From Auriscalpium vulgare (Eukaryota > Basidiomycota > Agaricomycetes > Russulales > Auriscalpiaceae), in NCBI GenBank assembly GCA_019915015.1, contig JAHBBC010000058.1, positions 1 through 64,000 on the forward strand: DNA of 64,000 bases, read 5' to 3'. Made by a program: the position numbers and the translations under genes. A model generated the notes under the pieces. The model was given only the letters and a program-made list of their open reading frames with translations, made no database searches and was not told where the DNA came from. Below are positions 1 to 64,000 of this stretch, piece after piece (position 1 is the stretch's first letter; each line of letters starts with the position of its first letter).

Positions 1-88
1 TGCGTACTCGCTTGCGCCGCGATGCCCATCCGCGCAATATCCCCACCTCAGCTTTGGGCCCCTGGCCTTCCGCTGAATAGAACGTTAG

Positions 89-1181
89 CTAGGAGGCTTG
101 TATGGAGAGGCCGCGCACCTCTGCGAGGACAGCCTCGACGTCTTCTCGAGACGGCTTCAAGGGGCCGGACAATTTCATGAGGGCGGAAACGAAATCTGCG
201 AAGACAACGATGAGTACGCACTCCTGTTGATGGAGGACGTTACTCACCGCCTTTGTTCTTCTTCTTCGGCTGTGTCAGCTTTCGAGACTCGAACCATTTC
301 TTGAGCTCGTCCTTCGTGAGCGAGGATAGCGCGGTGCGCACCTAGAATTCACGATGAGTAAATCAAGTAGCACAGCTGTATAACTTACCGCGTCGTCGTC
401 CTCTGGCGAAGCCTGGTCCCAGCCTCTGGCGAAGCCTGGTCCCCAGCCTCTTGCGAAGCCTGGTCGCTGGCCTCTAAGGTCGAGGGGGGCTGCCAAATAC
501 ACCACAGTTAGTAGAGTTGATATGATGCGAGGAGTTCAACTTACCCGCGAGGATTCTTTTGCGAGCGTATGCAGCCGCTCGACGACAAGGTCCAGGTACA
601 TGTCAGAGAGGAAGGACTTCGGCGCCAGCTTTCGCATGAAGCATACATGGCGAGCGACCTTGCACGTGCGCAGCGCCGCTGCAATCAGCCGGTATGCGAA
701 GCCCGTGTTCCCAACGACGGACCACTCCTTGAGGACCGTAGTGAGAGTAAGACTCCCCGCCGTGAACTGACGATGTCCCCAGCCTTCGTTGACTTCTTCC
801 TCTTTGAGGTCGGCGGCGTTCGGGTCTGCGCTCTCGATACGTTCCAGAAGGGCCATTGCTTCAGCAGACGGCTCGCATTTGTCGAGGACCACTCCGGAGT
901 CTTGCAGGAGCTTCAAAAGGGGTTCGGCAGCCGAGATTTTAGGGAGCTCGGAGAATGCATCTGAATGACTCGACGTTCAGAAGGAGATGAAACTTCGTTA
1001 TATGAGCTCACCGAGGAGGCTGTCCGCTGACGCGAGTTCGTGAGTGAGCATGTGGATGTAAGCATATAGGACTTGATGGCAACGACGTACCCGATGCGTT
1101 GACAACGATAAAGTCCACGTCGATTGCGTCCGCCGACTGGGTTGAAGCCGAGGCTTTGAGGAAAGAGGCCGTCGGCAGCAT
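89..1181 (-). CDS. Intron-rich hypothetical protein
   Basis: I do not recognise this family. The model starts at the ATG at 1181 (protein begins MLPTASFLKASAS), passes through several short introns and has its longest exon at about 960-545 (core 'KLLQDSGVVLDKCEPS', then 'WGHRQFTAGSLTLTTVLKEW'). Small exons follow at about 480-390 and 350-285 (ending 'KKWFESRKLTQPKKKNKG'), and a last exon about 210-89 ends 'EVRGLSIQAS' with TAG at 91-89. Introns have good GTACGT/GTGAGT donors and CAG acceptors. The exon at 400-480 contains a short repeat (GFARGW twice). The fold looks mixed helical, with a Lys-rich stretch near the end. No signal peptide or membrane segment is seen. Gene order (minus strand, followed by two more minus-strand genes) suggests a row of independent small genes. 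Sure that it is coding, unsure of every exon edge. Confidence 0.6.
400..478. repeat. Short tandem repeat, about 22-24 nt unit, 3 copies
   Basis: The motif CTCTGGCGAAGCCTGGTCCC recurs three times with small changes. It lies in the coding exon of the minus-strand gene and gives the repeated residues GFARGW. Confidence 0.7.
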
Positions 1182-1263
1182 CAAATGAGGGCCGGGGGAC
1201 TCGTCGGATGAACTGGCTGGATCTGCGCCGTGGGGTCAGGAGAGTTACGAATCTAAGGAGAGT

Positions 1264-2375
1264 TCACACACCGGGAAGGGGTGAGATCGACTTCCGCGCT
1301 GGAGGATTTGTGTGAGAAGATCAAGTCGGCGTTAGTAAGAGCCACGCACCAGGAAGGCGCAGGGGGGAAAGCACGGCTGGTTTGGCCTTCTTCAAAATGT
1401 CAGGGCGAAGAGGTGTCGAGTACTCGTCTTTCCTGCGCTTCAAGTTCCTGCCATTGTCGCCCTGGCTCGCGGCGCCTTGGTTCGTGGCGCCGCTCGCGCC
1501 TGTGTTGCCCAGATTCGCGGCGCCCCGACTGGCGTCGTGGCCACCCAAACTGCCCAAGTTCGGGCCGCCGAGATCTGTGCCCTGACCTTCTGCGCCGAGC
1601 AGCGCGTCGCCAAAGTCCTCTTCGTCATCCGAGGAGCTGGCGCCGCGGCCTGCGCCACCCTTTTTCTTCTTTTTGTCGCCTCCCCGAAGACTGTTGCTGA
1701 GGACTTGATTCGCCTTCCAATGGTTGCCGCACAACGTCAGCAGCGGCTGCATCCTCTCGAGCCTGTCGATGGCGTCGTTCCACTCCTTCTGGTGGTAGGT
1801 ACAGTAGTACACCTTCTGCCGCTTGCCCTTGAACCCTGCGGCAGTTGGGAGACTGGTGAGTTGGGATCTGACTAGGCGGGCAGACGTCCTGATGTTCCTG
1901 TACTGAGCATCGTCAATGAAGCGCCCCTCGGGCGTCCGAATGCAAAACTTCATGGGCGGACGGGACGCGTTGGCCGCAGTCCAGCCAGAGTCTGCGTCAT
2001 GCTCGCAGTCAGCGAGGTTCCATAGGACTTCCACGGGGTGATGGGCGGGTCGGACCGTCGTCCTATCCGTGACAACAGGGGCGGAGGTAGTATCTCCGAA
2101 CGGAGTGCTGCCGCGGCTGTCTGCACGGCAATCAGTACAATGCCGCCGGTCTAACTTTAATCTAAAATCTCACCGCTGCTGCTGCGATCGTTGAGCTGGA
2201 TGGTGAGTTTAGTCAACTCCTGCGTCAATCGGAGGAGTTCTTCGGAGTAACGTTGCTGGGAGTTGTACAGTTCGCGGACGTGCCGATTCTTCAATAAGTC
2301 GGAGAGGTCAAGGGACTCGACGGGAGGCCCACTGATGATGGGCTGACGAGTATTCCACTGGCCGTAGTCGCCCAT
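1264..2375 (-). CDS. Hypothetical protein with Lys-rich, Asp/Glu and Gly/Asn-rich tail
   Basis: Function not recognised. Exon 1 (2375 to about 2170) starts MGDYGQWNTRQ and holds an amphipathic helix or coiled coil ('LYNSQQRYSEELLRLTQELT'), ending at a GTGAGA donor. The main exon (about 2120 to 1328) begins after a GCAG acceptor. It carries a globular segment ('MKFCIRTPEGRFIDDAQYRN', then 'VYYCTYHQKEWNDAIDRL'), a KKKKKGG basic run, an acidic patch (SSSDDEEDFGD), a repetitive LGGPNLGSLGGHDASRGAANLG-type region and a second basic patch (LKRRKDE). A GTGCGT donor joins a final short exon ending at TGA 1266-1264. The basic patches suggest a nuclear protein, by inference only. Repeats in the tail suggest fast change. 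Confidence 0.6.
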
Positions 2376-2727
2376 TTTCGGGAGGGGGAGATGGTGGGAG
2401 GGAGAAGAAAAGCGGCGAACTTGGCGTGGAGGCGCTTATATATTGACACCAAGCGCCCGCCGTGCAGAGTAGTTGGACTTCGGCAGGACTTGGCCCACCT
2501 TAGGATGTACCAAGCACAGAGATATATGGCTCTCAGGCCCTTAGATTTTTTTTGACACTCCACTGTGTTTGCAGCAATAGACTAAAAACTTGCTTGAGAT
2601 CAATATGTCCTGACGCAGTTTAACGCCGCAGGGTGGTTCATCTCCGTATGCGGGCCGCTATCGGAGCAGGGCTTGCACGATGTCGGATGTATTCTGCATG
2701 AGCTACTCTAAATACTAAGTCGTTAAA

Positions 2728-4540
2728 CTAAGCTTGCCGCGCGGCCTTCGCCATCTCCCACTCCTTCAGCCTCTGTCGATCGGCTTCAAGCTCAGAGAGC
2801 TTCGACAGGCGGCCGAGCTGCGCCTCCCACCGACCAGCGTCCAGGCGCTCTCTTTCGGCCTTGGACAGGGAGCCCACCGGCCGAAAGCCATGTCGAATCC
2901 AGCGCATTAGGTCCCCTGAGCAATACTGCGTGATGGAGTACCTTCGCTCGCCTGGTTGAATGGCGGAGTTGCCATGCCTAAGGCCGGCCGAGGGCAGGAG
3001 GATAGTCGACCCGGGAGGGAATCGAATCTTGATCATAAGGTCGGAGAGGTAGAGGTGGCCACCGTTGTCGGGGTCGAAAGGCCCGAAGGCCGTGATTGCG
3101 CAGGGGAGGGTGGGGTAGTTCTTAAGGTCGTTGTGCTCGAAGGCGACGGTTTCGGGGCCCAGGTTGAAGCACACCATAGGGTATGCGCTGTTCTTGAAGT
3201 TGGTCTTGAGCTCCGGGCACCGCTCGTACAAGGCTGCGAGAGAATCGCACATGTCCTGGTACGGCTTCGGGTAATACGCGGCACAGGCTCCTGCAGGCGC
3301 CGTTAGCACTTCATCGAAGGGGTGAGGGTGGCGCTGCGCACCGCTCTCGAAGCCTACAAATCTCTGCACGTCCGGGTCGCCCAAAAGCATCTGCTTCACC
3401 TCCTCCAGCTCGGCATCCCCGACGTTGTAGTTGTGAGGCATCTGCGAATGAAGACGGTCAGGCGGCGTATCGCCCCGATTTGCACGACGCCCACCTTGGG
3501 ACCTCCACCGTGAGTGACCCCCACGTTGAGGGCGGTGTAGATGCCGCGTCGGTGCTCAACTCCAGGAGGAAAGAGCCTGGGGTGGTTCGTCCTGACTTTC
3601 TCGAACAGATCCGCCGCTCGCTTCTCGGAGGCCTCCCAACGATCCTCCTCCCTGCGATTGGAGGACTCCACGGGGCGCCCGACGAGGACAACGACGATTC
3701 GCTCCTCGTCGTCCAGTATCACGTAGGGCGTCCTGCGTAGCGGTCGGCGGCGTTCGTGGCTTGACTGCAAGGCACTCACCTGCCGTCCCACTCGAAGCTC
3801 TGGAAGCCTCGCTCGTCCAGGTCTTTTGAAGCCCACGGAATTTTGGCCCACGTGTCTAGGCGTCGCACGGTGTAGCCTCCGAGCCTTGTCGCACGAATTT
3901 CGCTGTTCGCTGGCGCTGAACGTTCGGAACAAGGCGGGCGGCTTGTGGACGGTCGCGGGCTCGATAAATCGCCGGTAGGCGGCGTTGGACTTCATCGCGC
4001 CCTGCGACGTCCCTCCGCTGGCCACCCTGCGGGCTGTCTGCTCCTCGCGTTCGGACCGCCTGCGCTCCTTGCGCGTCGCCCTGGACCTGGCCTTGCTCTC
4101 GGCCTTCTTCTCCGCCGTCTTGGCCTTGCGCACCCTCTTCCTCTTCCTCTCCAAGCCCTGGCCTGCGGCATCTTCTGGGATGCCTGCGCTGGCGGGGGAC
4201 GCTGTGGCGACAGAGTGCAGCTGATGAAGCTTGTCGTCCAAAGCTTGAAGGTCCAGCCCGTCGGCCACTGCTGAAGGCGGGATGCGGCTTGGGGTGGGTG
4301 CGTCGGAATTTGATCCAGAGTCGGCGGCGCTTGAGAGCGGCGACTCCACCAACGGCGTGAAATGAACCGGCGACCAGCCGGCGACGTGCTCGGCCCCTCT
4401 ATTCTCCGCAGCAAGATCGGCGGCGGTCGCCAGTCGATCTTCCATCTGGAAGGCCTGCTGCAAAAGAGCTCCGTAGCGCAGCTGAGTCCGGAGGGGTGCC
4501 GCAGGGGCATAGGCTCCGTAGTCGCGCCCTGAACGCGTCT
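2728..4540 (-). CDS. TET/JBP-like 2OG-Fe(II) oxygenase-like protein, one frame break
   Basis: The C-terminal exon (3441-2728) has a double-stranded beta-helix pattern of the fungal TET/JBP-like 2OG-Fe(II) dioxygenases. From its first Met, the metal ligands would be H103 and D105 (FEHND) and H156 (LRHGN), and R166/R167 (GERRYSITQY) would bind 2-oxoglutarate. Such enzymes oxidise methylated pyrimidines, and in Agaricomycetes they are often expanded near DNA transposons (family knowledge). An intron of about 44 nt (GTGCAA...CAG) joins it to the exon holding 'YVILDDEERIVVVLVGRPV' and 'RRGIYTALNVGVTHGGG'. Another intron (about 3734-3779) precedes 'KIPWASKDLDERGFQSFEWD'. The N-terminal region (about 4540-3910) is disordered and very basic (KRKRVRKAKTAEKK), as in a nuclear protein. 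Near 3905-3915 the two parts differ by one base in frame, with no fitting intron. It may be a pseudogene, or the assembly may have an error. The 5' end is uncertain. Confidence 0.6.
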
Positions 4541-5529
4541 GAGTGCGTCACAGTCAGCATTGAGGAGCAGATCACGATCGCCCGGGCTTGCTTACGGCCA
4601 TGCTGGGGAGATGAAGGCACGGAGGGCGTCAGAACGTGGACAACTTAGGGTCGCAGCCAAGGAGTGGATGGGAAAGTGTAAGGCACCCAAAGCGCTGCAC
4701 CCACCGCTCGCCAGTTCCTGGGCAAGGAACGTCCGTGGCAGTGGGGAGGAATTTATAGCACTAATGCACAAGCGGCGCGACGCGTTGAGACGGTGAACTC
4801 ACCTGGGAGTTGGCCTCAGTGAGGCTCGCAAAGGAAGAAGGAGGCGTGGAGAGACGAGAGAGTTGCTACGTCTTTTGAAGTCCGCGTTCGGTGTGGCCGT
4901 TTGGTCCTTGGTACACGACTGGAAGAACACCGCAACGCGTCTGTGGCGGGACAGCGGGACTCCGGCAATCGCCGGCGCTGGCGCGATGAGCGGCCGGCCA
5001 CGGGCCGCCTTCCACCAGCTTCCACCACTCCGGCACCAGAGCCGCAGCGCAAATCCAAACGCCTTACTCTCATCACATGCCTACGTGTGAGCCTCGCCTT
5101 GCGCTTGAACTTCGCCGCGCTTCTCAACGTTTGTAGTGTCATGAAATCCCCGGGTAGCAGTACCGTACCACACCATCGTGGTCCATGCACGTTGCACGAT
5201 CCATTGGCATTGGACCGTAAACATCTCGCTGATCCAAGACCGTTCCCCCGGACGCGACCTAGTATGCCCCGGACAATATCATGTTATCGATGGCCGTCCA
5301 GGTGAGCAGTTGCCGAAGGGGCCTCGTGGCATTCACCGTGCCGATCTAAGGTTACCGTCATGCCAGGTGCGTGCGCCGTATTTTGCTCCCGCGACCTGCT
5401 GTAGCTCTCTGTGCGCTTTCGGAATCACAGCAGCTGGATTTGTGCGGCTATCTTTGCGCTCAGGGGCTGGTGCGTGTGGTATAAGTTCCGATCGTTGAGC
5501 CACCGCAGCCTTATCCTGCTCCGCGCAAG
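4541..5529. other. Stretch with no supported gene
   Basis: GC-rich sequence with only short overlapping ORFs in all frames. No convincing splice-linked coding signal, repeat or RNA gene was seen. Confidence 0.5.
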
Positions 5530-6281
5530 ATGTCTTCCCCCTCGATCACTCCTGCTGCTATGGACGAGACCACGACGAATGCTCAGCAGAACGTGAGTCG
5601 CCGAGTGTTGTGTTGTCATATTCTCAGACAGCCGCATCTCTAGGCCCCGTCACTCGCTACCGCGCCTCTACAGTTGCAAAATCTCGTCGCGGAGGTGGAT
5701 GGGGGGTTTCTCAATTCGGGTCTGCCCAACATCCTCCTGTACATCCCCGAGGGCGTCCCTCGCCCCCACTTCCTTCGGCCCTTCAATCCCAGAAAAGCCG
5801 TCCTCGTTGACTTCGATCTCCAGCCGTACCTTCCGGCGGGGCCAGGGAGGCTCGGCGCAATGATCGTGCTGACGAGCGAGGATACGCTGTGGCTAGTGCC
5901 GAAGGTGGCGGAGGTCAGGGTCAAGCATCCGCACAGCGTCCAATCCCTTGGCCTCTACAAGCTCAGGCGCAGCGCAGTCATGTCGCTCGACATGTACATG
6001 GAGCTTCCTCCACAGGTTCGGGCCTTCTTATATTGTTGTTTCCCGTCGCTCACGTTACTTGTGCCTGCAGATCAAGGAGCGCTTCGAAAGCATGAGGGGT
6101 TTTATAGATGAGCAGCCTGGCTTCTGCACGTGGGCGAGAGGTTCTACGGGAAGATTGGTGAAGTATCCTCCCGTAGGTTGATTGCTTACTCTGTCCCATC
6201 CGTTCTCATTTGCGTCGCCAGGTCTCGGTCTTTGTGATGCAACCATTTTCGCTGGAGGGGCTGCCGTGGTATATCGATTAG
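5530..6281 (+). CDS. Hypothetical protein, 183 aa, four exons
   Basis: Not recognised by function. Exons 5530-5592, 5674-6015, 6071-6157 and 6222-6281 splice in frame to a 183-residue product ending 'GLPWYID'. Donors are GTGAGT, GTTCGG and GTGAAG; acceptors are TACAG, TGCAG and CCAG. The total coding length of 552 nt is a multiple of three, which supports the model. The core 'EVDGGFLNSGLPNILLYIPE' and 'MIVLTSEDTLWLVPKVAEVR' looks like a compact beta-rich domain, followed by 'ERFESMRGFIDEQPGFCTWA'. There is no signal peptide or membrane segment. It faces away from the minus-strand genes to its left. The alternation of strong splice sites with an open frame makes it one of the better-supported genes here. 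Confidence 0.65.
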
Positions 6282-6439
6282 TAAACGTGGGGCGACGAGA
6301 GCGGCGACGAGTACAGAACGAATAGTGCAACAGAACAAATACACAGAGATACAGGTGCAGCCGGTGCAACTCAGTAACAATGAGAGTAAAAAAAGCTAGA
6401 GTGAGAGGTGCTTAGTTGTCCTCTGGCTCGGAAGCAGGG

Positions 6440-6585
6440 TCAGTCATCTCCGTTCAACCAGTCGGCGTCGTACGGCACATCCCCCTCGTCCTCGTCCTCC
6501 TCCTCCCACTCATCGACCTCCTCCTCGACCTCCTGGTCAGTTGCGTTGCCTTCCGACATGTCGTCAAGGTGCTTGGCCGTGCACG
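6440..6585 (-). CDS. Acidic C-terminal exon (gene remnant or 3' end)
   Basis: On the minus strand one frame reads a strongly acidic tail (EEEVDEWEEEDEDEGD, then VPYDADWLNGDD) ending in a stop. The rest of the gene cannot be traced; upstream sequence has no clear in-frame partner. It could equally be a low-complexity GAGGAG tract with a chance ORF. Confidence 0.3.
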
Positions 6586-6786
6586 CGTGCACGACTCGGA
6601 CGAGCGTCTGTGACTCTGTGGCAGGACTCCGTTAGGCAATCGCCGGAGAGCAAAGCGCGTGAGCGTGACTTTGCATTAGACTCTGTTCAACTTCTTCAAT
6701 GCCGTCTCAGCAGCAAGAAAAAAGGCAAGCTGCCTCTTCTCTGGTCGACATGTGGGCATACTTTTCTCTCAGTATCCCACTGAGAA

Positions 6787-6895
6787 TGACCTCCGCTTCT
6801 CAGTGGAGAACTCTCTTTGACACCTCCGCTTCTCACTGAAGAACGCTCCCCGACGCCTCAGCTTCTCACTGAAGAACGCTCTCCAACACCTCTGA
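6787..6895 (+). repeat. 33-nt tandem repeat, about 3 copies
   Basis: The unit ACCTCCGCTTCTCACTGAAG plus GAACGCTCTCC is repeated with few changes. On the plus strand it reads as the 11-residue repeat TP(P/Q)LLTEERSP, so it may be coding. Confidence 0.75.
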
Positions 6896-7531
6896 TCGAC
6901 GCCACCAGGTACGTTGTGTGTCGGCTGCAACAAACTCTCCCGGGTCATGAAGCATTGGATAGTGAATCACCGGCACCCAGTGCCAAGGGGAGGAGAATGC
7001 CGCCCCGATCTGATGCTCTCTTCTTCTACGAGGGCTACGACGGTGGTCTGATATCCAGCTACGTGCGCCCTCCGGGCTTCGATACAAATAGGGCTGTGAT
7101 AGGGAGCACACCCATCAAGCCGGCTCTCCCAGGCCAAGGCGTCATAGCTCTAGCGTTCGTCTTATTTTTTTCTGGCGGATCTTTGCTTTGACTGACCTGA
7201 ATGTTTGAACCGTCCAGTGCAGACCTTGACCATGGTACGAGCGCAGCTGTGGGCAGCTCACGTGGGAAGAGTAGCTCCCGCGCCGGTGAGCGCACCCACG
7301 AAAGGTTCGTTCAAATCCTCGGGGTCTTGGTTGCTTTGAGGCCTACTAACAGAGCGTTGATTCAACTAGCCCCGACGACGCAAAGACATCGAGCAAGACG
7401 GGGGTTGGCAGAGCTGTCAAGAGCACCAAGGGCCTCCGTACGCGGAAAATGCGAACCCGTCGCCTTCAAGACGCTGTAGCCAGCTCGAAGGCCCCACTTA
7501 ATCGCGCCCGCCGTCTTACTTCTCTACTGTA
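6817..7531 (+). pseudogene. Possible spliced hypothetical gene or remnant
   Basis: Three plausible plus-strand exons can be joined. The first carries the TPPLLTEERSP repeats, ending at GTACGT near 6909. The second reads 'SESPAPSAKGRRMPPRSDAL' and 'FFYEGYDGGLISSYVRPPGF' and continues to about 7160. A small exon reads 'DLDHGTSAAVGSSRGKSSSR' before GTGAGC near 7285. A last basic exon ends 'NRARRLTSLL' with TAA near 7530. No start codon is convincing, and the frame is blocked by a stop just before the repeat. I treat it as a possible gene with an unseen first exon or as a decayed copy. Function unknown. Confidence 0.35.
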
Positions 7532-7550
7532 AGTACGGTCCCATGCAGCT

Positions 7551-7625
7551 GCTCTCCGTCACAGTACCATATTGCGCCTCCGTGTCCATATAATCACAGT
7601 ACCATATTGCGCCCCCGTGTCCATT
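7551..7625. repeat. Direct repeat, about 36 nt, two copies
   Basis: CACAGTACCATATTGCGCC followed by (T/C)CCGTGTCCAT occurs twice in tandem just after the previous possible gene. It does not look coding. Confidence 0.7.
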
Positions 7626-8094
7626 CATACTGTACAATGACATCCAATTCTTGATGCGTCCTCTGGAGGTATGCTGTTTGAACGCCTCAGACAGGCCAAA
7701 TCAGTGAGTAAGAGGAGTAGATGCTGCATGCCTTCAAGACGGAGCCAGCCTGCCCGGGCGCCTCGTGAGATGGACGACGCGGTCTTGCGTCCTGAATGCC
7801 ACCAACGGATTGTGACGGACGCCACCTCCAACAGCCTCTGCCACGAGGGCTGGACAAGCGAGTCTGGGAGGCCGCAGACAGCGGGCGGAGGGAGCAGCGG
7901 GGCTGCAAAGGATGGAGCGGCAGGCCACAGGCGAAGGCATGAGGCGTCCTTATATTATAACACGTGCTAACGAGAGCTCACAACCTGCTGCTAGGGAGTA
8001 CTAGTGGGCATCCGAAATGCGTCATGAAGCGTCGTGAATGAGTATAGCTAAAGCAGGGAGAGGCTGAGGTGCTGGGGGAGGTTCATGTGGACTA

Positions 8095-9734
8095 TCAGAA
8101 GCGCCTGGCAGAGGCCACGAAGTCCTTCATCCCCCTCAACAGGTCACCGCACCCCAGCGCATCTCCGACGCGCTCCGCCGCCTCGTAGACCGCCTGTCTG
8201 CCGGGGTGGGCGAGATCGTTTCCGGCCCTCCTCAGGCCATCCGCACCCAAGGCCTGGAGGACGGCTTCCTCCTCGATCCGGACGCTCCCCCCCTTCGCGA
8301 AGGCGTTCTGATTAACCTCCCGGGTTATCTTCCTGATCTCGTCGGTTCCGTACGTCGGCAGCCTTTCACCTTTACGGGGGGGCTCGGCGGAGCTCAGCCT
8401 ATATATGATGCTTCGGGTCCAGGAGAGAAGTTGGCGCGCCTGGACGAGGTCGAGGTCGTGACGTAGCTGCGGTCCTGTCAGCGGCGTATCCAGGTGACGG
8501 CGGTGGAGGGCTTACTGCGTCAAATGAGGCCTCAAGCGCTTGGTGCTTGCGTTCTTTCTCGGCAGCTTCGTTCTCCACCTTGCCCAGGCGGTCGAGGACC
8601 TGACGCATGGTGTCCCGAAGGTCAGAGGTGGCGTCTTGCACTATGGCTTCGACCTGCTGAGCCGTCCTGTCGCCGGCATGGGGCGACGAGTGAGGGTTCT
8701 GAAGAGTCTTGACTGATTCCAAGGTGAGAGGTACGCTGCAATGTTATCCGAGAAGGGGCTCACTTGTTTTCTCAAGCCCCTTGACTTCCGCCTTCAGGCT
8801 CCCGCAGACCAGCTGCGTTGCGCCGAGATCCCTCCTGAGGGCATCGACCTCAGTGAGAAGGCCAGCCCGGTGGCCGGCGGCAAACGCATCGGGCGTGGCT
8901 TTCGCGTGCAAGAAGCCTTGCAGGAACTTGTAGGTGGTGGGGGTGGCGGGGGCGGCGGGAGGGGCGGCAGCGGCGGGCCGGGCGGCAGCGGTCCGGGCGC
9001 CACCGACACGACGGGCGCCAGCGCCAGCGACGGGACGGGCGCCAGCGCCAGCGACGGGACGGGCGCCAGCGCCAGCGACGGGAGGGCGCCAGCGCCAGCG
9101 ACGGGAGAGGCGCGAGCACCAGCGACGGGAGAGGCGCGAGCACCAGCGACGGGAGGGCGCGGGCACCAGCGACGGGAGGGGCGCGGGCGCCGGCGACGGG
9201 AGGAGCGCGGGCGCCGGCGACGGGAGGAGCATCAACGACGGGACCTACACAGTGATATAGAGTATTACATATGTTAGCAAAGAACGATGGACGTGCGCGT
9301 GAGTACGTACCAGGGTCCACGCGCATCTCGAGCATGCTGACGATATTGAGATCTACCAGCCCCTCATCGCCGGATAGCATGTAGTCGTTGGTGAGCTGCT
9401 CGGTGGCCCTCGTCGCGAGCTGATCTCGCACGTCCTCTAAGGTGTCGGTGCCGTTGAAAACCACGTTCATCTTCATGGGCGGGAAGTAGACGGCGCAGCC
9501 GACAACGACCTTGTTGCTCGGGCGGCCGTCCAGTAAGGTGGAGAGGGGAGTGCCGTGCGGTACGCGGGGTGGCGGGACGTCGTCGCCCGTAGGGTGGTCA
9601 GGGGAAGAGAGGTCGACGTCAGGCAGGCCATCGGCAGCGTCATCAGGGAAGTGGGCATCGACAGAGTTGTCGGTTGAAGCGTGCGTCAGGGCGGGAGAGG
9701 CGGGGCGAGATTCGTTGAGCTCCTGAGAAGACAT
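8095..9734 (-). CDS. Hypothetical coiled-coil protein with slipped GC-rich minisatellite
   Basis: Exon 1 (9734-9311) starts MSSQELNESRPAS. It has a Pro/Asp-rich N-terminus and a globular part ('MKMNVVFNGTDTLEDVRDQL') and ends at GTACGT. The next exon begins at a GTGTAG acceptor near 9247 and enters a 24-nt repeat array encoding PPVAGAR-type units. Past the array the coding frame changes: 'TYKFLQGFLHAKATPDAFAA' and 'GLLTEVDALRRDLGATQLVC' lie in a different frame from the array entry. A coiled-coil exon follows ('MRQVLDRLGKVENEAAEKER'). The last exon (about 8480-8095) is well conserved in look: 'DLVQARQLLSWTRSIIYRLS', 'YGTDEIRKITREVNQNAFAK', 'VLQALGADGLRRAGNDLAHP', with a stop at 8097. It is probably a real gene whose repeat tract has slipped. 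Function unknown. Confidence 0.5.
9000..9240. repeat. GC-rich minisatellite, about 24-nt unit, roughly 10 copies
   Basis: Units of the form GGCGCCAGCGCCAGCGACGG and variants (GCGCGAGCACCAGCGACGGG) run through this tract. It lies inside an exon of the minus-strand gene. Unit-length changes explain the change of reading frame across it. Confidence 0.85.
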
Positions 9735-9929
9735 AGGGCTTGGCGTGGGGTCAGGCTGACCGGACTGCTTGCTACGCTTGCAAGCTATATAGTCGCTCAG
9801 TACTTCGCCATGAGGCAAGGCGTTGCAAGTTGCAAGCGACAGTCGAAGGCCCCCAGGGACTCCCTGGTCTGTACATGACAAATCTTCATGACGGAGAAGT
9901 CTGTGTGAAGTATCTAGGCGGAAGTTCAC

Positions 9930-9996
9930 CTACGTGTCGCGTCAAGAACGCTGTGCGCGTGATACGTGTCGCGTCAAGAACGCTGTGCGCGTGAGC
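9930..9996. repeat. Direct repeat, 33 nt, two copies
   Basis: TACGTGTCGCGTCAAGAACG plus CTGTGCGCGTGA occurs twice in a row upstream of the minus-strand gene that starts at 9734. Confidence 0.75.
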
Positions 9997-10000
9997 GAGC

Positions 10001-10930
10001 GTGCTACCTCTAAGTATAGGTGGGCCTATTCTGTATTTTTTCACTCGCCAGATAACTGAGAGAGCACGGCATACTAGCGCGTGGCGTTGTTTCAACCTTT
10101 CATCTAACCCCATGCACACTGCCGATGAGCCTACAACTGCTCCAGATAGGGCCCTCTCCGCCGTAGTCCTCGGTTTCCGACGCTTCTGGCTTTTCCCTAT
10201 TGCCGTGTTCATTCCTGAGCAGCCTGGAGTTCTCGCCCTGTCGGCTCAGCTGGGCATCTCGCTGTCTCATTTGTGGTGGAGACCCCACGCCCTCAGCCTC
10301 GCGTTCTCCTCCAGGCTCTTCTTCTTCTTCGTGTTCGTTCTTGCAGGAACCTCTCAGGCCGCTCCAGATGCTCATATCTACTCATCCGTCGACAAGATGG
10401 CCGTGCAATCCTCTTTACGTGTGTCGACGCCACATACCCACCCCGTCAATGCCGCCTACACATTGGTGGGCCTGTTTTCTATTCTCTCGCTGGCCAGAGA
10501 ACTGAGAGAGCACGGCGCCATACTAGCCCGTGGCGTTGTTTCAACCTTTCATCTAACCCCATGCACGCTGCCGATGAGCCTACAACTGCTCCAGATAGGG
10601 CCCTCTCCGTTGTAATCCTCGGTTTCCAACGCTTCTGGCTTTTCCCTATTGTCGTGTTCATTCCTGAGCAGCCTGGCGTTCTCGCCTTGTCGACTCAGCT
10701 GGGCATCTCGCTGTCTCCTTTGTGGAGGGGACCCCACGCCCTCAGCCTCGCGTTCTCCTCCAGGCTCTTCTTCTTCTTCTTCGTGTTCGTTCTTGCAGAA
10801 AACCTCTGCGGCTCCAGATGCTCATATCTACTCATCCATCGATCCCATGGCCGTGCAATCCGCCTACCCCTTTACGTGCATCGACGCCACGCACCCACCC
10901 CGTCAATCCCGCCTACGTATCAGGGCCCAT
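10001..10930. repeat. Tandem duplication, about 450-460 nt unit, two copies
   Basis: The block beginning near 10018 (GTGGGCCTATTCTGTATTTT, then AACTGAGAGAGCACGG) recurs near 10465 with about 90% identity by eye, including CATGCACACTGCCGATGAGC and TTCATTCCTGAGCAGCCTGG. Long open frames occur on both strands through both copies, but none has a clear splice or start context. I record it as a repeat, not a gene. Confidence 0.75.
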
Positions 10931-11068
10931 TCGCCTGCTTAGATGCCCAAGCGTCATTGCTGTGCACCCCGGGGCTCACCGCCACAGTCTAGCGAGATGC
11001 CGAGAGGATGGGGCCCGCACAGTGCATGACGCAGGAGGCACGGGTGCGTTACACCGATCCCCTCCCAA

Positions 11069-11365
11069 ATGTTCATCGATCTTCCCAGTGCCGCTCCGGT
11101 CCGAGGGGCATGGGGTGGCTTGTGGCGTGTGCGGCTGCCTCGTGATCCCGCCTTCACCGTGCAAGTCAGGGGCACCACTTTGCGGTTGTTGAGCCTAGCA
11201 GGTGAGCTCTCTGGCCCCCTGACGATCAGCGGCTCGCCGCGAGCCGCCAAGCTCTACAACCCAGAGACAAACGTCGTCCTGATGCGCCGCCGCACCATTG
11301 AGCCTGACGCCATGTTCGTGTTCCTCGCATACATGGGCTTCGCCCCGCTCACCCATCGGTTATGA
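11069..11365 (+). CDS. Possible small hypothetical protein
   Basis: An open frame of 98 residues starts MFIDLPSAAPVRGAWGGLWR, continues with a beta-rich pattern ('RDPAFTVQVRGTTLRLLSLA') and ends '...AYMGFAPLTHRL'. Hydrophobic and polar residues alternate more regularly than in the shadow frames. No Kozak-like start or linked exon is obvious, and no family is recognised. It may be an exon of a larger gene or a chance ORF in GC-rich sequence. Confidence 0.3.
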   Translation: MFIDLPSAAPVRGAWGGLWRVRLPRDPAFTVQVRGTTLRLLSLAGELSGPLTISGSPRAAKLYNPETNVVLMRRRTIEPDAMFVFLAYMGFAPLTHRL

Positions 11366-11371
11366 TTATAT

Positions 11372-12800
11372 CTAATGCTCGCTGCACTGTCGTTCAGATG
11401 ATGATTTTAATTGCAAGCCAACTGCGTTGACTCTACGATGTAGCTGCGACAGAGGCCTGCCATGACAGCCATGCGGGGAGCGCATGCGATGCGTAGTAAG
11501 CCACGAGCCCGTCGTTGCGCACGACATGCGGGTCCCAGATGCGCAACGTCCACGACCGGGACTTCTGCCGATTGCTTCGCAGCGGATGCGTTCGCTGTGG
11601 TCGACGTGGGAGTCAACCGCTGTGCGCTGCTGGAGACGGCAATGGCAGTGAGGGACTCGAGTCGCCCGTGCTTCAGGCTGACGAGTGTAGAAGGTGTATG
11701 CATAATGAATAAAATCTCGGATGTACCTTCGAGCCGAGCGACGAGTGCGGAGGGCCGGGGAGGCTCTCCAAAGGATGATGGAACGTGTGGGTCCACAGAC
11801 GACGAACATCATGTACTTCTCGGGTCTATCTTGGCCCAGGTCAGCAGATCATAGAGCAGAGACGGCGGTAGCTCACGCTTTGTGCCCCACAGCCTTCTTC
11901 CACCGCAGGGACTAGGGGCTCGGGATCCTTTTGAAGACTCTGCTATCATCCGGTGACGCCCCTCCCAAACCCTGCAAGATCTTCACTTCGAGCGCCGATG
12001 CCGCTGTACAGCTTTTGAGCTGTGCGGATAATGGGTTGGTCTTTGACTCATCGCGGGTTTGCGGTCGAGTAGAGAGGAGAGGTCCCCGGATTGGGTGGTC
12101 CGCCTGGCCTTCCTGTTCGGCAAGCGCGTCGGTCTAGGTTGGCAGAATAAGCAAGTATGAGCGCACCATGCCAGCTGTCGCGGGATATCTCTCCAGTCTC
12201 TCCTCTACTCGGAGTCCCCAGCGCGCTGTCGATGTCCTTCCATGCCCATCCCGTATGGACAGGACGACTAGCACGGCGTCTGCACGTAGCTCTTCGCATC
12301 CATCAACACGCACCTAGGCATTGAGGCGTCCCCGCACGAGGACCTCGAGTTGCTCGCATATCATGTAATTCCTGCGTGGCACGCTCTCGTGGCGGAAGCT
12401 CAAGCGCGGCGTGGAACTTCATCGACGCTACGCAAGGCAAAAGGCTGTGCACAAGGGGATGGGGAAGAGGCAGGTACTGAGCGTCTCGCGCGCCGGTCGT
12501 TACGCGCACGCGCCGACCACAATAAAAAGCAGGGATATACAGATACCGCGGCGCCGGCGGTAACGCGACTACAAAAAGGTACGTACTCGACAGGAGCAAT
12601 GCTTCTTCGGTTTCTAAAGGTTGGGGAGTGGCCTATCGCTGTGGACAGCACGAGGTATGCGGAACAGGACATAGATTTCGGGGCATGACACATTGGAAAG
12701 TACAACACTGGATACAAGCACAGCGAAATGCAATGAGAGGAAGTGAATGTCCCACGAGACTAAATATTAGACCGATACAATACATGGATAGGGCGGGAAA
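11372..12800. other. Stretch with no supported gene
   Basis: GC-rich sequence with many short ORFs in all frames. An acidic peptide frame (KDDGTCGSTDDEHH near 11770-11820) could be part of an exon, but nothing joins to it convincingly. Confidence 0.45.
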
Positions 12801-12824
12801 GATTGGCCTAGAGAAGTACAATGC

Positions 12825-13055
12825 AGGTAGCCCATCGCCCATCGCGCCTTCCACGACGCTCCCGACTTGCTCCCACTGCTCGAGGCCGTGTCTGACAAGC
12901 GACGAGTCTGGCCCCAAGTAGGAAGTGCCCAGCACGTTCTTGCGCTCGTCGCGGAGCACTTGGCCCTTGAGTTTCTTGGTCAACTCCACAAGTACTTCGC
13001 GGTCTTCCGCCCAGGCCAGGACGCGGTCGGGCCATTGACGTCGCAGACTCGATTG
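12825..13055 (-). CDS. Candidate exon of an unidentified minus-strand gene
   Basis: One frame reads 'RVLAWAEDREVLVELTKKLK', 'GQVLRDERKNVLGTSYLGPD' and 'SSLVRHGLEQWEQVGSVVEG'. This is a regular amphipathic helical pattern that stands out from the other frames. A stop lies just upstream in frame, so an acceptor is needed near 13050. No 5' exon or stop-bearing exon could be fixed. Probably a real exon or an old remnant. Confidence 0.35.
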
Positions 13056-13572
13056 AGGTATTCACCTTCTGCTCGATGCAGTCGTCTCGTAGATGATACG
13101 GGGGTGATAAATTGTCGGCCATGCTGCGGGGAGTTGTCGCGGACGGCATGCCCTGGGAGTTTGTTGCGGCAATCCTTTGGACGGGAGTTCGTGTAGTGTT
13201 AGATAAGTAGCAAAGCGAGTAGGAAGGCTTTTTTGTTGGGACGTAGTTGTGGGCGGGGTCGGGAACGTGTTATTAGCGGTCGGCAAGGACAAGGTTGCTT
13301 GGATAGTGATGTCAGCAAAGTCGATAGGATGGAATCGCAGTTACCGCGTTGCCGCGTTACTTACCTGCGTCAGCAGGCTCAGTGAATGAAGCAAATAAGG
13401 ATGGAGTCGCCAGGCTGCCTTGGACAGCTGGAGTGCGTGCGGCAAGATGGAGGCGCGTGCGCGTACGGCGTACGGACGTACGACCGGGCCACGGGCCGCC
13501 GAAAGCTCAGATGATATCGATCGCCTTCCTCGCCTCTCTTCCGCCTTCCACCACCAGCCCGCACAAGTCAAA

Positions 13573-16500
13573 ATGCCCTACTGTTATTGCTCGAAATGCC
13601 ATCCCGGTCAACATGTCAAACTGAATACAATCAAGAAGCACATGGCTATAGATCGGAAGACTATCAGAGAAGACAAAGGTCTCACTCTGTCATTTATTGA
13701 TGCCATCCAGACTGGTCTAGCAAAATGTCAGGCAGTGCTGGATCAACTTTCAGGCATGTTGTTTGCAGTATCTTAACTTCAAAATTCTTAACTTTAACAT
13801 AGATCTGAGCAATCAAGGGAAAGGAGGCAGCCAAGAGGGGGCTATGAGTGTTGATGAAGGTAAGTGAAGCCTAGCTGGTTAATTTGCATATAATGAAAGT
13901 CACTCCCAAGACTTTCTTGATCCTAACCCTGGTCTCTTACCTGTGGAGACTGAAGTGGCTGGAGGCTCACCGGCATCTCTAGTGCAGCCTCTTGCTTCTG
14001 ATGATGGCTTCAATAAAGGCAAAGATGATGAGCAGTGTGTTGATGATAATTCTATGGCTGATTTGTATGATGATGGCCACTCTGATGATAATTCTATGGC
14101 TGGTTTGAATGATGATGGCCACTCTGATGATCATAGGGCTAGCCTTGATGAAGGCAGTGTTTCAGATAATGATTCCAATGATGATTTAATGGAGATTGCT
14201 GAAGAGTCAAATCATGATGTTGATAATGATACAGCAATCACAAATAATGCATCAGATGATGAAAATGACTCAGAAATGGAGGAAGAGTTCTTCTGGCAGC
14301 TTCCAGACACAGCAGCTGAAATCAAAAAGAGACTTCTTGATGGGTACACATGCCCACCTGCTCCACTGAATGTACCAGCTGAAATCACTCTCACAACATC
14401 TGAAAGATTATCATTGAAACATTGGATAGCATGGAAGAAGACAAATGGCACTGTGCAGGCTTACATAGAGCACGGTCATCTCCTCCAACAGGAAACCAAC
14501 ACAAAGGTTGTCAGTCTGCACAGTGTTAGGAAATTGGCCAGTGAAATCACAGGCCTGCAGCCTATCAAAACAGACATCTGTCCTAACAGTTGCATAGCAT
14601 ACACAGGTGAATATGAGGATTTGACTGCATGCCCTTATGTGAAGAAAATAAAAAATAAAAAACAAATATGTGGGCAGCCTCGATACAAGCCTCAGTCAAA
14701 GGCTACCTTGAAACCAAAACCACGTGCCCAAATGATATCCTTGCCTCTGATAGCCACGATACAAGCTCTTTTTTCAAATGCCGACACTTCCTATTTAATT
14801 CGGAGCAGAGATCGCTGTTTGAAAGAAACCTTGGCACTAGTAGCAGGAGCTCGGTTCTCAGATTTTGCAAATGGATCAGTGCATAGGCATCATTTTCAAG
14901 CACAAGGATTGTTTGAGAGTGAAAGGGATATAGCATTGGCACTGTCTACAGATGGAGCACAACTCACAATGAAGAAGCAGTCAGACACTTGGGTATTGAT
15001 CATAGAATTGCTCAATTTGCCAGCTGAGCTGCGTTACAAGACAAAGAATATTGTGATACCCCTAGCAATCCCAGGTCCCTTGCCACCTGGAAATGTAGAA
15101 TCCTTTCTTTTTGGTCTGTTTCAAGAGATGATGAGGCTTTCAGTGGGAGCATGGATTTGGGATGCAATTGATGGAGGATATTACATGCAGAAAACATATC
15201 TGTGTATGATTCTTGGTGACATGCTAGGTTCTGCTAAGCTCAATGGCATGGCTGGACATGCAGCTGTATTTGGAGACAGATTCAGTATGATAAGAGCTGC
15301 GCAAAGTAGCCTAAAAAAGGGTGCAAAAGCACAGTATTATCCTATTGCTCCTCCAGAAAGTCTTAAATATAATCCAGAGAGACCCCAAAAGTATGATCTT
15401 CTCCAACTGCCCAAGCGTACTGAGTATGACTATAGAAAAACACTTGAGCAATTGAAACAAGCTAAAAGCAAAGCTGCACGGAGTGCTCTGACTAGGAAGA
15501 CTGGTGTGTCTCGAATGCCAATGTGCATGTTTAGTCCTGCCTTCCTCCACCCATCATTTTTCCCTCTTGATCCATTTCATTTGATATATGAAAATTGTAT
15601 GGCATTTATATATGATCTATGGACAACTATCAGTGGTCCAGAAGAGATATGCCATCTCAGTGACTATAAGTCTGAGACATTTGGGAGACTTATCAGTGAA
15701 GCTATGCCTACACTCCCTCCTGCTTTCTGTGGGCCTATTCGGGATCCATATTTAAAGAGACAAAGTCAGTATAAAATATATGAATGGATGGCATTATTGC
15801 ACTGGTATGTCATACCACTAGGTACAGAACTGGGCTTCAATTCCTCTGTCTTGTCAAATTTTGCAAAGTTTGCAGAAATTGCAGACATTGCTATGTCCAT
15901 TCAATCACATTCAGAATCAGACCTCAGAGACTTCCACATCTTGATAAAGGATTTTTTGGAAGAATTTGAAAGAATCTATGTAGGCCAAGATCCTGAAAAG
16001 GTTTCTCGGTGCAGGCTTTGCATTTTTCAACTGATCCATATCCCTACCCACATTGAATGGTATGGATCAATAAGACTGGGATCCCAGGCAACTGTAGAAA
16101 GGGCTATAGGTGAAATGGGACACAAAATCCGCTCCAAAAAGGCACCATTTGCAAACATGGCTACTATCATTTGGGAAAGGGAACTTATAAGAGTGCTCTT
16201 GCTTCGTGAGCCCTCCTTGGAATATGTGAAGCCAGAGACTCAAAAGAAAACATTTATCAAGGAAGTGAAAATAAAAAAGTCAGAGAAAAAGAATCAGCAA
16301 TCTGAGTTTTATTCTCATTTGACTGCTATATGTAAATATCGTCAGCACCCAGTTGATGTTGATTTGGAGCTTTGTCGATATGCAAAGTACTCATTGCCTA
16401 ATAGACAGACAATAACTTCCGTATTATTTGAAAAATCCAGCAGTGTTACAAGAACTAGTAGGCATATTGAGGCTGAGAAAAATCATCAGCCTGTATTTGG

Positions 16501-16777
16501 ACAAGCATTAGCATATTATGAAGTTGTTGGGACCTCTGATTCATATATTCTGTTCACACCACTAGTTGACTGTAAGATACACTTGAAGAGGTGGAAAGGA
16601 AAATGGGGGAAAACTATAGAAGTGTTACCTGTTACATCAATCAAGAACCTCATTGGTGTGATAGAGTTTGCAACTAGAGTTCACATACTGAGAAAGCATC
16701 CTGGACTCAATGCACTTAATGCGGAGGAACTTGGTTTGGCTGATGACTTTGGCTTAGATGAGCCTGGGGATATATGA
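13573..16777 (+). mobile_element. CACTA (EnSpm)-type DNA transposase, tnp2-like
   Basis: The model has three exons: 13573-13753, 13803-13859 and 13911-16777, giving 1034 residues in frame. The first exon starts MPYCYCSKCHPGQHV, a Cys/His N-terminus likely to bind zinc. Intron 1 has a GC donor (CAG|GCATGT); only this donor keeps the frame. A long Asp/Ser-rich spacer with a repeated 'DDNSMA' unit follows. The core has 'SERDIALALSTDGAQLTMKK' (first catalytic Asp region), 'MILGDMLGSAKLNGMAGHAA' (second Asp), 'HLIYENCMAFIYDLW' and 'SQATVERAIGEMGHKIRSKK'. These are typical of fungal tnp2/CACTA transposases. The frame is fully open over 2.8 kb, unlike the decayed Helitron, so this copy may be recent. 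AT-rich base use contrasts with the GC-rich flanks. I could not fix the CACTA terminal inverted repeats. Confidence 0.85.
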
Positions 16778-16810
16778 TAGCATCAATTGTTTTCTAGTAG
16801 GTACTAAGTC

Positions 16811-16945
16811 TGCAAAGCATGGAAAGCTGTAGCTACAGATGTATATAGTGTGGTTGTACTAAGTACTACATGAGCCTGGGCCGGGCGTGCATGCTTAGTC
16901 ATAATCGAAATTTTTGCAGCCACAGCCAGACTCGTCGTCCAACAC
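16811..16945 (+). repeat. Repeat shared with 20563-20690
   Basis: AGCTGTAGCTACAGATG, GTATATAGTGTGGTTGT, GCTTAGTCATAATCGA and GCAGCCACAGCCAGACTCGT all occur here and at 20563-20690 in the same order. This copy has about 20 extra bases (ACTAAGTACTACATGAGCCT) after GTGGTTGT. It may mark a transposon 3' end or a segmental duplication. Confidence 0.75.
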
Positions 16946-17269
16946 CCGATGCAACGTCAAGCAGTCTTGCACTCCTCGTCGCGCTCGCCTCCGCTCGCCT
17001 CCGCCCGTCTCCCCGGGCGCCTTCACGCAAACCTCCCAGCACCAGCACCGATTGCCTCCGCGCGGCGCTCTCCCTGCGAACAACATGGCGCTGCCCCGAA
17101 TCGGCACGAGTGGACTACAATCCGCACCCTGAGACCTCAGCGCGGCGAGCCTCAAATCGCACACACTCCAGCAGGCGATCGAAAACCTCGAGAAGCTTCG
17201 TGACGACTGCTGTGTTGCTATTTGATGGACGGGAGGCAGGAGTTGCTTAGGCGCGCTGACGGCGTGGAC

Positions 17270-18674
17270 GGTGGTCAAGTGCGTTGTATTTTGTCTTCGA
17301 CAAACACTATACGCCCGCGCTCGAGACTCTCCGCACGCTCATCCGGACTTCTATCTCATCTATGATCCGCCTTTGAAGTTCCTGCGGCCCGACAATTCCG
17401 ACCTGCAGACTCGCCCGACAGTCCCGACCTGCAGACTCTATACGAATTTTTGCCGTATTTAGAGGACAAGGTCACTTGTGCGCCATCCCGTCATTCGCAC
17501 TGACCAACCGCATGTACCCACAGAGCCTCTTCGCCGACATTTTCCGCGCTCGCGCTGACCTACTCCGATACCGAGCCCCGTGGCACACCACGCTGCCGCT
17601 GCCTTGCCGCGTCGCTGCTCCCCGCTTTCCTCGCTGGCAAGACACGGGCAACTGGGGCCGCAAGTACGTGCGACGCCTCTCCGCGGAAGTTGGGCGGGGA
17701 CTTGCGCGAGCAGGCTGAGTACGCGGAGGCCGCCGCGCTCCGCATGCCAACGCGTGAAGTTGCACGCATTGAGCCATAATGCGGAGCCGGATGCGGTGGA
17801 TTTGCTGGAGGAGCTGGAGATTGTGAACCGACGTTCAATCACTTGGTGCGTTGCGTCTTAGGTTACACCGTTGTCCCGCTGACGCCCTGCAGATGCACTA
17901 TGGAGACCCCGTCATCCGCAAACCGTCCCCCTCGCGCTCGGCCTCGTGTCCGCCTCCAACCCTCAACTCCCCCTCCTCGACAAACTCTCGAAACACAGCC
18001 GCGACAACGACCTTGCCGTTGCGCTCAACGCGATCTTCGCGATGGGCCTCGTCGGCGCGGGCTCGAACAACGCGCCTCGCAGATACTGCGGCAGTTCATA
18101 CGTTACTACGGCAAGGATACAGACTGCCTTTGCATGTGCATGGTGCAGCCTCGTGCGCATGGGCAAGGGCAAGGGCACGATCGGGATCAAGCCGTTCTTC
18201 CTGTATCGTCAGATCCTGAGCAAGACGGCGATCGCGGGCTTGTTGGCGACTCTGACGGCGTTCACAGACGCGAAAGCATCATGTAAGTGCCCACTTTTGG
18301 AGGTTGTGGCAGATGCTGAGGGCCTACACGTGTAGTTGTGTTGGACACGTTCTTCGTGATGTCGATGTAGCCCGCAGTTCCTCATCAATGCATCGCCCTC
18401 AACGACGAGCTCGAACCCAAGCCCGTCACGGTCCGCGTTGGCACGGTATGTCCCACTTCTCTTCCAGCTCTGACTAACACCCTGATCTGCAGACCGTCGA
18501 CGTCGTCGGCCAAGCAGGCAAGCCACGCACGACTTTAGACTTCCAAAACGTACTCAACACCAGTACGGTTCGCGACGACCGAGCGCGCGGAGCTGGCGAC
18601 GGAGGAGTTTCATCCCTTATGCAAACGTGCTGGAGGGCTTCGTGCTGCTGCAGAAGAATCCTGAGTGGAGCTAG
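17270..18674 (+). pseudogene. RPN1: RPN1 (26S proteasome regulatory subunit) pseudogene, internally deleted
   Basis: Ordered pieces of RPN1/PSMD2 are readable across frames: 'ALETLRTLIRTS' and 'LKFLRP' (about 17310-17390), 'SLFADI' (about 17524), 'DTGNWGRKYVRRLSAEVG' (about 17640-17695), 'LSHNAEPDAVDLLEELEIVN' (about 17768-17827), then after a large gap 'MHYGDPVIRK' (17893), 'DNDLAVALNAIFAMGLVGAG' (about 18004-18065), 'LATLTAFTDAKA' (about 18243-18279), 'DVVGQAGKPRT' (about 18494-18528), 'ERAELATEEF' (about 18581-18610) and the C-terminus ending EWS-stop at about 18674. RPN1 is a non-ATPase scaffold of the 19S base. Hundreds of codons are missing between 17827 and 17893, and several frameshifts occur. 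Intron-like gaps (for example GTATGT...CTGCAG near 18446-18492) remain, so this is a DNA-level copy and not a retrocopy. Confidence 0.8.
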
Positions 18675-18847
18675 ATGCATTTATCATAATACTCTCTGGC
18701 TTGAGTGAATGGCGCAGAAAGTGCACACGAAGCTGATTCTCTGAAACGTGAAACGTGTGAAGCCACCGCGTCACGAGACTCGCGCTTACGAGTCGACTCT
18801 GCGCTTTCACTTCCGTCCGCCCATCGTCGCCCATCGTCGTCCCTGCC

Positions 18848-19780
18848 ATGCTGCACATCGGAAAACCGGCTCCTACGATTTCGGTCTCCACGTCTTCTGC
18901 GTCACCCTCGCCTGTCGTTCCACTCAGCTCGATGATGCTGCGGCCTTCGTCGCTCGCGGGCCGCCTTCTTCATGCTGCGCCTGCAGGAGGGGAATCCGGA
19001 GAGAGTCGAGGATCCTCGCCGTCTGACAGTCCAGCCTACTCCAGCGGACAGCATCCATGTCCAGTGTGCGGCAAAGTAGTGTTCGATGTGAAACGGCACG
19101 TTGGCGGGGTTCACCTGGGAGAGAAGCGTAAGTCTGGTCAGTACATTCTCAAAGTAAAGTCAATGACATTGTCCTCCAGCATATCAGTGCACCTTTCCCG
19201 GGTGTGGCCGGAAATTCCCCTATCCTGCGGGCTTGGCACAGCACGAGAAGAGGGCGGCTCATCAGGAAAAGGACCAGAAAAAGGACCCCGCACCTGCAGG
19301 AGGGGAATCCGGAGAGAGTCGAGGACCCTCGCCGTCTGACAGTCCAGCCTACTCCAGCGGAAAGCATCCATGTCCAGTGTGCGGCAAAGTAGTGTTCAAT
19401 GTGAAACAGCACGTCGGCGGGGTTCACCTGGGAAAGAAGCGTAAGTCTGGTCAGTACATTCTCAAAGTAAAGTCAATGACATTGTCCTCCAGCATATCAG
19501 TGCACCTTTCCCGGGTGTGGCCGGAAATTCCCCTATCCTGCGGGCTTGGCACAGCACGAGAAGAGGGCGGCTCATCAGAAAAAGGACCAGAAAAAGGACC
19601 CCGCAACACGCCGCGAAAGTAAGCATTACCTATCCTATCCTATCCTATCATCTGAATGACCGTCTGAATCCAGAGCCTGAGGGATCTCATTCGGGGCCGC
19701 GCAGGCCCAAAATCAAATCTACGCCCCGTACACACGATAGTAGGTCTAAGCACTTTCGTGGCCTATATCTGTGGTGCTGA
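18848..19780 (+). CDS. Small C2H2 zinc-finger protein, 257 aa, with duplicated finger pair
   Basis: Four exons (18848-19127, 19180-19440, 19493-19618, 19674-19780) total 774 nt and stay in frame. Each of two units encodes an atypical finger (HPCPVCGKVVF with VKRHVGGVH), then an intron that splits the linker, then a classical finger (YQCTFPGCGRKF, LAQHEKRAAH; C-x4-C-x12-H-x5-H). Splicing makes the canonical linker GEKPYQC in unit 1 and GKKPYQC in unit 2. Nucleic-acid binding in the nucleus is the expected role for such fingers. The N-terminus is Ser/Pro-rich and the C-terminus basic (SGPRRPKIKS). The two units arise from a 313-bp tandem duplication, almost identical including the intron, so the change is recent. 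Just downstream of the RPN1 pseudogene; target unknown. Confidence 0.75.
18981..19606 (+). repeat. 313-bp tandem duplication, two copies
   Basis: The block from CTGCAGGAGGGGAATCCGG (18981) repeats from 19294 with only a few changes. It contains an exon part, a whole intron and a second exon part of the zinc-finger gene. Confidence 0.9.
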
Positions 19781-22100
19781 CGGCAAACGCTTTGATTTAG
19801 ACCTTCGAATGTACGGGTGCATATACGGGTGCGATGAACCGTTCCTGGGCATTAATTTTCTCCACTACCATTATGATCGCTGCCACAAGAATTGGCGAGC
19901 GCGGTGAGAGGAAGTTGTAGAGGCCACCCGGGATCATGGCATGGAAGAAAGAGGCCGCCCGGAGACCGTCCTGAGTACACACATATGCCGCACACTTCAA
20001 GCTTCATCCATGTAAAACAGCTGATCTCCTGTATATTAAGAAGGCTGCCACATGACGGCGTCGCATTGCCTGCTACCACACCCGCCGCTGCTGCAGCTCC
20101 CATCCGCCGCTCCCATGTTCCCATGTTTGCTGACGGCCTGAGCTCACGGCCTGTCTACACACGAAGCTGAGCCGTGGCAGCGCTAACACGAGGTCGCCGG
20201 TCGTCTCGCCGGTGGCCGAATGGTTGTCGAGATGACTGGGGTTTGGATTTTGCCACGGCATGTAAGCTTCCGGCCGAGTCCAGCGTTGGGCGCCGACCTC
20301 CTCCTCCGACGAGCCGTACCGCGCACCGCGTACTGTTGGACAGGAGGCCTGATGCGCGAGGGCGTAGGTGCGTGGCCGGTAGGTGCGTGGCCGTGGTCGC
20401 TTGCTGGAAGGAGCAAGCATTGGCCGGGATCGGGACCGGAGGCAGGCTGGGCGTGTGGAGGCGAGGGCGTTCCCGAGGCGGTGTGGAGGCGGCGGGGCGC
20501 GCGCTGGAGCAAGGCCGCGCGAGCTGGGGTAGTGGGTGGGTGCTGAGGCGGCGGCGCATGTCTGCAGAGCATGTAGAGCTGTAGCTACAGATGTGTATAT
20601 AGTGTGGTTGTGGGCCGAGCGTGCGGCGGTTTGCTCGCTTAGTCATAATCGATTTTTTTGCAGCCACAGCCAGACTCGTCCGCGCGTCTGCGACCAACAC
20701 CATCGTCCCGATGCGACTCTGCCTCTACGCCCCTCCGTGCTCGCGCCATAGCTGGAGCAGGGTCGAGAGCGACCACTCATGTATCTTGTGCCGCGCGCTG
20801 CGTCCAGCATCAACACGCGCCTGCGTCCAGCATCAACACGCGCCTAGCACGCATTCAACATCCAAGGACCACACGGTCGTCCCAGGTGCGCCTGCCCGGA
20901 TCTTCGCCGCCGTGCTACGTTATTAATATTCATCATCTTTTTGAGCTAGAGAATCCTGAGAATGAGCGCGCTGAACAAGAACTTGCCAAATGATCGCCTC
21001 AGAAGGCTGCCGACAGAGCTATTCAGACCGCCACGACCTTAGGTCGCACAACGATGGCTGCTAAGTTGAACAGCCAGGTGCGCGCCAAACTCTCTGCAGT
21101 CGTTCCCATGCGTAATCCATTTTCATGCCATACAAAGGACAGCACAACAAATGATGACTCGGTGGCGAGGGAGGGTTACCGAGCGCATCCGCGACGCCTG
21201 TGAGCGCAGCGATGAAGCACGGCGGTGGCTCGTTCAGGAAGTATTGTGCAGAGACTCCGTGCAGGAATTTTTCGCTCGGCGCGAGAAGCTGCGGGTCATC
21301 CATAAACTCGAGTCAAAAAAACCCGCGAGCATGCGATGGTTGCGGGCTGGGGTGCCACTCGATGCGCCGGAGGTGTGCTGAAGGTTCAAGGCACCAGCTG
21401 CGGTCATGTGCTTTTTGCATCAACGAAGGTCCGTGGCGCATGGGCCGGGATGAGCCCGAACGACTATTTTCTGTGGGTAATGTCAGCCACGGAGACTAGG
21501 GCTGAGCATCTACGTAATACACGTATCGCCCGCGACGCAGCGGGCACAAACTCACAGCATGCTAGCTCAGCCTTGGTGTCGTTGCGCCGCTCGGACTGCT
21601 CTTCAAGGACGCGCCGGTGGATGGGCAAAGGTGCGTGGATTTGATTACTCAATCGTTGATTTGAATAGTTGAACTGCAATGCACTGCAATATTAGCAGGA
21701 GCAATGAAACGGCAGCGGGAACTTACATCGGCGGACGAAGATCCCTGCAAGCACCAGCGTGTGCCGTCTTTGGTCGGCGGCGGTGCCTTCGGTGGCCGTA
21801 ACATGCAGATCGGCGTGATTGGTTGCTAATTGTACATGACAACGACGGTGAGCACGCAATGATACAGCGTAGATAGGAGCATATGCATAATTTTTAAGGC
21901 CCAAGCAGCCTCCTCGCCCTAAGCCCGCACATCTTCTCCTCGACGGACCAATCAAGAAAACGTACATATCAAGCCGCGTCCTCCCACCACCGCCGCCCGC
22001 TCCGACGTCCTCCTGTCGCTTCATCACTACCCTGCCCCTCCTGTCTCTCACTGCGCCACGGCCCGTGACCTGGGCATGCCCTCCTCTCTGGACCCTGGCT
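19781..22100. other. GC-rich stretch without a supported gene; remnants only
   Basis: Short ORFs occur in all frames. A frame near 20930-21075 reads 'HLFELENPENERAEQELAK', a stop, then 'AADRAIQTATTLGRTTMAAK', which looks like a broken helical coding piece. A frame at 21151-21381 (MMTRWRGRVTERIRDACERS) may be an exon. No links or families could be made out. Confidence 0.4.
20563..20690 (+). repeat. Second copy of the 16811-16945 repeat
   Basis: Matches the sequence that follows the CACTA transposase stop codon, in the same orientation. No transposase coding sequence lies upstream here, so it is either a remnant of a second element end or part of a segmental duplication. Confidence 0.75.
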
Positions 22101-22110
22101 GCCAACCGCC

Positions 22111-22990
22111 CTATGTAGCCGCCCGCTCGGCTCTCGCGGCGCGTATCCCCATGCCGCCACCCGTAGCCCTCCTGGCCTCCCCGGCCCTCTGTCGCCTCGC
22201 TCCCACCGTGCCGGCTTCGCGGTGCGAACGTCCACCGAAGACCGCGGCGAAAGGCCCCACGAAGATCGCGACGAAAAAGGAGCGCACCGTGGTGCGTCGA
22301 GTCCTGCGCATCGTCCCGCCGTACCCTCCCTGGTGGCTGCCCTGGTGGCCGTCGTGCCCGGCCTGGTGTGCGCCGTGGCGGTCGCGGTGGTCGTCGCCGC
22401 GGTGGCCGTGGTGGTCGCGGTGTTCGTCGTGCGCGTGGCGGTCGCGGTCGCCGCGGTGGCTACCGCCACCGCCATGGTGGTCGGGGTGGTGGTCGACGCG
22501 GTGGTTGGGGTGGTGGCCGTCGCGTGCGCCGAACGCGCGGTGGTGGTCGCTGTGGTGTCCGTCGTATGCGCTATGGTGTGCGTGGCCGCCCACCCTCACC
22601 GGCCTGACCGCCGCCGTCTCCGTCTCTACACCTCTCCCTCCATCACCCAAACCCATCCTTCCTTCCGTGCCGTTTCTCCCGCCCTCCCTGTGGTGGTATC
22701 CTTGTGTTTGAAAGGGAGCGGCGGATTGGTCGCCGCCTGGTGGCGCTATGAACACCGTCGAATCGTGGATGTTAATCGCTTGAGGACAGTCGCAGGCGTT
22801 CATGATCTGACGACGAGAAGGTTGAATCGTCTGTGGAGCTAAAGAAGAGGACGAAACCGACGCCTGTCCTGTGGTGGTCATTGTGGGTTTGAACTGGAGC
22901 GGCATTTGGGCTGCCGCGGGCTCTGCCCGGCGCTATGAACACCGTCGAATTGTGGACGTTAATCACTTGAGGATGGTTGGAGCCGTTCAT
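22111..22990 (-). CDS. His/Gly-rich protein with duplicated 'NSTVFIAP' segment; possible gene
   Basis: Two adjacent minus-strand segments encode similar peptides: 'MNGSNHPQVINVHNSTVFIA' (from 22990) and 'MNACDCPQAINIHDSTVFIA' (from about 22803). Each is followed by a Pro/Gln/His stretch (APVQTHNDHH; APFQTQGYHH). The second continues in a long open frame rich in His, Asp, Arg and Gly (HRGDRDRHAHDEHRDHHGHR), then a hydrophobic run 'SFFVAIFVGPFAAVF' that could span a membrane. The short 'INI..ST..I' segment resembles pieces seen at the start of some basidiomycete repeat and NACHT-type proteins (weak recollection). The His-rich tract may be a low-complexity artefact of GTGGTC-type repeats. No introns fixed. 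Confidence 0.35.
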
Positions 22991-23384
22991 GGTCTGACAG
23001 GAGAAGGATAAAGCAGCCGTGAAGCTAAAGAAGAGGAAGGAACCGACGCTAGATGGGATGGTACAAGGTGAAGCTCGAGTTGGCCGCGCGCGTACTTAGT
23101 CGCGCGTCGACTTCAGCTCTCACGCCCATTGGGCTTCTCACCCGTACCTTCTGATATACTTCTGCGTACAGATCTCCTGCTCCTACGACCATACCGTTCG
23201 CATATCGACTCAAGGAAAAGTGTACGGTAGCTACGGCACGTACCGCATAGCTCTGCTCCCTCAACGCGCCACCCACTTCATCCCCCGCCTTCTCGCCTCT
23301 CTACTCCCTCACTCCCCGACCTGCTTTCTCAGCAAACGCCGCTTCCACCCGCAATCCAGACCGACACCGAAGGATGATGCCGTA

Positions 23385-23720
23385 GCAAAGCCCAAGCCCG
23401 AGCAGAAGGAGGGCGAGGAGCTGGTACGCGTGTCCATGCCCGTGTGCAGGCAGCTCAGCTTCCTCGCGCCAGTGGAGGATCTCCAGCTGCGCGGAGAGCT
23501 TGAGATCCTTGTAGAGCGGTTAAGGTGCGTAGGGTGCCCTCTGGGCGGGCGCAAGCTAAATCCATCTCAAAGGAATTCGACACTACACTATACCGCCTCG
23601 CGCTCGAGACTACTCTCCGCACAGTCATCCGGGCTTCTACCTCGTCTATGACATCCGTTCCCAAATCTTTGAAGCTCCTGCGACCCCACCACCCCGAGCT
23701 GCAACTCTACGAAACAGGCA
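23385..23720 (+). pseudogene. RPN1: RPN1 N-terminal fragment (second copy)
   Basis: The reading begins with a charged segment (AVAKPKPEQKEGEE), then '[17 protein letters not shown]' (about 23476-23526), then across a frame change '[20 protein letters not shown]' (about 23606-23665) and '[19 protein letters not shown]'. This matches the N-terminal part of RPN1/PSMD2. An intron-like gap (GGTTAAGGTGCGTAGGG...AATCCATCTCAAAGG) separates the two parts, and a one-base break follows. The copy stops at about 23720, where unrelated sequence begins. Confidence 0.75.
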
Positions 23721-24584
23721 GCAAAATGCAACGCGCGCGCGCCGCCTCTGTGGCGCGAGCCCAGTCTTCCGCGCACCCTGGTCCCTTAACATGAATGGCC
23801 ACCACTTGACGAGCGCCGCTGAGATTGGGCCGTGTCTGGGTGCGTAGTCAGCGTGACGTGACGCCAGGAGACTGACGGCACTCACGTCCGTTAGGGCTGC
23901 GGGCGCGAACGCGCTCGACTTGACCTCTTCCTCGCCTGGGCACCGAACACGCCGACAATGCGCTGGCTTTTGGCTCCGGCGCGCGGCTCTGCTGTCTCCC
24001 GACGACACACTCGGCGCGCACGCCCGCCTCCCGCCTCCCCGCCGCCTCCGTGATGCCAGCCAACTGCACTCCGGCGCCGTGCGCTCCTCTGCGGCACGAC
24101 AACCCGCTCCCTGGCCCTTCAAATTGGCCACCAGCTTTGCGACGAGCTGACAAGGACCGCGCACCGCTCGAGGCAAGCGGTTGTCAGCGCGGTGCGATGT
24201 CAGCGAGACTGACGAACCACTTTTCCGTAGGATTCCGACGGCGTGCACGCACAAGACGTCCGCAGCGCAGCCTCCTCGACCCTACACCCGCGCCCGCTGC
24301 GCGACAGCCGCGCTGTTTTGGCGGGCACTCGGTGAACGCGCCGGCATCGTGTTCTGTTGCCTGCGCACGACTGTGTTAGCCGTCGCCTGTGCGTTCCACC
24401 GGCCGTCGTGCCTCGCCAGATGTCTGTCGCCTGTACGTGCTGGCGAGAAGATAGTACGATAGCCCATTCGCCTGAACCACCCCGACCTCATTCGCAAAGA
24501 CTCCCATGCGCCGGGCCCATCCGTGCGCGTGCCTCTTGCATACTGCTCTCCCTGCACGTCCTGACAGTTGTATGTGCTTAGGTT

Positions 24585-24800
24585 TCCCCTCCTCGACACG
24601 CTCTCGAAATACGGCCGTGACAATTACTTCGCCGTTGCGCTTTCGCTATGGGCCTGGCTCGAATAACGCGCTCCTCGCGCGGGTGCTGCGGCAGCTCGTT
24701 ATATCACGAGGAGCGACTGCTCGTTCATTGTAAGCCTTGTGCATGGGCAAGCGCACGGTCGGGATCAGCACGCTCTTCCGAAGCGTCAGAACCTGAAGCT
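24585..24800 (+). pseudogene. RPN1: RPN1 C-terminal-half fragment (second copy)
   Basis: Frames read 'LDTLSKYGRDN', 'FAVAL', 'SNNALLARVLRQLV' and 'MGKRTVGIS', which match the same region as 17970-18190 of the first pseudogene. Stops and frameshifts are frequent. About 860 bp of other sequence lies between this piece and the N-terminal piece at 23385-23720, and most of RPN1 is missing. Confidence 0.7.
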
Positions 24801-26480
24801 ACAGAACGCATGCCGTCGTCATTGTGTATAAGTCGATATATAGTTAATATAATGCAAGCTCGGATCATTACGTATACAAGCAGTTGTGAGTCGTCGGCGC
24901 AAAGTCGGACCAGGGCGTGACTCCGATGTGACTACCCTGACCGCAGGAGGACGGGACGCGACTTCGCGTTTTTACTGAGCGTCAAGAGTCAGGCCCCCGC
25001 ATAGCGGGCCTTACTGCCTGCCTCCACCCAAAGTCCCACATGCCCACCAAACATGCCGCTGCTGCCAATGTACTGGAAGATCTCTCCGGCAATTTCGCTC
25101 CCTACAACTTCTTCTGAGCTCTCCCGGCGCACACTCGATGGCAGGTAGCAACCCGCACTGTTAGGTGGCCGTCTCCCTCGCGCAGCAACGCCCAACAGAC
25201 CCAGTCGAAACAATTCAGGAAGGAGAGCGGTGGGTGGCAGAGGTTGACGAGAACGCGCGGCAAGGCATGCAGTCGACCGGGCACAGTGTTAATGAGGTGT
25301 GTTCGAGGTTTGAAATCTGTGTTCCAATACTCCGTTGATATCTGTATACTGTAGCACTTCATCGGACCAGCCAAATCTTGTGGCAGTGGCGCTGTAACGC
25401 CTACGCAACATCTCCCCCGTCATACCCCCGCCGACCGCGCGTTGAAGACGCCTCTGAATCTTAAAGTCAAGGAGCGGCTCAGCATTGCTCACGCACACGC
25501 CTCTACGCTACCGTAAAGACGGTGCGTCGGTCTTTTTCTGCATAAAGTCGTCTGCATGTAGCGCAAGTTAGTAGGAGGCGGCGAGAGGCCGAGGTGTTAT
25601 TCACGGGCGAGTTAGCGAGGTGTGGCCACGCGCTTGAGCTACCCAGACTCGACATGACGAGGTGCGTCTACAGCGCGCGCTGCGCTTCCTCGGCGATCTG
25701 CTGACATTTGTGCCAGCTCACATTTCTTAGGCATCTGCGGTGCTCGTCGTGTCATCCGCCTCCGCGCGTGCCTCTGTCGCCCCACCGCTCGTGGTCTATG
25801 GCCAGAACGTCTGGCCAGAGCGTCGACCATGGGGAGACGAACGGCACGTCCAACCCCGCCCGCGATGCCCTCGCACCCCCGCGGTCGAGGTGTTTCAGAT
25901 TGTGCAGAAGACACCCGAAGCAAAGTGCGTTGTTTGGCTTGCGAGCTGATAGCAATTGTTGGGTACGTCTCTCATGCTTTTCGCGTGCGGCCAGACTGGC
26001 CTGATGTGTGTTACAGGCCACTCTTGCAATAGCAGCTCGCCTCATCACAGGACCCAGGAGCGGGCTGTGCTGCGCAGTACATCCACCACAGTCGTCGCAG
26101 CATTCCTTGGGTCCAAGTCGTAGACTGTGAATCCAACACATAGCTCGTCATGATCACTGAGCTTGTCTTCCTTCTCACACTGGGTTTACAGGCTCATGGT
26201 GTGCTGTTTATGGGTACAGATTTGCGCTGCACTCTGATGCAGTGTCTCGCAACCCGCTGTGTAGATTACGCAGGCCGTGGCGCTGCAGTCGGTCAGTCGC
26301 TGTGGCCGTTTGCCAACGTTTCGTGCTGTCGCTGTGTGGCAGGGATTGCTCAATGGTACGCCGAGCCCTCATTACCCACTGTGTGTGCTAGACTGACATG
26401 TTGAAGAGAGCCGATGCTACGCACGGCGGACGATTCCATCCAAGGAAGGTTATAATTGTAACTCAATTTGCATCACTACA
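24801..26480. other. Stretch with no supported gene; GC-rich to AT-rich boundary
   Basis: Only shadow-like ORFs are seen up to about 26400. From about 26420 the sequence becomes AT-rich and stays so to about 62.9 kb. Confidence 0.45.
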
Positions 26481-26489
26481 TTTGAATGG

Positions 26490-26600
26490 CAAGTTGTACA
26501 ATATTCAAATCAATTATTAAAGTACTCGCATACAAGCATTCGTTCGTAAAGTCTTACGCTGGTTCGAATTCCGGTTCTCATTTTTATATTTTGACTTGGC
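26490..26600 (-). pseudogene. Duplicate of a terminal exon of the TGGTGG family
   Basis: On the minus strand 'RNSNQRKTLRTNACMRVL' is read, ending in a stop. It aligns with the last residues of the neighbouring gene (EQNSKKRKTFPRTLVCEYFD). At DNA level TACAAGC, then GTAAAGTCTTACGCT match in the same spacing as at 26770-26805. It is a tail left from another family copy. Confidence 0.55.
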
Positions 26601-26749
26601 CCTTTAATATCTGTGTTACAACGACTTTCTATTCTCACAATATCTCAACCGCAGAGGGCACGCATTACAACGTAATATACAAGACCAGGACATGGAGGGC
26701 GATCGAGACGATTCCTGGACGTGAATTAAAATATTCGAATTAGAATATT

Positions 26750-27965
26750 TCATGCGACATCAAAGTATTCACATACAAGCGTCCGTGGGAAAGTCTTACG
26801 CTTCTTGGAATTCTGCTCTTCAATTATCTTCTCCAACACGGCAACTTCCTTCAAGAGCCTCTGCTCTCGTTCCAGTGTCATCTGGAAGCGATTTTCCTCC
26901 AAGTTGCAGAGGTTCGCGAGATTCTAAAGCAACACAATATTACACTACGTGGAGGAAGAGACTCGTAAATTCTCACCTTGACTCTACCGGACATATTAAG
27001 CGAGGCTACCATGATGTCGTCAATGTCGGGAGGGATAAGCTCTTTGATAGTGGCGGCGACGTCTTGGATACTTTCGAAATCGCGCAACGCAGCGTCGCTT
27101 AAAGGGACTGGGGAATAGAAACAAAGCAGAATATTAAACGAAAGCCATGACGCAGAATCGAACTTTTACCTCTCTCGAGAACACCTTTTATGTCATAGAT
27201 TAGAAAATAAGCAAATTGCGCTATCGTTGTTTAATATACCTTCAGTTTTGTCGGTTCTCTTTAGATTGGTGTTTTCGTCGACACCGCTCCCTGACACGGC
27301 TACGACGCAAATTAGGTCCTCGTATTCATAAAATAAACTTGTCATCACCTGGGGATATGTGAAGTAGATAGCCGTTATTTTGTTAGTACTTGAAGTCAAC
27401 AGGTCTTAGGAACGGAATACCTTCGTCGTCGCGTTCGTACTCAACCACTTCATTGGTGGATTCATCTTCGAGATCGAGGGCCGCGAAATCAAACAGGTTA
27501 GCCTCCTCTTCCCGTGAAGCTGTGAAGTCACTCGATGAGACAAAAGAAAGAAGGAATTCTTTACAAAAAACACGCAACGAATTTTCTCCCACCAGAGGTC
27601 TTCGCCAAGCGATCCGTTGTATGTTATATCGACGGGTTTTTTAGTCAAGAGAATTTTCAAGCAGAATTCGTGGTCATCCCAGTTCTTGAACGCCTTGTTG
27701 ATGATCGGTCCGTATGCATGACCTTTGTGGTGTTTGTTGAGGAGGAAACCGAGAGTAGCCTGCATGATAATCTAAGGATGGATTGTTTTAAATAAATGTA
27801 AGGATGCGGACTTACTCCTTCCTTTCGAAGTTTCGGCCAGAAAGGTTTCCGATCGTTTTCCGTCGCTTGAGAGATAGCGTTGGCGGCGTACACGACGCGG
27901 GCTTCCAAAACAGCGACGTCGTTGGTCGTTACCGGTTGTGCGTCGCGCTTTGGGATGGACGACAT
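26750..27965 (-). CDS. TGGTGG-family protein, copy B
   Basis: Exon 1 (27965-27816, 50 codons) encodes MSSIPKRDAQ and a helix ('LEARVVYAANAISQATENDR') and ends at GTAAGT. Exon 2 (27771-27579, 193 nt) ends 'YNGSLGEDLWWEKI' ten bases after the TGGTGG (27594-27589). Exon 3 is acidic (LFDFAALDLEDESTNEVVEY). Later exons read 'CVVAVSGSGVDENTNLKRTD', 'SIQDVAATIKELIPPDIDDI' and a terminal coiled coil ('QMTLEREQRLLKEVAVLEKI') followed by the basic SKKRKTF and a stop at 26750. Exon 1 is a whole number of codons and exon 2 ends in phase 1, as in the other copies. Exon 2 has exactly the same length as in the copy at 53167. Family function unknown; a nuclear coiled-coil protein is my inference. Confidence 0.65.
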
Positions 27966-28257
27966 GAGATGATGATGGTTGAGGATAGAGATTGGATTGT
28001 CCCGTTTTGGAGACGCGTGACGTCATGTGGTTCACTGACATAACGGAAGTCACGGTGGTGTTCCCGTCGAACCGTAGAGGGCTTTTCAGAATAGAATAAC
28101 ACCTTGATTAAGTTAAAGAACACTTTTACGAATGGACGTTCAAACAGATCAACCGATGCCATTTCGTGACAAGCGAACAACAAGTACAAATCAACGTAAG
28201 CCATGAAACGCATGTGTAAGGTAACTTAGAACCGCTCGCAGAAAGTCAGTGTTTATT

Positions 28258-30189
28258 CTATTTCACTGTAAAGCACCAGAGGTGGATTAGAAAAGTAATG
28301 TGAATATGAATATAAATTACTCGTACCTTGGAAGGTCCTGCTTCGTCTTGACGAACGCGGCGACGTTTCCTGGCTTCAACCGTCTCGACGAGAGGCTCCG
28401 GTTCCAGCTTTAACTTGAGTGCTTCGACTTTCTGCTCGAGATCTTGGATTCGAGAGAGCAGTTGGCTGAACTGAAATTTTGACTGTCGGCGCAGGAATAA
28501 CAAATTCTACGTAAACGTGAGCTATCGTTTACATTCAGTATCAAAATTCGAATTTACGGAGAGCCGCAATTCGAGTTCACCCGTCCGCTTGAGGATAGGA
28601 TTCGACGTCGGATTGAACGCCGTCTTGCCGATGATGAAGTCCCCTTGCATGTGACGCAGTTCATCGCCAATATTGTTACTGAGTATGTACTCATCCGACA
28701 CTGGTAAAATATTCAGCAATGAGTATGATAAACAAAACAAAACACTTACACGTGCGTGGGGCCATGTGTACGGGTACGATGCGAACTATGGATACATATT
28801 AGCATGGGGATGGCATGATTCGCAAAGGACTGCACCTTTCCTTGGTCGGCCGCGACCAGTGGATTGCTTCGCTAACTCTGTGAAGTCGCATTAAATTACG
28901 AGTTCATTACTTTAATCGAACATACTTGGAACGACGCGCTTGGCTGCTTTAAACATGGATTAAGTTCTGCGTCTATCAACAATGATAGTCAACTGACGTT
29001 GCTTGGCTTTTGCTGAAAGGTAAACATCATGAACATTATTTATGATGGATCGCATACATCGGATCGTACCTGCACGAGTATTCCTTTTTTTTGGTGCAGC
29101 GATGGATTCCGCAACTGCGACATAATTAGTCGGCCGTTGTGATCCGGTAATACTTTAAAGACGGGTAAATAGATGAGAACACACCGACGCTCTCATCAGA
29201 TTCTTCGTTGTCGTCTTCGACATCAATATAGTTGACGTCGTCAAGCTCAGGGGATCCGTACACGGACGGACCTATAATAAAAGGGCCGGTATTAAAAACG
29301 TATCGACACTGGTATTAAAGAAAATCCAATACGCTTAACGGATTCTGCTGCAAGTCAAGCGTAAGGAATATTTTATGACGTGAAGAGAAAACATTAAATT
29401 TACCGCTTTTTTTCACGGACTTCTGGACGGTGGGCTCTGCATGACAAGTCGCCTGCCGTTACACAAATACACCGAAATAAAAAATCACATACTGTATTCA
29501 TCATCGGATTCCTTCCCATCAGTATGATCGCTGTCGTTGCCATCGCCGTCGTTACCCTGGAGGACACCGCCCTCAGACGCATCTGTCATAAAAGCATGTC
29601 AGGAAAAGTCGGTACGTGACGATATACAGTGTACAGGCCTTCGTCTTCATCAGAACGGTTATCGATATAAAACTCGTCATCGTTACCTGAACCACGGACG
29701 TCTAATCTTTATGAGTACGATACAATCAGTACTGAAGGAATACACTAACCAAGATTCATCCACCAGCAGTTGTCTCCAAAGTCTTCAACGGTTTCCGCAG
29801 GTTCGAGCTGTATCCGCTGGTACAGTTCGTCGATGACCTCGCGGCCCACGCACGTCTTGCGCTTTTTGTATATGTCGTTCGCCCAGATGCTCAGGTCCGT
29901 CTTGACACCACCGTCCTTTGCGCACTTTTTCGAATGACGACTATACGACCCCTGACATATAATATGAAAGCTGACAGTTAAATAAAAAGAAACAAAAGCG
30001 TACCAATTCTTGGTACACCAGCCCCATGACTTCGTTGGGCACGTCCGCAACATCCGAAACGTTGTAGAAACTCATTGCGATAGCCTCCAATCGTGCGTGC
30101 AAGCGTTCGAGTTCACGGTAGTCCTCTTCTCTCTCTTTGATTTTTGCATGGTCGACGGTCTTGCGCGCACCCTTGCCCAAGCCGGCCAT
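28258..30189 (-). CDS. TGGTGG-family protein, copy A
   Basis: Exon 1 (30189-30004, 186 nt) encodes MAGLGKGARKTVDHAKIKER and a long helix. Exon 2 (29951-29750, 202 nt) ends 'ETVEDFGDNCWWMNL', with TGGTGG at 29765-29760. Several microexons follow, rich in Asp/Glu/Ser: 'NDDEFYIDNRSDEDEG', 'DGNDSDHTDGKESDDEY', 'SPELDDVNYIDVEDDNEESD'. A conserved exon reads 'DELRHMQGDFIIGKTAF' (about 28655-28605). The last main exon is a coiled coil ('LLSRIQDLEQKVEALKLKLE') followed by a strong NLS-like patch (ARKRRRVRQDE). A final intron places a stop near 28260. Starts 408 bp from the plus-strand copy C, so they share an upstream region. I infer a nuclear, self-associating protein. Confidence 0.65.
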
Positions 30190-30597
30190 AAGCAGTAGAG
30201 TGTGAAGTATGCGATCGGGCGGGGGTATGGAGAAGGGAGAAGGACAATGAGAGAAACGGCGATGTCGCAGTAGCGGAGGAAGTCGCGCGTGTCCTAATCC
30301 GGTTGTGTATCGACTTCACGTTATCTCATCGCGCAATTCACACGCGTCAGGTCATTTGAGACTTGTTTAAGATAGGAAGCGCTGCCTTAAATTGAACGCT
30401 GTTGCCTTCACAAGGATGGTACATGATAAGAGGAATGTAAATCCGATAGTGAAAGACAGTGAGATTACTTGAAGGGTGAACAATATAGCGATAGATAATA
30501 TTGACCGCAGCGGATGCATCACATGTCACAGTTACTCCGTTGTCACGCAAGTCGCGGTGCGTGTTCGTCGTTCTTCTCCTCTCACTACCAACATAAC

Positions 30598-32799
30598 ATG
30601 GCGCTCACCTCCGAAAATCGTCCTCCCACTCTCGAGACAGACATGGCAAAGGTCAAGGACACATCGACGATTATCGTGCCGAAGTTCTCGTCCGATCTTC
30701 CATCAGACGAGAAGCAATTGAGGGGCTACCTGTACCGGCACGAAATCCGGTGCATGTCGTCTGGTCGTGCAGTGAAGGAACAGCCGGAGTCGTCGTATGG
30801 CACTTATGAAATGGCGATTAAGGCAGAGGTGGTGAGTGTTGCCTTGTTTTTGTACGCGTCCAGAATAATTTAATTTTGTAGGCGCAACTTGTCCGAGCGT
30901 TGGGCAAGTGGGATTCATTGGGCGAAGGCGTCGAGTACGAACGGTACGACTGGATCAACGAAACGCGTACCCTCTATCGTAAGGCAAAAACCACCGAGGG
31001 ATTCAAAGCTCTCCTCCGACACCTAGCGTCTCAGCCGCTGCACGAAAACGCGCAAGACGAGTTAGCTGACTCGACCGACTTTTGGTGGGCGACTATTAAA
31101 AAAGGTAGGCAGCGAATAATCAATTAACTGATTTCTTAATAAATGATTATGCAAACAGACACGAGCATGAAAGTGCAGGCGACTTTTGACACGGAAGACG
31201 AGGATCACGGTGAGTCCCGGATGTGAGAATAATGATCAATCCTAATATTCGTATTAAGATAAAATGGACGTTGACGAAACGTCTGTTGGTGACAGTGCCG
31301 ACAAAGGGGTTGGGCAGCACAAAGCCCCTGCAGTGACAGACAAGGGAAAAGGGCGGGCAACGAAGGAAACGGAGGGTACGTCGAGTCGGACCAACATCGT
31401 ATTTTTAATTCACGGCGTCGAAAAAACAGGTATAGTCGACAGAGAGGGCTCGCCTGCGAAGAAGAACAAGTCGCCAGATGGTAGGTCATATTAAATAACA
31501 TTTGATTACTTAAATGACGTTCTCGCTTTAACAAAACTAGTAGTTGTCAAGGATAACGCGCCTGGAGCGGGCGTGAAGGAGAAAGCGCGTGCAGCGAAAG
31601 AGGGTCCAGAGCCAGAGAGTAAGTGACAAAGAACTAATGTGAATTTATTAAATTGACGTATTCGAAATAAAAACCTAGATCCCACGAAGAGCGTGCATGC
31701 GTCGAGGGGTAATTCACCGGAAGGTATGTCACATTTAAAGACCATCGACTATGTAAATGACGTTGTCGCATAAACCAATTTAGTTGTCGTCAAGGAGAAC
31801 GTGTCCGTAGCAAAGGCTAAGGACCCGGATGGTAGGTTACGTTAAATAAACAAGTCTACACCGCTAAATAAAGAATTCTAGTCATTATGAAGTCGCCCAG
31901 GACAACCCGCACCATCAAGTCTAAGGCTATAGTCGAGGGTGCGAGTCACATCCTATAAATTCACTTAATCTAATGCTCGTACAGATAGTGACGATGACGT
32001 TGGTGAGTTTTCAACGAACGTCGAACCGGTTTCCTGTTAAAGTATCACGAGCAGTGGTCGAGGATAATTCCAGTGCGTTTCATATTTTTTCTGTAACACT
32101 ATGTTTTCTTCATTAATAGGATGAATTCAGGGTCAAGGGTGTTGGTTCCTGCCGGTAGACGGGGTCGGTTTGCCAGGCCAAGGGTAAGTTTAACATCTTA
32201 CGATTTATATAAATATTCACCATGAGTTCAGGATTCCGTGGCGAAGAAAAATATTCCGGTAAGTCGCACATGTACACGCATATGAATTAGATGGTCAACC
32301 TGACGCTTAAATAATACAGACAAACCAGCAGACCCAATCTACGGAGATACGCCCTTGCGTGAGTGTGTTTTATAAATAAGCTTGTGGGTATTAATAAAGG
32401 ATTTAGTATCTGGAGACCACGTTCTCGGAACATCCGTTCGCGAGGAAGTCGACTATATTCTCGCGACCTCAAAAGCAGTCGAAAACTTTGCGAAGTCAAT
32501 CAAGACCGGATCAAAGCACGTTTCGGAGGGATACATTCGCAGCCAGGTATAATTCTCAAATATTTAATGCAGACATAACGATTATTAACATGTTGTAGCA
32601 TGTCTCGGTGCTGTGGGAAGACGAACGCAACGTCATGTTGCAAAGAATCGCCGAATTGGAGAGGGAAGTTGAAAGGCTTAAGGTTTCGTCCGGTAAAACA
32701 TCCCCGAATGTCGCTGCAAAGTCGGGAAAGCGCAAGACCGTGAACGCTGCGGAACAACCGGTCGCAGGTTCGTCGAAACTGACTTCAGGCAGGCGTTAG
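30598..32799 (+). CDS. TGGTGG-family protein, copy C, with duplicated internal exons
   Basis: Exon 1 (30598-30831, 234 nt) starts MALTSENRPPTLETDMAKVK. Exon 2 (30882-31104, 223 nt) has 'LVRALGKWDSLGEGVEYERY' and ends shortly after 'DSTDFWWATI' (TGGTGG 31083-31088). At least eight small exons follow, rich in Lys, Asp, Ser and Pro, two of which begin alike (VVVKDNAPG near 31542; VVVKENVSV near 31784) with similar introns, so part of the gene was duplicated. One exon (about 31985-32002) is only 18 nt and encodes DSDDDV. Near the end, 'VSGDHVLGTSVREEVDYILA' and a coiled coil ('RIAELEREVERLKVSSGKTS') lead to a basic tail (KSGKRKT) and the stop at 32797-32799. Exon 1/2 similarity is highest to the copy at 46293. 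Confidence 0.6.
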
Positions 32800-33157
32800 T
32801 CAGTGTTTTCGTTTTGAATGGTTGATGTACACGGCACGTTCTGGTTGTTGAGGCGTAGACTCTTGTAACACGGTCAATGAATATGAAATTTGCGTCACGG
32901 TATGATGAAAAAGTCAGAAAGTCGAAAATATAAACCATGAAATGAGTTCGAATATAATACGATGATTAAACTAATATTCATTTGGTTTAATTAAATCTGT
33001 GTATATATAATCAAGGATGCCGACCTACCCCAAGCAGTGCGAAGATTACCGGTATTGTTGTCGGGGAGAAGATGCCGACCGGTTGTCATTTCGTCGTAGT
33101 AATACCACTGGCTATTGATACGTATTCGAGAAGTGAAATGAGAGCCCCCATAATAAA

Positions 33158-34208
33158 CTATTCCCAGAATACTATATGATCGTCGAACATCGGAATGTTT
33201 ACGGTCAATTCTTGACTAACGTCGGCCGCCGAGCCTAATAGGGATACCAATAACACTTTCCCAGCGTTATCTCGAGCATGCAAGCGATTTTGTGTTTCGT
33301 GACCACATATCCGACACAAGCGTCCCCGGCCCGAAGTTTGATCAATCATGTAGCTCGCTGTCGAATCACAATCCATTGCATGCCATAGAGGTGTGGCCAT
33401 CTCATTATCTACAGTGAGTTCATTACATATCACGCAATATTCTTGCCGGCGAACAGGGCCAGTATTTAATATCGTCGTTGAAAGTTGGTACAGGTCTGTA
33501 CCGTCTTCACGACTTACATCAGGATAGACGTCGGTTACCTTTCTGCGTAAATAGTCTCTAGCGGCTTCCGGTGTTAAGCTGTTATTGCTCCACAGGGTGT
33601 GCATATATAATGTATACGCATTAAGATTCTTCATAGTAGACATCCAATAACCATTATTGAGTTTGAAGATAGAGTACAAAGTAGTCAATAAACTGTCGTA
33701 GGCACAACTGAGGCTGACGGCATCCCAAATTAAACCGAATCGACACTATCATCGTGTTGTACATTGACTTCCGTGCGCGAACGCTTTGCAGGAGGCTCGT
33801 GCATGATAAATATAGATTTACTTCCTTGAGCAGGATTTAACTTGGAGGCAGAGGTAGAGAGTTTTGAATTATTCTTTTTCCGACCATCAATGATTTCCCA
33901 TGCAACAGGGGGGATTACAGTGACTTTCTTAAACGGTTTAGATTTGGACCAAGCAATGGAGGAATGAATTCCCGTGGAACAAATGTCTCCCCTTGGAGAT
34001 CCTGATATTGCCTGATAAGAGCCGAACGGTAGGTCGCGTTTAGTGTAGGACTTAACTCGCCCTCGTATTGCATTTCAGTGATATGATTTAAAATCTCTAA
34101 CTCACGAAGTTCTTGTCTAAGCCATCCTGATATACCTGCCTGTATTTTTTGTGCATGAAATCCTCTCAGATCAGAGTATCCGACAAAGAAGAAGATCGCG
34201 ATAGACAA
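33158..34208 (-). pseudogene. Helitron C-terminal part: conserved tail plus USP-like Cys-rich module
   Basis: The first part (34208 to about 33915) reads 'ISGWLRQELRELEILNHITE' and 'ALIRQYQDLQGETFVPREF', which is the usual tail of fungal Helitron helicases. It continues through a basic linker into 'IWDAVSLSCAYDSLLTTLYS' (about 33735-33676), which resembles the Cys-box of ubiquitin-specific proteases (C19). Then come 'LTPEAARDYLRRKVTDVYPD', two CxxC pairs (EYCVICNEL; GRLCRICGHE) as in a zinc ribbon inserted in USP domains, and a stop at 33158. A stop codon and a frame change (near 33700-33750) separate parts. A deubiquitinase-like role is family inference and catalytic activity is doubtful in this copy. 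Confidence 0.6.
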
Positions 34209-34448
34209 GTGTAGATTGATTGGTGGTTTCTACAATGTTGTAAATCCACGACATTGACTGGTCGCGTTCGGCCTTGAGCTTGAAAGTCCGTCATAGAAAA
34301 ATTAGAAACTGTTCGCGAGATATTTGCATGTCGCGATCACTGCGTGTAGCACAACGGACGGATGTGACTTGTTTCGATAAAGGAATAGTATTTAAAGGTA
34401 AGTTAGGGATTTTTATTGGCGTTGGTGGATGCGTCAATTTCAAGAAAA

Positions 34449-35700
34449 CTACCTCGAGAGCTTGATGATTTTTATCCAATGGATAAGACTTCCATCCGTA
34501 ACGGTTGCTTCGGCTCCATTAGTGACGGAGAGTTCAGTCGCTTCGTTCTTTTTGATCATGACTGGTAAACCTATACATAATGACAGTTTTCCTGGAATGT
34601 GATCCGTAGATGCAGGTCGCAGTTGCCATAATTCGTTCTGATGCTCTTTCACAATATTATCCGATGATCGCAACGGATCTACTAAAGTACGTTTACCGCG
34701 CTTACCAGTGGCTTTCTTTTCTTTAGTCGTCCACTTATCCTTTGAATAAAAGTCTTGTAGTTCTTGATTAGTTTCTCGAGCAAAGCGTTTAACCCCCACG
34801 GCGTTAATGGCATCTCGCTGGACATTAAACGCGGTTATAACCGATATATTGCGAAACTTTGGGTCGGAATGTTTAGGTTGATGAGCAGCAGGACCCGCAA
34901 CTCGAGTCATCAGTAAGGCAACATCCTCGTCGGTACATGCAGCATACCGCATATTCTCTAGTGCTGTTCTGAAAGCGAGATCCTCGTCAGACTGTATATT
35001 TTGTCTCATATTCTGCTTCAAAATAACCACCACCGTGAACTGATGCCAGAGTGCTTTTCCTAAAACACATTGTTGGGTAATATGGCTGTTAGTCGTATGT
35101 ATAATACTTTGTGCTTGAGGTGCATACAACGAAGGATGTCTTCCTGGGGGTGGGAGCTGCGCAAAATCTCCGGCAAAACCATGTTGATACCACCGAAGGG
35201 GTCGCCGGGCATACGCATGGCATTGCTCATTTGGGCCGAAATGGTATAAAGATTATGACAGTCGACCATGGAAATTTCGTCCAAGAAGATATATTTCACG
35301 TGTTTGATGCGATCATATATTTCACCCATTGTCGTGATATTTTGCTGGGTGGTAAAGCCATTGATGCCGAGAACTGAATGATAAGTTGAGCCAGATATAA
35401 GGGCAGCAGCAGCACCAGTTGGTGCTAGAGTTAGAAATTTATGTGATTCATTTCTTTGGGCAAACCATTCCATCAAGGCTTTTATAACCTGTGACTTTCC
35501 TGTGCCAGCCATTCCACCCAGATAAAATTTTAATTGACTAGCTTCTGGATCCAGAGAATGTTTAGTGATTATACGGAAGGCACGTCTCTGATCGGAATAT
35601 AACGTAAAGTCTCTCTCGATTTTATCCATCAACCGTCTTTCTTTCTTGGTCCCTATAATATATCTTTTATCCAGGTACTTTTTATCAACATTTGAACGAC
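34449..35700 (-). pseudogene. Helitron PIF1-like helicase domain, frameshifted
   Basis: The first frame has 'LYSDQRRAFRIITKHS', Walker A 'YLGGMAGTGKSQVIKAL' (about 35530-35480) and Walker B 'KYIFLDEISMVDC' (about 35292-35254). One base is missing in a T run near 35181. The next frame then continues 'AGDFAQLPPPGRHPSLYAPQ' and 'HQFTVVVILKQNMRQ'. The C-terminal motifs ('GLPVMIKKNEATELSVTNGA') are near 34560-34510. This is a superfamily 1B 5'-3' helicase used to unwind DNA during rolling-circle transposition (family knowledge). Confidence 0.8.
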
Positions 35701-36710
35701 GTTAGTATTGTAGTGTGGATATTCCCCGCGTCTCAAGTCTTTATTTAAATGAGCAGTTTCTTTCTGACGGTTATCAAGGACCTTTTGTTTTTCTTTATTT
35801 AATATGCCCTTCCACTCGTTGGGAGCGTGCGCGCCGCCGGATTCAAAGGGTACATTGAAGGATGCACTTGTTTGAGCTGTTGCCCAACCATTATTCTGTA
35901 GTAAACTTTCCATTTGCTGATATTGTATCAGCTTGCGCTCTTCCCTCTTGCCAATTTCTTCCCAGTAGCTCTTAATGACTTCTTTAAAACCGACCTCATC
36001 GATTTCGGCGGCGCCTATCGGCTCGTCTTCATCGCCACTGTCATTGAATGCAAATTTATTATTTTCGTTGTTCATGTTATGTTTACCTTCTCTTCGTTGC
36101 GCGGCGTAGTCATCATGGGCATCTCTGCACTCATGCCTGATTTGGAAATGATTCATAATATCTTTTTCCCGGTTTGAAAATTGATGGTTATTAAACGCAT
36201 CCTCCCATGTTTGGTCGGTAGATTTGAGATCTTCTGGGTTTCGCCAAATTTTAAACAAAGTCAACATCGTCATGCAATACATCTCCCTGTTTCCCTTATC
36301 CCTTCTTGGTAAAGACCTACCTACGAAATTGGGAATTATATTTTGCTCCTCAGACACAATGCTAACTTCTTGTGTTGAATATTGAGGATGTTCATCCGTG
36401 AAACGATAGAATTCTTTTCGATGACGTCGCTTACGTTTTTGAGGACGCTTCCGTACTGGTTCATAATCGCTATCGGAACCATTGTCACTGGACTCCGACG
36501 TCGTGTTATCAGAGTCAGCGGGTTCGGCGTCGTCAACAATGAAAGGAGGCAGTTCGTATGAATCGTTATTATCAGGGTGCTTCTCATTATTATTTTTTCG
36601 GCTCTGTGGAATTCGACGCTTCTCGTATTTTCTACACACTCATAAACATTCATATTTGACAGCAGGATAGGACGGTACATGTAATCCATGGCTGTAGTAT
36701 GAGGCACTAT
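35653..36710 (-). pseudogene. Helitron inter-domain region
   Basis: Reads 'AMDYMYRPILLSNMNVYECV' in one frame, then after a frame change 'RKYEKRRIPQSRKNNNEKHP', a very acidic/Ser segment (TTSESSDNGSDSDYEPV), the basic run 'RKRPQKRKRRHRKE' and 'NFVGRSLPRRDKGNREMYCM'. These segments usually lie between Rep and helicase in fungal Helitrons. Another frame change near 35697 joins it to the helicase part. Confidence 0.7.
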
Positions 36711-36727
36711 TCTTCCTTCTACATTCT

Positions 36728-38825
36728 TTAAGACGACTTTATCTTTTTCGCCTTCGTCGTGTAGATTCCAAATATTCGAACAGGTACCGTATAATTTTGC
36801 CAGTATACACGACGAAATTCTTCATTAGTGACATGACCGCGATATCCCAAGTTGAACATTGACGCCATTGGACTGCCGATTTCCATTTTTACCGTCATCA
36901 GGTTCACCATTTTAACAAGTATTCGCCGGGCGCTGCTGATATTATCGTCATCACCAGATATAAATTCAGTCGTTTTAGTTAATATTGTTTGCACAGCATC
37001 CATCATGGTGTGAGTATTCAAGCCTGTTTTTGTTATGTATTCAGTCACATATTGCACAATGGCTTTTATTGCCGTTCCAGAGAGCATGCATGCGACATCT
37101 GTATTGCAACGCATGAGAAAGGTCAATACATAATTGAACGTGTTCATCCACGACTCACCCTTTTTCATGTCGATGCTTCCCGTATCAGAATTTATCATCG
37201 TGTTTTCAAAAGAATCTCTGGGAAAACGGGACTTGCAAGATTCATATCGCTTATCGTAACAACCAGCATGGTGATTATGGACGTTGGATCGGTATAAGAT
37301 GTCATCCACAACGTCGTTGTACTTTAATTTCCATAACACCCATTCATCACATGCACTGCAGTCCGCAGCTTTCTCTTCGTGTACATTGCAGAGTGGAGGC
37401 GGCATAGATGGCAGGGTAAGAGTTGGCCTCAGGTACTCAGGGTTTTCTTTCTTCTTCTTTAACGTGTGCTTGTATATCATCGAATGTCCCTGTTATGAAA
37501 TCACCTGCATGAGCACTTTCCAAATATTCAATTAACTCACGTTGAAAATTCGACGATGGATCTAACATTCTGTTACGTATCTCCTGAGGTGGTAAGCTGT
37601 TAACAATCCAGAGAATGAGGTGCATGTGTAGAGTAAGACGTCCTTGTTGCTCGACAGTTCCATAATATGATCTAGTTGTGCCCCATAAGCCTTGGTGATC
37701 TGTACCATATCCCAAAACATGTCTTACGAATAAGTCTACCATGTGCATAAAGAATTTAGCACAAGCAACTGAATTATTTGCGATTGCGCGTATTCTATTA
37801 TCGCGTGTCTCATGTATAGGATAATAGGTCTTGTTATCTCCAGCAAAATAAATCGCAACAGGATGATTGACATCTGCGGGAGCGAAAGTTATATACCAAA
37901 ACGGTGCCCCCACATAGTTTGTTATTGCCCAGATCTCGCTACGGTCAGACTTTCTCTGAGTTCGAGAACCAGGTACGTGCGCACCAACGTGATCCATGTC
38001 ATCTAAAATTTGAAAACACAACTGTTCTTCTGGTGTTTTATCAGTGATAGTTTCATTATCCGCCAAACGCCGAATAATATCAGAGAGAACATTTCGATCC
38101 ACCCTGCGTAGTCTGTCTGCAATACGCGGGTAGTTTTCTCGCGCCGCCATGATGAAACCCCCAGTTGAGCTACTTTTGATTTGCTTGTGATGAAAACATA
38201 GCAAGGAGAACATAGGATCTGTTTGAAATCTCTTATCATGATATAAAAGTAAAGACTTGACACGAGCAGCTTCAGGGACAGGTTTAAAACCATTGTGATT
38301 GCCAAAACCACCTAAACCGTATGGAAACAGCCATGGAAATATTTGTGGATACAACTGTGGATTTTGATACAGGGACAAAGGTTCGTCTTCGTGGCCAATT
38401 CCCAAGGCACTTCCACCTTTATTTAGATGATCAAGCGCGATGGCTCGTAATTGTTGTGTTGTTTTGTTTGGTATTTCCGACCCCGTTAAAGCATGTACAA
38501 TAAAAGGGCTTTCACCGTATAGCACAGAGGGATCTTCTTCTGCGTGAACAGCGGTCTGTTCTGCATAGCGTTCTTCCTGGGACAAGCGATATTCCGTAAC
38601 AACGGGAACACCTTCAATGTCGTAAGTCATCAGATTCTCCATAGATATATCAACATCTTCATAATCGATATGATTAAATTTCAACCAATTTAAGGCATCC
38701 AATACCTTTTTCCGTCGCACCAATAAAGGGGTACGCCTATATTCAACGTTGGTTGGCTTTGTAGGTCCGATATATACGAAACCAATGACGTCTTCCATTT
38801 CGGCGCGGGGGAGGCAGTGCCGCAT
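36728..38825 (-). pseudogene. Helitron Rep (HUH endonuclease) domain, frameshifted
   Basis: The main frame (38825-37437) begins within 'GPTKPTNVEYRRTPLLVRRK' and 'ALNWLKFNHIDYEDVDISME' and includes 'NPQLYPQIFPWLFPYGLGGF'. The HUH motif is in 'GRLTLHMHLILWIVNSLP' (about 37640-37585). After a shift near the TTCTTC repeat at 37450, the second frame has 'AIVQYVTEYITKTGL' (two Tyr four residues apart, the catalytic pair of Y2 Rep proteins) and 'MASMFNLGYRGHVTNEEFRR'. Its job is nicking and joining at Helitron ends. Confidence 0.85.
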
Positions 38826-39548
38826 ATATTTTTGGTACAGGCGTTGAGAAAAACACAGCGTTTGCAGACATTTTATGTAGACCCGAATTCTTTACTCTCA
38901 CTATGCAACGGTTATGACACACGCGGGAAATCAACATCTTCTCAGCCCAGGAAAGCTCTTTCAAAACAGGAGGAACTGCTCCTATCCAATTACCATTAGC
39001 AAGGGCTTGCAGAGGGATTTTATTCTTTTTCAATTCTTTGAAGCACCCCTCACATGTAATGGCTATTTCGTACTAAAATGCCTTCGGGTCAGCTTCTATA
39101 TTGTCTGTAGAGGTAAGACGTTCCTTTCTAGTTACATATGTACTAGGTGAATATAATATGTCCATTTCTACGGGACGTTTGTTCAAGTCAACCATATCTT
39201 TCTTGAGATACAGGCACCCGCATACTTTACAACTTTGCTCAATAATACGATCTGCCGACAAATCATTGCAGAAATCGGTTATTATACGATGCATCAGTCT
39301 ATCGGACATGGGTCGAGGGGAAACCTAGTTTGTTCAAAATTCTCTTTTTCTTTCTCACTATGTCGTTGACCAGTTCGTCTATCCGTGTCCGACACAATGT
39401 TGTGTATACGAAATCGAGAGACGTGAGTATCACAAGCAGTACACTGTTCATGATTCGACAGTCGTTCGCGGATGATGTCTACTTTAATGTTATGATCGGC
39501 AGGAATTTTATGAATGACACATAACTCCAGAAGGACAGATTTGTGCAA
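38743..39548 (-). pseudogene. Helitron Cys-rich N-terminal region
   Basis: Two frames read 'HEQCTACDTHVSRFRIHN' and, after a shift near 39300, 'ADRIIEQSCKVCGCLYLKKD' and 'GNWIGAVPPVLKELSWAEKM', ending in a proline run where a C-homopolymer (near 38808) breaks the frame into the Rep part. The paired cysteines suggest zinc-binding knuckles, common in this position. Confidence 0.65.
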
Positions 39549-39879
39549 AGTTTGAAGATGATGAAGGGTATCTTAGCATATAGGTAGTTTGGGTTATTAT
39601 ATACTGATTTATTGAATGCTATTTGACCAGCAAACTCATACGAACAAAAGCGACTGGGCACTGATGTGTTAGGTATAATAAATTCGCTAAGTGAATCGAA
39701 TGACCAAACAAACAACTGAGTGCGCCCGCCTCCTCGAATGGCAACATCTTTTGGTAGGTTGTATTATTGTAAGGAATATGTAGTACATGGAGCTCACGAA
39801 GACCACGAACAAAAATAACGTTGATCTAATATTGTTTTCATACGACATCGCCGCAATTGTTTTTACGTTGAGCTCATTT

Positions 39880-40085
39880 AAGAAAGTAGCGCATTGTTTG
39901 ATTTCACTTTGTCCAATTGCACATTGGCTGATTGCATATTGGTTGATGGCACATTGGCTGATTGCACTTTGGCTGATTGCACTTTGGCAGGTTGCACTTT
40001 GGCAGGTTGCACTTTGGCAAATTACGCTTTGGCAGATTGCACTTTGGCAAATTGCACTTGGGCAGATTGTAACTTCTGATATGAG
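39880..40085. repeat. 15-nt minisatellite, about 13 copies
   Basis: The unit TTGCACTTTGGCAGA (with variants) repeats without length change. Because 15 is a multiple of three, several frames stay open: plus-strand LADCTLAGCTLAGC and ALWQVALWQ, minus-strand CQSAICQSA. It lies just beyond the 5' coding end of the Helitron. Confidence 0.85.
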
Positions 40086-40099
40086 AGGCATGGTTGAGT

Positions 40100-41135
40100 G
40101 AAAGCCTGATACGCCAACCTGCAGATGTTTTATAACCAGTTGCCGTGGGAAAAATTACATAATGCGATATGGGATGTTCCGGCAGGGATCTTTTCCAGTA
40201 GGCGATACGGTATTCAACAGTCATTCTCAGGCTAGCCTGTAGTCTGTATGGGTAGATTCGGTTCTTTGTTATGGGCCTCGTTATATAATAACATGTAAAA
40301 CAATCCATACCCACAGGGAGTAGTAAGGGACTAATAGATACGGTTGTCATTATATATCTGTAATCCAAGCATATTCAAATGCGTAAGTTGTAATGACGCC
40401 GTAGCATACACTGACCGACATGTGATCTAAACTGTGTTCGGGATCCGAGGGTGATCATTAAACAAATTCATGCGCGAAGGTAAAGAACACACGGAGAGCA
40501 TTCAATAAGGGTATACAAGTAATGTTTTATACTTACACGATGATCACCACATTTCTTATTCGGGGAGGCGCCAGGTGAACATTTATCATTCAGAATGATT
40601 TGCACAAATGTATAATATTCAAGCCTCGCAAACGAATTGTTTAATGTCATAGGTATTAAGATTGTCAGGGCGGTTACAATGTATCGTGACATCAATAAAC
40701 GAGCGAGGTAAAAATCCGGACGAATTGAACAGAGCAAGGTGAACGATTCTGAAGGACTCGGGTTTTAAAAGGAAGATATATAAACCATCATTTATTGCTT
40801 TATATTTGACTGTTCTCGTCCGAGCGTCTCCAATCGGACAAAGAATCGAGTGGAACTGAAAAGATTCAGATCTTTATTTTAATATGTCATACGAAAGAAT
40901 GCAGTCACAGGAGATTATTTAATTGAACAAAGGATCGAGTGGATGTGAAGATATTAAGTTTCTGTTTGGTTTTTTATTCGAAGGAACAATAAATGGGAAG
41001 CTAATCCTTATACTAATTTATTCATCTTTTTAGGCAAAGTAAAGCGAATACCGCCATAGGTCGTTAAAGGTACAGAAAATTGAACGATACTGACGAGGCA
41101 AGTTAAAACATCGCAGAAATGTTGTGTAATATGAA
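40100..41135. other. AT-rich stretch with no supported gene
   Basis: Short ORFs only. A minus-strand ORF at 40737-40468 has no recognisable feature or clear splice partner. Confidence 0.4.
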
Positions 41136-41832
41136 TCACGTAGGTTTCACGAGTATATATACGGCTTGAATGTTGAAGGAGATCTTGTCCTCCTTATATT
41201 TGTTCGCGGTGTGTACAATTCCGACCAGGGAGTTAGGAGGAATCTCCTCATTTCGCACCTCCTTGCCTATAAGTTTCCGTCTTCGAAAAACGCTGAGGAA
41301 AAAGTCTTCATTGACGTCACTTTCGTTTATCCCGTCGTGTTCGTCTTGAAAGATCGACGATATATCCCAAACAGTCACTGTAGAATATAAGTGTACGCCG
41401 AGTATTAGCCAGACAAGTTCACGCACCCATCTGATTGTGTTGCAAAGGAGCACGAGGAAGATCATCGAACTTTTCAATAGGACGACTCGAGCGCGGAGTC
41501 GTGTCTATACCAGGACTGGTAGTTGTTGTCCACTGATCGTTGCTTTGCGGCCCCTCCTTCCCTGTTATTATATAAACCTTAACCCTTTGTTAATATAACA
41601 TGTGAACCCTTACCCGTTTGGACCCCTGTCGCGTTGAAAACTGCACAGAGTTCCCAAACGTATACAGAAACTGTTCTCTGGGAAATTTGAGAACTTGTCC
41701 ATAGAACGCCAATCCCCGTTGCCACTCGGTAAAATAGGATACATGGACAATTGACGGAATTGCTTCTGATTTGTTTCCACGTGGTTGATTAAATTGCCTC
41801 GCGAACGTAACCGAATTTGATGAGGAGTTCAA
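41136..41832 (-). CDS. Possible spliced hypothetical gene
   Basis: Three minus-strand segments look like exons: 'QRGLAFYGQVLKFPREQFLY' up to a GTAAGG donor near 41615, 'PGIDTTPRSSRPIEKFDDLP' up to GTGCGT near 41430, and 'VTVWDISSIFQDEHDGINES' through 'NEEIPPNSLVGIVHTANKYK' to a stop at 41136. The last segment somewhat resembles the 'RPGHVVEIQCTF' part of the gene at 44687, so it may be a diverged relative. The start is not fixed and may overlap the end of the gene to its right. Confidence 0.35.
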
Positions 41833-44478
41833 CGCGTTGACCGCGGCCTACCGTTGGCTGGAAGGACCTGCCTTGGCTGGCAATGTTAAAAGGGCGGGAT
41901 TGGCTCTGGCGGGATTGACCAAAATATCGGGTTTTCCTCGAAAGTGACAGCTTTAACACTCGCCTGCGTGATGTTATATATTGAACCAAATGAAATGCTG
42001 CGTAAAGACTTACTGCATATTCACGTAACCGTAGTTCCCACTGTTAAGCAGCCGTCCCAAGTCTCCGGTCTTAATATTGCGTCGGCATCAAAATTCCTGC
42101 GATCATTCAACGAAGAGAAAGATGTGTGCCCATTATTATACATACAGTAGAGAGGCAAATTGCCATAAGTGTTAGCAAGATAGCTACACATGGGGTGTGA
42201 CCGTGCCATAACCTCACATGCGGCAGGCGCCCTAGAACATATAATTGAGAATAAGCACGTCGGGACATGGCGATGAAGAACAACTCACTCGGGGTGATAA
42301 CACTATCTATGTCCGTTAATATCTTCGATCCGGATGATCCGAAAGAGAATGCGTTCTTAATTCAATTCTATAAATAAAGTATTAAGCGAATAATAACATA
42401 ATCACGATACTAACTCACTGTTCGTCAGTGAGTCGACATTTACAGGAACCTTCTTCTGATAAGAATCCAAAGTGCTTTTATTGATGGTTAATATTCACAA
42501 AGGAAATGAAAACAAAGTAATTGTCGCACTTTGTCTGCTCTACCCTGTAGAAACATATTAACGACAGTGTAAGTGAACAACGCGATCACGTACTTCACGA
42601 CCGAACGGTCAACGCCCTTACCCTTGTGCCGACTTTCTGTGAAAAATGAGATAAAAAACACTAATATATAAAACTTATATACTTACGAAGAAGCAGGAGC
42701 CGTGTCGGGATGCATTCCCGGGCTATGACAGAATTAGTATATCATAAAAAAAAGAATCACATAAACAATAGTTTACTGACGATGGTAACGATTTGCTCGG
42801 CTACAAAATTCGGAGCCGAAAGCTTATCTTGCCCGTCCTCGAGGGGACTATGCATCGGAGACAACGAGCGAGGCCTCTTAGATGAGGAAGCTTTTGGAGA
42901 ATATGATTGCTGCCTCCGGGATTCAGAAGTTTCGGCGAAAGCGAACGATTACGGTCATTGCTGGAGTAACTACACAGTTCCATCAACGTTGTTACAAGAA
43001 TGTATATAATAATAACGTCACCTTGAATGTCTTTCATGACGACGGCGTTTGTGCGATTCTTTCTTTCCGCGGTGACTTCTGTTGCATATATTAAAAATAA
43101 ACCATCAAGGACCTAGTATATTTAATTACTTGCGACCCGTTCTCTTTTCCTTGCGTCTTCAAATATTGTTAGCAAATACCCGGCATCGTCATTATCAATC
43201 ATTACCTTCTGGAGTGCGAACTTTCGGATCGCGCACTTGAACTGGACCGCGAACGCGTTGAAGACAAAGACGTAGACGGCGACCTCCTATGTGAACCAGT
43301 CAATTAAAAAATAGGATGCACAGGGGTACAAGATGCATACTTTCGGCGGCGAGAGCGATGCTTTTTGTCGCGATCTTTAGCATCTATACGAGATCTAACC
43401 CGCGAACCATGAGTAGAATGAATACTTATATATAGTGGAAGATACTTTTTTGAACGCGACCGGGAACGGCTGCTATGCCCCATGTATTAAGTTTGAACTT
43501 GGACGCGACTCTATCGTCTACCCACCTTTTAGAACGCGATCGTGAACGGCTCCTTTATATTAATGAGTTGAATTCAAACTTATATAGCCAGACACACCTT
43601 TTATAACGCGATCGCGAACGGTCTCTTTTTCGTTTGACCTGTTCCTTGCGTTTATCCTTCGAGCTAATTTATATATGAGTGAGCAAAGGTATGTCATATA
43701 TAGATATGTTACGTGTCATACCCAATAGAATCCGATCGAGAGCGGGTTCTTTGTTTTTCAATGAGCCGTGTTCATATTTAATTCCAAGTCAGACGCACCT
43801 TCTATTACGCGATCGAGAACGGCCTCGTTTTCTGATTTGTCGATCCAGGTGTCTTTCCCTCAACCTAATTTGCGTATCAGCCAAGGTATGTGACCTACGA
43901 ATACTTTACCTCTCAGGCTCAACGGCATTCTCCTCCATCCTTTTATCCGATCTACCGCGATCATTCGGAGGATCGGGGGTTTCGTATTTCTTAAATATTC
44001 TATGGTAGATAATCAGTTTAAATATAAATCGAAATCAAATGATCCGTGCTTTTCGACTTCATTGGATTCACGTTTGCTGCCATGAAATAGTAAACAAATG
44101 AATATCCAGAATGCAAAGGCCACGGTACCTTTTGTTTCCCACGCTTTGAACATTATCGCTAAGAACAATAAGCATTGTTAAATGATGTAGCAACAAACAT
44201 ACATACTTGTTAACAGTCGCGGTGGTACGCTTTCTAAAATGTTTTTTTTAACAATCGGTTTCAAGGAATAAGAAACAAACTCCTACTTCTTTTTCTTCTT
44301 TCGCTTATCCTCATCCCTGACGGAACATAAAAGGCAGGAAAGGTACGCAGATGAAATACTCACGTCGAGTCTTCGGTAAGTTCGATGACTTCCTTCTGCT
44401 GTCTAAGGGATGACATAGTGAAAACGATAAAACTTGTATACAGCAAGACACTTACTGTGATTTCTGTCGCGTCATCAT
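41789..44478 (-). CDS. RS-repeat microexon gene (copy D region)
   Basis: The likely start is ATG ATG at 44478 (MMTRQKS, then QQKEVIELTED after an intron; VIELT looks like a SUMO-interacting motif). Next come a basic microexon (DEDKRKKKKK near 44300) and 'YETPDPPNDRGRSDKRMEEN' (about 44000-43940). A series of small exons follows, each with Arg-Ser dipeptides: GRSRSRNRR (about 43815), DRSRSRYKR (about 43610), SRSRSRSKR (about 43540), SRSRSRSKK (about 43460), RSRIDAKDRDKKHRSRRRK (about 43400-43345). Then 'RSPSTSLSSTRSRSSSSARS' (about 43290-43230) and 'SYSPKASSSKRPRSLSPM' (about 42900). Candidate last exons read 'DADAILRPETWDGCLTVGTT' and end at a stop at 41789. The repeated exon cores share the bases CGATCGCG. 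An SR-like nuclear protein is my inference; the end is uncertain. Confidence 0.45.
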
Positions 44479-44601
44479 CGTGGTGAGAGTGAGAGGAAAT
44501 GGATACCCGTCGTTGCAGGCATCTTCTTCCAAGTATATAAGGAGTCTAAGTTCAAACCCCGCTATGTGACCGGAAAAGGAAAGGCTGGGAGTAACGAGAC
44601 C

Positions 44602-44640
44602 ATTGGTAGCGTAAGGTTAGAACGCCGCGATATAAAAGCA
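44602..44640 (+). promoter_or_regulatory. Core promoter: ATTGG and TATAAAAG
   Basis: TATAAAAG at 44631-44638 lies about 50 bp before the ATG at 44687, and an inverted CCAAT (ATTGG) is at about 44602. The region sits between two divergent start codons (44478 and 44687). Confidence 0.5.
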
Positions 44641-44686
44641 GTTCAATGAACACCTCCAATCTTCTCCTCCTATCTCGACTACAATC

Positions 44687-45876
44687 ATGTCGCAAGCCAT
44701 GAGTCCAGAGTTCCGTCAATATTTGGAGAAGTATACGGGTAAGAATGAACACTCTAGAGTATCATACTTGACACCTAAACACAAAACAGATGAGGCTAAC
44801 CAGTTAATGGACACTGCACATACTGCACGGGCAGGTCAATATCTGTTGGCTGACCTTTGCGAAGTTGGTGTTATCCACACGTATCTGAAAGTTTTTTCTT
44901 CTCAACCATTATAAATTGCACAGGACGACTTTATCAAGAAGAGTTTTGAAATTCAACGAGAAGGAGGGATCGGAGCATGTGCAATCCAGATCAAAGGCTC
45001 TGAAAGCGCAGATGAACCGGTCTTTGTTGTCCGAGGAATTCTTACTGCATATGACTTACCTCCGGTGAGGGACAAAAAACAGTACGTGCGAATATTATTT
45101 CAGACGATGGTGTATTAATTAAACTTCAAAGAGTGGGACATTTTGCATACGCACGGCAACAAGTCGAAATTCAAGGATTTGGTTCGGCAACGTTCGAGCG
45201 GGCGGCCAACGGATTATTCTCGATTCATCAACAAATGTCCGCACGGTTTGGAAAATCGGAGTTAAGTTCCTTGGATCTTAAACAAAACGGAGAAGATTAT
45301 TGTCTGCAATTCTCAAACCGATATTTTACGAACAAATCCCAGGCTGGTAACATGAAGGCCATTGGGTTCTCTGCGCAAGTCGATCCCGAGGACGTACTAA
45401 AGAACGCGCCGCCGCAATTTGTTCATTTGGAAGAAAATGAAGTATTATACTATGAACAGATCAAGAATGAAAAGTTAGTAACATACATATAACTAGTTTG
45501 ATGGCTATTCTGATACGCAGTAGTAAATCGCAACCTGCCTATAAACGGTTGAATCCTGCTGAATTCCGACCAGGACATGTTGTTGAAATTCAATGCACCT
45601 TTGCAAGCGTCCCCCTGTCGGGGAGTACGAGCAAACACAAAATGTTATGCCAATTGAGAGCAATAGCATTGTTGGATAGACAGTTATGCGAGGTATATTC
45701 AGTCATTGTATTGAATGGACTTTATTAATCCGACGATCACGCAGATATACGACAACCTCACCGTTATCTCACCGCCAAAGATACCAATTCGTAAAAGAAA
45801 GACTGGATATGATGCAGGGGATGAGGAGATTACTAAACGAAACAAACCTAACGATAATACGATGGATGAATCCTGA
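44687..45876 (+). CDS. Hypothetical protein with C-terminal NLS-like motif
   Basis: About six exons. The first encodes MSQAMSPEFRQYLEKYT and ends at GTAAGA; the next reads 'ANQLMDTAHTARAGQYLLAD'. Then 'DDFIKKSFEIQREGGIGACA' with 'SESADEPVFVVRGILTAYDL', the large exon (about 45130-45474) with 'VGHFAYARQQVEIQGFGSAT' and 'GEDYCLQFSNRYFTNKSQAG', then 'RLNPAEFRPGHVVEIQCTFA' with 'LRAIALLDRQLCE', and a last exon with 'NLTVISPPKIPIRKRKTGYD' ending at TGA 45874-45876. The same layout occurs in hypothetical proteins of other Agaricomycetes (recollection, no name known). The order of beta-rich segments suggests a globular domain with a nuclear signal. A TATA box lies upstream. Well-supported as coding. 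Confidence 0.65.
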
Positions 45877-46292
45877 GTTAAGCCGCCGAGGTACTGAGTT
45901 CGCCTTTTCGTTGGTTCAACATGTAAACATTACTTTTAAACGTGTACTCGTAATATTTTCAGCAATACCTTCCTTTAAACTTGACGTATGTTATATGGGA
46001 AGGGTACCCAAGAATATCTCCTATGTATAAGACAAATGACCACTTACGGTCTTAACGAATATAAAACTCGCTACGCATGTACGCCGTCACAATAATTCAA
46101 TCATGTCAACATTAATACCCAATCAAATCGTGACACAGAATAAGGCGTTGTACAAAGATCACGTAAGAGGACACCCGTCACATGACCCTAGCACGCCACC
46201 GTTACCAACGACGTACGTTAGCCGTCGGAGGACTTCGTCACTACCTTCATCCTCACCTCCATCTCGTCTCACCAGAAGTAACCAAAAGAACC

Positions 46293-47610
46293 ATGGAATA
46301 TAAAAAGCTCGATGCCAATATCAATCACGCAAGTGCCGGCCACATACTACCGCCGATCTTCCCTTCCACCCTGCCAGAGGATGCAGACAAATTAATGGCT
46401 TACACAGCCTATCACGAGCTCCGTGTCATTACAAGCAGCCGCGTGTTAAGGAAGAATCCACAGGAGGTTCGTAAGAAATGCGAAAAGGCGATGAAAGCTG
46501 AACTTGTGAGTACACTTTTCGCGAGATACATTGAATATATGACCATCATATATTATAATCTGGCACTCAATATGTATCAGGCCGAATTTGTCCGCGCGCT
46601 TGGAATGTGCGATAAAGTAGGTCAGGACTACGAAGCGTCCGTTTGGGTACAACAAGTGCGCAAGTATTCTCAAAAATCAAGAGATACCGAAAGCTTCAAA
46701 TATTTAGAAGAATTGCGATGCGTTTCAGAGAATGTGCACAACGGCACGTCGTATTGGTGGATGACAGTGCAATTCGATGGTGAGTACAATGACGGCGCAA
46801 TCAAATGCTCACTAAACATTTTCTGTAAGGCGAGGCACCGCAGCCATTCGTATCAGCACTAGATGTCAAAAATAAACAATATATACAACATCATGGTGAC
46901 GTATTCGCACGCAAGAGGGAAGGTATGAACTTAAATATTTACAAAATAAAAAACAATGACGCTTTCTTTACAGACAGTGAAGACGATGAAGGTACGAATA
47001 CATATAATCCAGTTGATTTTGCACCAAATCTTAACCTTGTAATAAAACCAATAGCTGAAGTCATCGATTTACGTAAGTGACTCAAAAATCCATACTTATA
47101 ACCTATATCCTAAGTATTACCAGTGGCAGTAAAAGAAGATCAAATCATTGTAACAAATGAACTCTCTGAGGGTATATCAAATAGTAAGGTTATATTCGAT
47201 AGTATTTAATATTTTGTAAATGAAATTTATTTGCAGAAACGAACACATCTGATAAAGATTGTACGTGTACAGTTTAGTGTGAGGTCTATAATCTGAGCTC
47301 TATATCCAGATTACAGCAAATATGGTTCCACAATGAACCTTGACGAGGAAATACACCGTCTGCTCGAAAACGCCAAAACTTTTGAAAACATCGCCACGTC
47401 ATCAACATCCGCCCTTACCCATTTAATTAATTCACACGTACACAGTGAAGTATGTATTTCGTTACAGAATTATCTATGTGCTGATTGCTCCTTCATAGCC
47501 CGCTAAGATGTGGCAAAAAGAAGAGAGCTTTCTGCAAAGAGATAGCTTCTCTCAAAGCAGAGATTTACCATCTTAGGGAAAGCTCCCATAACACAGCGAT
47601 GTATATCTAA
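46293..47610 (+). CDS. TGGTGG-family protein, copy F
   Basis: Exon 1 (46293-46505, 213 nt, 71 codons) starts MEYKKLDANINHASAGHILP and ends 'EVRKKCEKAMKAEL'. Exon 2 (46581-46779, 199 nt, phase 1) has 'EFVRALGMCDKVGQDYEASV' and 'NVHNGTSYWWMTVQFD' (TGGTGG 46755-46760). Small exons follow, including 'DSEDDEG' and 'LNLVIKPIAEVIDL' (a SUMO-interacting-like VIDL). A later exon reads 'MNLDEEIHRLLENAKTFENI', and the last coiled-coil exon reads 'KEIASLKAEIYHLRESSHNT', stop at 47608-47610. Closest to copy C. A conserved 'FIIGK' block was not seen here; it may be lost or changed. Confidence 0.55.
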
Positions 47611-48014
47611 ACCGTCATGAACTAAAATGATATCGAACGATTGCTAGACGTTCCCAGACGTTCAAAATCCCGGTATTGATTGTATTGTTTAATACGTTGA
47701 CTTGATCAACTGCTTTAAATATAACAGAAGATACGTTTCACCACAGTGAACATAATCTGGAGTAAGAACGCATAAACTGTACATCCCCCGCGCTAAAGTC
47801 ACTGTCATCAATTCTGTTCGCTACGTATGAATACAGGAACACATAGCATCACGTTGCCTTACCGTCGTCACGGGGCCGTGAGTATTCGTCCGGGCACTAA
47901 CGTCCTGACACCAAACTCAGCCAAACAGAGCCTCTTACCTCACAACCATCTCCACCTTGGCTTTCTCTACGCGTCTTCTTCACGACTCATCCAACCGTCT
48001 TCCTCTTACATTCG

Positions 48015-49423
48015 ATGGTCAGATTACATGGATCCCACGCAACTGTCCCAATCCAGAAAGCGGCTAGGAATACTGACAATCACCTCGAACAACGTAGCCG
48101 CTCTCATGCCCGTCTCCAAGCGATCACGGAGGAGTTTAAGCTACTAGAAGATGATATAGACTTAACCAGCGACATACACTTGATGCTTCTCAAAGAAATT
48201 GTACGTCACATAACGCACGCTCACAAACATGACATTAAATAAATACCTCTTTTAATTAGAGTGGATATTCATATGCATATTACGAGAGTGTAACGAATGA
48301 TGAGGTCGAGACTCCGTTCGCAGCGTGGAGCCGTGCTACGACTATAGCCAAGACCAAACCCAGCACTCGAAACATCATACTGCAATTGCGTATGTTTCTT
48401 AAAGATTTTCCTGCAGATGAGGTCAAGGACTTGGGTAGAAATCAGTGGTGGGACTACACGAGTGAGTTCTTTATATCTACAGGTTAAAATACGTGTACTA
48501 TCCAATTCAGCAGAACCTATTGAAGAATGGGAAGATGGGAGGGAATCCACAGTAAAAAATGAAAAGGAATCGGAAAACGGTTAGCAATATCTACTTCGTA
48601 GTTCATATTAGATTAAACGGACGTCACTTTAAATACAGTGCCATGGTATATGACCAAGGAGTCTCAGCCACAATACCATAGTAGGTTTTTCTTTAAAATG
48701 GGGCACTTAAATCTCAATGAATTACAAAACAGATAGTGAAAATCAAACGTCTCCGGAAACAAACACGCACCACGGTAGTCATTTAATGCATTCAATTTCA
48801 TAATATATTATGTGAACGTTGATTAATGTTTACAGAACCGGCTATAATAACACGAAAAATGACGAGAGAGCGTGCGCGAAGATCGATTAATACACCCAAG
48901 CCATTAGATAATAGTAAAAGTTCAGCTTGGGTTATCAGACAATATCTCATACCTTTCACGATAGGCCACTCTTCTCATCTTACGATGGCTCCTCGCACAC
49001 GTTAGTATTCGACTTTCCGACACGCAGGGATTCTCCGTATTCAATCTGAACAGTATCCGGCAACATGATGCTTACAAACGACGTTAAGAAGGAGATCATG
49101 CATACTCAAGCTGATTTCTTAATCGGAAGAAACGCTTTCAACCGCAGAATCAATTCGGGGGAGAAGCACGCAAAAGAACTGAAGATACGGTGTGACGTAC
49201 GTTGATCACACATAATATAATAATCGTTTGATTCATAGTTATGCAGAACTTAATGGTACTACGGAACCGACAGGATGACTTGTACCACGCAACCCTCAAC
49301 CGCATTGAAACACTCAAGAAAATAATTGCGAATCTCACGGCCCAAATTCAACCAGATCATACCGATGTCGTTGATGACACAATGAAAAAACGTCCACGCA
49401 TAGAATCAGACGCCCCGAGGTAG
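48015..49423 (+). CDS. TGGTGG-family protein, copy G
   Basis: Exon 1 (48015-48200, 186 nt) starts MVRLHGSHATVPIQKAARNT and ends 'DIDLTSDIHLMLLKEI'. Exon 2 (48260-48461, 202 nt) ends 'DEVKDLGRNQWWDYT' (TGGTGG 48446-48451). Both exon lengths equal those of copy A. Next come 'EPIEEWEDGRESTVKNEKES' and 'MTRERARRSINTPKPLDNSK', then the conserved exon 'KKEIMHTQADFLIGRNAFNR' (about 49088-49147). The last exon (from about 49241) is a coiled coil ('LNRIETLKKIIANLTAQIQP') and a basic end (DTMKKRPRIES), stop at 49421-49423. One of the most complete copies. Confidence 0.65.
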
Positions 49424-49559
49424 CCACAGCTCGTCTACATAACATTTATATCTGACATATGGTATTTAAAAACATGAACTTTGTTTTGCATTTCTTCGTA
49501 TCGTCGGCGCTTCGGCGCTGTAAAATCAACATGACTTGTCACGCTAGTTGATTACGTTT

Positions 49560-49832
49560 AGAATACCATAGTTTCGCTGACGGAGAACAGTGTGAAGTGC
49601 GAATGGCAACCACCGTTAGAAATAATACGCCTTTGCAAAATTTGGTCACGGGACAACCCAAACAACCCAAACAACCCGACCCGTTCCGTATAGGTGTACT
49701 CACGCCTTAACCTCTTACCACCAACTCCACAGTAGCTGAAGACGACCCGTATATTTCGTACATCGATTCAATCACTCTACTCCATCAGTCGCAAACAACA
49801 CCCACCATTCGCTTCTTCATTCGTCCTTTTTA
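49560..49832 (+). promoter_or_regulatory. Upstream region duplicated at 50930-51173
   Basis: GGTCACGGGACAA, GTATAGG.GTACTC, CTTACCACCAACT, AGTAGCTGAAG and CACTCTACT.CATCA occur in the same order and spacing in both places, each ending at a family start codon (49833; 51174). It is likely promoter and 5' leader sequence. Confidence 0.6.
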
Positions 49833-50653
49833 ATGATGGCTTCAAAACAATTCGACGACGTCAAAGGGACGCCCATTGAGTACGAGGAACTGGTCAAACA
49901 GCAACAGAAGAGGAGTGAGTTGCTATAGAACTTATAAATATATGTTGACTAATGTAATACACAGAAAAAGAAATAATGGCAGAGATGAGCGACGGTAAAC
50001 TTATTTATTTGCTCGTTGATAACATATTAATATTCTATTATCAGCCACCACCGGAAGCATTAAAAGTAACAAACGATGATATGAAACAGGCATATGAATT
50101 AATCGGTGATATAGGGCCGAGATTTGAGCAAACGCATTGCAATAAAACAAAGAATACTATACCTGACAAAGGAAAAAAACGAGTTCAGGCAGGGAAAGGT
50201 ACGCATCACGATTGCAAATGATATAACATATAACCCATAGTATGCCAATCCTCACAGGTCAAGTCACACCGATTAGCATGGCACTGCGAACCAGTAAACT
50301 GAATTAATATGTAACGCGAACACGTCTACTAATATGCGGATCATAGTGAAAGGAGAAATTATTTTCTCGAATGACCTCCAAGATAAAGTTTCCTTCATGC
50401 AGGGGGACATTATCATTGGCAAGATGGCTTTCGACTGGAGGGCGAATGAACTCGGCAAATATACAAAACTGATCGTACGTTTAGAGGTATGTCTAATTCA
50501 AATGACCGATAATATTATAATATGCATTCGGCACAGAACATCCTAGTTATGCATAAATATCGGCGTGCACTGTACGAGGAGACTCTGAACCGTATCTCTG
50601 TACTGGAAGAACGTATTGCAACGTTGAGGGCCAAATTGGAACCCGTCAACTAA
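49833..50653 (+). CDS. TGGTGG-family protein, copy H, truncated (promoter fused to exon 5)
   Basis: The first exon (MMASKQFDDVKGTPIEYEEL) corresponds to exon 5 of copy I (TAVKQFYDIKGVPSEFEELV), with the same GTGAGT donor. Exons 1-4, including the TGGTGG exon, are absent. Further exons read 'PPPEALKVTNDDMKQAYELI' and 'DKGKKRVQAGKG'. The conserved exon is 'NDLQDKVSFMQGDIIIGKMA' (about 50360-50425). The last exon (50547-50653) is the coiled coil 'RRALYEETLNRISVLEERIA', stop at 50651-50653. The product would keep only the conserved block and the dimer helix. Could be a pseudogene or a short regulator-like form; I cannot tell. Confidence 0.5.
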
Positions 50654-51173
50654 ATAAAGGTAAAATAGCCAACAAATAATGTCACAATTATTGATCACTA
50701 TATTTGTTAGAATAGGAATAACCAATTCATGATTGAAGGTGTGAATGGCAACGAGGGTTTGTTGAATGAATAGCTCACAAGTTTATGGGTCAGGCAATAC
50801 TGCAAAATCAATGTTCAATTGGTTGAATTTGCTACTCTCGATACGTTGTTACTTCGTATTCTCCGTCTACTTGATTGGTACAAATAGAAGATATCAATGT
50901 ACACGCAATCACAATCTGCAAGGCATTACATTGACAGCAATTGGTTCCTGTCATATGTCGTCTGAAACATTAGCCCGATGTGAGACCTGGTCACGGGACA
51001 AACCAAACAACGTCCCGACCGATGCGTATAGGGGTACTCGTGGCTTAACCCCTTACCACCAACTGCCGAGTAGCTGAAGCTACCCCTATATTTCGCACAT
51101 CAATTCTTTCACTCTACTTCATCAATCGACGAACCAGACCTATCACTCGGTACACTATTTCCCACACGGCACA

Positions 51174-52846
51174 ATGAAGGGTTACCCAACGAAGAACATT
51201 GAAACGATAAAAGAACAGTACGCAATACATCAGCGACAGGAAGTTGAACGCTTGCATGCCCGTTTGTACGAGACAGTAAAGATGCTTCAAAAGGATAAGA
51301 GCGCTGCATCGAATAAGTATGTCTTGAAGATGATCTTCAGGGAAATGGTACGAGTTATTTTATTGTATCTTCACATCTACATTTTATTTCAGAGAGAATT
51401 TTATCGCGAGTACTTCAACTTCATTCAAGCAGGCGGAGTAAAGATGCCGATTGGACCATGGTGCCGCAACGCGTACAAATTACGAAATACATGCGACGGC
51501 AAGAAAGTTATCAACGAATTATGCCAATTCTTTTCGGATCCCGTTCAAATTGACATCAAGGATTTGGGTGCGAACCAATGGTGGTTAAACATAGGTAAGC
51601 TTCAATCTACGTTTCATGGACAGCATGCAATTATTCAGCTATGCATGAAGCCGAGGAGGTTGTCGACGACGGCGTCGATGACGATGAAGATACCGACTAT
51701 GCAGAAGGTGAGTTAGAATAAGACGGTATTACTTTAAGTTTGAATAATCTATCACTCACATTGGATCAATTTATCATTATAGACTCGGACACCAGCAGCA
51801 ACGAAGATGTTAATGAAAATAACAAAGGAGATGAAGCAAAAGGTATAAGCTTCAACACCGAACGCGCATCACGTGTTCTGAATGTTTAACAGACACGAAT
51901 AATTTGTCCCCTTTAATGACGGCCGTGAAACAATTCTACGACATCAAAGGGGTGCCCTCTGAGTTCGAGGAACTAGTCAAACGCGCGCAGAAGCGAAGTG
52001 AGTTGGTGTATAATTTATTAATACATGGTAAATGACACGATACACAGAAACGGAGAGGGAAGAAATAAACAACGGTGAACATATTTATATGCTCACCGGA
52101 AATATATTAACGAGGAATGTGATAGCGCCTACAGAGATTATTAAACGTAACACGCGCATTATACAAATCGTGCATGATAATTTATTCGTGATACAGGGCC
52201 GGAAAATCAACAAAATGATCGCAAAAAAACAAAGACAATTGTTCCCGACAAAAGGATACAGCGGCCTCATGCAAGAAAAGGTACGCTTCCCGATTATAAA
52301 TAACTTTATGTGTAACCCACAGTACGCTATTCATCACAGTTCAAGTCACACCGGTTAACATGGCACCACGAACCCGTAAACTCATTTAATTCGTAAGGCA
52401 AATGCATCTAATAATGCGATATGTAGTGAAGGGAGACATGATTTTGACGAATGACCTCAAAGATGAAATTTATTTCATGCAGGGGGACTTTATCATCGGC
52501 AAGACGGCCTTCGACTGGAGGGCAAACGGACTCAACAAGTATATAAAGAACTCAATGCACGTTTAAAGGTATGTGTATTTCAAATAATACATCGTGTTAT
52601 ATTATGCACTCGGCATAGAACCTCTTAGCACTGCTCAACCGTCGACGTGCATTGTACGAGGCGTCATTGCACCGTATCTCTCTCCTTGAAGAACATATTG
52701 CGACGTTGCGGTCCCAATTGGATCCCAACACTTTCATTGAACCAAAGGACTTTTTCAATAAACGACGTCGCATGGATCCACACAAGCAGCCCTCTGATCG
52801 GACAGAGAATGGCACCGCAATTGCCAGCGACAAGGGAAAGCCCTAA
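51174..52846 (+). CDS. TGGTGG-family protein, copy I
   Basis: Exon 1 (51174-51347, 174 nt) encodes MKGYPTKNIETIKEQYAIHQ and a helix. Exon 2 (51393-51594, 202 nt) has 'RNAYKLRNTCDGKKVINELC' and ends 'KDLGANQWWLNI' (TGGTGG 51579-51584). It is most like copy A, exon by exon. Exons 3-5 are acidic ('EEVVDDGVDDDEDTDYAE'; 'DSDTSSNEDVNENNKGDEAK') and then 'AVKQFYDIKGVPSEFEELVK'. The conserved exon is 'LKDEIYFMQGDFIIGKTAFD' (about 52450-52520). At its end the copy is out of step by one base relative to copies A and H ('KYIK' then a frame break). The last exon has the coiled coil 'SLHRISLLEEHIATLRSQLD' and the basic FFNKRRRMDP, stop at 52844-52846. Confidence 0.6.
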
Positions 52847-53166
52847 ATAAAGGTAAAATAGTCAGCGATTAATATGCACATTCATTGACAAATACTTTTG
52901 TTGAATACAGGAATAAACAATTCGTCAATGCAACGGATACTCCTATGAATAAATAAAAACGCGTAGCCAAACAATTAGCCTATGACAGGAACTCGTTCTA
53001 TAATATATCCCGTTTCTCCGCGATTTGATCACACGGGGTGTACTATACTCATCACACTTCTAACTCGCAAACACGTGACTGGGCCTCAACGCCCCTATGA
53101 TGACATGGAGCGGATAAGCGAACGTGCTGACATCTCTTTCATTCTGACCGTCACGAGCAATCCACC

Positions 53167-54677
53167 ATGTCAAGCAATATCCCTGATTTCAATCGCAACT
53201 CAGAATCCTGCGAGGTGGGAATATTCTCGTATCTAATGTTTGCCTATATCTGTAACCAACGAACCATAGACAAGTATAGGTTTCGACATTCAAAGATTAG
53301 AAACACGAATTGTGTTTGCCGCGACCGCCATATCAACCTTACCAGCAGATAAAGTAACTAAAGATATGTGGGATAAACTTTTACATGAAACGGTAACTGT
53401 CATAAACAATACGTCGCAAATGCCAATCATGTTCACCTCTATCACAGCGCCAATTTGGTCGAACATTGTTGAGAGCAGAAACATATAATATTCAGAAAAC
53501 CGAATACCAAGAAGCTATCATAGAGGGCTACATAAAGAGAAAAGACAAAGTCACGCTGCTAAAAAAACTAACATCCAAACGAAGGAGTGACGTCACCTTC
53601 AGTGGGAATCTAGGAGAAGACATATGGTGGGATAACATCGGTAAATACATTTATTTTGACGAATATTCTTAGAGATTAAAGATTGAATGAATGACATTAA
53701 AAGCAGCCAAGCAGCTTGTAACACCGAAGACGAATGACGAAGAAAACAAGAGGAGAACGTCAAATGATTCGACAGACAAATTTATTGCTCATACTCAAGG
53801 TGCGAAGACAAAGAACATAAGTCATACATACTCACGTATTTCCAACAGACGTACAATACCAATCGTCAAATGAACCAAGTGAGTACATAATAAATGACGA
53901 CAGAACAAATATCGACAAGATGTGTAACAGATGAATCAAGCAATAAACCCGATGGAGATCAGACTTGTGCTACAAGCAGTGGACGTATATTGAACGGTAC
54001 GCTACCGCATGATAACGACGAGCAATATTAAAATCTGAGATCGCCAGCAGACATTTCAGACATACCTACTGAAATATGTAAGTTGACACAATACTGATAA
54101 ATAATCACATTATTAACAATTGGCAGATCAAATAAAAAACAATCTCACTGACATCGCAATCGCGGATTTAACGCAAATGGAACAAACGATTGAATTCGTC
54201 GAAAAAACGAACACGCCGTCGTCGTTCTTCAAAGTGGTAAAAGCAGTACAGACCTTGAAAAATACCGTGGAGGTTAGACATGCCATCTACTGCATTTAAA
54301 GTACTCAACAACCACACCTTGTTTAAACATAGCATCTATGCATGACATGCGAGCGAGATGAGGACGCATTGAATACACGAATGAATAACATAAAGAAGCT
54401 AGAAGCATTGAGCACGACATTATCAAACAAACTTCAAGTTATGAAGACGAATGTTAAACCTGCTAAACATAAAATCGATCAAGATAATATATCCAACGCA
54501 AGTAAAAAACAAAGTGAGCATCTACATATACAATCCATGCACCTACTAATAAATAGAATACAGAGATTCAAAAGTGATCCAATTTCTTCACCAGGATGGT
54601 CATGTATTAGATTGTTCGTCAATACATCGCCCCACCCTTCACACATGTTATCCCAAACCTTGCACTACGGCAAATAG
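53167..54677 (+). CDS. TGGTGG-family protein, copy J
   Basis: Starts MSSNIPDFNRNSESCE, then an intron (GTGGGA...CATAG) absent from its relative copy B, then 'TSIGFDIQRLETRIVFAATA'. Exon 2 (53448-53640, 193 nt, identical in length to copy B) has 'EAIIEGYIKRKDKVTLLKKL' and ends 'TFSGNLGEDIWWDNI' (TGGTGG 53625-53630). Later segments read 'KTNDEENKRRTSNDSTDKFI', 'DIAIADLTQMEQTIEFVEKT' and a terminal helix 'NNIKKLEALSTTLSNKLQVM' followed by KPAKHKI. The last exon and stop are unsure; the open frame ends at 54677. The linker between about 53700 and 54060 has stops in places, so exon edges there are not settled. Confidence 0.55.
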
Positions 54678-54699
54678 GGAAGGCCAACGTTATTAAATC

Positions 54700-54835
54700 G
54701 TAACCTTAATAGTTTACAACATCTGAATATAAATTAAATCATAAAGTCCACACGGACGACCAATCCAAACAGTTTCGAACATCGGAATATAAATTAAATC
54801 ATAAGGTTCATACGGACGACCAATCCACATGCATT
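54700..54835. repeat. Direct repeat, about 65 nt, two copies
   Basis: CATC(T/G)GAATATAAATTAAATC plus ATAA then (C/T)ACGGACGACCAATCC occurs twice in tandem in AT-rich, apparently non-coding sequence. 54840-55180 shows no gene. Confidence 0.75.
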
Positions 54836-55254
54836 CTATTAATGCATGTTCATGTGAACTAAAAAAGAATCACTCAGTGCTACAGCACTGCAGACAGCGT
54901 AACACTATAAGTAAAAAATTGAGTAACTTTTATCAAATGAAGTATCGGTGAATAATAAATTTGCCAGGAACGACTAAACCAAATACATTATAATAGTCCG
55001 AATAGAATACGAAGAATTATTCTGTTCATCAGACTCAATTTCGATCATGGTACATGACCACTATAATGTGGTATTGTGTTTAAATTATTTATCAATTCAA
55101 CGCTGTACAGTGTACACAGAAACCACGTATGAGATCAAGTACAACCTGCGCTAATAAAGAATGCGTTAGAAATCACAATTCCTATGCTTTTTCAGAGAGT
55201 GTTGCATCTTCAACCAATCTATTCGGAGACCCTATTGCACCAAGGACGGTAATG

Positions 55255-56167
55255 TCAGAATACGAGTAGGACTGTCTTAATAACTCGAACCTTGTAAACT
55301 TCAGTCAGGTAATTGAACTCTTCGTTGAGCGCATCACTCGCAGATATCAGTTTCTGGAATTGTTTAAGTGAAAAAAAACGCGCTATTGTATTGATTATAC
55401 GTACCAGAGACCGACGATCATTCCGCCATACTTCATCCTCGACAGACTTCATGTTTGACTTCAGTTCGTTCAGCAATTGGTGACAATCCGCGAGCCTCCT
55501 TTCAACATCATCTAAGCAAGAACACATTACATGTGAATAGTGAACGTGCAAGTCCTGAAATATAAAATATACCTATTTGCATTGTAGGCGGAGGAACAAC
55601 ATTAGACGACGAAGCAAGAGGTAACGTGATTTTGACACGTTGTCGCCTTCCCTCCTGGTCGGTAAATACACGATGTATTTTGAGAGGCACTGAGAAATGT
55701 TAAACAAAGCAACCACATAGAAACATTAAGAAACACCTTGTTCCCACCACCGATCTTCACCCAAGTCTACTTCTTTATATCGAGGAGGAGCATCGGAAAG
55801 AAAATCGGATACGGTCAAGGAAATATTGTCGCCGTCCCGCGCGCGATAGGCATCCGCGATAATACGAAAAACTTTGTCCATGTACGGAGGTATACTATGA
55901 TCATCTTCCCGCGTTGCCAGTCTTGCATTAAACTAAAGCATGTACTATTAGTAGCGAAATAGCAAAACCGAAAACAAACTTTACCGCTTCTGTCAATAAT
56001 CGACGCAACCCATCACACTGCTCGTCCCGGCCCATACGTGATAAGGACAACGCAGCGACGTAAAGTCGACATTGAAGTTGATTCAGGTCAACTGATGACA
56101 TGTTGCGGAGAAGAAGTCGAGGTTTGATAGCCCCTATCACGCTCCGACTTCTCAAAGAACGTGACAT
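55255..56167 (-). CDS. TGGTGG-family protein, copy K
   Basis: Exon 1 starts at 56167 (MSRSLRSRSVIGAIKPRLLL) and includes 'SSVDLNQLQCRLYVAALSLS'. Exon 2 (55932-55737, 196 nt) reads 'ARLATREDDHSIPPYMDKVF' and ends 'RYKEVDLGEDRWWEQ' (TGGTGG 55749-55744) in phase 1. The next exon is 'KIHRVFTDQEGRRQRVKITL'. Then 'DVERRLADCHQLLNELKSNM' and 'NALNEEFNYLTEVYK'-like helices (read DALNEEFNYLTEVYK here) form the C-terminus. The stop may be at 55255 or, with one more exon, near 55182. Its start codon is only 86 bp from that of the plus-strand copy L, so both must share one short promoter region. Confidence 0.55.
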
Positions 56168-56253
56168 GGATTTGTAAGCGATCGTACGATCTGCGCCTTG
56201 TTGGCCCCTTTAGAGCCTTGCCCGGGAAATGTGACTTGATCCTCGCCACCATC

Positions 56254-57281
56254 ATGCCCGTACCAGCTCATATTATCGCAAGGGAAACACGCATTGCATG
56301 TGTTATAAAGGCATTCAGGTCTCAAAAGAACAAATTGAAAACATCGGATATCAAACGAGTCGTTGCAGAAATAGTATAGTTTTCGTCATTAAAAACCAAG
56401 GAGAAAAACTAACACCAAAATAGTTAGACGCATACAATGATATTCCAGATTATACAAATCAAAGCGAATTTATTCTCCCTCCATACATTGCCAAAAGCAT
56501 CCGATATATATCAACAATTGCTCTAGCAGGAAAAGCGTGTTTGAGCAGTTCGATATCACAAGACTGGCAGATATTCCCATTGAAGTCGATATACGATGCT
56601 CAAGTTATAAGGGAGAAAATATGTGGTGGAATGAGAAACGTAAGTAAACAATATGTTCTACAACAATATTCATACCGATATACGGTCAATGTAGATAATG
56701 AAGTAATCTTAATCGAAGATACGGAAGAAGCGATATACAGTAAGCATTTATGTTTCATCTTCAATTTTATCGCATTAATTCTACCACTCAGTATCCAGCG
56801 GCGGTACAGAAGCTACTCCTTAAATCAAAATATTCATATGAGGGACTTATGAGCGTACAGATGAATCTGCAATAAGACCTATGCAATGTACATCAAAAAG
56901 TAAGCGTTGAATAAATATCAACAAATTCAAAAGAAACCTAATAAACAAATAGATGGATCTGTAAAAGAACTTAAAACAAAAGCGCTGGAAGGTAAGTAAA
57001 CGATCGATTTATTAAACATGACAGAATGAATGTTTATGCAGATAATCAAATAAAGAATGATGACTCAGAAATGCAAGCAAACCACATACAATATGACGCG
57101 GACAAAACTGAGACCAAAGGTAGATCCATAAATAAGAACAAACCAAGGCAATAAACTAAACTTAACATGGTTAGATCGCAACTTCAGTGAAGACATTGTA
57201 CTGGAAATGGGGGAACTTCATCAAGACCTTCTTCACACATTGAAATACTTACAACATCTTAAACAATTAATTTCCAACTAA
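56254..57281 (+). CDS. TGGTGG-family protein, copy L, probable frameshift
   Basis: Exon 1 (56254-56373, 40 codons) encodes MPVPAHIIARETRIACVIKA. Exon 2 (56424-56639) begins 'LDAYNDIPDYTNQSEFILPP' and ends, in another frame, 'IRCSSYKGENMWWNEK' (TGGTGG 56624-56629). Its 216-nt length leaves phase 0, whereas every other copy leaves phase 1, so one base is gained or lost inside the exon near 56525-56545. Small exons follow ('NEVILIEDTEEAIYS' near 56697-56740). The last exon has the helix 'SEDIVLEMGELHQDLLHTLK', stop at 57279-57281. Probably a recent pseudogene unless splicing differs. Confidence 0.45.
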
Positions 57282-57338
57282 TAATGACGAATAGTAACAA
57301 AAGGACATTATACACAATAAGACATTGACATGTAGTAA

Positions 57339-57677
57339 CTAGGTTGTTTTCTTTACAGCGCCGGTCTGCCGTTTCCAGTATTCCGGGTCTTCCATACGTT
57401 TCACTAAACAGACAAAGATATCATGAATAACAGTATCCGTTTTAGAAAATGAAACACCCACGAAGAACTTTTAAACATGAATTAACAATTTAGTTGATAC
57501 GAAAGAATCACGTACATACCATCAACATCAGTGTCGCGATCTACCCCATAACATAAAAAAACGAAATAATTGATATGAGACGTACAAATTCTTACCATGC
57601 ATCTCACCAGGATCCAAATTATTCCAGTCCGCCGCTTCCAACAAAGACAAATCAACAGCTACACGAATCAAAACCAT
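57339..57677 (-). CDS. Short TGGTGG-family-like gene, copy N
   Basis: Exon 1 encodes MVLIRVAVDLSLLEAADWNN plus LDPGEMH and ends at GTAAGA near 57594. A 21-nt microexon (DRDTDVD) follows, then, after a TTTAG acceptor near 57400, 'VKRMEDPEYWKRQTGAVKKT' and a stop at 57341-57339. All three parts join in phase 1. The 'ADWNN' plus acidic microexon order recalls the end of exon 2 and first linker exon of the larger copies, so it may be a truncated member. Its start is 93 bp from that of the plus-strand copy M. Confidence 0.35.
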
Positions 57678-57770
57678 TAAGGCACCAGATATATAGTGAA
57701 TTGAACAGGGCCACGATACCTTCATTCTTTCCTTTGGACTTTAAACTAACGATAACAGCATCTTGCTAAA

Positions 57771-58805
57771 ATGATAAGTTTCCAACACTACGGACGCTTG
57801 AGATCCGTACCGCGAGGTTCAGGCATCATGGTAAAGATTGAACACGCGACAGTATCACCAACCGAAACAGGGGTATTGAGCAAGCATGTACAAACAACGT
57901 CGGCATCTGAAACACCAACTCAGGGGGTCAACGGTCGCTTTCCCGCTTGGCTACGTAACATGTTGTCGACGTACAAAGAATCTATGAAATCCGAAACAAA
58001 GACAGAAAAACTGAAAAAAGACATCAATACACGTCAAAAACAACTGAAACAGCTAATAAGAAAGTATCAACATGACCCTTCGCAAATAAACAACGATTCA
58101 ATTCGAGACCTAATGTCTTTAATAGTACGTTCCTCACTTTTATAAATAAGCATCGCGTTAAAATAAACGACAGGCAATTGTTGGCAAAAAAACGCTCTAT
58201 TGGTTCAGCTCACGGGAATACCGACAGAACCAGAACTAGGCGCCATCATAATGTTATTCCACAACCATCAATATCTCTCACCACACGCCATATCACGAAA
58301 AATAAGTGAATTAAATATGTCGAATGATGCAAAACCAAAGACGGTAAGACCATGAGATGAAACATTGAATATCTTGTACTAAGACGATTTCAGGATATAC
58401 ATTCAGAAGAGATTGCAACCATCGAATACACGGATGGCAGTAGGGAGGCACCAATCAACAGTAGTGAAGGTGTGTGATGAAACACAATAAATAACGACGT
58501 GGTTACGATTCAACGCCAGAAGTGAAAGTCAACCTGTCGATGCTGAAGAAAGACGCGGAATTTATACACAAAAGAATGAACGAAGAAATAGACAAAAGAA
58601 TAACTTTGACGATTAATATGATTACAAGGATAGAGGTACGTAATAAATCTTTCAGTTTACATCATATAAAATCTGGTACAGGTCATCAAGAAATTATACG
58701 CACAAAAGTCATCGCATGCAAGGAAAATCCCTTGAAATAACGAAATTGGAGGAACACATCCGCCGGCTGCAAGAACAAGTCGATAGTTACGACGAACTAG
58801 TATAA
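57771..58805 (+). CDS. Diverged TGGTGG-family-like protein, copy M
   Basis: Exon 1 (57771-58124, 118 codons) starts MISFQHYGRLRSVPRGSGIM (a second ATG is at 57828) and has a Lys-rich helix ('KLKKDINTRQKQLKQLIRKY'). Exon 2 would start at 58174, but its best frame ('QLTGIPTEPELGAIIMLFHN') is out of phase across an A7 run, and there is no Trp pair. Next come 'DIHSEEIATIEYTDGSREAP' and 'LSMLKKDAEFIHKRMNEEID', and the last exon has 'LEITKLEEHIRRLQEQVDSY' ending with TAA 58803-58805. The last two exons match the end of the family (LEEHI..L..Q.D). Either a diverged member or a damaged one. Confidence 0.4.
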
Positions 58806-59230
58806 AATAATCAAAGTAATAAAATAATAATGATATCGTCGGGTTCTTGCCAGCGACTCTAGTTTATTGACCTCTCGCTAGAGTCAAAAGATAAACAGAA
58901 AATAAGTTAGTTGGGTTTATGAAATATGAAGACTATTTAACATTTCACAACAAATTTATATTCCAACCGTATGTATCTGTTTGTGTATGTATTGTAGGTG
59001 ATTGTTCACACACAAAAGCTAGTTGGTGCAATGACAAACATCCGAGTCCGCGTAAGTCCATCTATATTCTGCAGATCAATCTCAACATACAATTTGTATT
59101 TGACTCGGTCCGAGTTGTGACTTTCACATTAAGTCCAGCTGCTTAGGAAAATACCGGTCTGTATGCAAAAAAGGTTTTTTGAAAGTTAAATGGGGTGACA
59201 AATAATGTATGCTGCTCCTTTATCGCGAGT
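58806..59230. other. Stretch with no supported gene
   Basis: AT-rich sequence with short ORFs only, between the last family copy and the satellite-like flank. Confidence 0.5.
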
Positions 59231-59400
59231 TTGTGCAACAAAGTGTGCATTATTCCAAGTCTAAGCTTGTGTATATATCTCTTGCGGAATTTGTGTGTGT
59301 ATCCTTCTGATGCAGCCTGTGCAACAAAGTGTTTATTTATTTAAGTCAAGCATGTCCATATATCTCCTGCAGAATATTGTGTATAACGCCCTGCAGGTCA
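59230..59400. repeat. Direct repeat, about 88-nt period, two copies
   Basis: GCAACAAAGTGT..TTATT, then AAGTC.A.GC.TGT..ATATATCTC(T/C)TGC.GAAT occurs at about 59232 and about 59320. Confidence 0.6.
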
Positions 59401-59506
59401 GCCCTGTTTAAACTCATATCAAGCAGTGTCTACATCTCAGTCAACCTCTCTCTCGACTCAATATGTTCCAGAAGGCAAATGATGTAAAGAGTACCTGATG
59501 CTTAAT

Positions 59507-60960
59507 TTACTCTCATGGTTTGACTTTCTCAGGCCCAATCACTGTGTCTTTGATAATGTCAGAGGCTTTCTATGCTTCAGCCTCAATACAGTGCAAGCAG
59601 ACCAATACAGAGTTGAGGACGGCATTGAGATGGGGGGATTGAAGTTTGTTGTGCATGCTTTGGTGTCTACGAAGTATGTGTTTGATTTTTGCCTTGTATC
59701 TGACCCTGCGGCTTTTCTTCCTTGTACCTTTGTTGTCAGAGTTTGATGCGGAGCTCAGGCCGCCCTGCGGCCTTTCCCTGCAGTCTTTCTTCCTCGGGCC
59801 TTCTTTGTCGGCAGAGGTTGATACAGGCCGGCCTGTGAGCACCCTTGTTGGAAGTGAGAAGTTGATGCAGGCCAACCTGTGAGCACCTTTGTTGGGAGTT
59901 CTTGCTCAGAGCTCACAGGCAGTGCAAATCAGGGCAGTGAACTGTAGGTCTCTTTCCTGACTGCAAAGTATTTACTCTCATGAGTTGACTTTCTCAGGCC
60001 CAATCACTGTGTCTTTGATAATGTCAGAGGCTTTCTGTGCTTCAGCCTCAATACAGTGCAAGCAGACCAATACAGAGTTGAGGATGGCATTGAGATGGGG
60101 GGATTGAAGTTTGTTGTGCATGCTTTGGTGTCTACGAAGTATGTGTTTGATTTTTGCCTTGTATCTGACCCTGCGGCTTTTCTTCCTTGTACCTTTGTTG
60201 TCAGAGTTTGATGCGGAGCTCAGGCCGCCCTGCGGCCTTTCCCTGCAGTCTTTCTTCCTCGGGCCTTCTTTGTCGGCAGAGGTTGATACAGGCCGGCCTG
60301 TGAGCACCCTTGTTGGAAGTGAGAAGTTGATGCAGGCCGACCTGTGAGCACCTTTGTTGGGAGTTCTTGCTCAGAGCTCACAGGCAGTGCAAATCAGGGC
60401 AGTGAATTGTAGGTCTCTTTCCTGACTGCAAAGTATATTGTTTTTGAGCGTTAGACGCAGTAGCCTGATCCTTAATTTACTCTCATGGGTTGACTTTCTC
60501 AGGCCCAATCACTGTGTCTTTGAGAATGTCAGAGGCTTTCTATGCTTCAGCCTCAATACAGTGCAAGCAGACCAATACAGAGTTGAGGATGGCATTGAGA
60601 TGGGGGGATTGAAGTTTGTTGTGCATGCTTTGGTGTCTACGAAATATGTGTTTGATTTTTGCCTTGTATCTGACCCTGCGGCTTTTCTTCCTTGTACCCT
60701 TGTTGTCAGAGTTTGATGCGGAGCTCAGGCCGCCCTGCGGCCCTTCCCTGCGGTCTTTCTTCCTCGGGCCTTCTTCGTCGGCAGAGGTTGATACAGGCCG
60801 GCCTGTGAGCACCCTTGTTGGAAGTGGGAAGTTGATGCAGGCCGACCTGTGAGCACCTTTGTTGGGAGTTCTTGCTCAGAGCTCACAGGAAGTGCAAATC
60901 AGGGCAGTGAACTGTAGGTCTTTTTCCTGACTGCAAAGTATATTGTTTTTGAGCGTTCGA
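59507..60960. repeat. Three long direct repeats, about 467-504 nt
   Basis: Units begin near 59510, 59979 and 60482 with TTGACTTTCTCAGGCCCAAT and run through GGCTTTTCTTCCTTGTACC, CCGCCCTGCGGCC, GATACAGGCCGGCCTGTGAG to TTTCCTGACTGCAAAGTAT. Identity is over 95% by eye. Each unit keeps an open minus-strand frame of about 90 residues (STSADKEGPRKKDCRERPQG, VRYKAKIKHILRRHQSMHNK), but no start context or splice sites stand out. Likely a recent tandem amplification, possibly of an LTR or satellite. Confidence 0.9.
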
Positions 60961-61019
60961 CGCAGTGATCTAATAAGTAACAACTAATATTGGCTGCGTC
61001 TTTCTGGTCTGGCATGCTC

Positions 61020-62260
61020 CTTCCACGCCAGGTGTTCAAAAGACCCTGTTTTCATTCACATCATGCCACCGGGCAGAATATTTTATTCAAAGCACAACAA
61101 AATGCACTCAGCCATGTTGATATTCATATCAGACGACCAGGGTGGATTTTTAATTCAGATCATACCAAAATGCACTCAACCATGTTGATATTCATATCAG
61201 ACGACCAGGGTGGATTTTGATTCAGATCACACCAAAAAGCACTCGGCCCCTGTTTTAATTCACACCATCCCACTGGGATGAATACTTAATACAAAGCGCA
61301 ACAAAATGCACTCAACCCCGTTTAAATTCACATCAAACCACCTGGCTGGATTTGTAATTCAGATCACACCAAAATGCACTCAGCCCCTGTTTTAATTCAC
61401 ATTATGCCACCGGGCTGGATATTTAATTCAAAGAACAACAAAATGCACTCAGCCATGTTGATATTCATATCAGACGACCAGGGTGCATTTTTAATTCAGA
61501 TCATACCAAAATGCACTCAGCCATGTTGTTTGGGCAGAATATTTAATTCAAAGCACAACAAAAATGCACTCAGCGATGTTGATATTCATATCAGACGAGT
61601 AGGGTGGATTTTCAGTTCAGATCACATCAAAATGCACTCAGCCCCTTTTAAATTCACATCATGCCACCGGCTGAATATGTAATTCGAAGCACAACCAATG
61701 CACTCAGCCCTCTTGATATTTATATCACACCAAACCAGAATGCACTCAGCCCCTGTTTTTAATTCATATCACACCACCGGGCTGAATATTTCATTTAGAT
61801 CACACTGAAATGCACTCAGCCCTGTTTAAATTCACATCAGATGACCAGGGTGGATTTTTAATTCAGCTCACACGGAAATGCACTCAGCCCTGTTGAAATC
61901 TGCATCACACCACTTGGATGAAATTTCAATTGAGATCACAAAAAAATGCACTCAGCCTTGTATAAATTCACATCATGCCACACCAGAATGCACTCAGCCC
62001 CTGTTTTAATCTATATCACACCACCAGGCTGGATTCTTAATCCATATCACCAAAATGCACCCAGCTCCTATTTTGCGTTATATCATACCACATTGCTGGA
62101 TTTTCAAGCTAGGTTATACCAAAATGCATTCAGCCTCTGTTTGAATTTATCTCAATTTATATCACACCGCAAGGTTGAATATTTGTTTCAGATCACCCTT
62201 CAGCCCCTGTTTGGATTTATATTATACAACAAGCGTCAATGTTTGATTCATATGCCACTG
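61020..62260. repeat. Satellite-like array, AAATGCACTCAGCC core
   Basis: More than a dozen imperfect units contain AAATGCACTCAGCC, then TTAATTCACATCA(T/C)(G/A)CCACC and GGCTGGATATTTAATTCAGATCACACC. Spacing varies at roughly 55-75 nt and units decay toward the right end. Short ORFs inside are by-products. Confidence 0.85.
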
Positions 62261-63070
62261 AAATGTTCAGTCTCAGCGCCTTCCTAGATTTATATTGACT
62301 ATCTATGCTCACTGTTCAATCAAATTCAAACCGGACTACACCTGGCCCCAGTTTCGATATATATTGCACCAGAGTCTCAATTTTTAATTTATATTGTCAG
62401 CCCCGCAAAGAGCAGAGGTGACAATACTGAATTCTTAATTCAAAAGCATAGTCTCAATTTCATAAAGCAACACCTCACAGTGTGCTCATCCAAATATCAT
62501 GAAAGCAAGAGATTAAGTGACAAGGAATGCACAATCTTGCAACTATTGTTGATATGTTCACAATGTCATCACAATAAATTCAACGATTAAAACAGCAAGC
62601 GATCTTTTTAGTATTTAAGAAACATGAAGATAACAGCCTGAACATCATAAACTAACTCCTCACGATCTGCTCATTCAAATTTCATGAAACAACCACCATT
62701 CGAAAGCTGTTCCTCGTACCTTCCCAATGGTACAAAGCAATCGCAAATCCAACTCGTTTCCACGAAGATATAAGAGTAAAACTGTCGACCGGAAAAACTC
62801 GGGTGTGTGCCCGGGTGAAACCGTAAACTGTACTTTACTTCGGACTCCGACGGCATATTTTTCTGCTCGAAAGAACTGATTCCAAATATGGAATCAGAAC
62901 CTCTGCTACCTTTCTTGATTCTCGTGTGCTGTCCACCTGCATGTGCTCGTAAAAATAGGATTTTAGTGCTCCCCCACCACAAAGGAGGAAGAAAAATAAG
63001 TTAAATCAGTAGGGTCAATGTACTGTCCGTGGTGTATCTCCTTAGCGTGCCTCCTAGTCTCGTCTCGTTG
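62261..63070. other. No supported gene; possible partial LTR at right side
   Basis: AT-rich to about 63000. If the purine tract at 63083-63073 (minus strand) is the polypurine tract, an LTR would begin with TGCAACGAG at 63072 and run leftward, but no second LTR is in view to confirm it. Confidence 0.3.
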
Positions 63071-63072
63071 CA

Positions 63073-63083
63073 TCCTCCCCCCG
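63073..63083 (-). other. Candidate polypurine tract of the gypsy element
   Basis: On the minus strand CGGGGGGAGGA follows the pol stop codon by about 40 bp and is followed by TGCAACGAG, the expected order of PPT and 3' LTR start. Confidence 0.4.
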
Positions 63084-63120
63084 ACTGAGACTGCTGACCC
63101 CAGCAGCGGTACAGGGCCTG

Positions 63121-64000
63121 TCAGGTGACACTGCCGTCTTCTGCGCTGTTGCTCGCGGTGTCCGACGCGTCGCTGTCGATGCTGCGTGATTCCTGTGCTT
63201 GGGCGTCGACGTCAGGCTGCCCGAGGAGTTCGTTTAGTCGCCTGGCGGGTATGTCAATGAACTCCGGCAGCGGAGGCAGCGTGATGTGCGGTCGCGCGAA
63301 GTACGGAATGACGCGAAACTCCGCTGTGGGCCTGTCAAAGACCGCCCCGTGCATGTCGCACAGGACGTACGGTCCGCCGCGTCGCCGTCCGATTACGATG
63401 AACGGACCGTCGTAACGGGGCAGCATCTTGCGGTCGAGCGATTTCTCGAACTGCGTGAAGCGCACCAGGACGAGGTCCCCTCGTTGGAAGCCGTAATTCT
63501 TGATCGACACTTCGTGGTCGCGCTCGAAAATTAGAGCATCGTGCCGCCGCTTGTCGAACACCTTCGAGTGGAGTGTGCGGAGCTGGGTGCGGCGCTTCTG
63601 TAGTGCGACAGCGCGTCGCGCGATTAAATCCGTGGTCGACAGTATTGAGTCGGGCGGTGGTAGGAGGTACGTCGCTTCGACGATATCGAGGGGCATCAAC
63701 GCCTGCGTGCCGGTCGCCGCGAAGTAGGGGGAGCAGCCCATACGCCTGCGCGTTGTGATCCTGTCCGCCCAGAATACCGAGTGTGCGACCGTGGCCCACT
63801 TGCTCGCGTCACCGTCGGCGGCCTTGTACAGGGCCTGTCGGACGTCGAAATGCGATCGCTCTACGATTCCGTTGGATCGCGAGTTATAGCCTGAGATGCG
63901 GATGTGCTGCACGCCGTAATCTTCTTCGAGGTGCTTCATCGCTGCTAGGTACGGCGTCCCGTTATCCGTTACGATTTCCCGGAGCGCTCCCCAGCGACAG
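63121..64000 (-). mobile_element. Ty3/gypsy-type LTR retrotransposon, integrase and pol C-terminus (partial)
   Basis: The frame enters from the right edge of the window with 'EIVTDNGTPYLAA' (second catalytic Asp) and continues 'GYNSRSNGIVERSHFDVRQA' (Glu of the DDE triad), so this is the integrase core. It goes on through 'HSVFWADRITTRRRMGCSPY' to the C-terminal GPY/F-type module ('RYDGPFIVIGRRRGGPYVLC') and ends in an acidic/Ser tail (DASDTASNSAEDGSVT) with a stop at 63121. Integrase joins the cDNA into host DNA. No stop or frameshift is seen in this part, so the element may be young. Upstream pol and gag lie outside the window. Its GC-rich code contrasts with the AT-rich flank. Confidence 0.85.

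What the first reader, a model, noticed from the sequence alone, without database searches (positions are those of the whole stretch)
26490..58805. Cluster of an unrecognised, fast-evolving multi-exon gene family marked by a Trp-Trp exon end
At least nine copies (about 26.75, 28.26, 30.60, 46.29, 48.02, 51.17, 53.17, 55.26 and 56.25 kb) share the same order: helical exon 1, exon 2 ending shortly after TGGTGG, acidic microexons and a terminal helix, in several followed by a basic patch. Four or five truncated or diverged copies accompany them. Proteins differ so much that similarity is seen mainly in layout. A local cluster of diverging nuclear-looking coiled-coil proteins could serve self/non-self, silencing or conflict roles, but this is only inference.
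Basis: partly seen in the sequence, partly recalled or inferred. Interest (0 to 1): 0.88.

Follow-up and report, generated by a model that had tools for sequence, protein, structure and literature searches.

The report
Giant fungal jumping gene's family nursery
The nine odd look-alike genes are passengers on a 36.5-kilobase jumping gene of the Helitron kind that has copied itself around a fungal genome, and the passengers as a group seem to be kept working by selection, which is unusual for genes carried by Helitrons.

Summary
In detail: nine related multi-exon genes lie at the stated places, recognisable by an exon end LGxxxWW or alike and by a shared intron-phase plan. Complete near-identical copies lie at C7 and C19; interrupted, truncated or contig-end copies and one decayed fragment lie at six further places. 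The element has sharp ends, no target-site duplication, a perfect terminal hairpin, and a RepHel gene (HUH Rep plus PIF1 helicase), intact as a 2376-codon ORF in the C7 copy and broken in the window copy. The same ends flank at least 20 small elements (2.7-8.3 kb); the three that were read carry neither RepHel nor these genes. So it is a giant, non-canonical Helitron carrying a diverged nine-gene family. Pooled, the genes evolve under constraint (dN/dS 0.39-0.46 among copies), unevenly: gene A shows none. One Auriscalpium vulgare protein joins relatives of two neighbouring genes in the same order. Proteins: helical, coiled-coil, several with basic C-terminal patches; no Pfam family. Their role is inferred: nuclear helpers of the element, perhaps against silencing. 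New variant of a known kind.

The parts
26396..26460 (+). Left terminus of the element (ACATGTTGAAGAGAGCC...; the first A may belong to the target), weak 5' hairpin
   Evidence: Flanks diverge exactly here in the window and five other copies and in C7; 171-bp search lists 41 places: 8 full-type left ends, 2 internal duplicates, 31 shorter matches; hairpin z -1.2
26750..27965 (-). Gene A, WW family (group A/G/I/H), 255-263 aa
   Evidence: gene model; exon-2 profile
28263..30189 (-). Gene B, WW family (group B/E/F), 372 aa, 15 exons; same length in 6 of 7 copies modelled
30598..32801 (+). Gene C, WW family (group C/D), 458 aa, 16 exons, with repeated exon-end stretches
32991..40091 (-). RepHel gene (DUF6570, Helitron_like_N, PIF1; C-terminal tail cysteine-peptidase-like by eye); broken in the window copy, one intact 2376-codon ORF in copy C7 (L091:1280-8410)
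42357..44522 (-). Predicted RS-rich protein gene with about 20 very short exons (model uncertain)
44687..45876 (+). 309-aa gene of unknown family, 6 exons; relatives at about 33-38% identity at more than 20 other loci of the genome
46293..47600 (+). Gene D, WW family (group C/D); end of the reading frame uncertain; modelled lengths differ between copies and C7 has an early frameshift
   Evidence: Auriscalpium relative
48015..49423 (+). Gene E, WW family (group B/E/F), 314 aa; same length in 5 of 7 copies modelled
   Evidence: Auriscalpium relative
49833..50653 (+). X1, copy of the upstream region and later exons of F lacking F's exons 1-2
51174..52846 (+). Gene F, WW family (group B/E/F), 388 aa in 4 of 6 copies modelled; frame disturbed near the end in the window copy
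53167..54577 (+). Gene G, WW family (group A/G/I/H), 306-307 aa in 4 of 5 copies modelled
55255..56101 (-). Gene I, WW family (group A/G/I/H); exon 1 splice uncertain
56254..57243 (+). Gene H, WW family (group A/G/I/H); exon 2 split in the window copy, open in copy C7
57828..58805 (+). J, weak relative with C-terminal coiled coil only
59505..62000 (.). Tandem repeats of the right arm (three units spaced 465 and 505 bp, then 68-bp units); the 68-bp type is shared by the three small elements read
62750..62899 (+). Right terminus; perfect 9-bp-stem hairpin at 62876-62897, element ends 2 nt later

Best explanation
The block is one giant, non-canonical Helitron (rolling-circle DNA transposon), 36.5 kb in the window and 37.3-37.7 kb in its two other complete copies. 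It moves by its own RepHel: the Rep nicks and joins single strands at the element ends (the 3' hairpin acting as terminator), and the PIF1-type helicase unwinds. The nine WW genes are resident passengers that diverged inside the element by duplication, including duplication of symmetric phase-1 exons, and they travel and multiply with it. Shown: boundaries, copies, RepHel, shared ends of small elements, gene plan, pooled constraint. Inferred: the rolling-circle steps, and that the proteins go to the nucleus (basic patches), pair through the C-terminal coiled coil, and bind DNA or chromatin to help the element (transposition helper or protection against silencing). Core claim (Helitron cargo family) about 0.93; helper role about 0.3.
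For: Copies of the array at C7, C9 (two), C13, C19, C33, C58 (second copy) and a fragment at C2. Left end identical and flanks unrelated in the window, five other copies and C7; right end likewise in the window and 12 other loci. No target-site duplication: flanks fit the uninterrupted repeat ..TTG[T/C]GTAGCGTA|CCTCTGCTACC.. seen in 4 of the 5 repeat copies inspected, the fifth not covering the site; a sixth (L090) was fetched but not inspected. First base after the right end is C or T in 13 of 13 (10 C, 3 T). Terminal hairpin: 0 of 200 shuffles fold as well. Intact RepHel with DUF6570 2e-38, Helitron_like_N 1e-28, PIF1 9e-24, HUH and paired-tyrosine motifs, Walker A (motif meaning recalled). 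Small elements with the same ends: 20 like-oriented left-right pairs within 10 kb read off; the three read in full have no RepHel and no WW gene match in blastn, and the two of them put to the exon-2 profile gave none. Constraint: 62 nonsynonymous to 49 synonymous changes, expected nonsynonymous share 0.733, dN/dS 0.46, p 6e-5; without C2 36:30, 0.44, p 8e-4; without C2 and C33 31:29, 0.39, p 3e-4. Without window and C2, third codon positions vary at 33/2507 sites against 30/5015 at first and second, p 0.002. P0001 of Auriscalpium vulgare joins relatives of D and E in order, 76% (D exon 1), 81% and 87% (E exons 1, 2) identical, but 42% for D exon 2.
Against: Ends are not those of canonical Helitrons (no 5' TC, no 3' CTRR, A^C or A^T rather than A^T only) and no inverted match above 8 bp was found between the last 60 bp on the left and 510 bp on the right, so the class rests on RepHel plus ends. 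The pre-insertion repeat uses the left flank of copy C7 and the right flank of the window copy: each has the repeat on one side only, which means recombination between copies or an assembly swap. Movement by this RepHel is inferred, not seen. Constraint is uneven: gene A 22:7 (dN/dS 1.16) with the decayed C2 copy and 5:2 (0.92) without; X1 3:0; three premature stops among copies, one of them outside C2; first and second positions are lower than introns but not significantly (p 0.07, 0.05, 0.07 in three sets); dN/dS near 0.4 is relaxed; H, I and J were not tested. Several copies carry frameshifts. No RNA evidence. The own-genome RepHel search did not complete (ten tries, last), so RepHel elements without WW genes could exist.
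Confidence: 0.72

Rival explanations
1. Inert captured host genes: the WW genes are a host family swept up by the Helitron, carried without any use to it.
For: Helitrons are known to capture genes (PMC4289320, PMC6431247, passages read); gene A and X1 show no constraint; one small element holds a GC-rich segment that also lies on C24 (L096, L097).
Against: No copy of the WW family was found outside the element in three own-genome protein searches (queries F, C, A) apart from one E 0.7 hit that the exon-2 profile did not confirm; more diverged relatives could be missed. Pooled constraint; same gene order in another species; 38-48% G+C from 26 to 62 kb against 52-63% at 16-26 kb and 50% at 62-64 kb.
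Confidence: 0.25
2. The block is a different giant element (a Starship-like, Polinton-like or viral insertion) into which a Helitron once jumped before amplification.
For: 36.5 kb is large for a fungal Helitron (review PMC6431247, passages: up to 14 kb in fungi, up to 39 kb in maize); ends are non-canonical.
Against: No other transposase, integrase or polymerase was recognised in the ORFs scanned inside the element (not every ORF was scanned); terminal hairpin and lack of duplication fit rolling-circle elements; the small elements share these ends.
Confidence: 0.06
3. The host uses the WW proteins (domesticated defence or self/non-self proteins) and the element is merely their vehicle.
For: Divergent paralogues with coiled coils; pooled constraint.
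Against: Genes found only on the element in the searches made; the number of copies changes with transposition; no fixed single locus.
Confidence: 0.05

Closest known systems
HELPO1 Helitrons of Pleurotus ostreatus with captured genes capA-capF (PMC4289320; passages read)
   Same: Basidiomycete Helitron with RepHel plus genes of unknown function without known domains, some of them expressed
   Different: [quoted passage not shown] here nine members of one family in 36.5 kb with non-canonical ends
FoHeli elements of Fusarium oxysporum, Helitron2-like (PMC5148889; passages read)
   Same: Non-canonical ends, terminal hairpins, an extra ORF of unknown function found only on Helitrons
   Different: About 5-11 kb, clear asymmetric terminal inverted repeats (not found here), different terminal letters and targets
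Large maize Helitrons with up to nine gene fragments, up to 39 kb (as summarised in PMC6431247; passages read)
   Same: Size and number of passengers
   Different: Those are captured gene fragments; here full-length, spliced members of one family, pooled under constraint
VANC anti-silencing proteins of plant VANDAL transposons (recalled only; paper search failed)
   Same: Only a functional analogy: element-encoded accessory proteins beside repeats of the element
   Different: Different transposon class; no sequence comparison made

Membership tests
Helitron superfamily | RepHel: HUH Rep with paired tyrosines fused to a PIF1-type helicase | tested here: met
   Copy C7 ORF of 2376 codons: Helitron_like_N, PIF1; HMH at 824, YVTEY at 1017, GTGKS at 1533, numbered without the first Met (meaning of motifs recalled)
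Helitron superfamily | No target-site duplication | tested here: met
   caveat: flanks of two different copies had to be used for the pre-insertion repeat
Helitron superfamily | Hairpin at the 3' end | tested here: met
   9-bp stem, 0 of 200 shuffles as good; it sits 2 nt from the end, closer than in canonical Helitrons
Helitron1 (canonical) | 5' TC, 3' CTRR, A^T target | tested here: not met
   Ends ACATGTTG.. and ..GGAATCAGAA, target A^C or A^T
Helitron2 | Asymmetric terminal inverted repeats and hairpins at both ends | tested here: inconclusive
   Only an 8-bp inverted match; 3' hairpin strong, 5' hairpin weak (23 of 200 shuffles as good); no RepHel tree made
Helentron | AP-type endonuclease domain in the RepHel ORF | tested here: not met
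   No such Pfam domain in 2375 aa at E 0.5
Starship | Tyrosine-recombinase captain at one end | tested here: inconclusive
   None seen in the ORFs scanned, not every ORF scanned
Any known protein family for the WW genes | Match to Pfam or to a solved structure | tested here: not met
   Eight pieces of six genes (A, B, C, D, F, G) against Pfam: none above cut-off, two weak sub-threshold hits to C (E 0.05) and G (E 0.13); exon-2 profile against PDB sequences: one hit, E 0.97; fold search with a poor model (pLDDT 56): 37 matches at E up to 10, none at 0.001 or better

The most novel reading that the evidence does not exclude
The element runs its own diversifying protein repertoire: WW proteins pair in many combinations through their coiled coils and recognise the element's repeat-rich arm (68-bp repeats shared by its small relatives) to keep it from being silenced. 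Duplication of symmetric phase-1 exons lets the linker change without breaking the frame, and an element-encoded RS-rich protein would help splice these microexon genes.
Probability: 0.1. Interest if true: 0.9.

Novelty: new variant of a known kind. Interest (0 to 1): 0.72.

Why it matters
Capture of full-length host genes by Helitrons is described as exceptionally rare (PMC6431247, passage read). Here a Helitron carries nine spliced, apparently full-length members of one family unknown to Pfam, pooled under constraint and with two of them in the same order in a second fungus. That makes a long-standing question, whether Helitron cargo ever works for the element, directly testable, and gives nearly identical natural copies plus small relatives with the same ends to test it on.

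Tried and rejected
Local host cluster: rejected by the copies and sharp ends. Viral origin: one scan of viral contigs with F exons 1-2 found no relative (2 stretches matched a pattern, none confirmed); RepHel against phage records gave only helicase-region matches in 18 records. A block of remnants only: rejected by codon-position bias and splice plan. Structure route: the one model made (P0001 with 13 window exons) is poor (mean pLDDT 56, pTM 0.37) and the fold matches are generic coiled coils; nothing is drawn from them beyond 'helical, long C-terminal helix'. One other locus with a relative of the 44.7-kb gene (L097, 10 kb) holds no WW exon by profile. Four candidate mates among the small-element ends were left out of the count of 20 pairs for wrong orientation or a gap above 10 kb (for example C10:1077492 with 1075056, C2:1685131 with 1668418).

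Not answered: protein database searches with C and with P0001 (timed out) and with B (database switched off: that query could not be made). Paper searches timed out, so I make no claim that this element or family is absent from print; two paper searches were answered. Own-genome RepHel search: ten attempts, none answered. The only homologue found (P0001) comes from one search that scored 7996 candidates, so other relatives may exist.
Full report
1. What is there. The window lies on contig C58 (95 kb) of a 51.6-Mb genome of 96 contigs. From 26 to 62 kb the G+C content is 38-48%, against 52-63% at 16-26 kb and 50% at 62-64 kb. An exon-2 profile finds these nine loci and no tenth in the window. 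Eight of nine are recovered when left out of the profile; D is not.

2. Gene plan (recounted without a zero-length exon of the first count). The Trp-Trp exon has 185-223 nt. The intron after it is phase 1 in 8 of 9 genes, and 57 of 81 introns are phase 1. Of the 62 exons between the Trp-Trp exon and the last, 49 are multiples of three. In A-G (7 of 9) a late exon of 131-143 nt is followed by a phase-0 intron and the coiled-coil exon; it is entered in phase 1 in six of these seven (F in phase 0). H and I do not show it. Several last exons carry a basic patch. Inside gene C a 25-nt stretch over an exon end and donor recurs three times at 72-84% and longer stretches match at about 73%, which suggests duplicated exon cassettes. 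Groups by sequence: B/E/F, C/D, A/G/I/H. Between groups: 82%, E 1e-5 (B/E/F to A/G/I/H); 8%, E 0.004 (B/E/F to C/D); 0.7%, E 0.086 (C/D to A/G/I/H); best of six reversed controls E 0.014. With the Trp-Trp end cut off, none exceeds the controls. Kinship across groups therefore rests on the Trp-Trp end and the intron plan.

3. It is a mobile element. Three protein searches of the own genome hit the array again at C7, C9 (two), C13, C19, C33, a second place on C58, and a decayed fragment on C2. In the loci aligned, identity is 98.8-99.8%, in C33 98.4-98.7%, in C2 95.7-97.4%. The left end is sharp: in the window, five other copies and C7 everything before ACATGTTGAAGAGAGCC is unrelated and everything after is shared. 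The right end is sharp at window 62899. Complete copies: window 36.5 kb, C7 37.7 kb, C19 37.3 kb. From the spacing of matches, the two C9 copies are interrupted, C13 lacks the right part, the second C58 copy runs into the contig end and C33 begins at its contig start. The window is one of nine places, not a special locus.

4. What kind. Inside the element lies RepHel. In the window it is broken into several ORFs; in copy C7 it is one ORF of 2376 codons with DUF6570, Helitron_like_N and PIF1, the HUH and paired-tyrosine motifs and Walker A, and a tail that looks to me like a cysteine peptidase (by eye; no Pfam match). The right end carries a perfect 9-bp-stem hairpin two nucleotides from the end (z -7.4; z -4.1 for the last 153 nt). 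There is no target-site duplication: four of five inspected copies of an interspersed repeat read TTG[T/C]GTAGCGTA|CCTCTGCTACC (the fifth fetched piece does not cover the site; a sixth, L090, was not inspected), with the left half found left of copy C7 and the right half right of the window copy. That the two halves sit at different copies is unexplained (recombination or assembly). The first flanking base on the right is C in 10 and T in 3 of 13. Ends and target differ from canonical Helitrons; a terminal inverted repeat as in Helitron2 was not found (8 bp at best).

5. Small relatives. The left search lists 41 places: 8 full-type ends, 2 internal duplicates, 31 shorter matches of about 49-64 bp at 87-94%. 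The right search lists 40: 26 at 98-100%, six at 90-91%, eight partial at 87%. Both are lower bounds (40 candidates scored of 50 and of 212). I read off 20 left-right pairs of like orientation 2.7-8.3 kb apart; three of the 20 were fetched (L094, L095, L096). All three have the same ends and the 68-bp-type repeats, and blastn against the window matches nothing else of the element; L095 and L096 also have no WW exon by profile. L096 holds a GC-rich segment that recurs in part on C24 (L097).

6. Do the genes work? Among the window and eight other copies, variable sites in the predicted codons of eight genes (A-G and X1) favour third positions: 55/2571 against 27 and 29 of 2571 (p 5e-4); without window and C2 33/2507 against 30/5015 (p 0.002). 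First and second positions are lower than introns but not significantly (p 0.07 and 0.05). dN/dS is 0.46, 0.44 and 0.39 for all copies, without C2, and without C2 and C33. Against: gene A shows none (1.16; 0.92 without C2), X1 has three nonsynonymous and no synonymous changes, there are three premature stops (one outside C2), and several copies have frameshifts in single genes; copies of B, E, F and G with the full modelled length exist. H, I and J were not in this test. F and X1 differ by dN 0.20, dS 0.50 (NG86).

7. Relatives elsewhere. One protein search was answered: a single hit, P0001, FA95DRAFT_1577263 of Auriscalpium vulgare (Russulales). It reads as gene D followed by gene E in one annotated protein: 76% identity to D exon 1, 81% to E exon 1, 87% to E exon 2, 42% to D exon 2, of which P0001 seems to hold only a part. 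So the D-E neighbourhood is older than one genome, or was transferred. No viral relative in the one scan made.

8. How it most likely works. RepHel copies the element as a single strand and inserts it between A and C or T; the end hairpin stops copying. The WW genes ride along. Their pooled constraint, and their absence elsewhere in the genome in the searches made, suggest use to the element. Basic patches suggest the nucleus, coiled coils suggest pairing, and the repeat-rich right arm offers binding sites; a helper or anti-silencing role is my best guess at about 0.3. None of this last step is shown.

9. Novelty. Helitrons with passenger genes are known; fungal ones were reported up to 14 kb, and full-length gene capture called exceptionally rare (PMC6431247, passages); [quoted passage not shown] FoHeli has an extra Helitron-only ORF (PMC5148889, passages). 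A nine-member family with a common intron plan on one Helitron is, to my knowledge, a new variant; I could not check whether it is in print, since seven paper searches failed.

Noticed in passing
window 44687-45876 and one search places: A 309-aa gene with no Pfam match has relatives at about 33-38% identity at more than 20 loci across the genome, outside this element; perhaps an accessory gene shared by several mobile elements.
   Followed up: partly
window 42357-44522 (-): Predicted RS-rich protein split into about 20 very short exons, inside an element whose genes are full of microexons.
   Followed up: no
window 62900 and C7:1362305: The two halves of one interspersed repeat, cut at the same site, flank different copies of the element: recombination between copies or an assembly swap.
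   Followed up: partly
window 13943-16777 (+): 944-codon ORF with a Transposase_21 (tnp2) match, E 2e-9, in another AT-rich patch.
   Followed up: no
window 62900-64000: Interspersed repeat (22 other places listed at 92-98%) with a sub-threshold integrase match, next to which the element ends.
   Followed up: partly
L096 and L097: A GC-rich segment inside one small element (8.3 kb, C11) recurs in part on C24, perhaps captured.
   Followed up: no
window 39900-40069: 15-bp repeats (about 11 copies) lie over the start of the RepHel ORF as read in copy C7.
   Followed up: no
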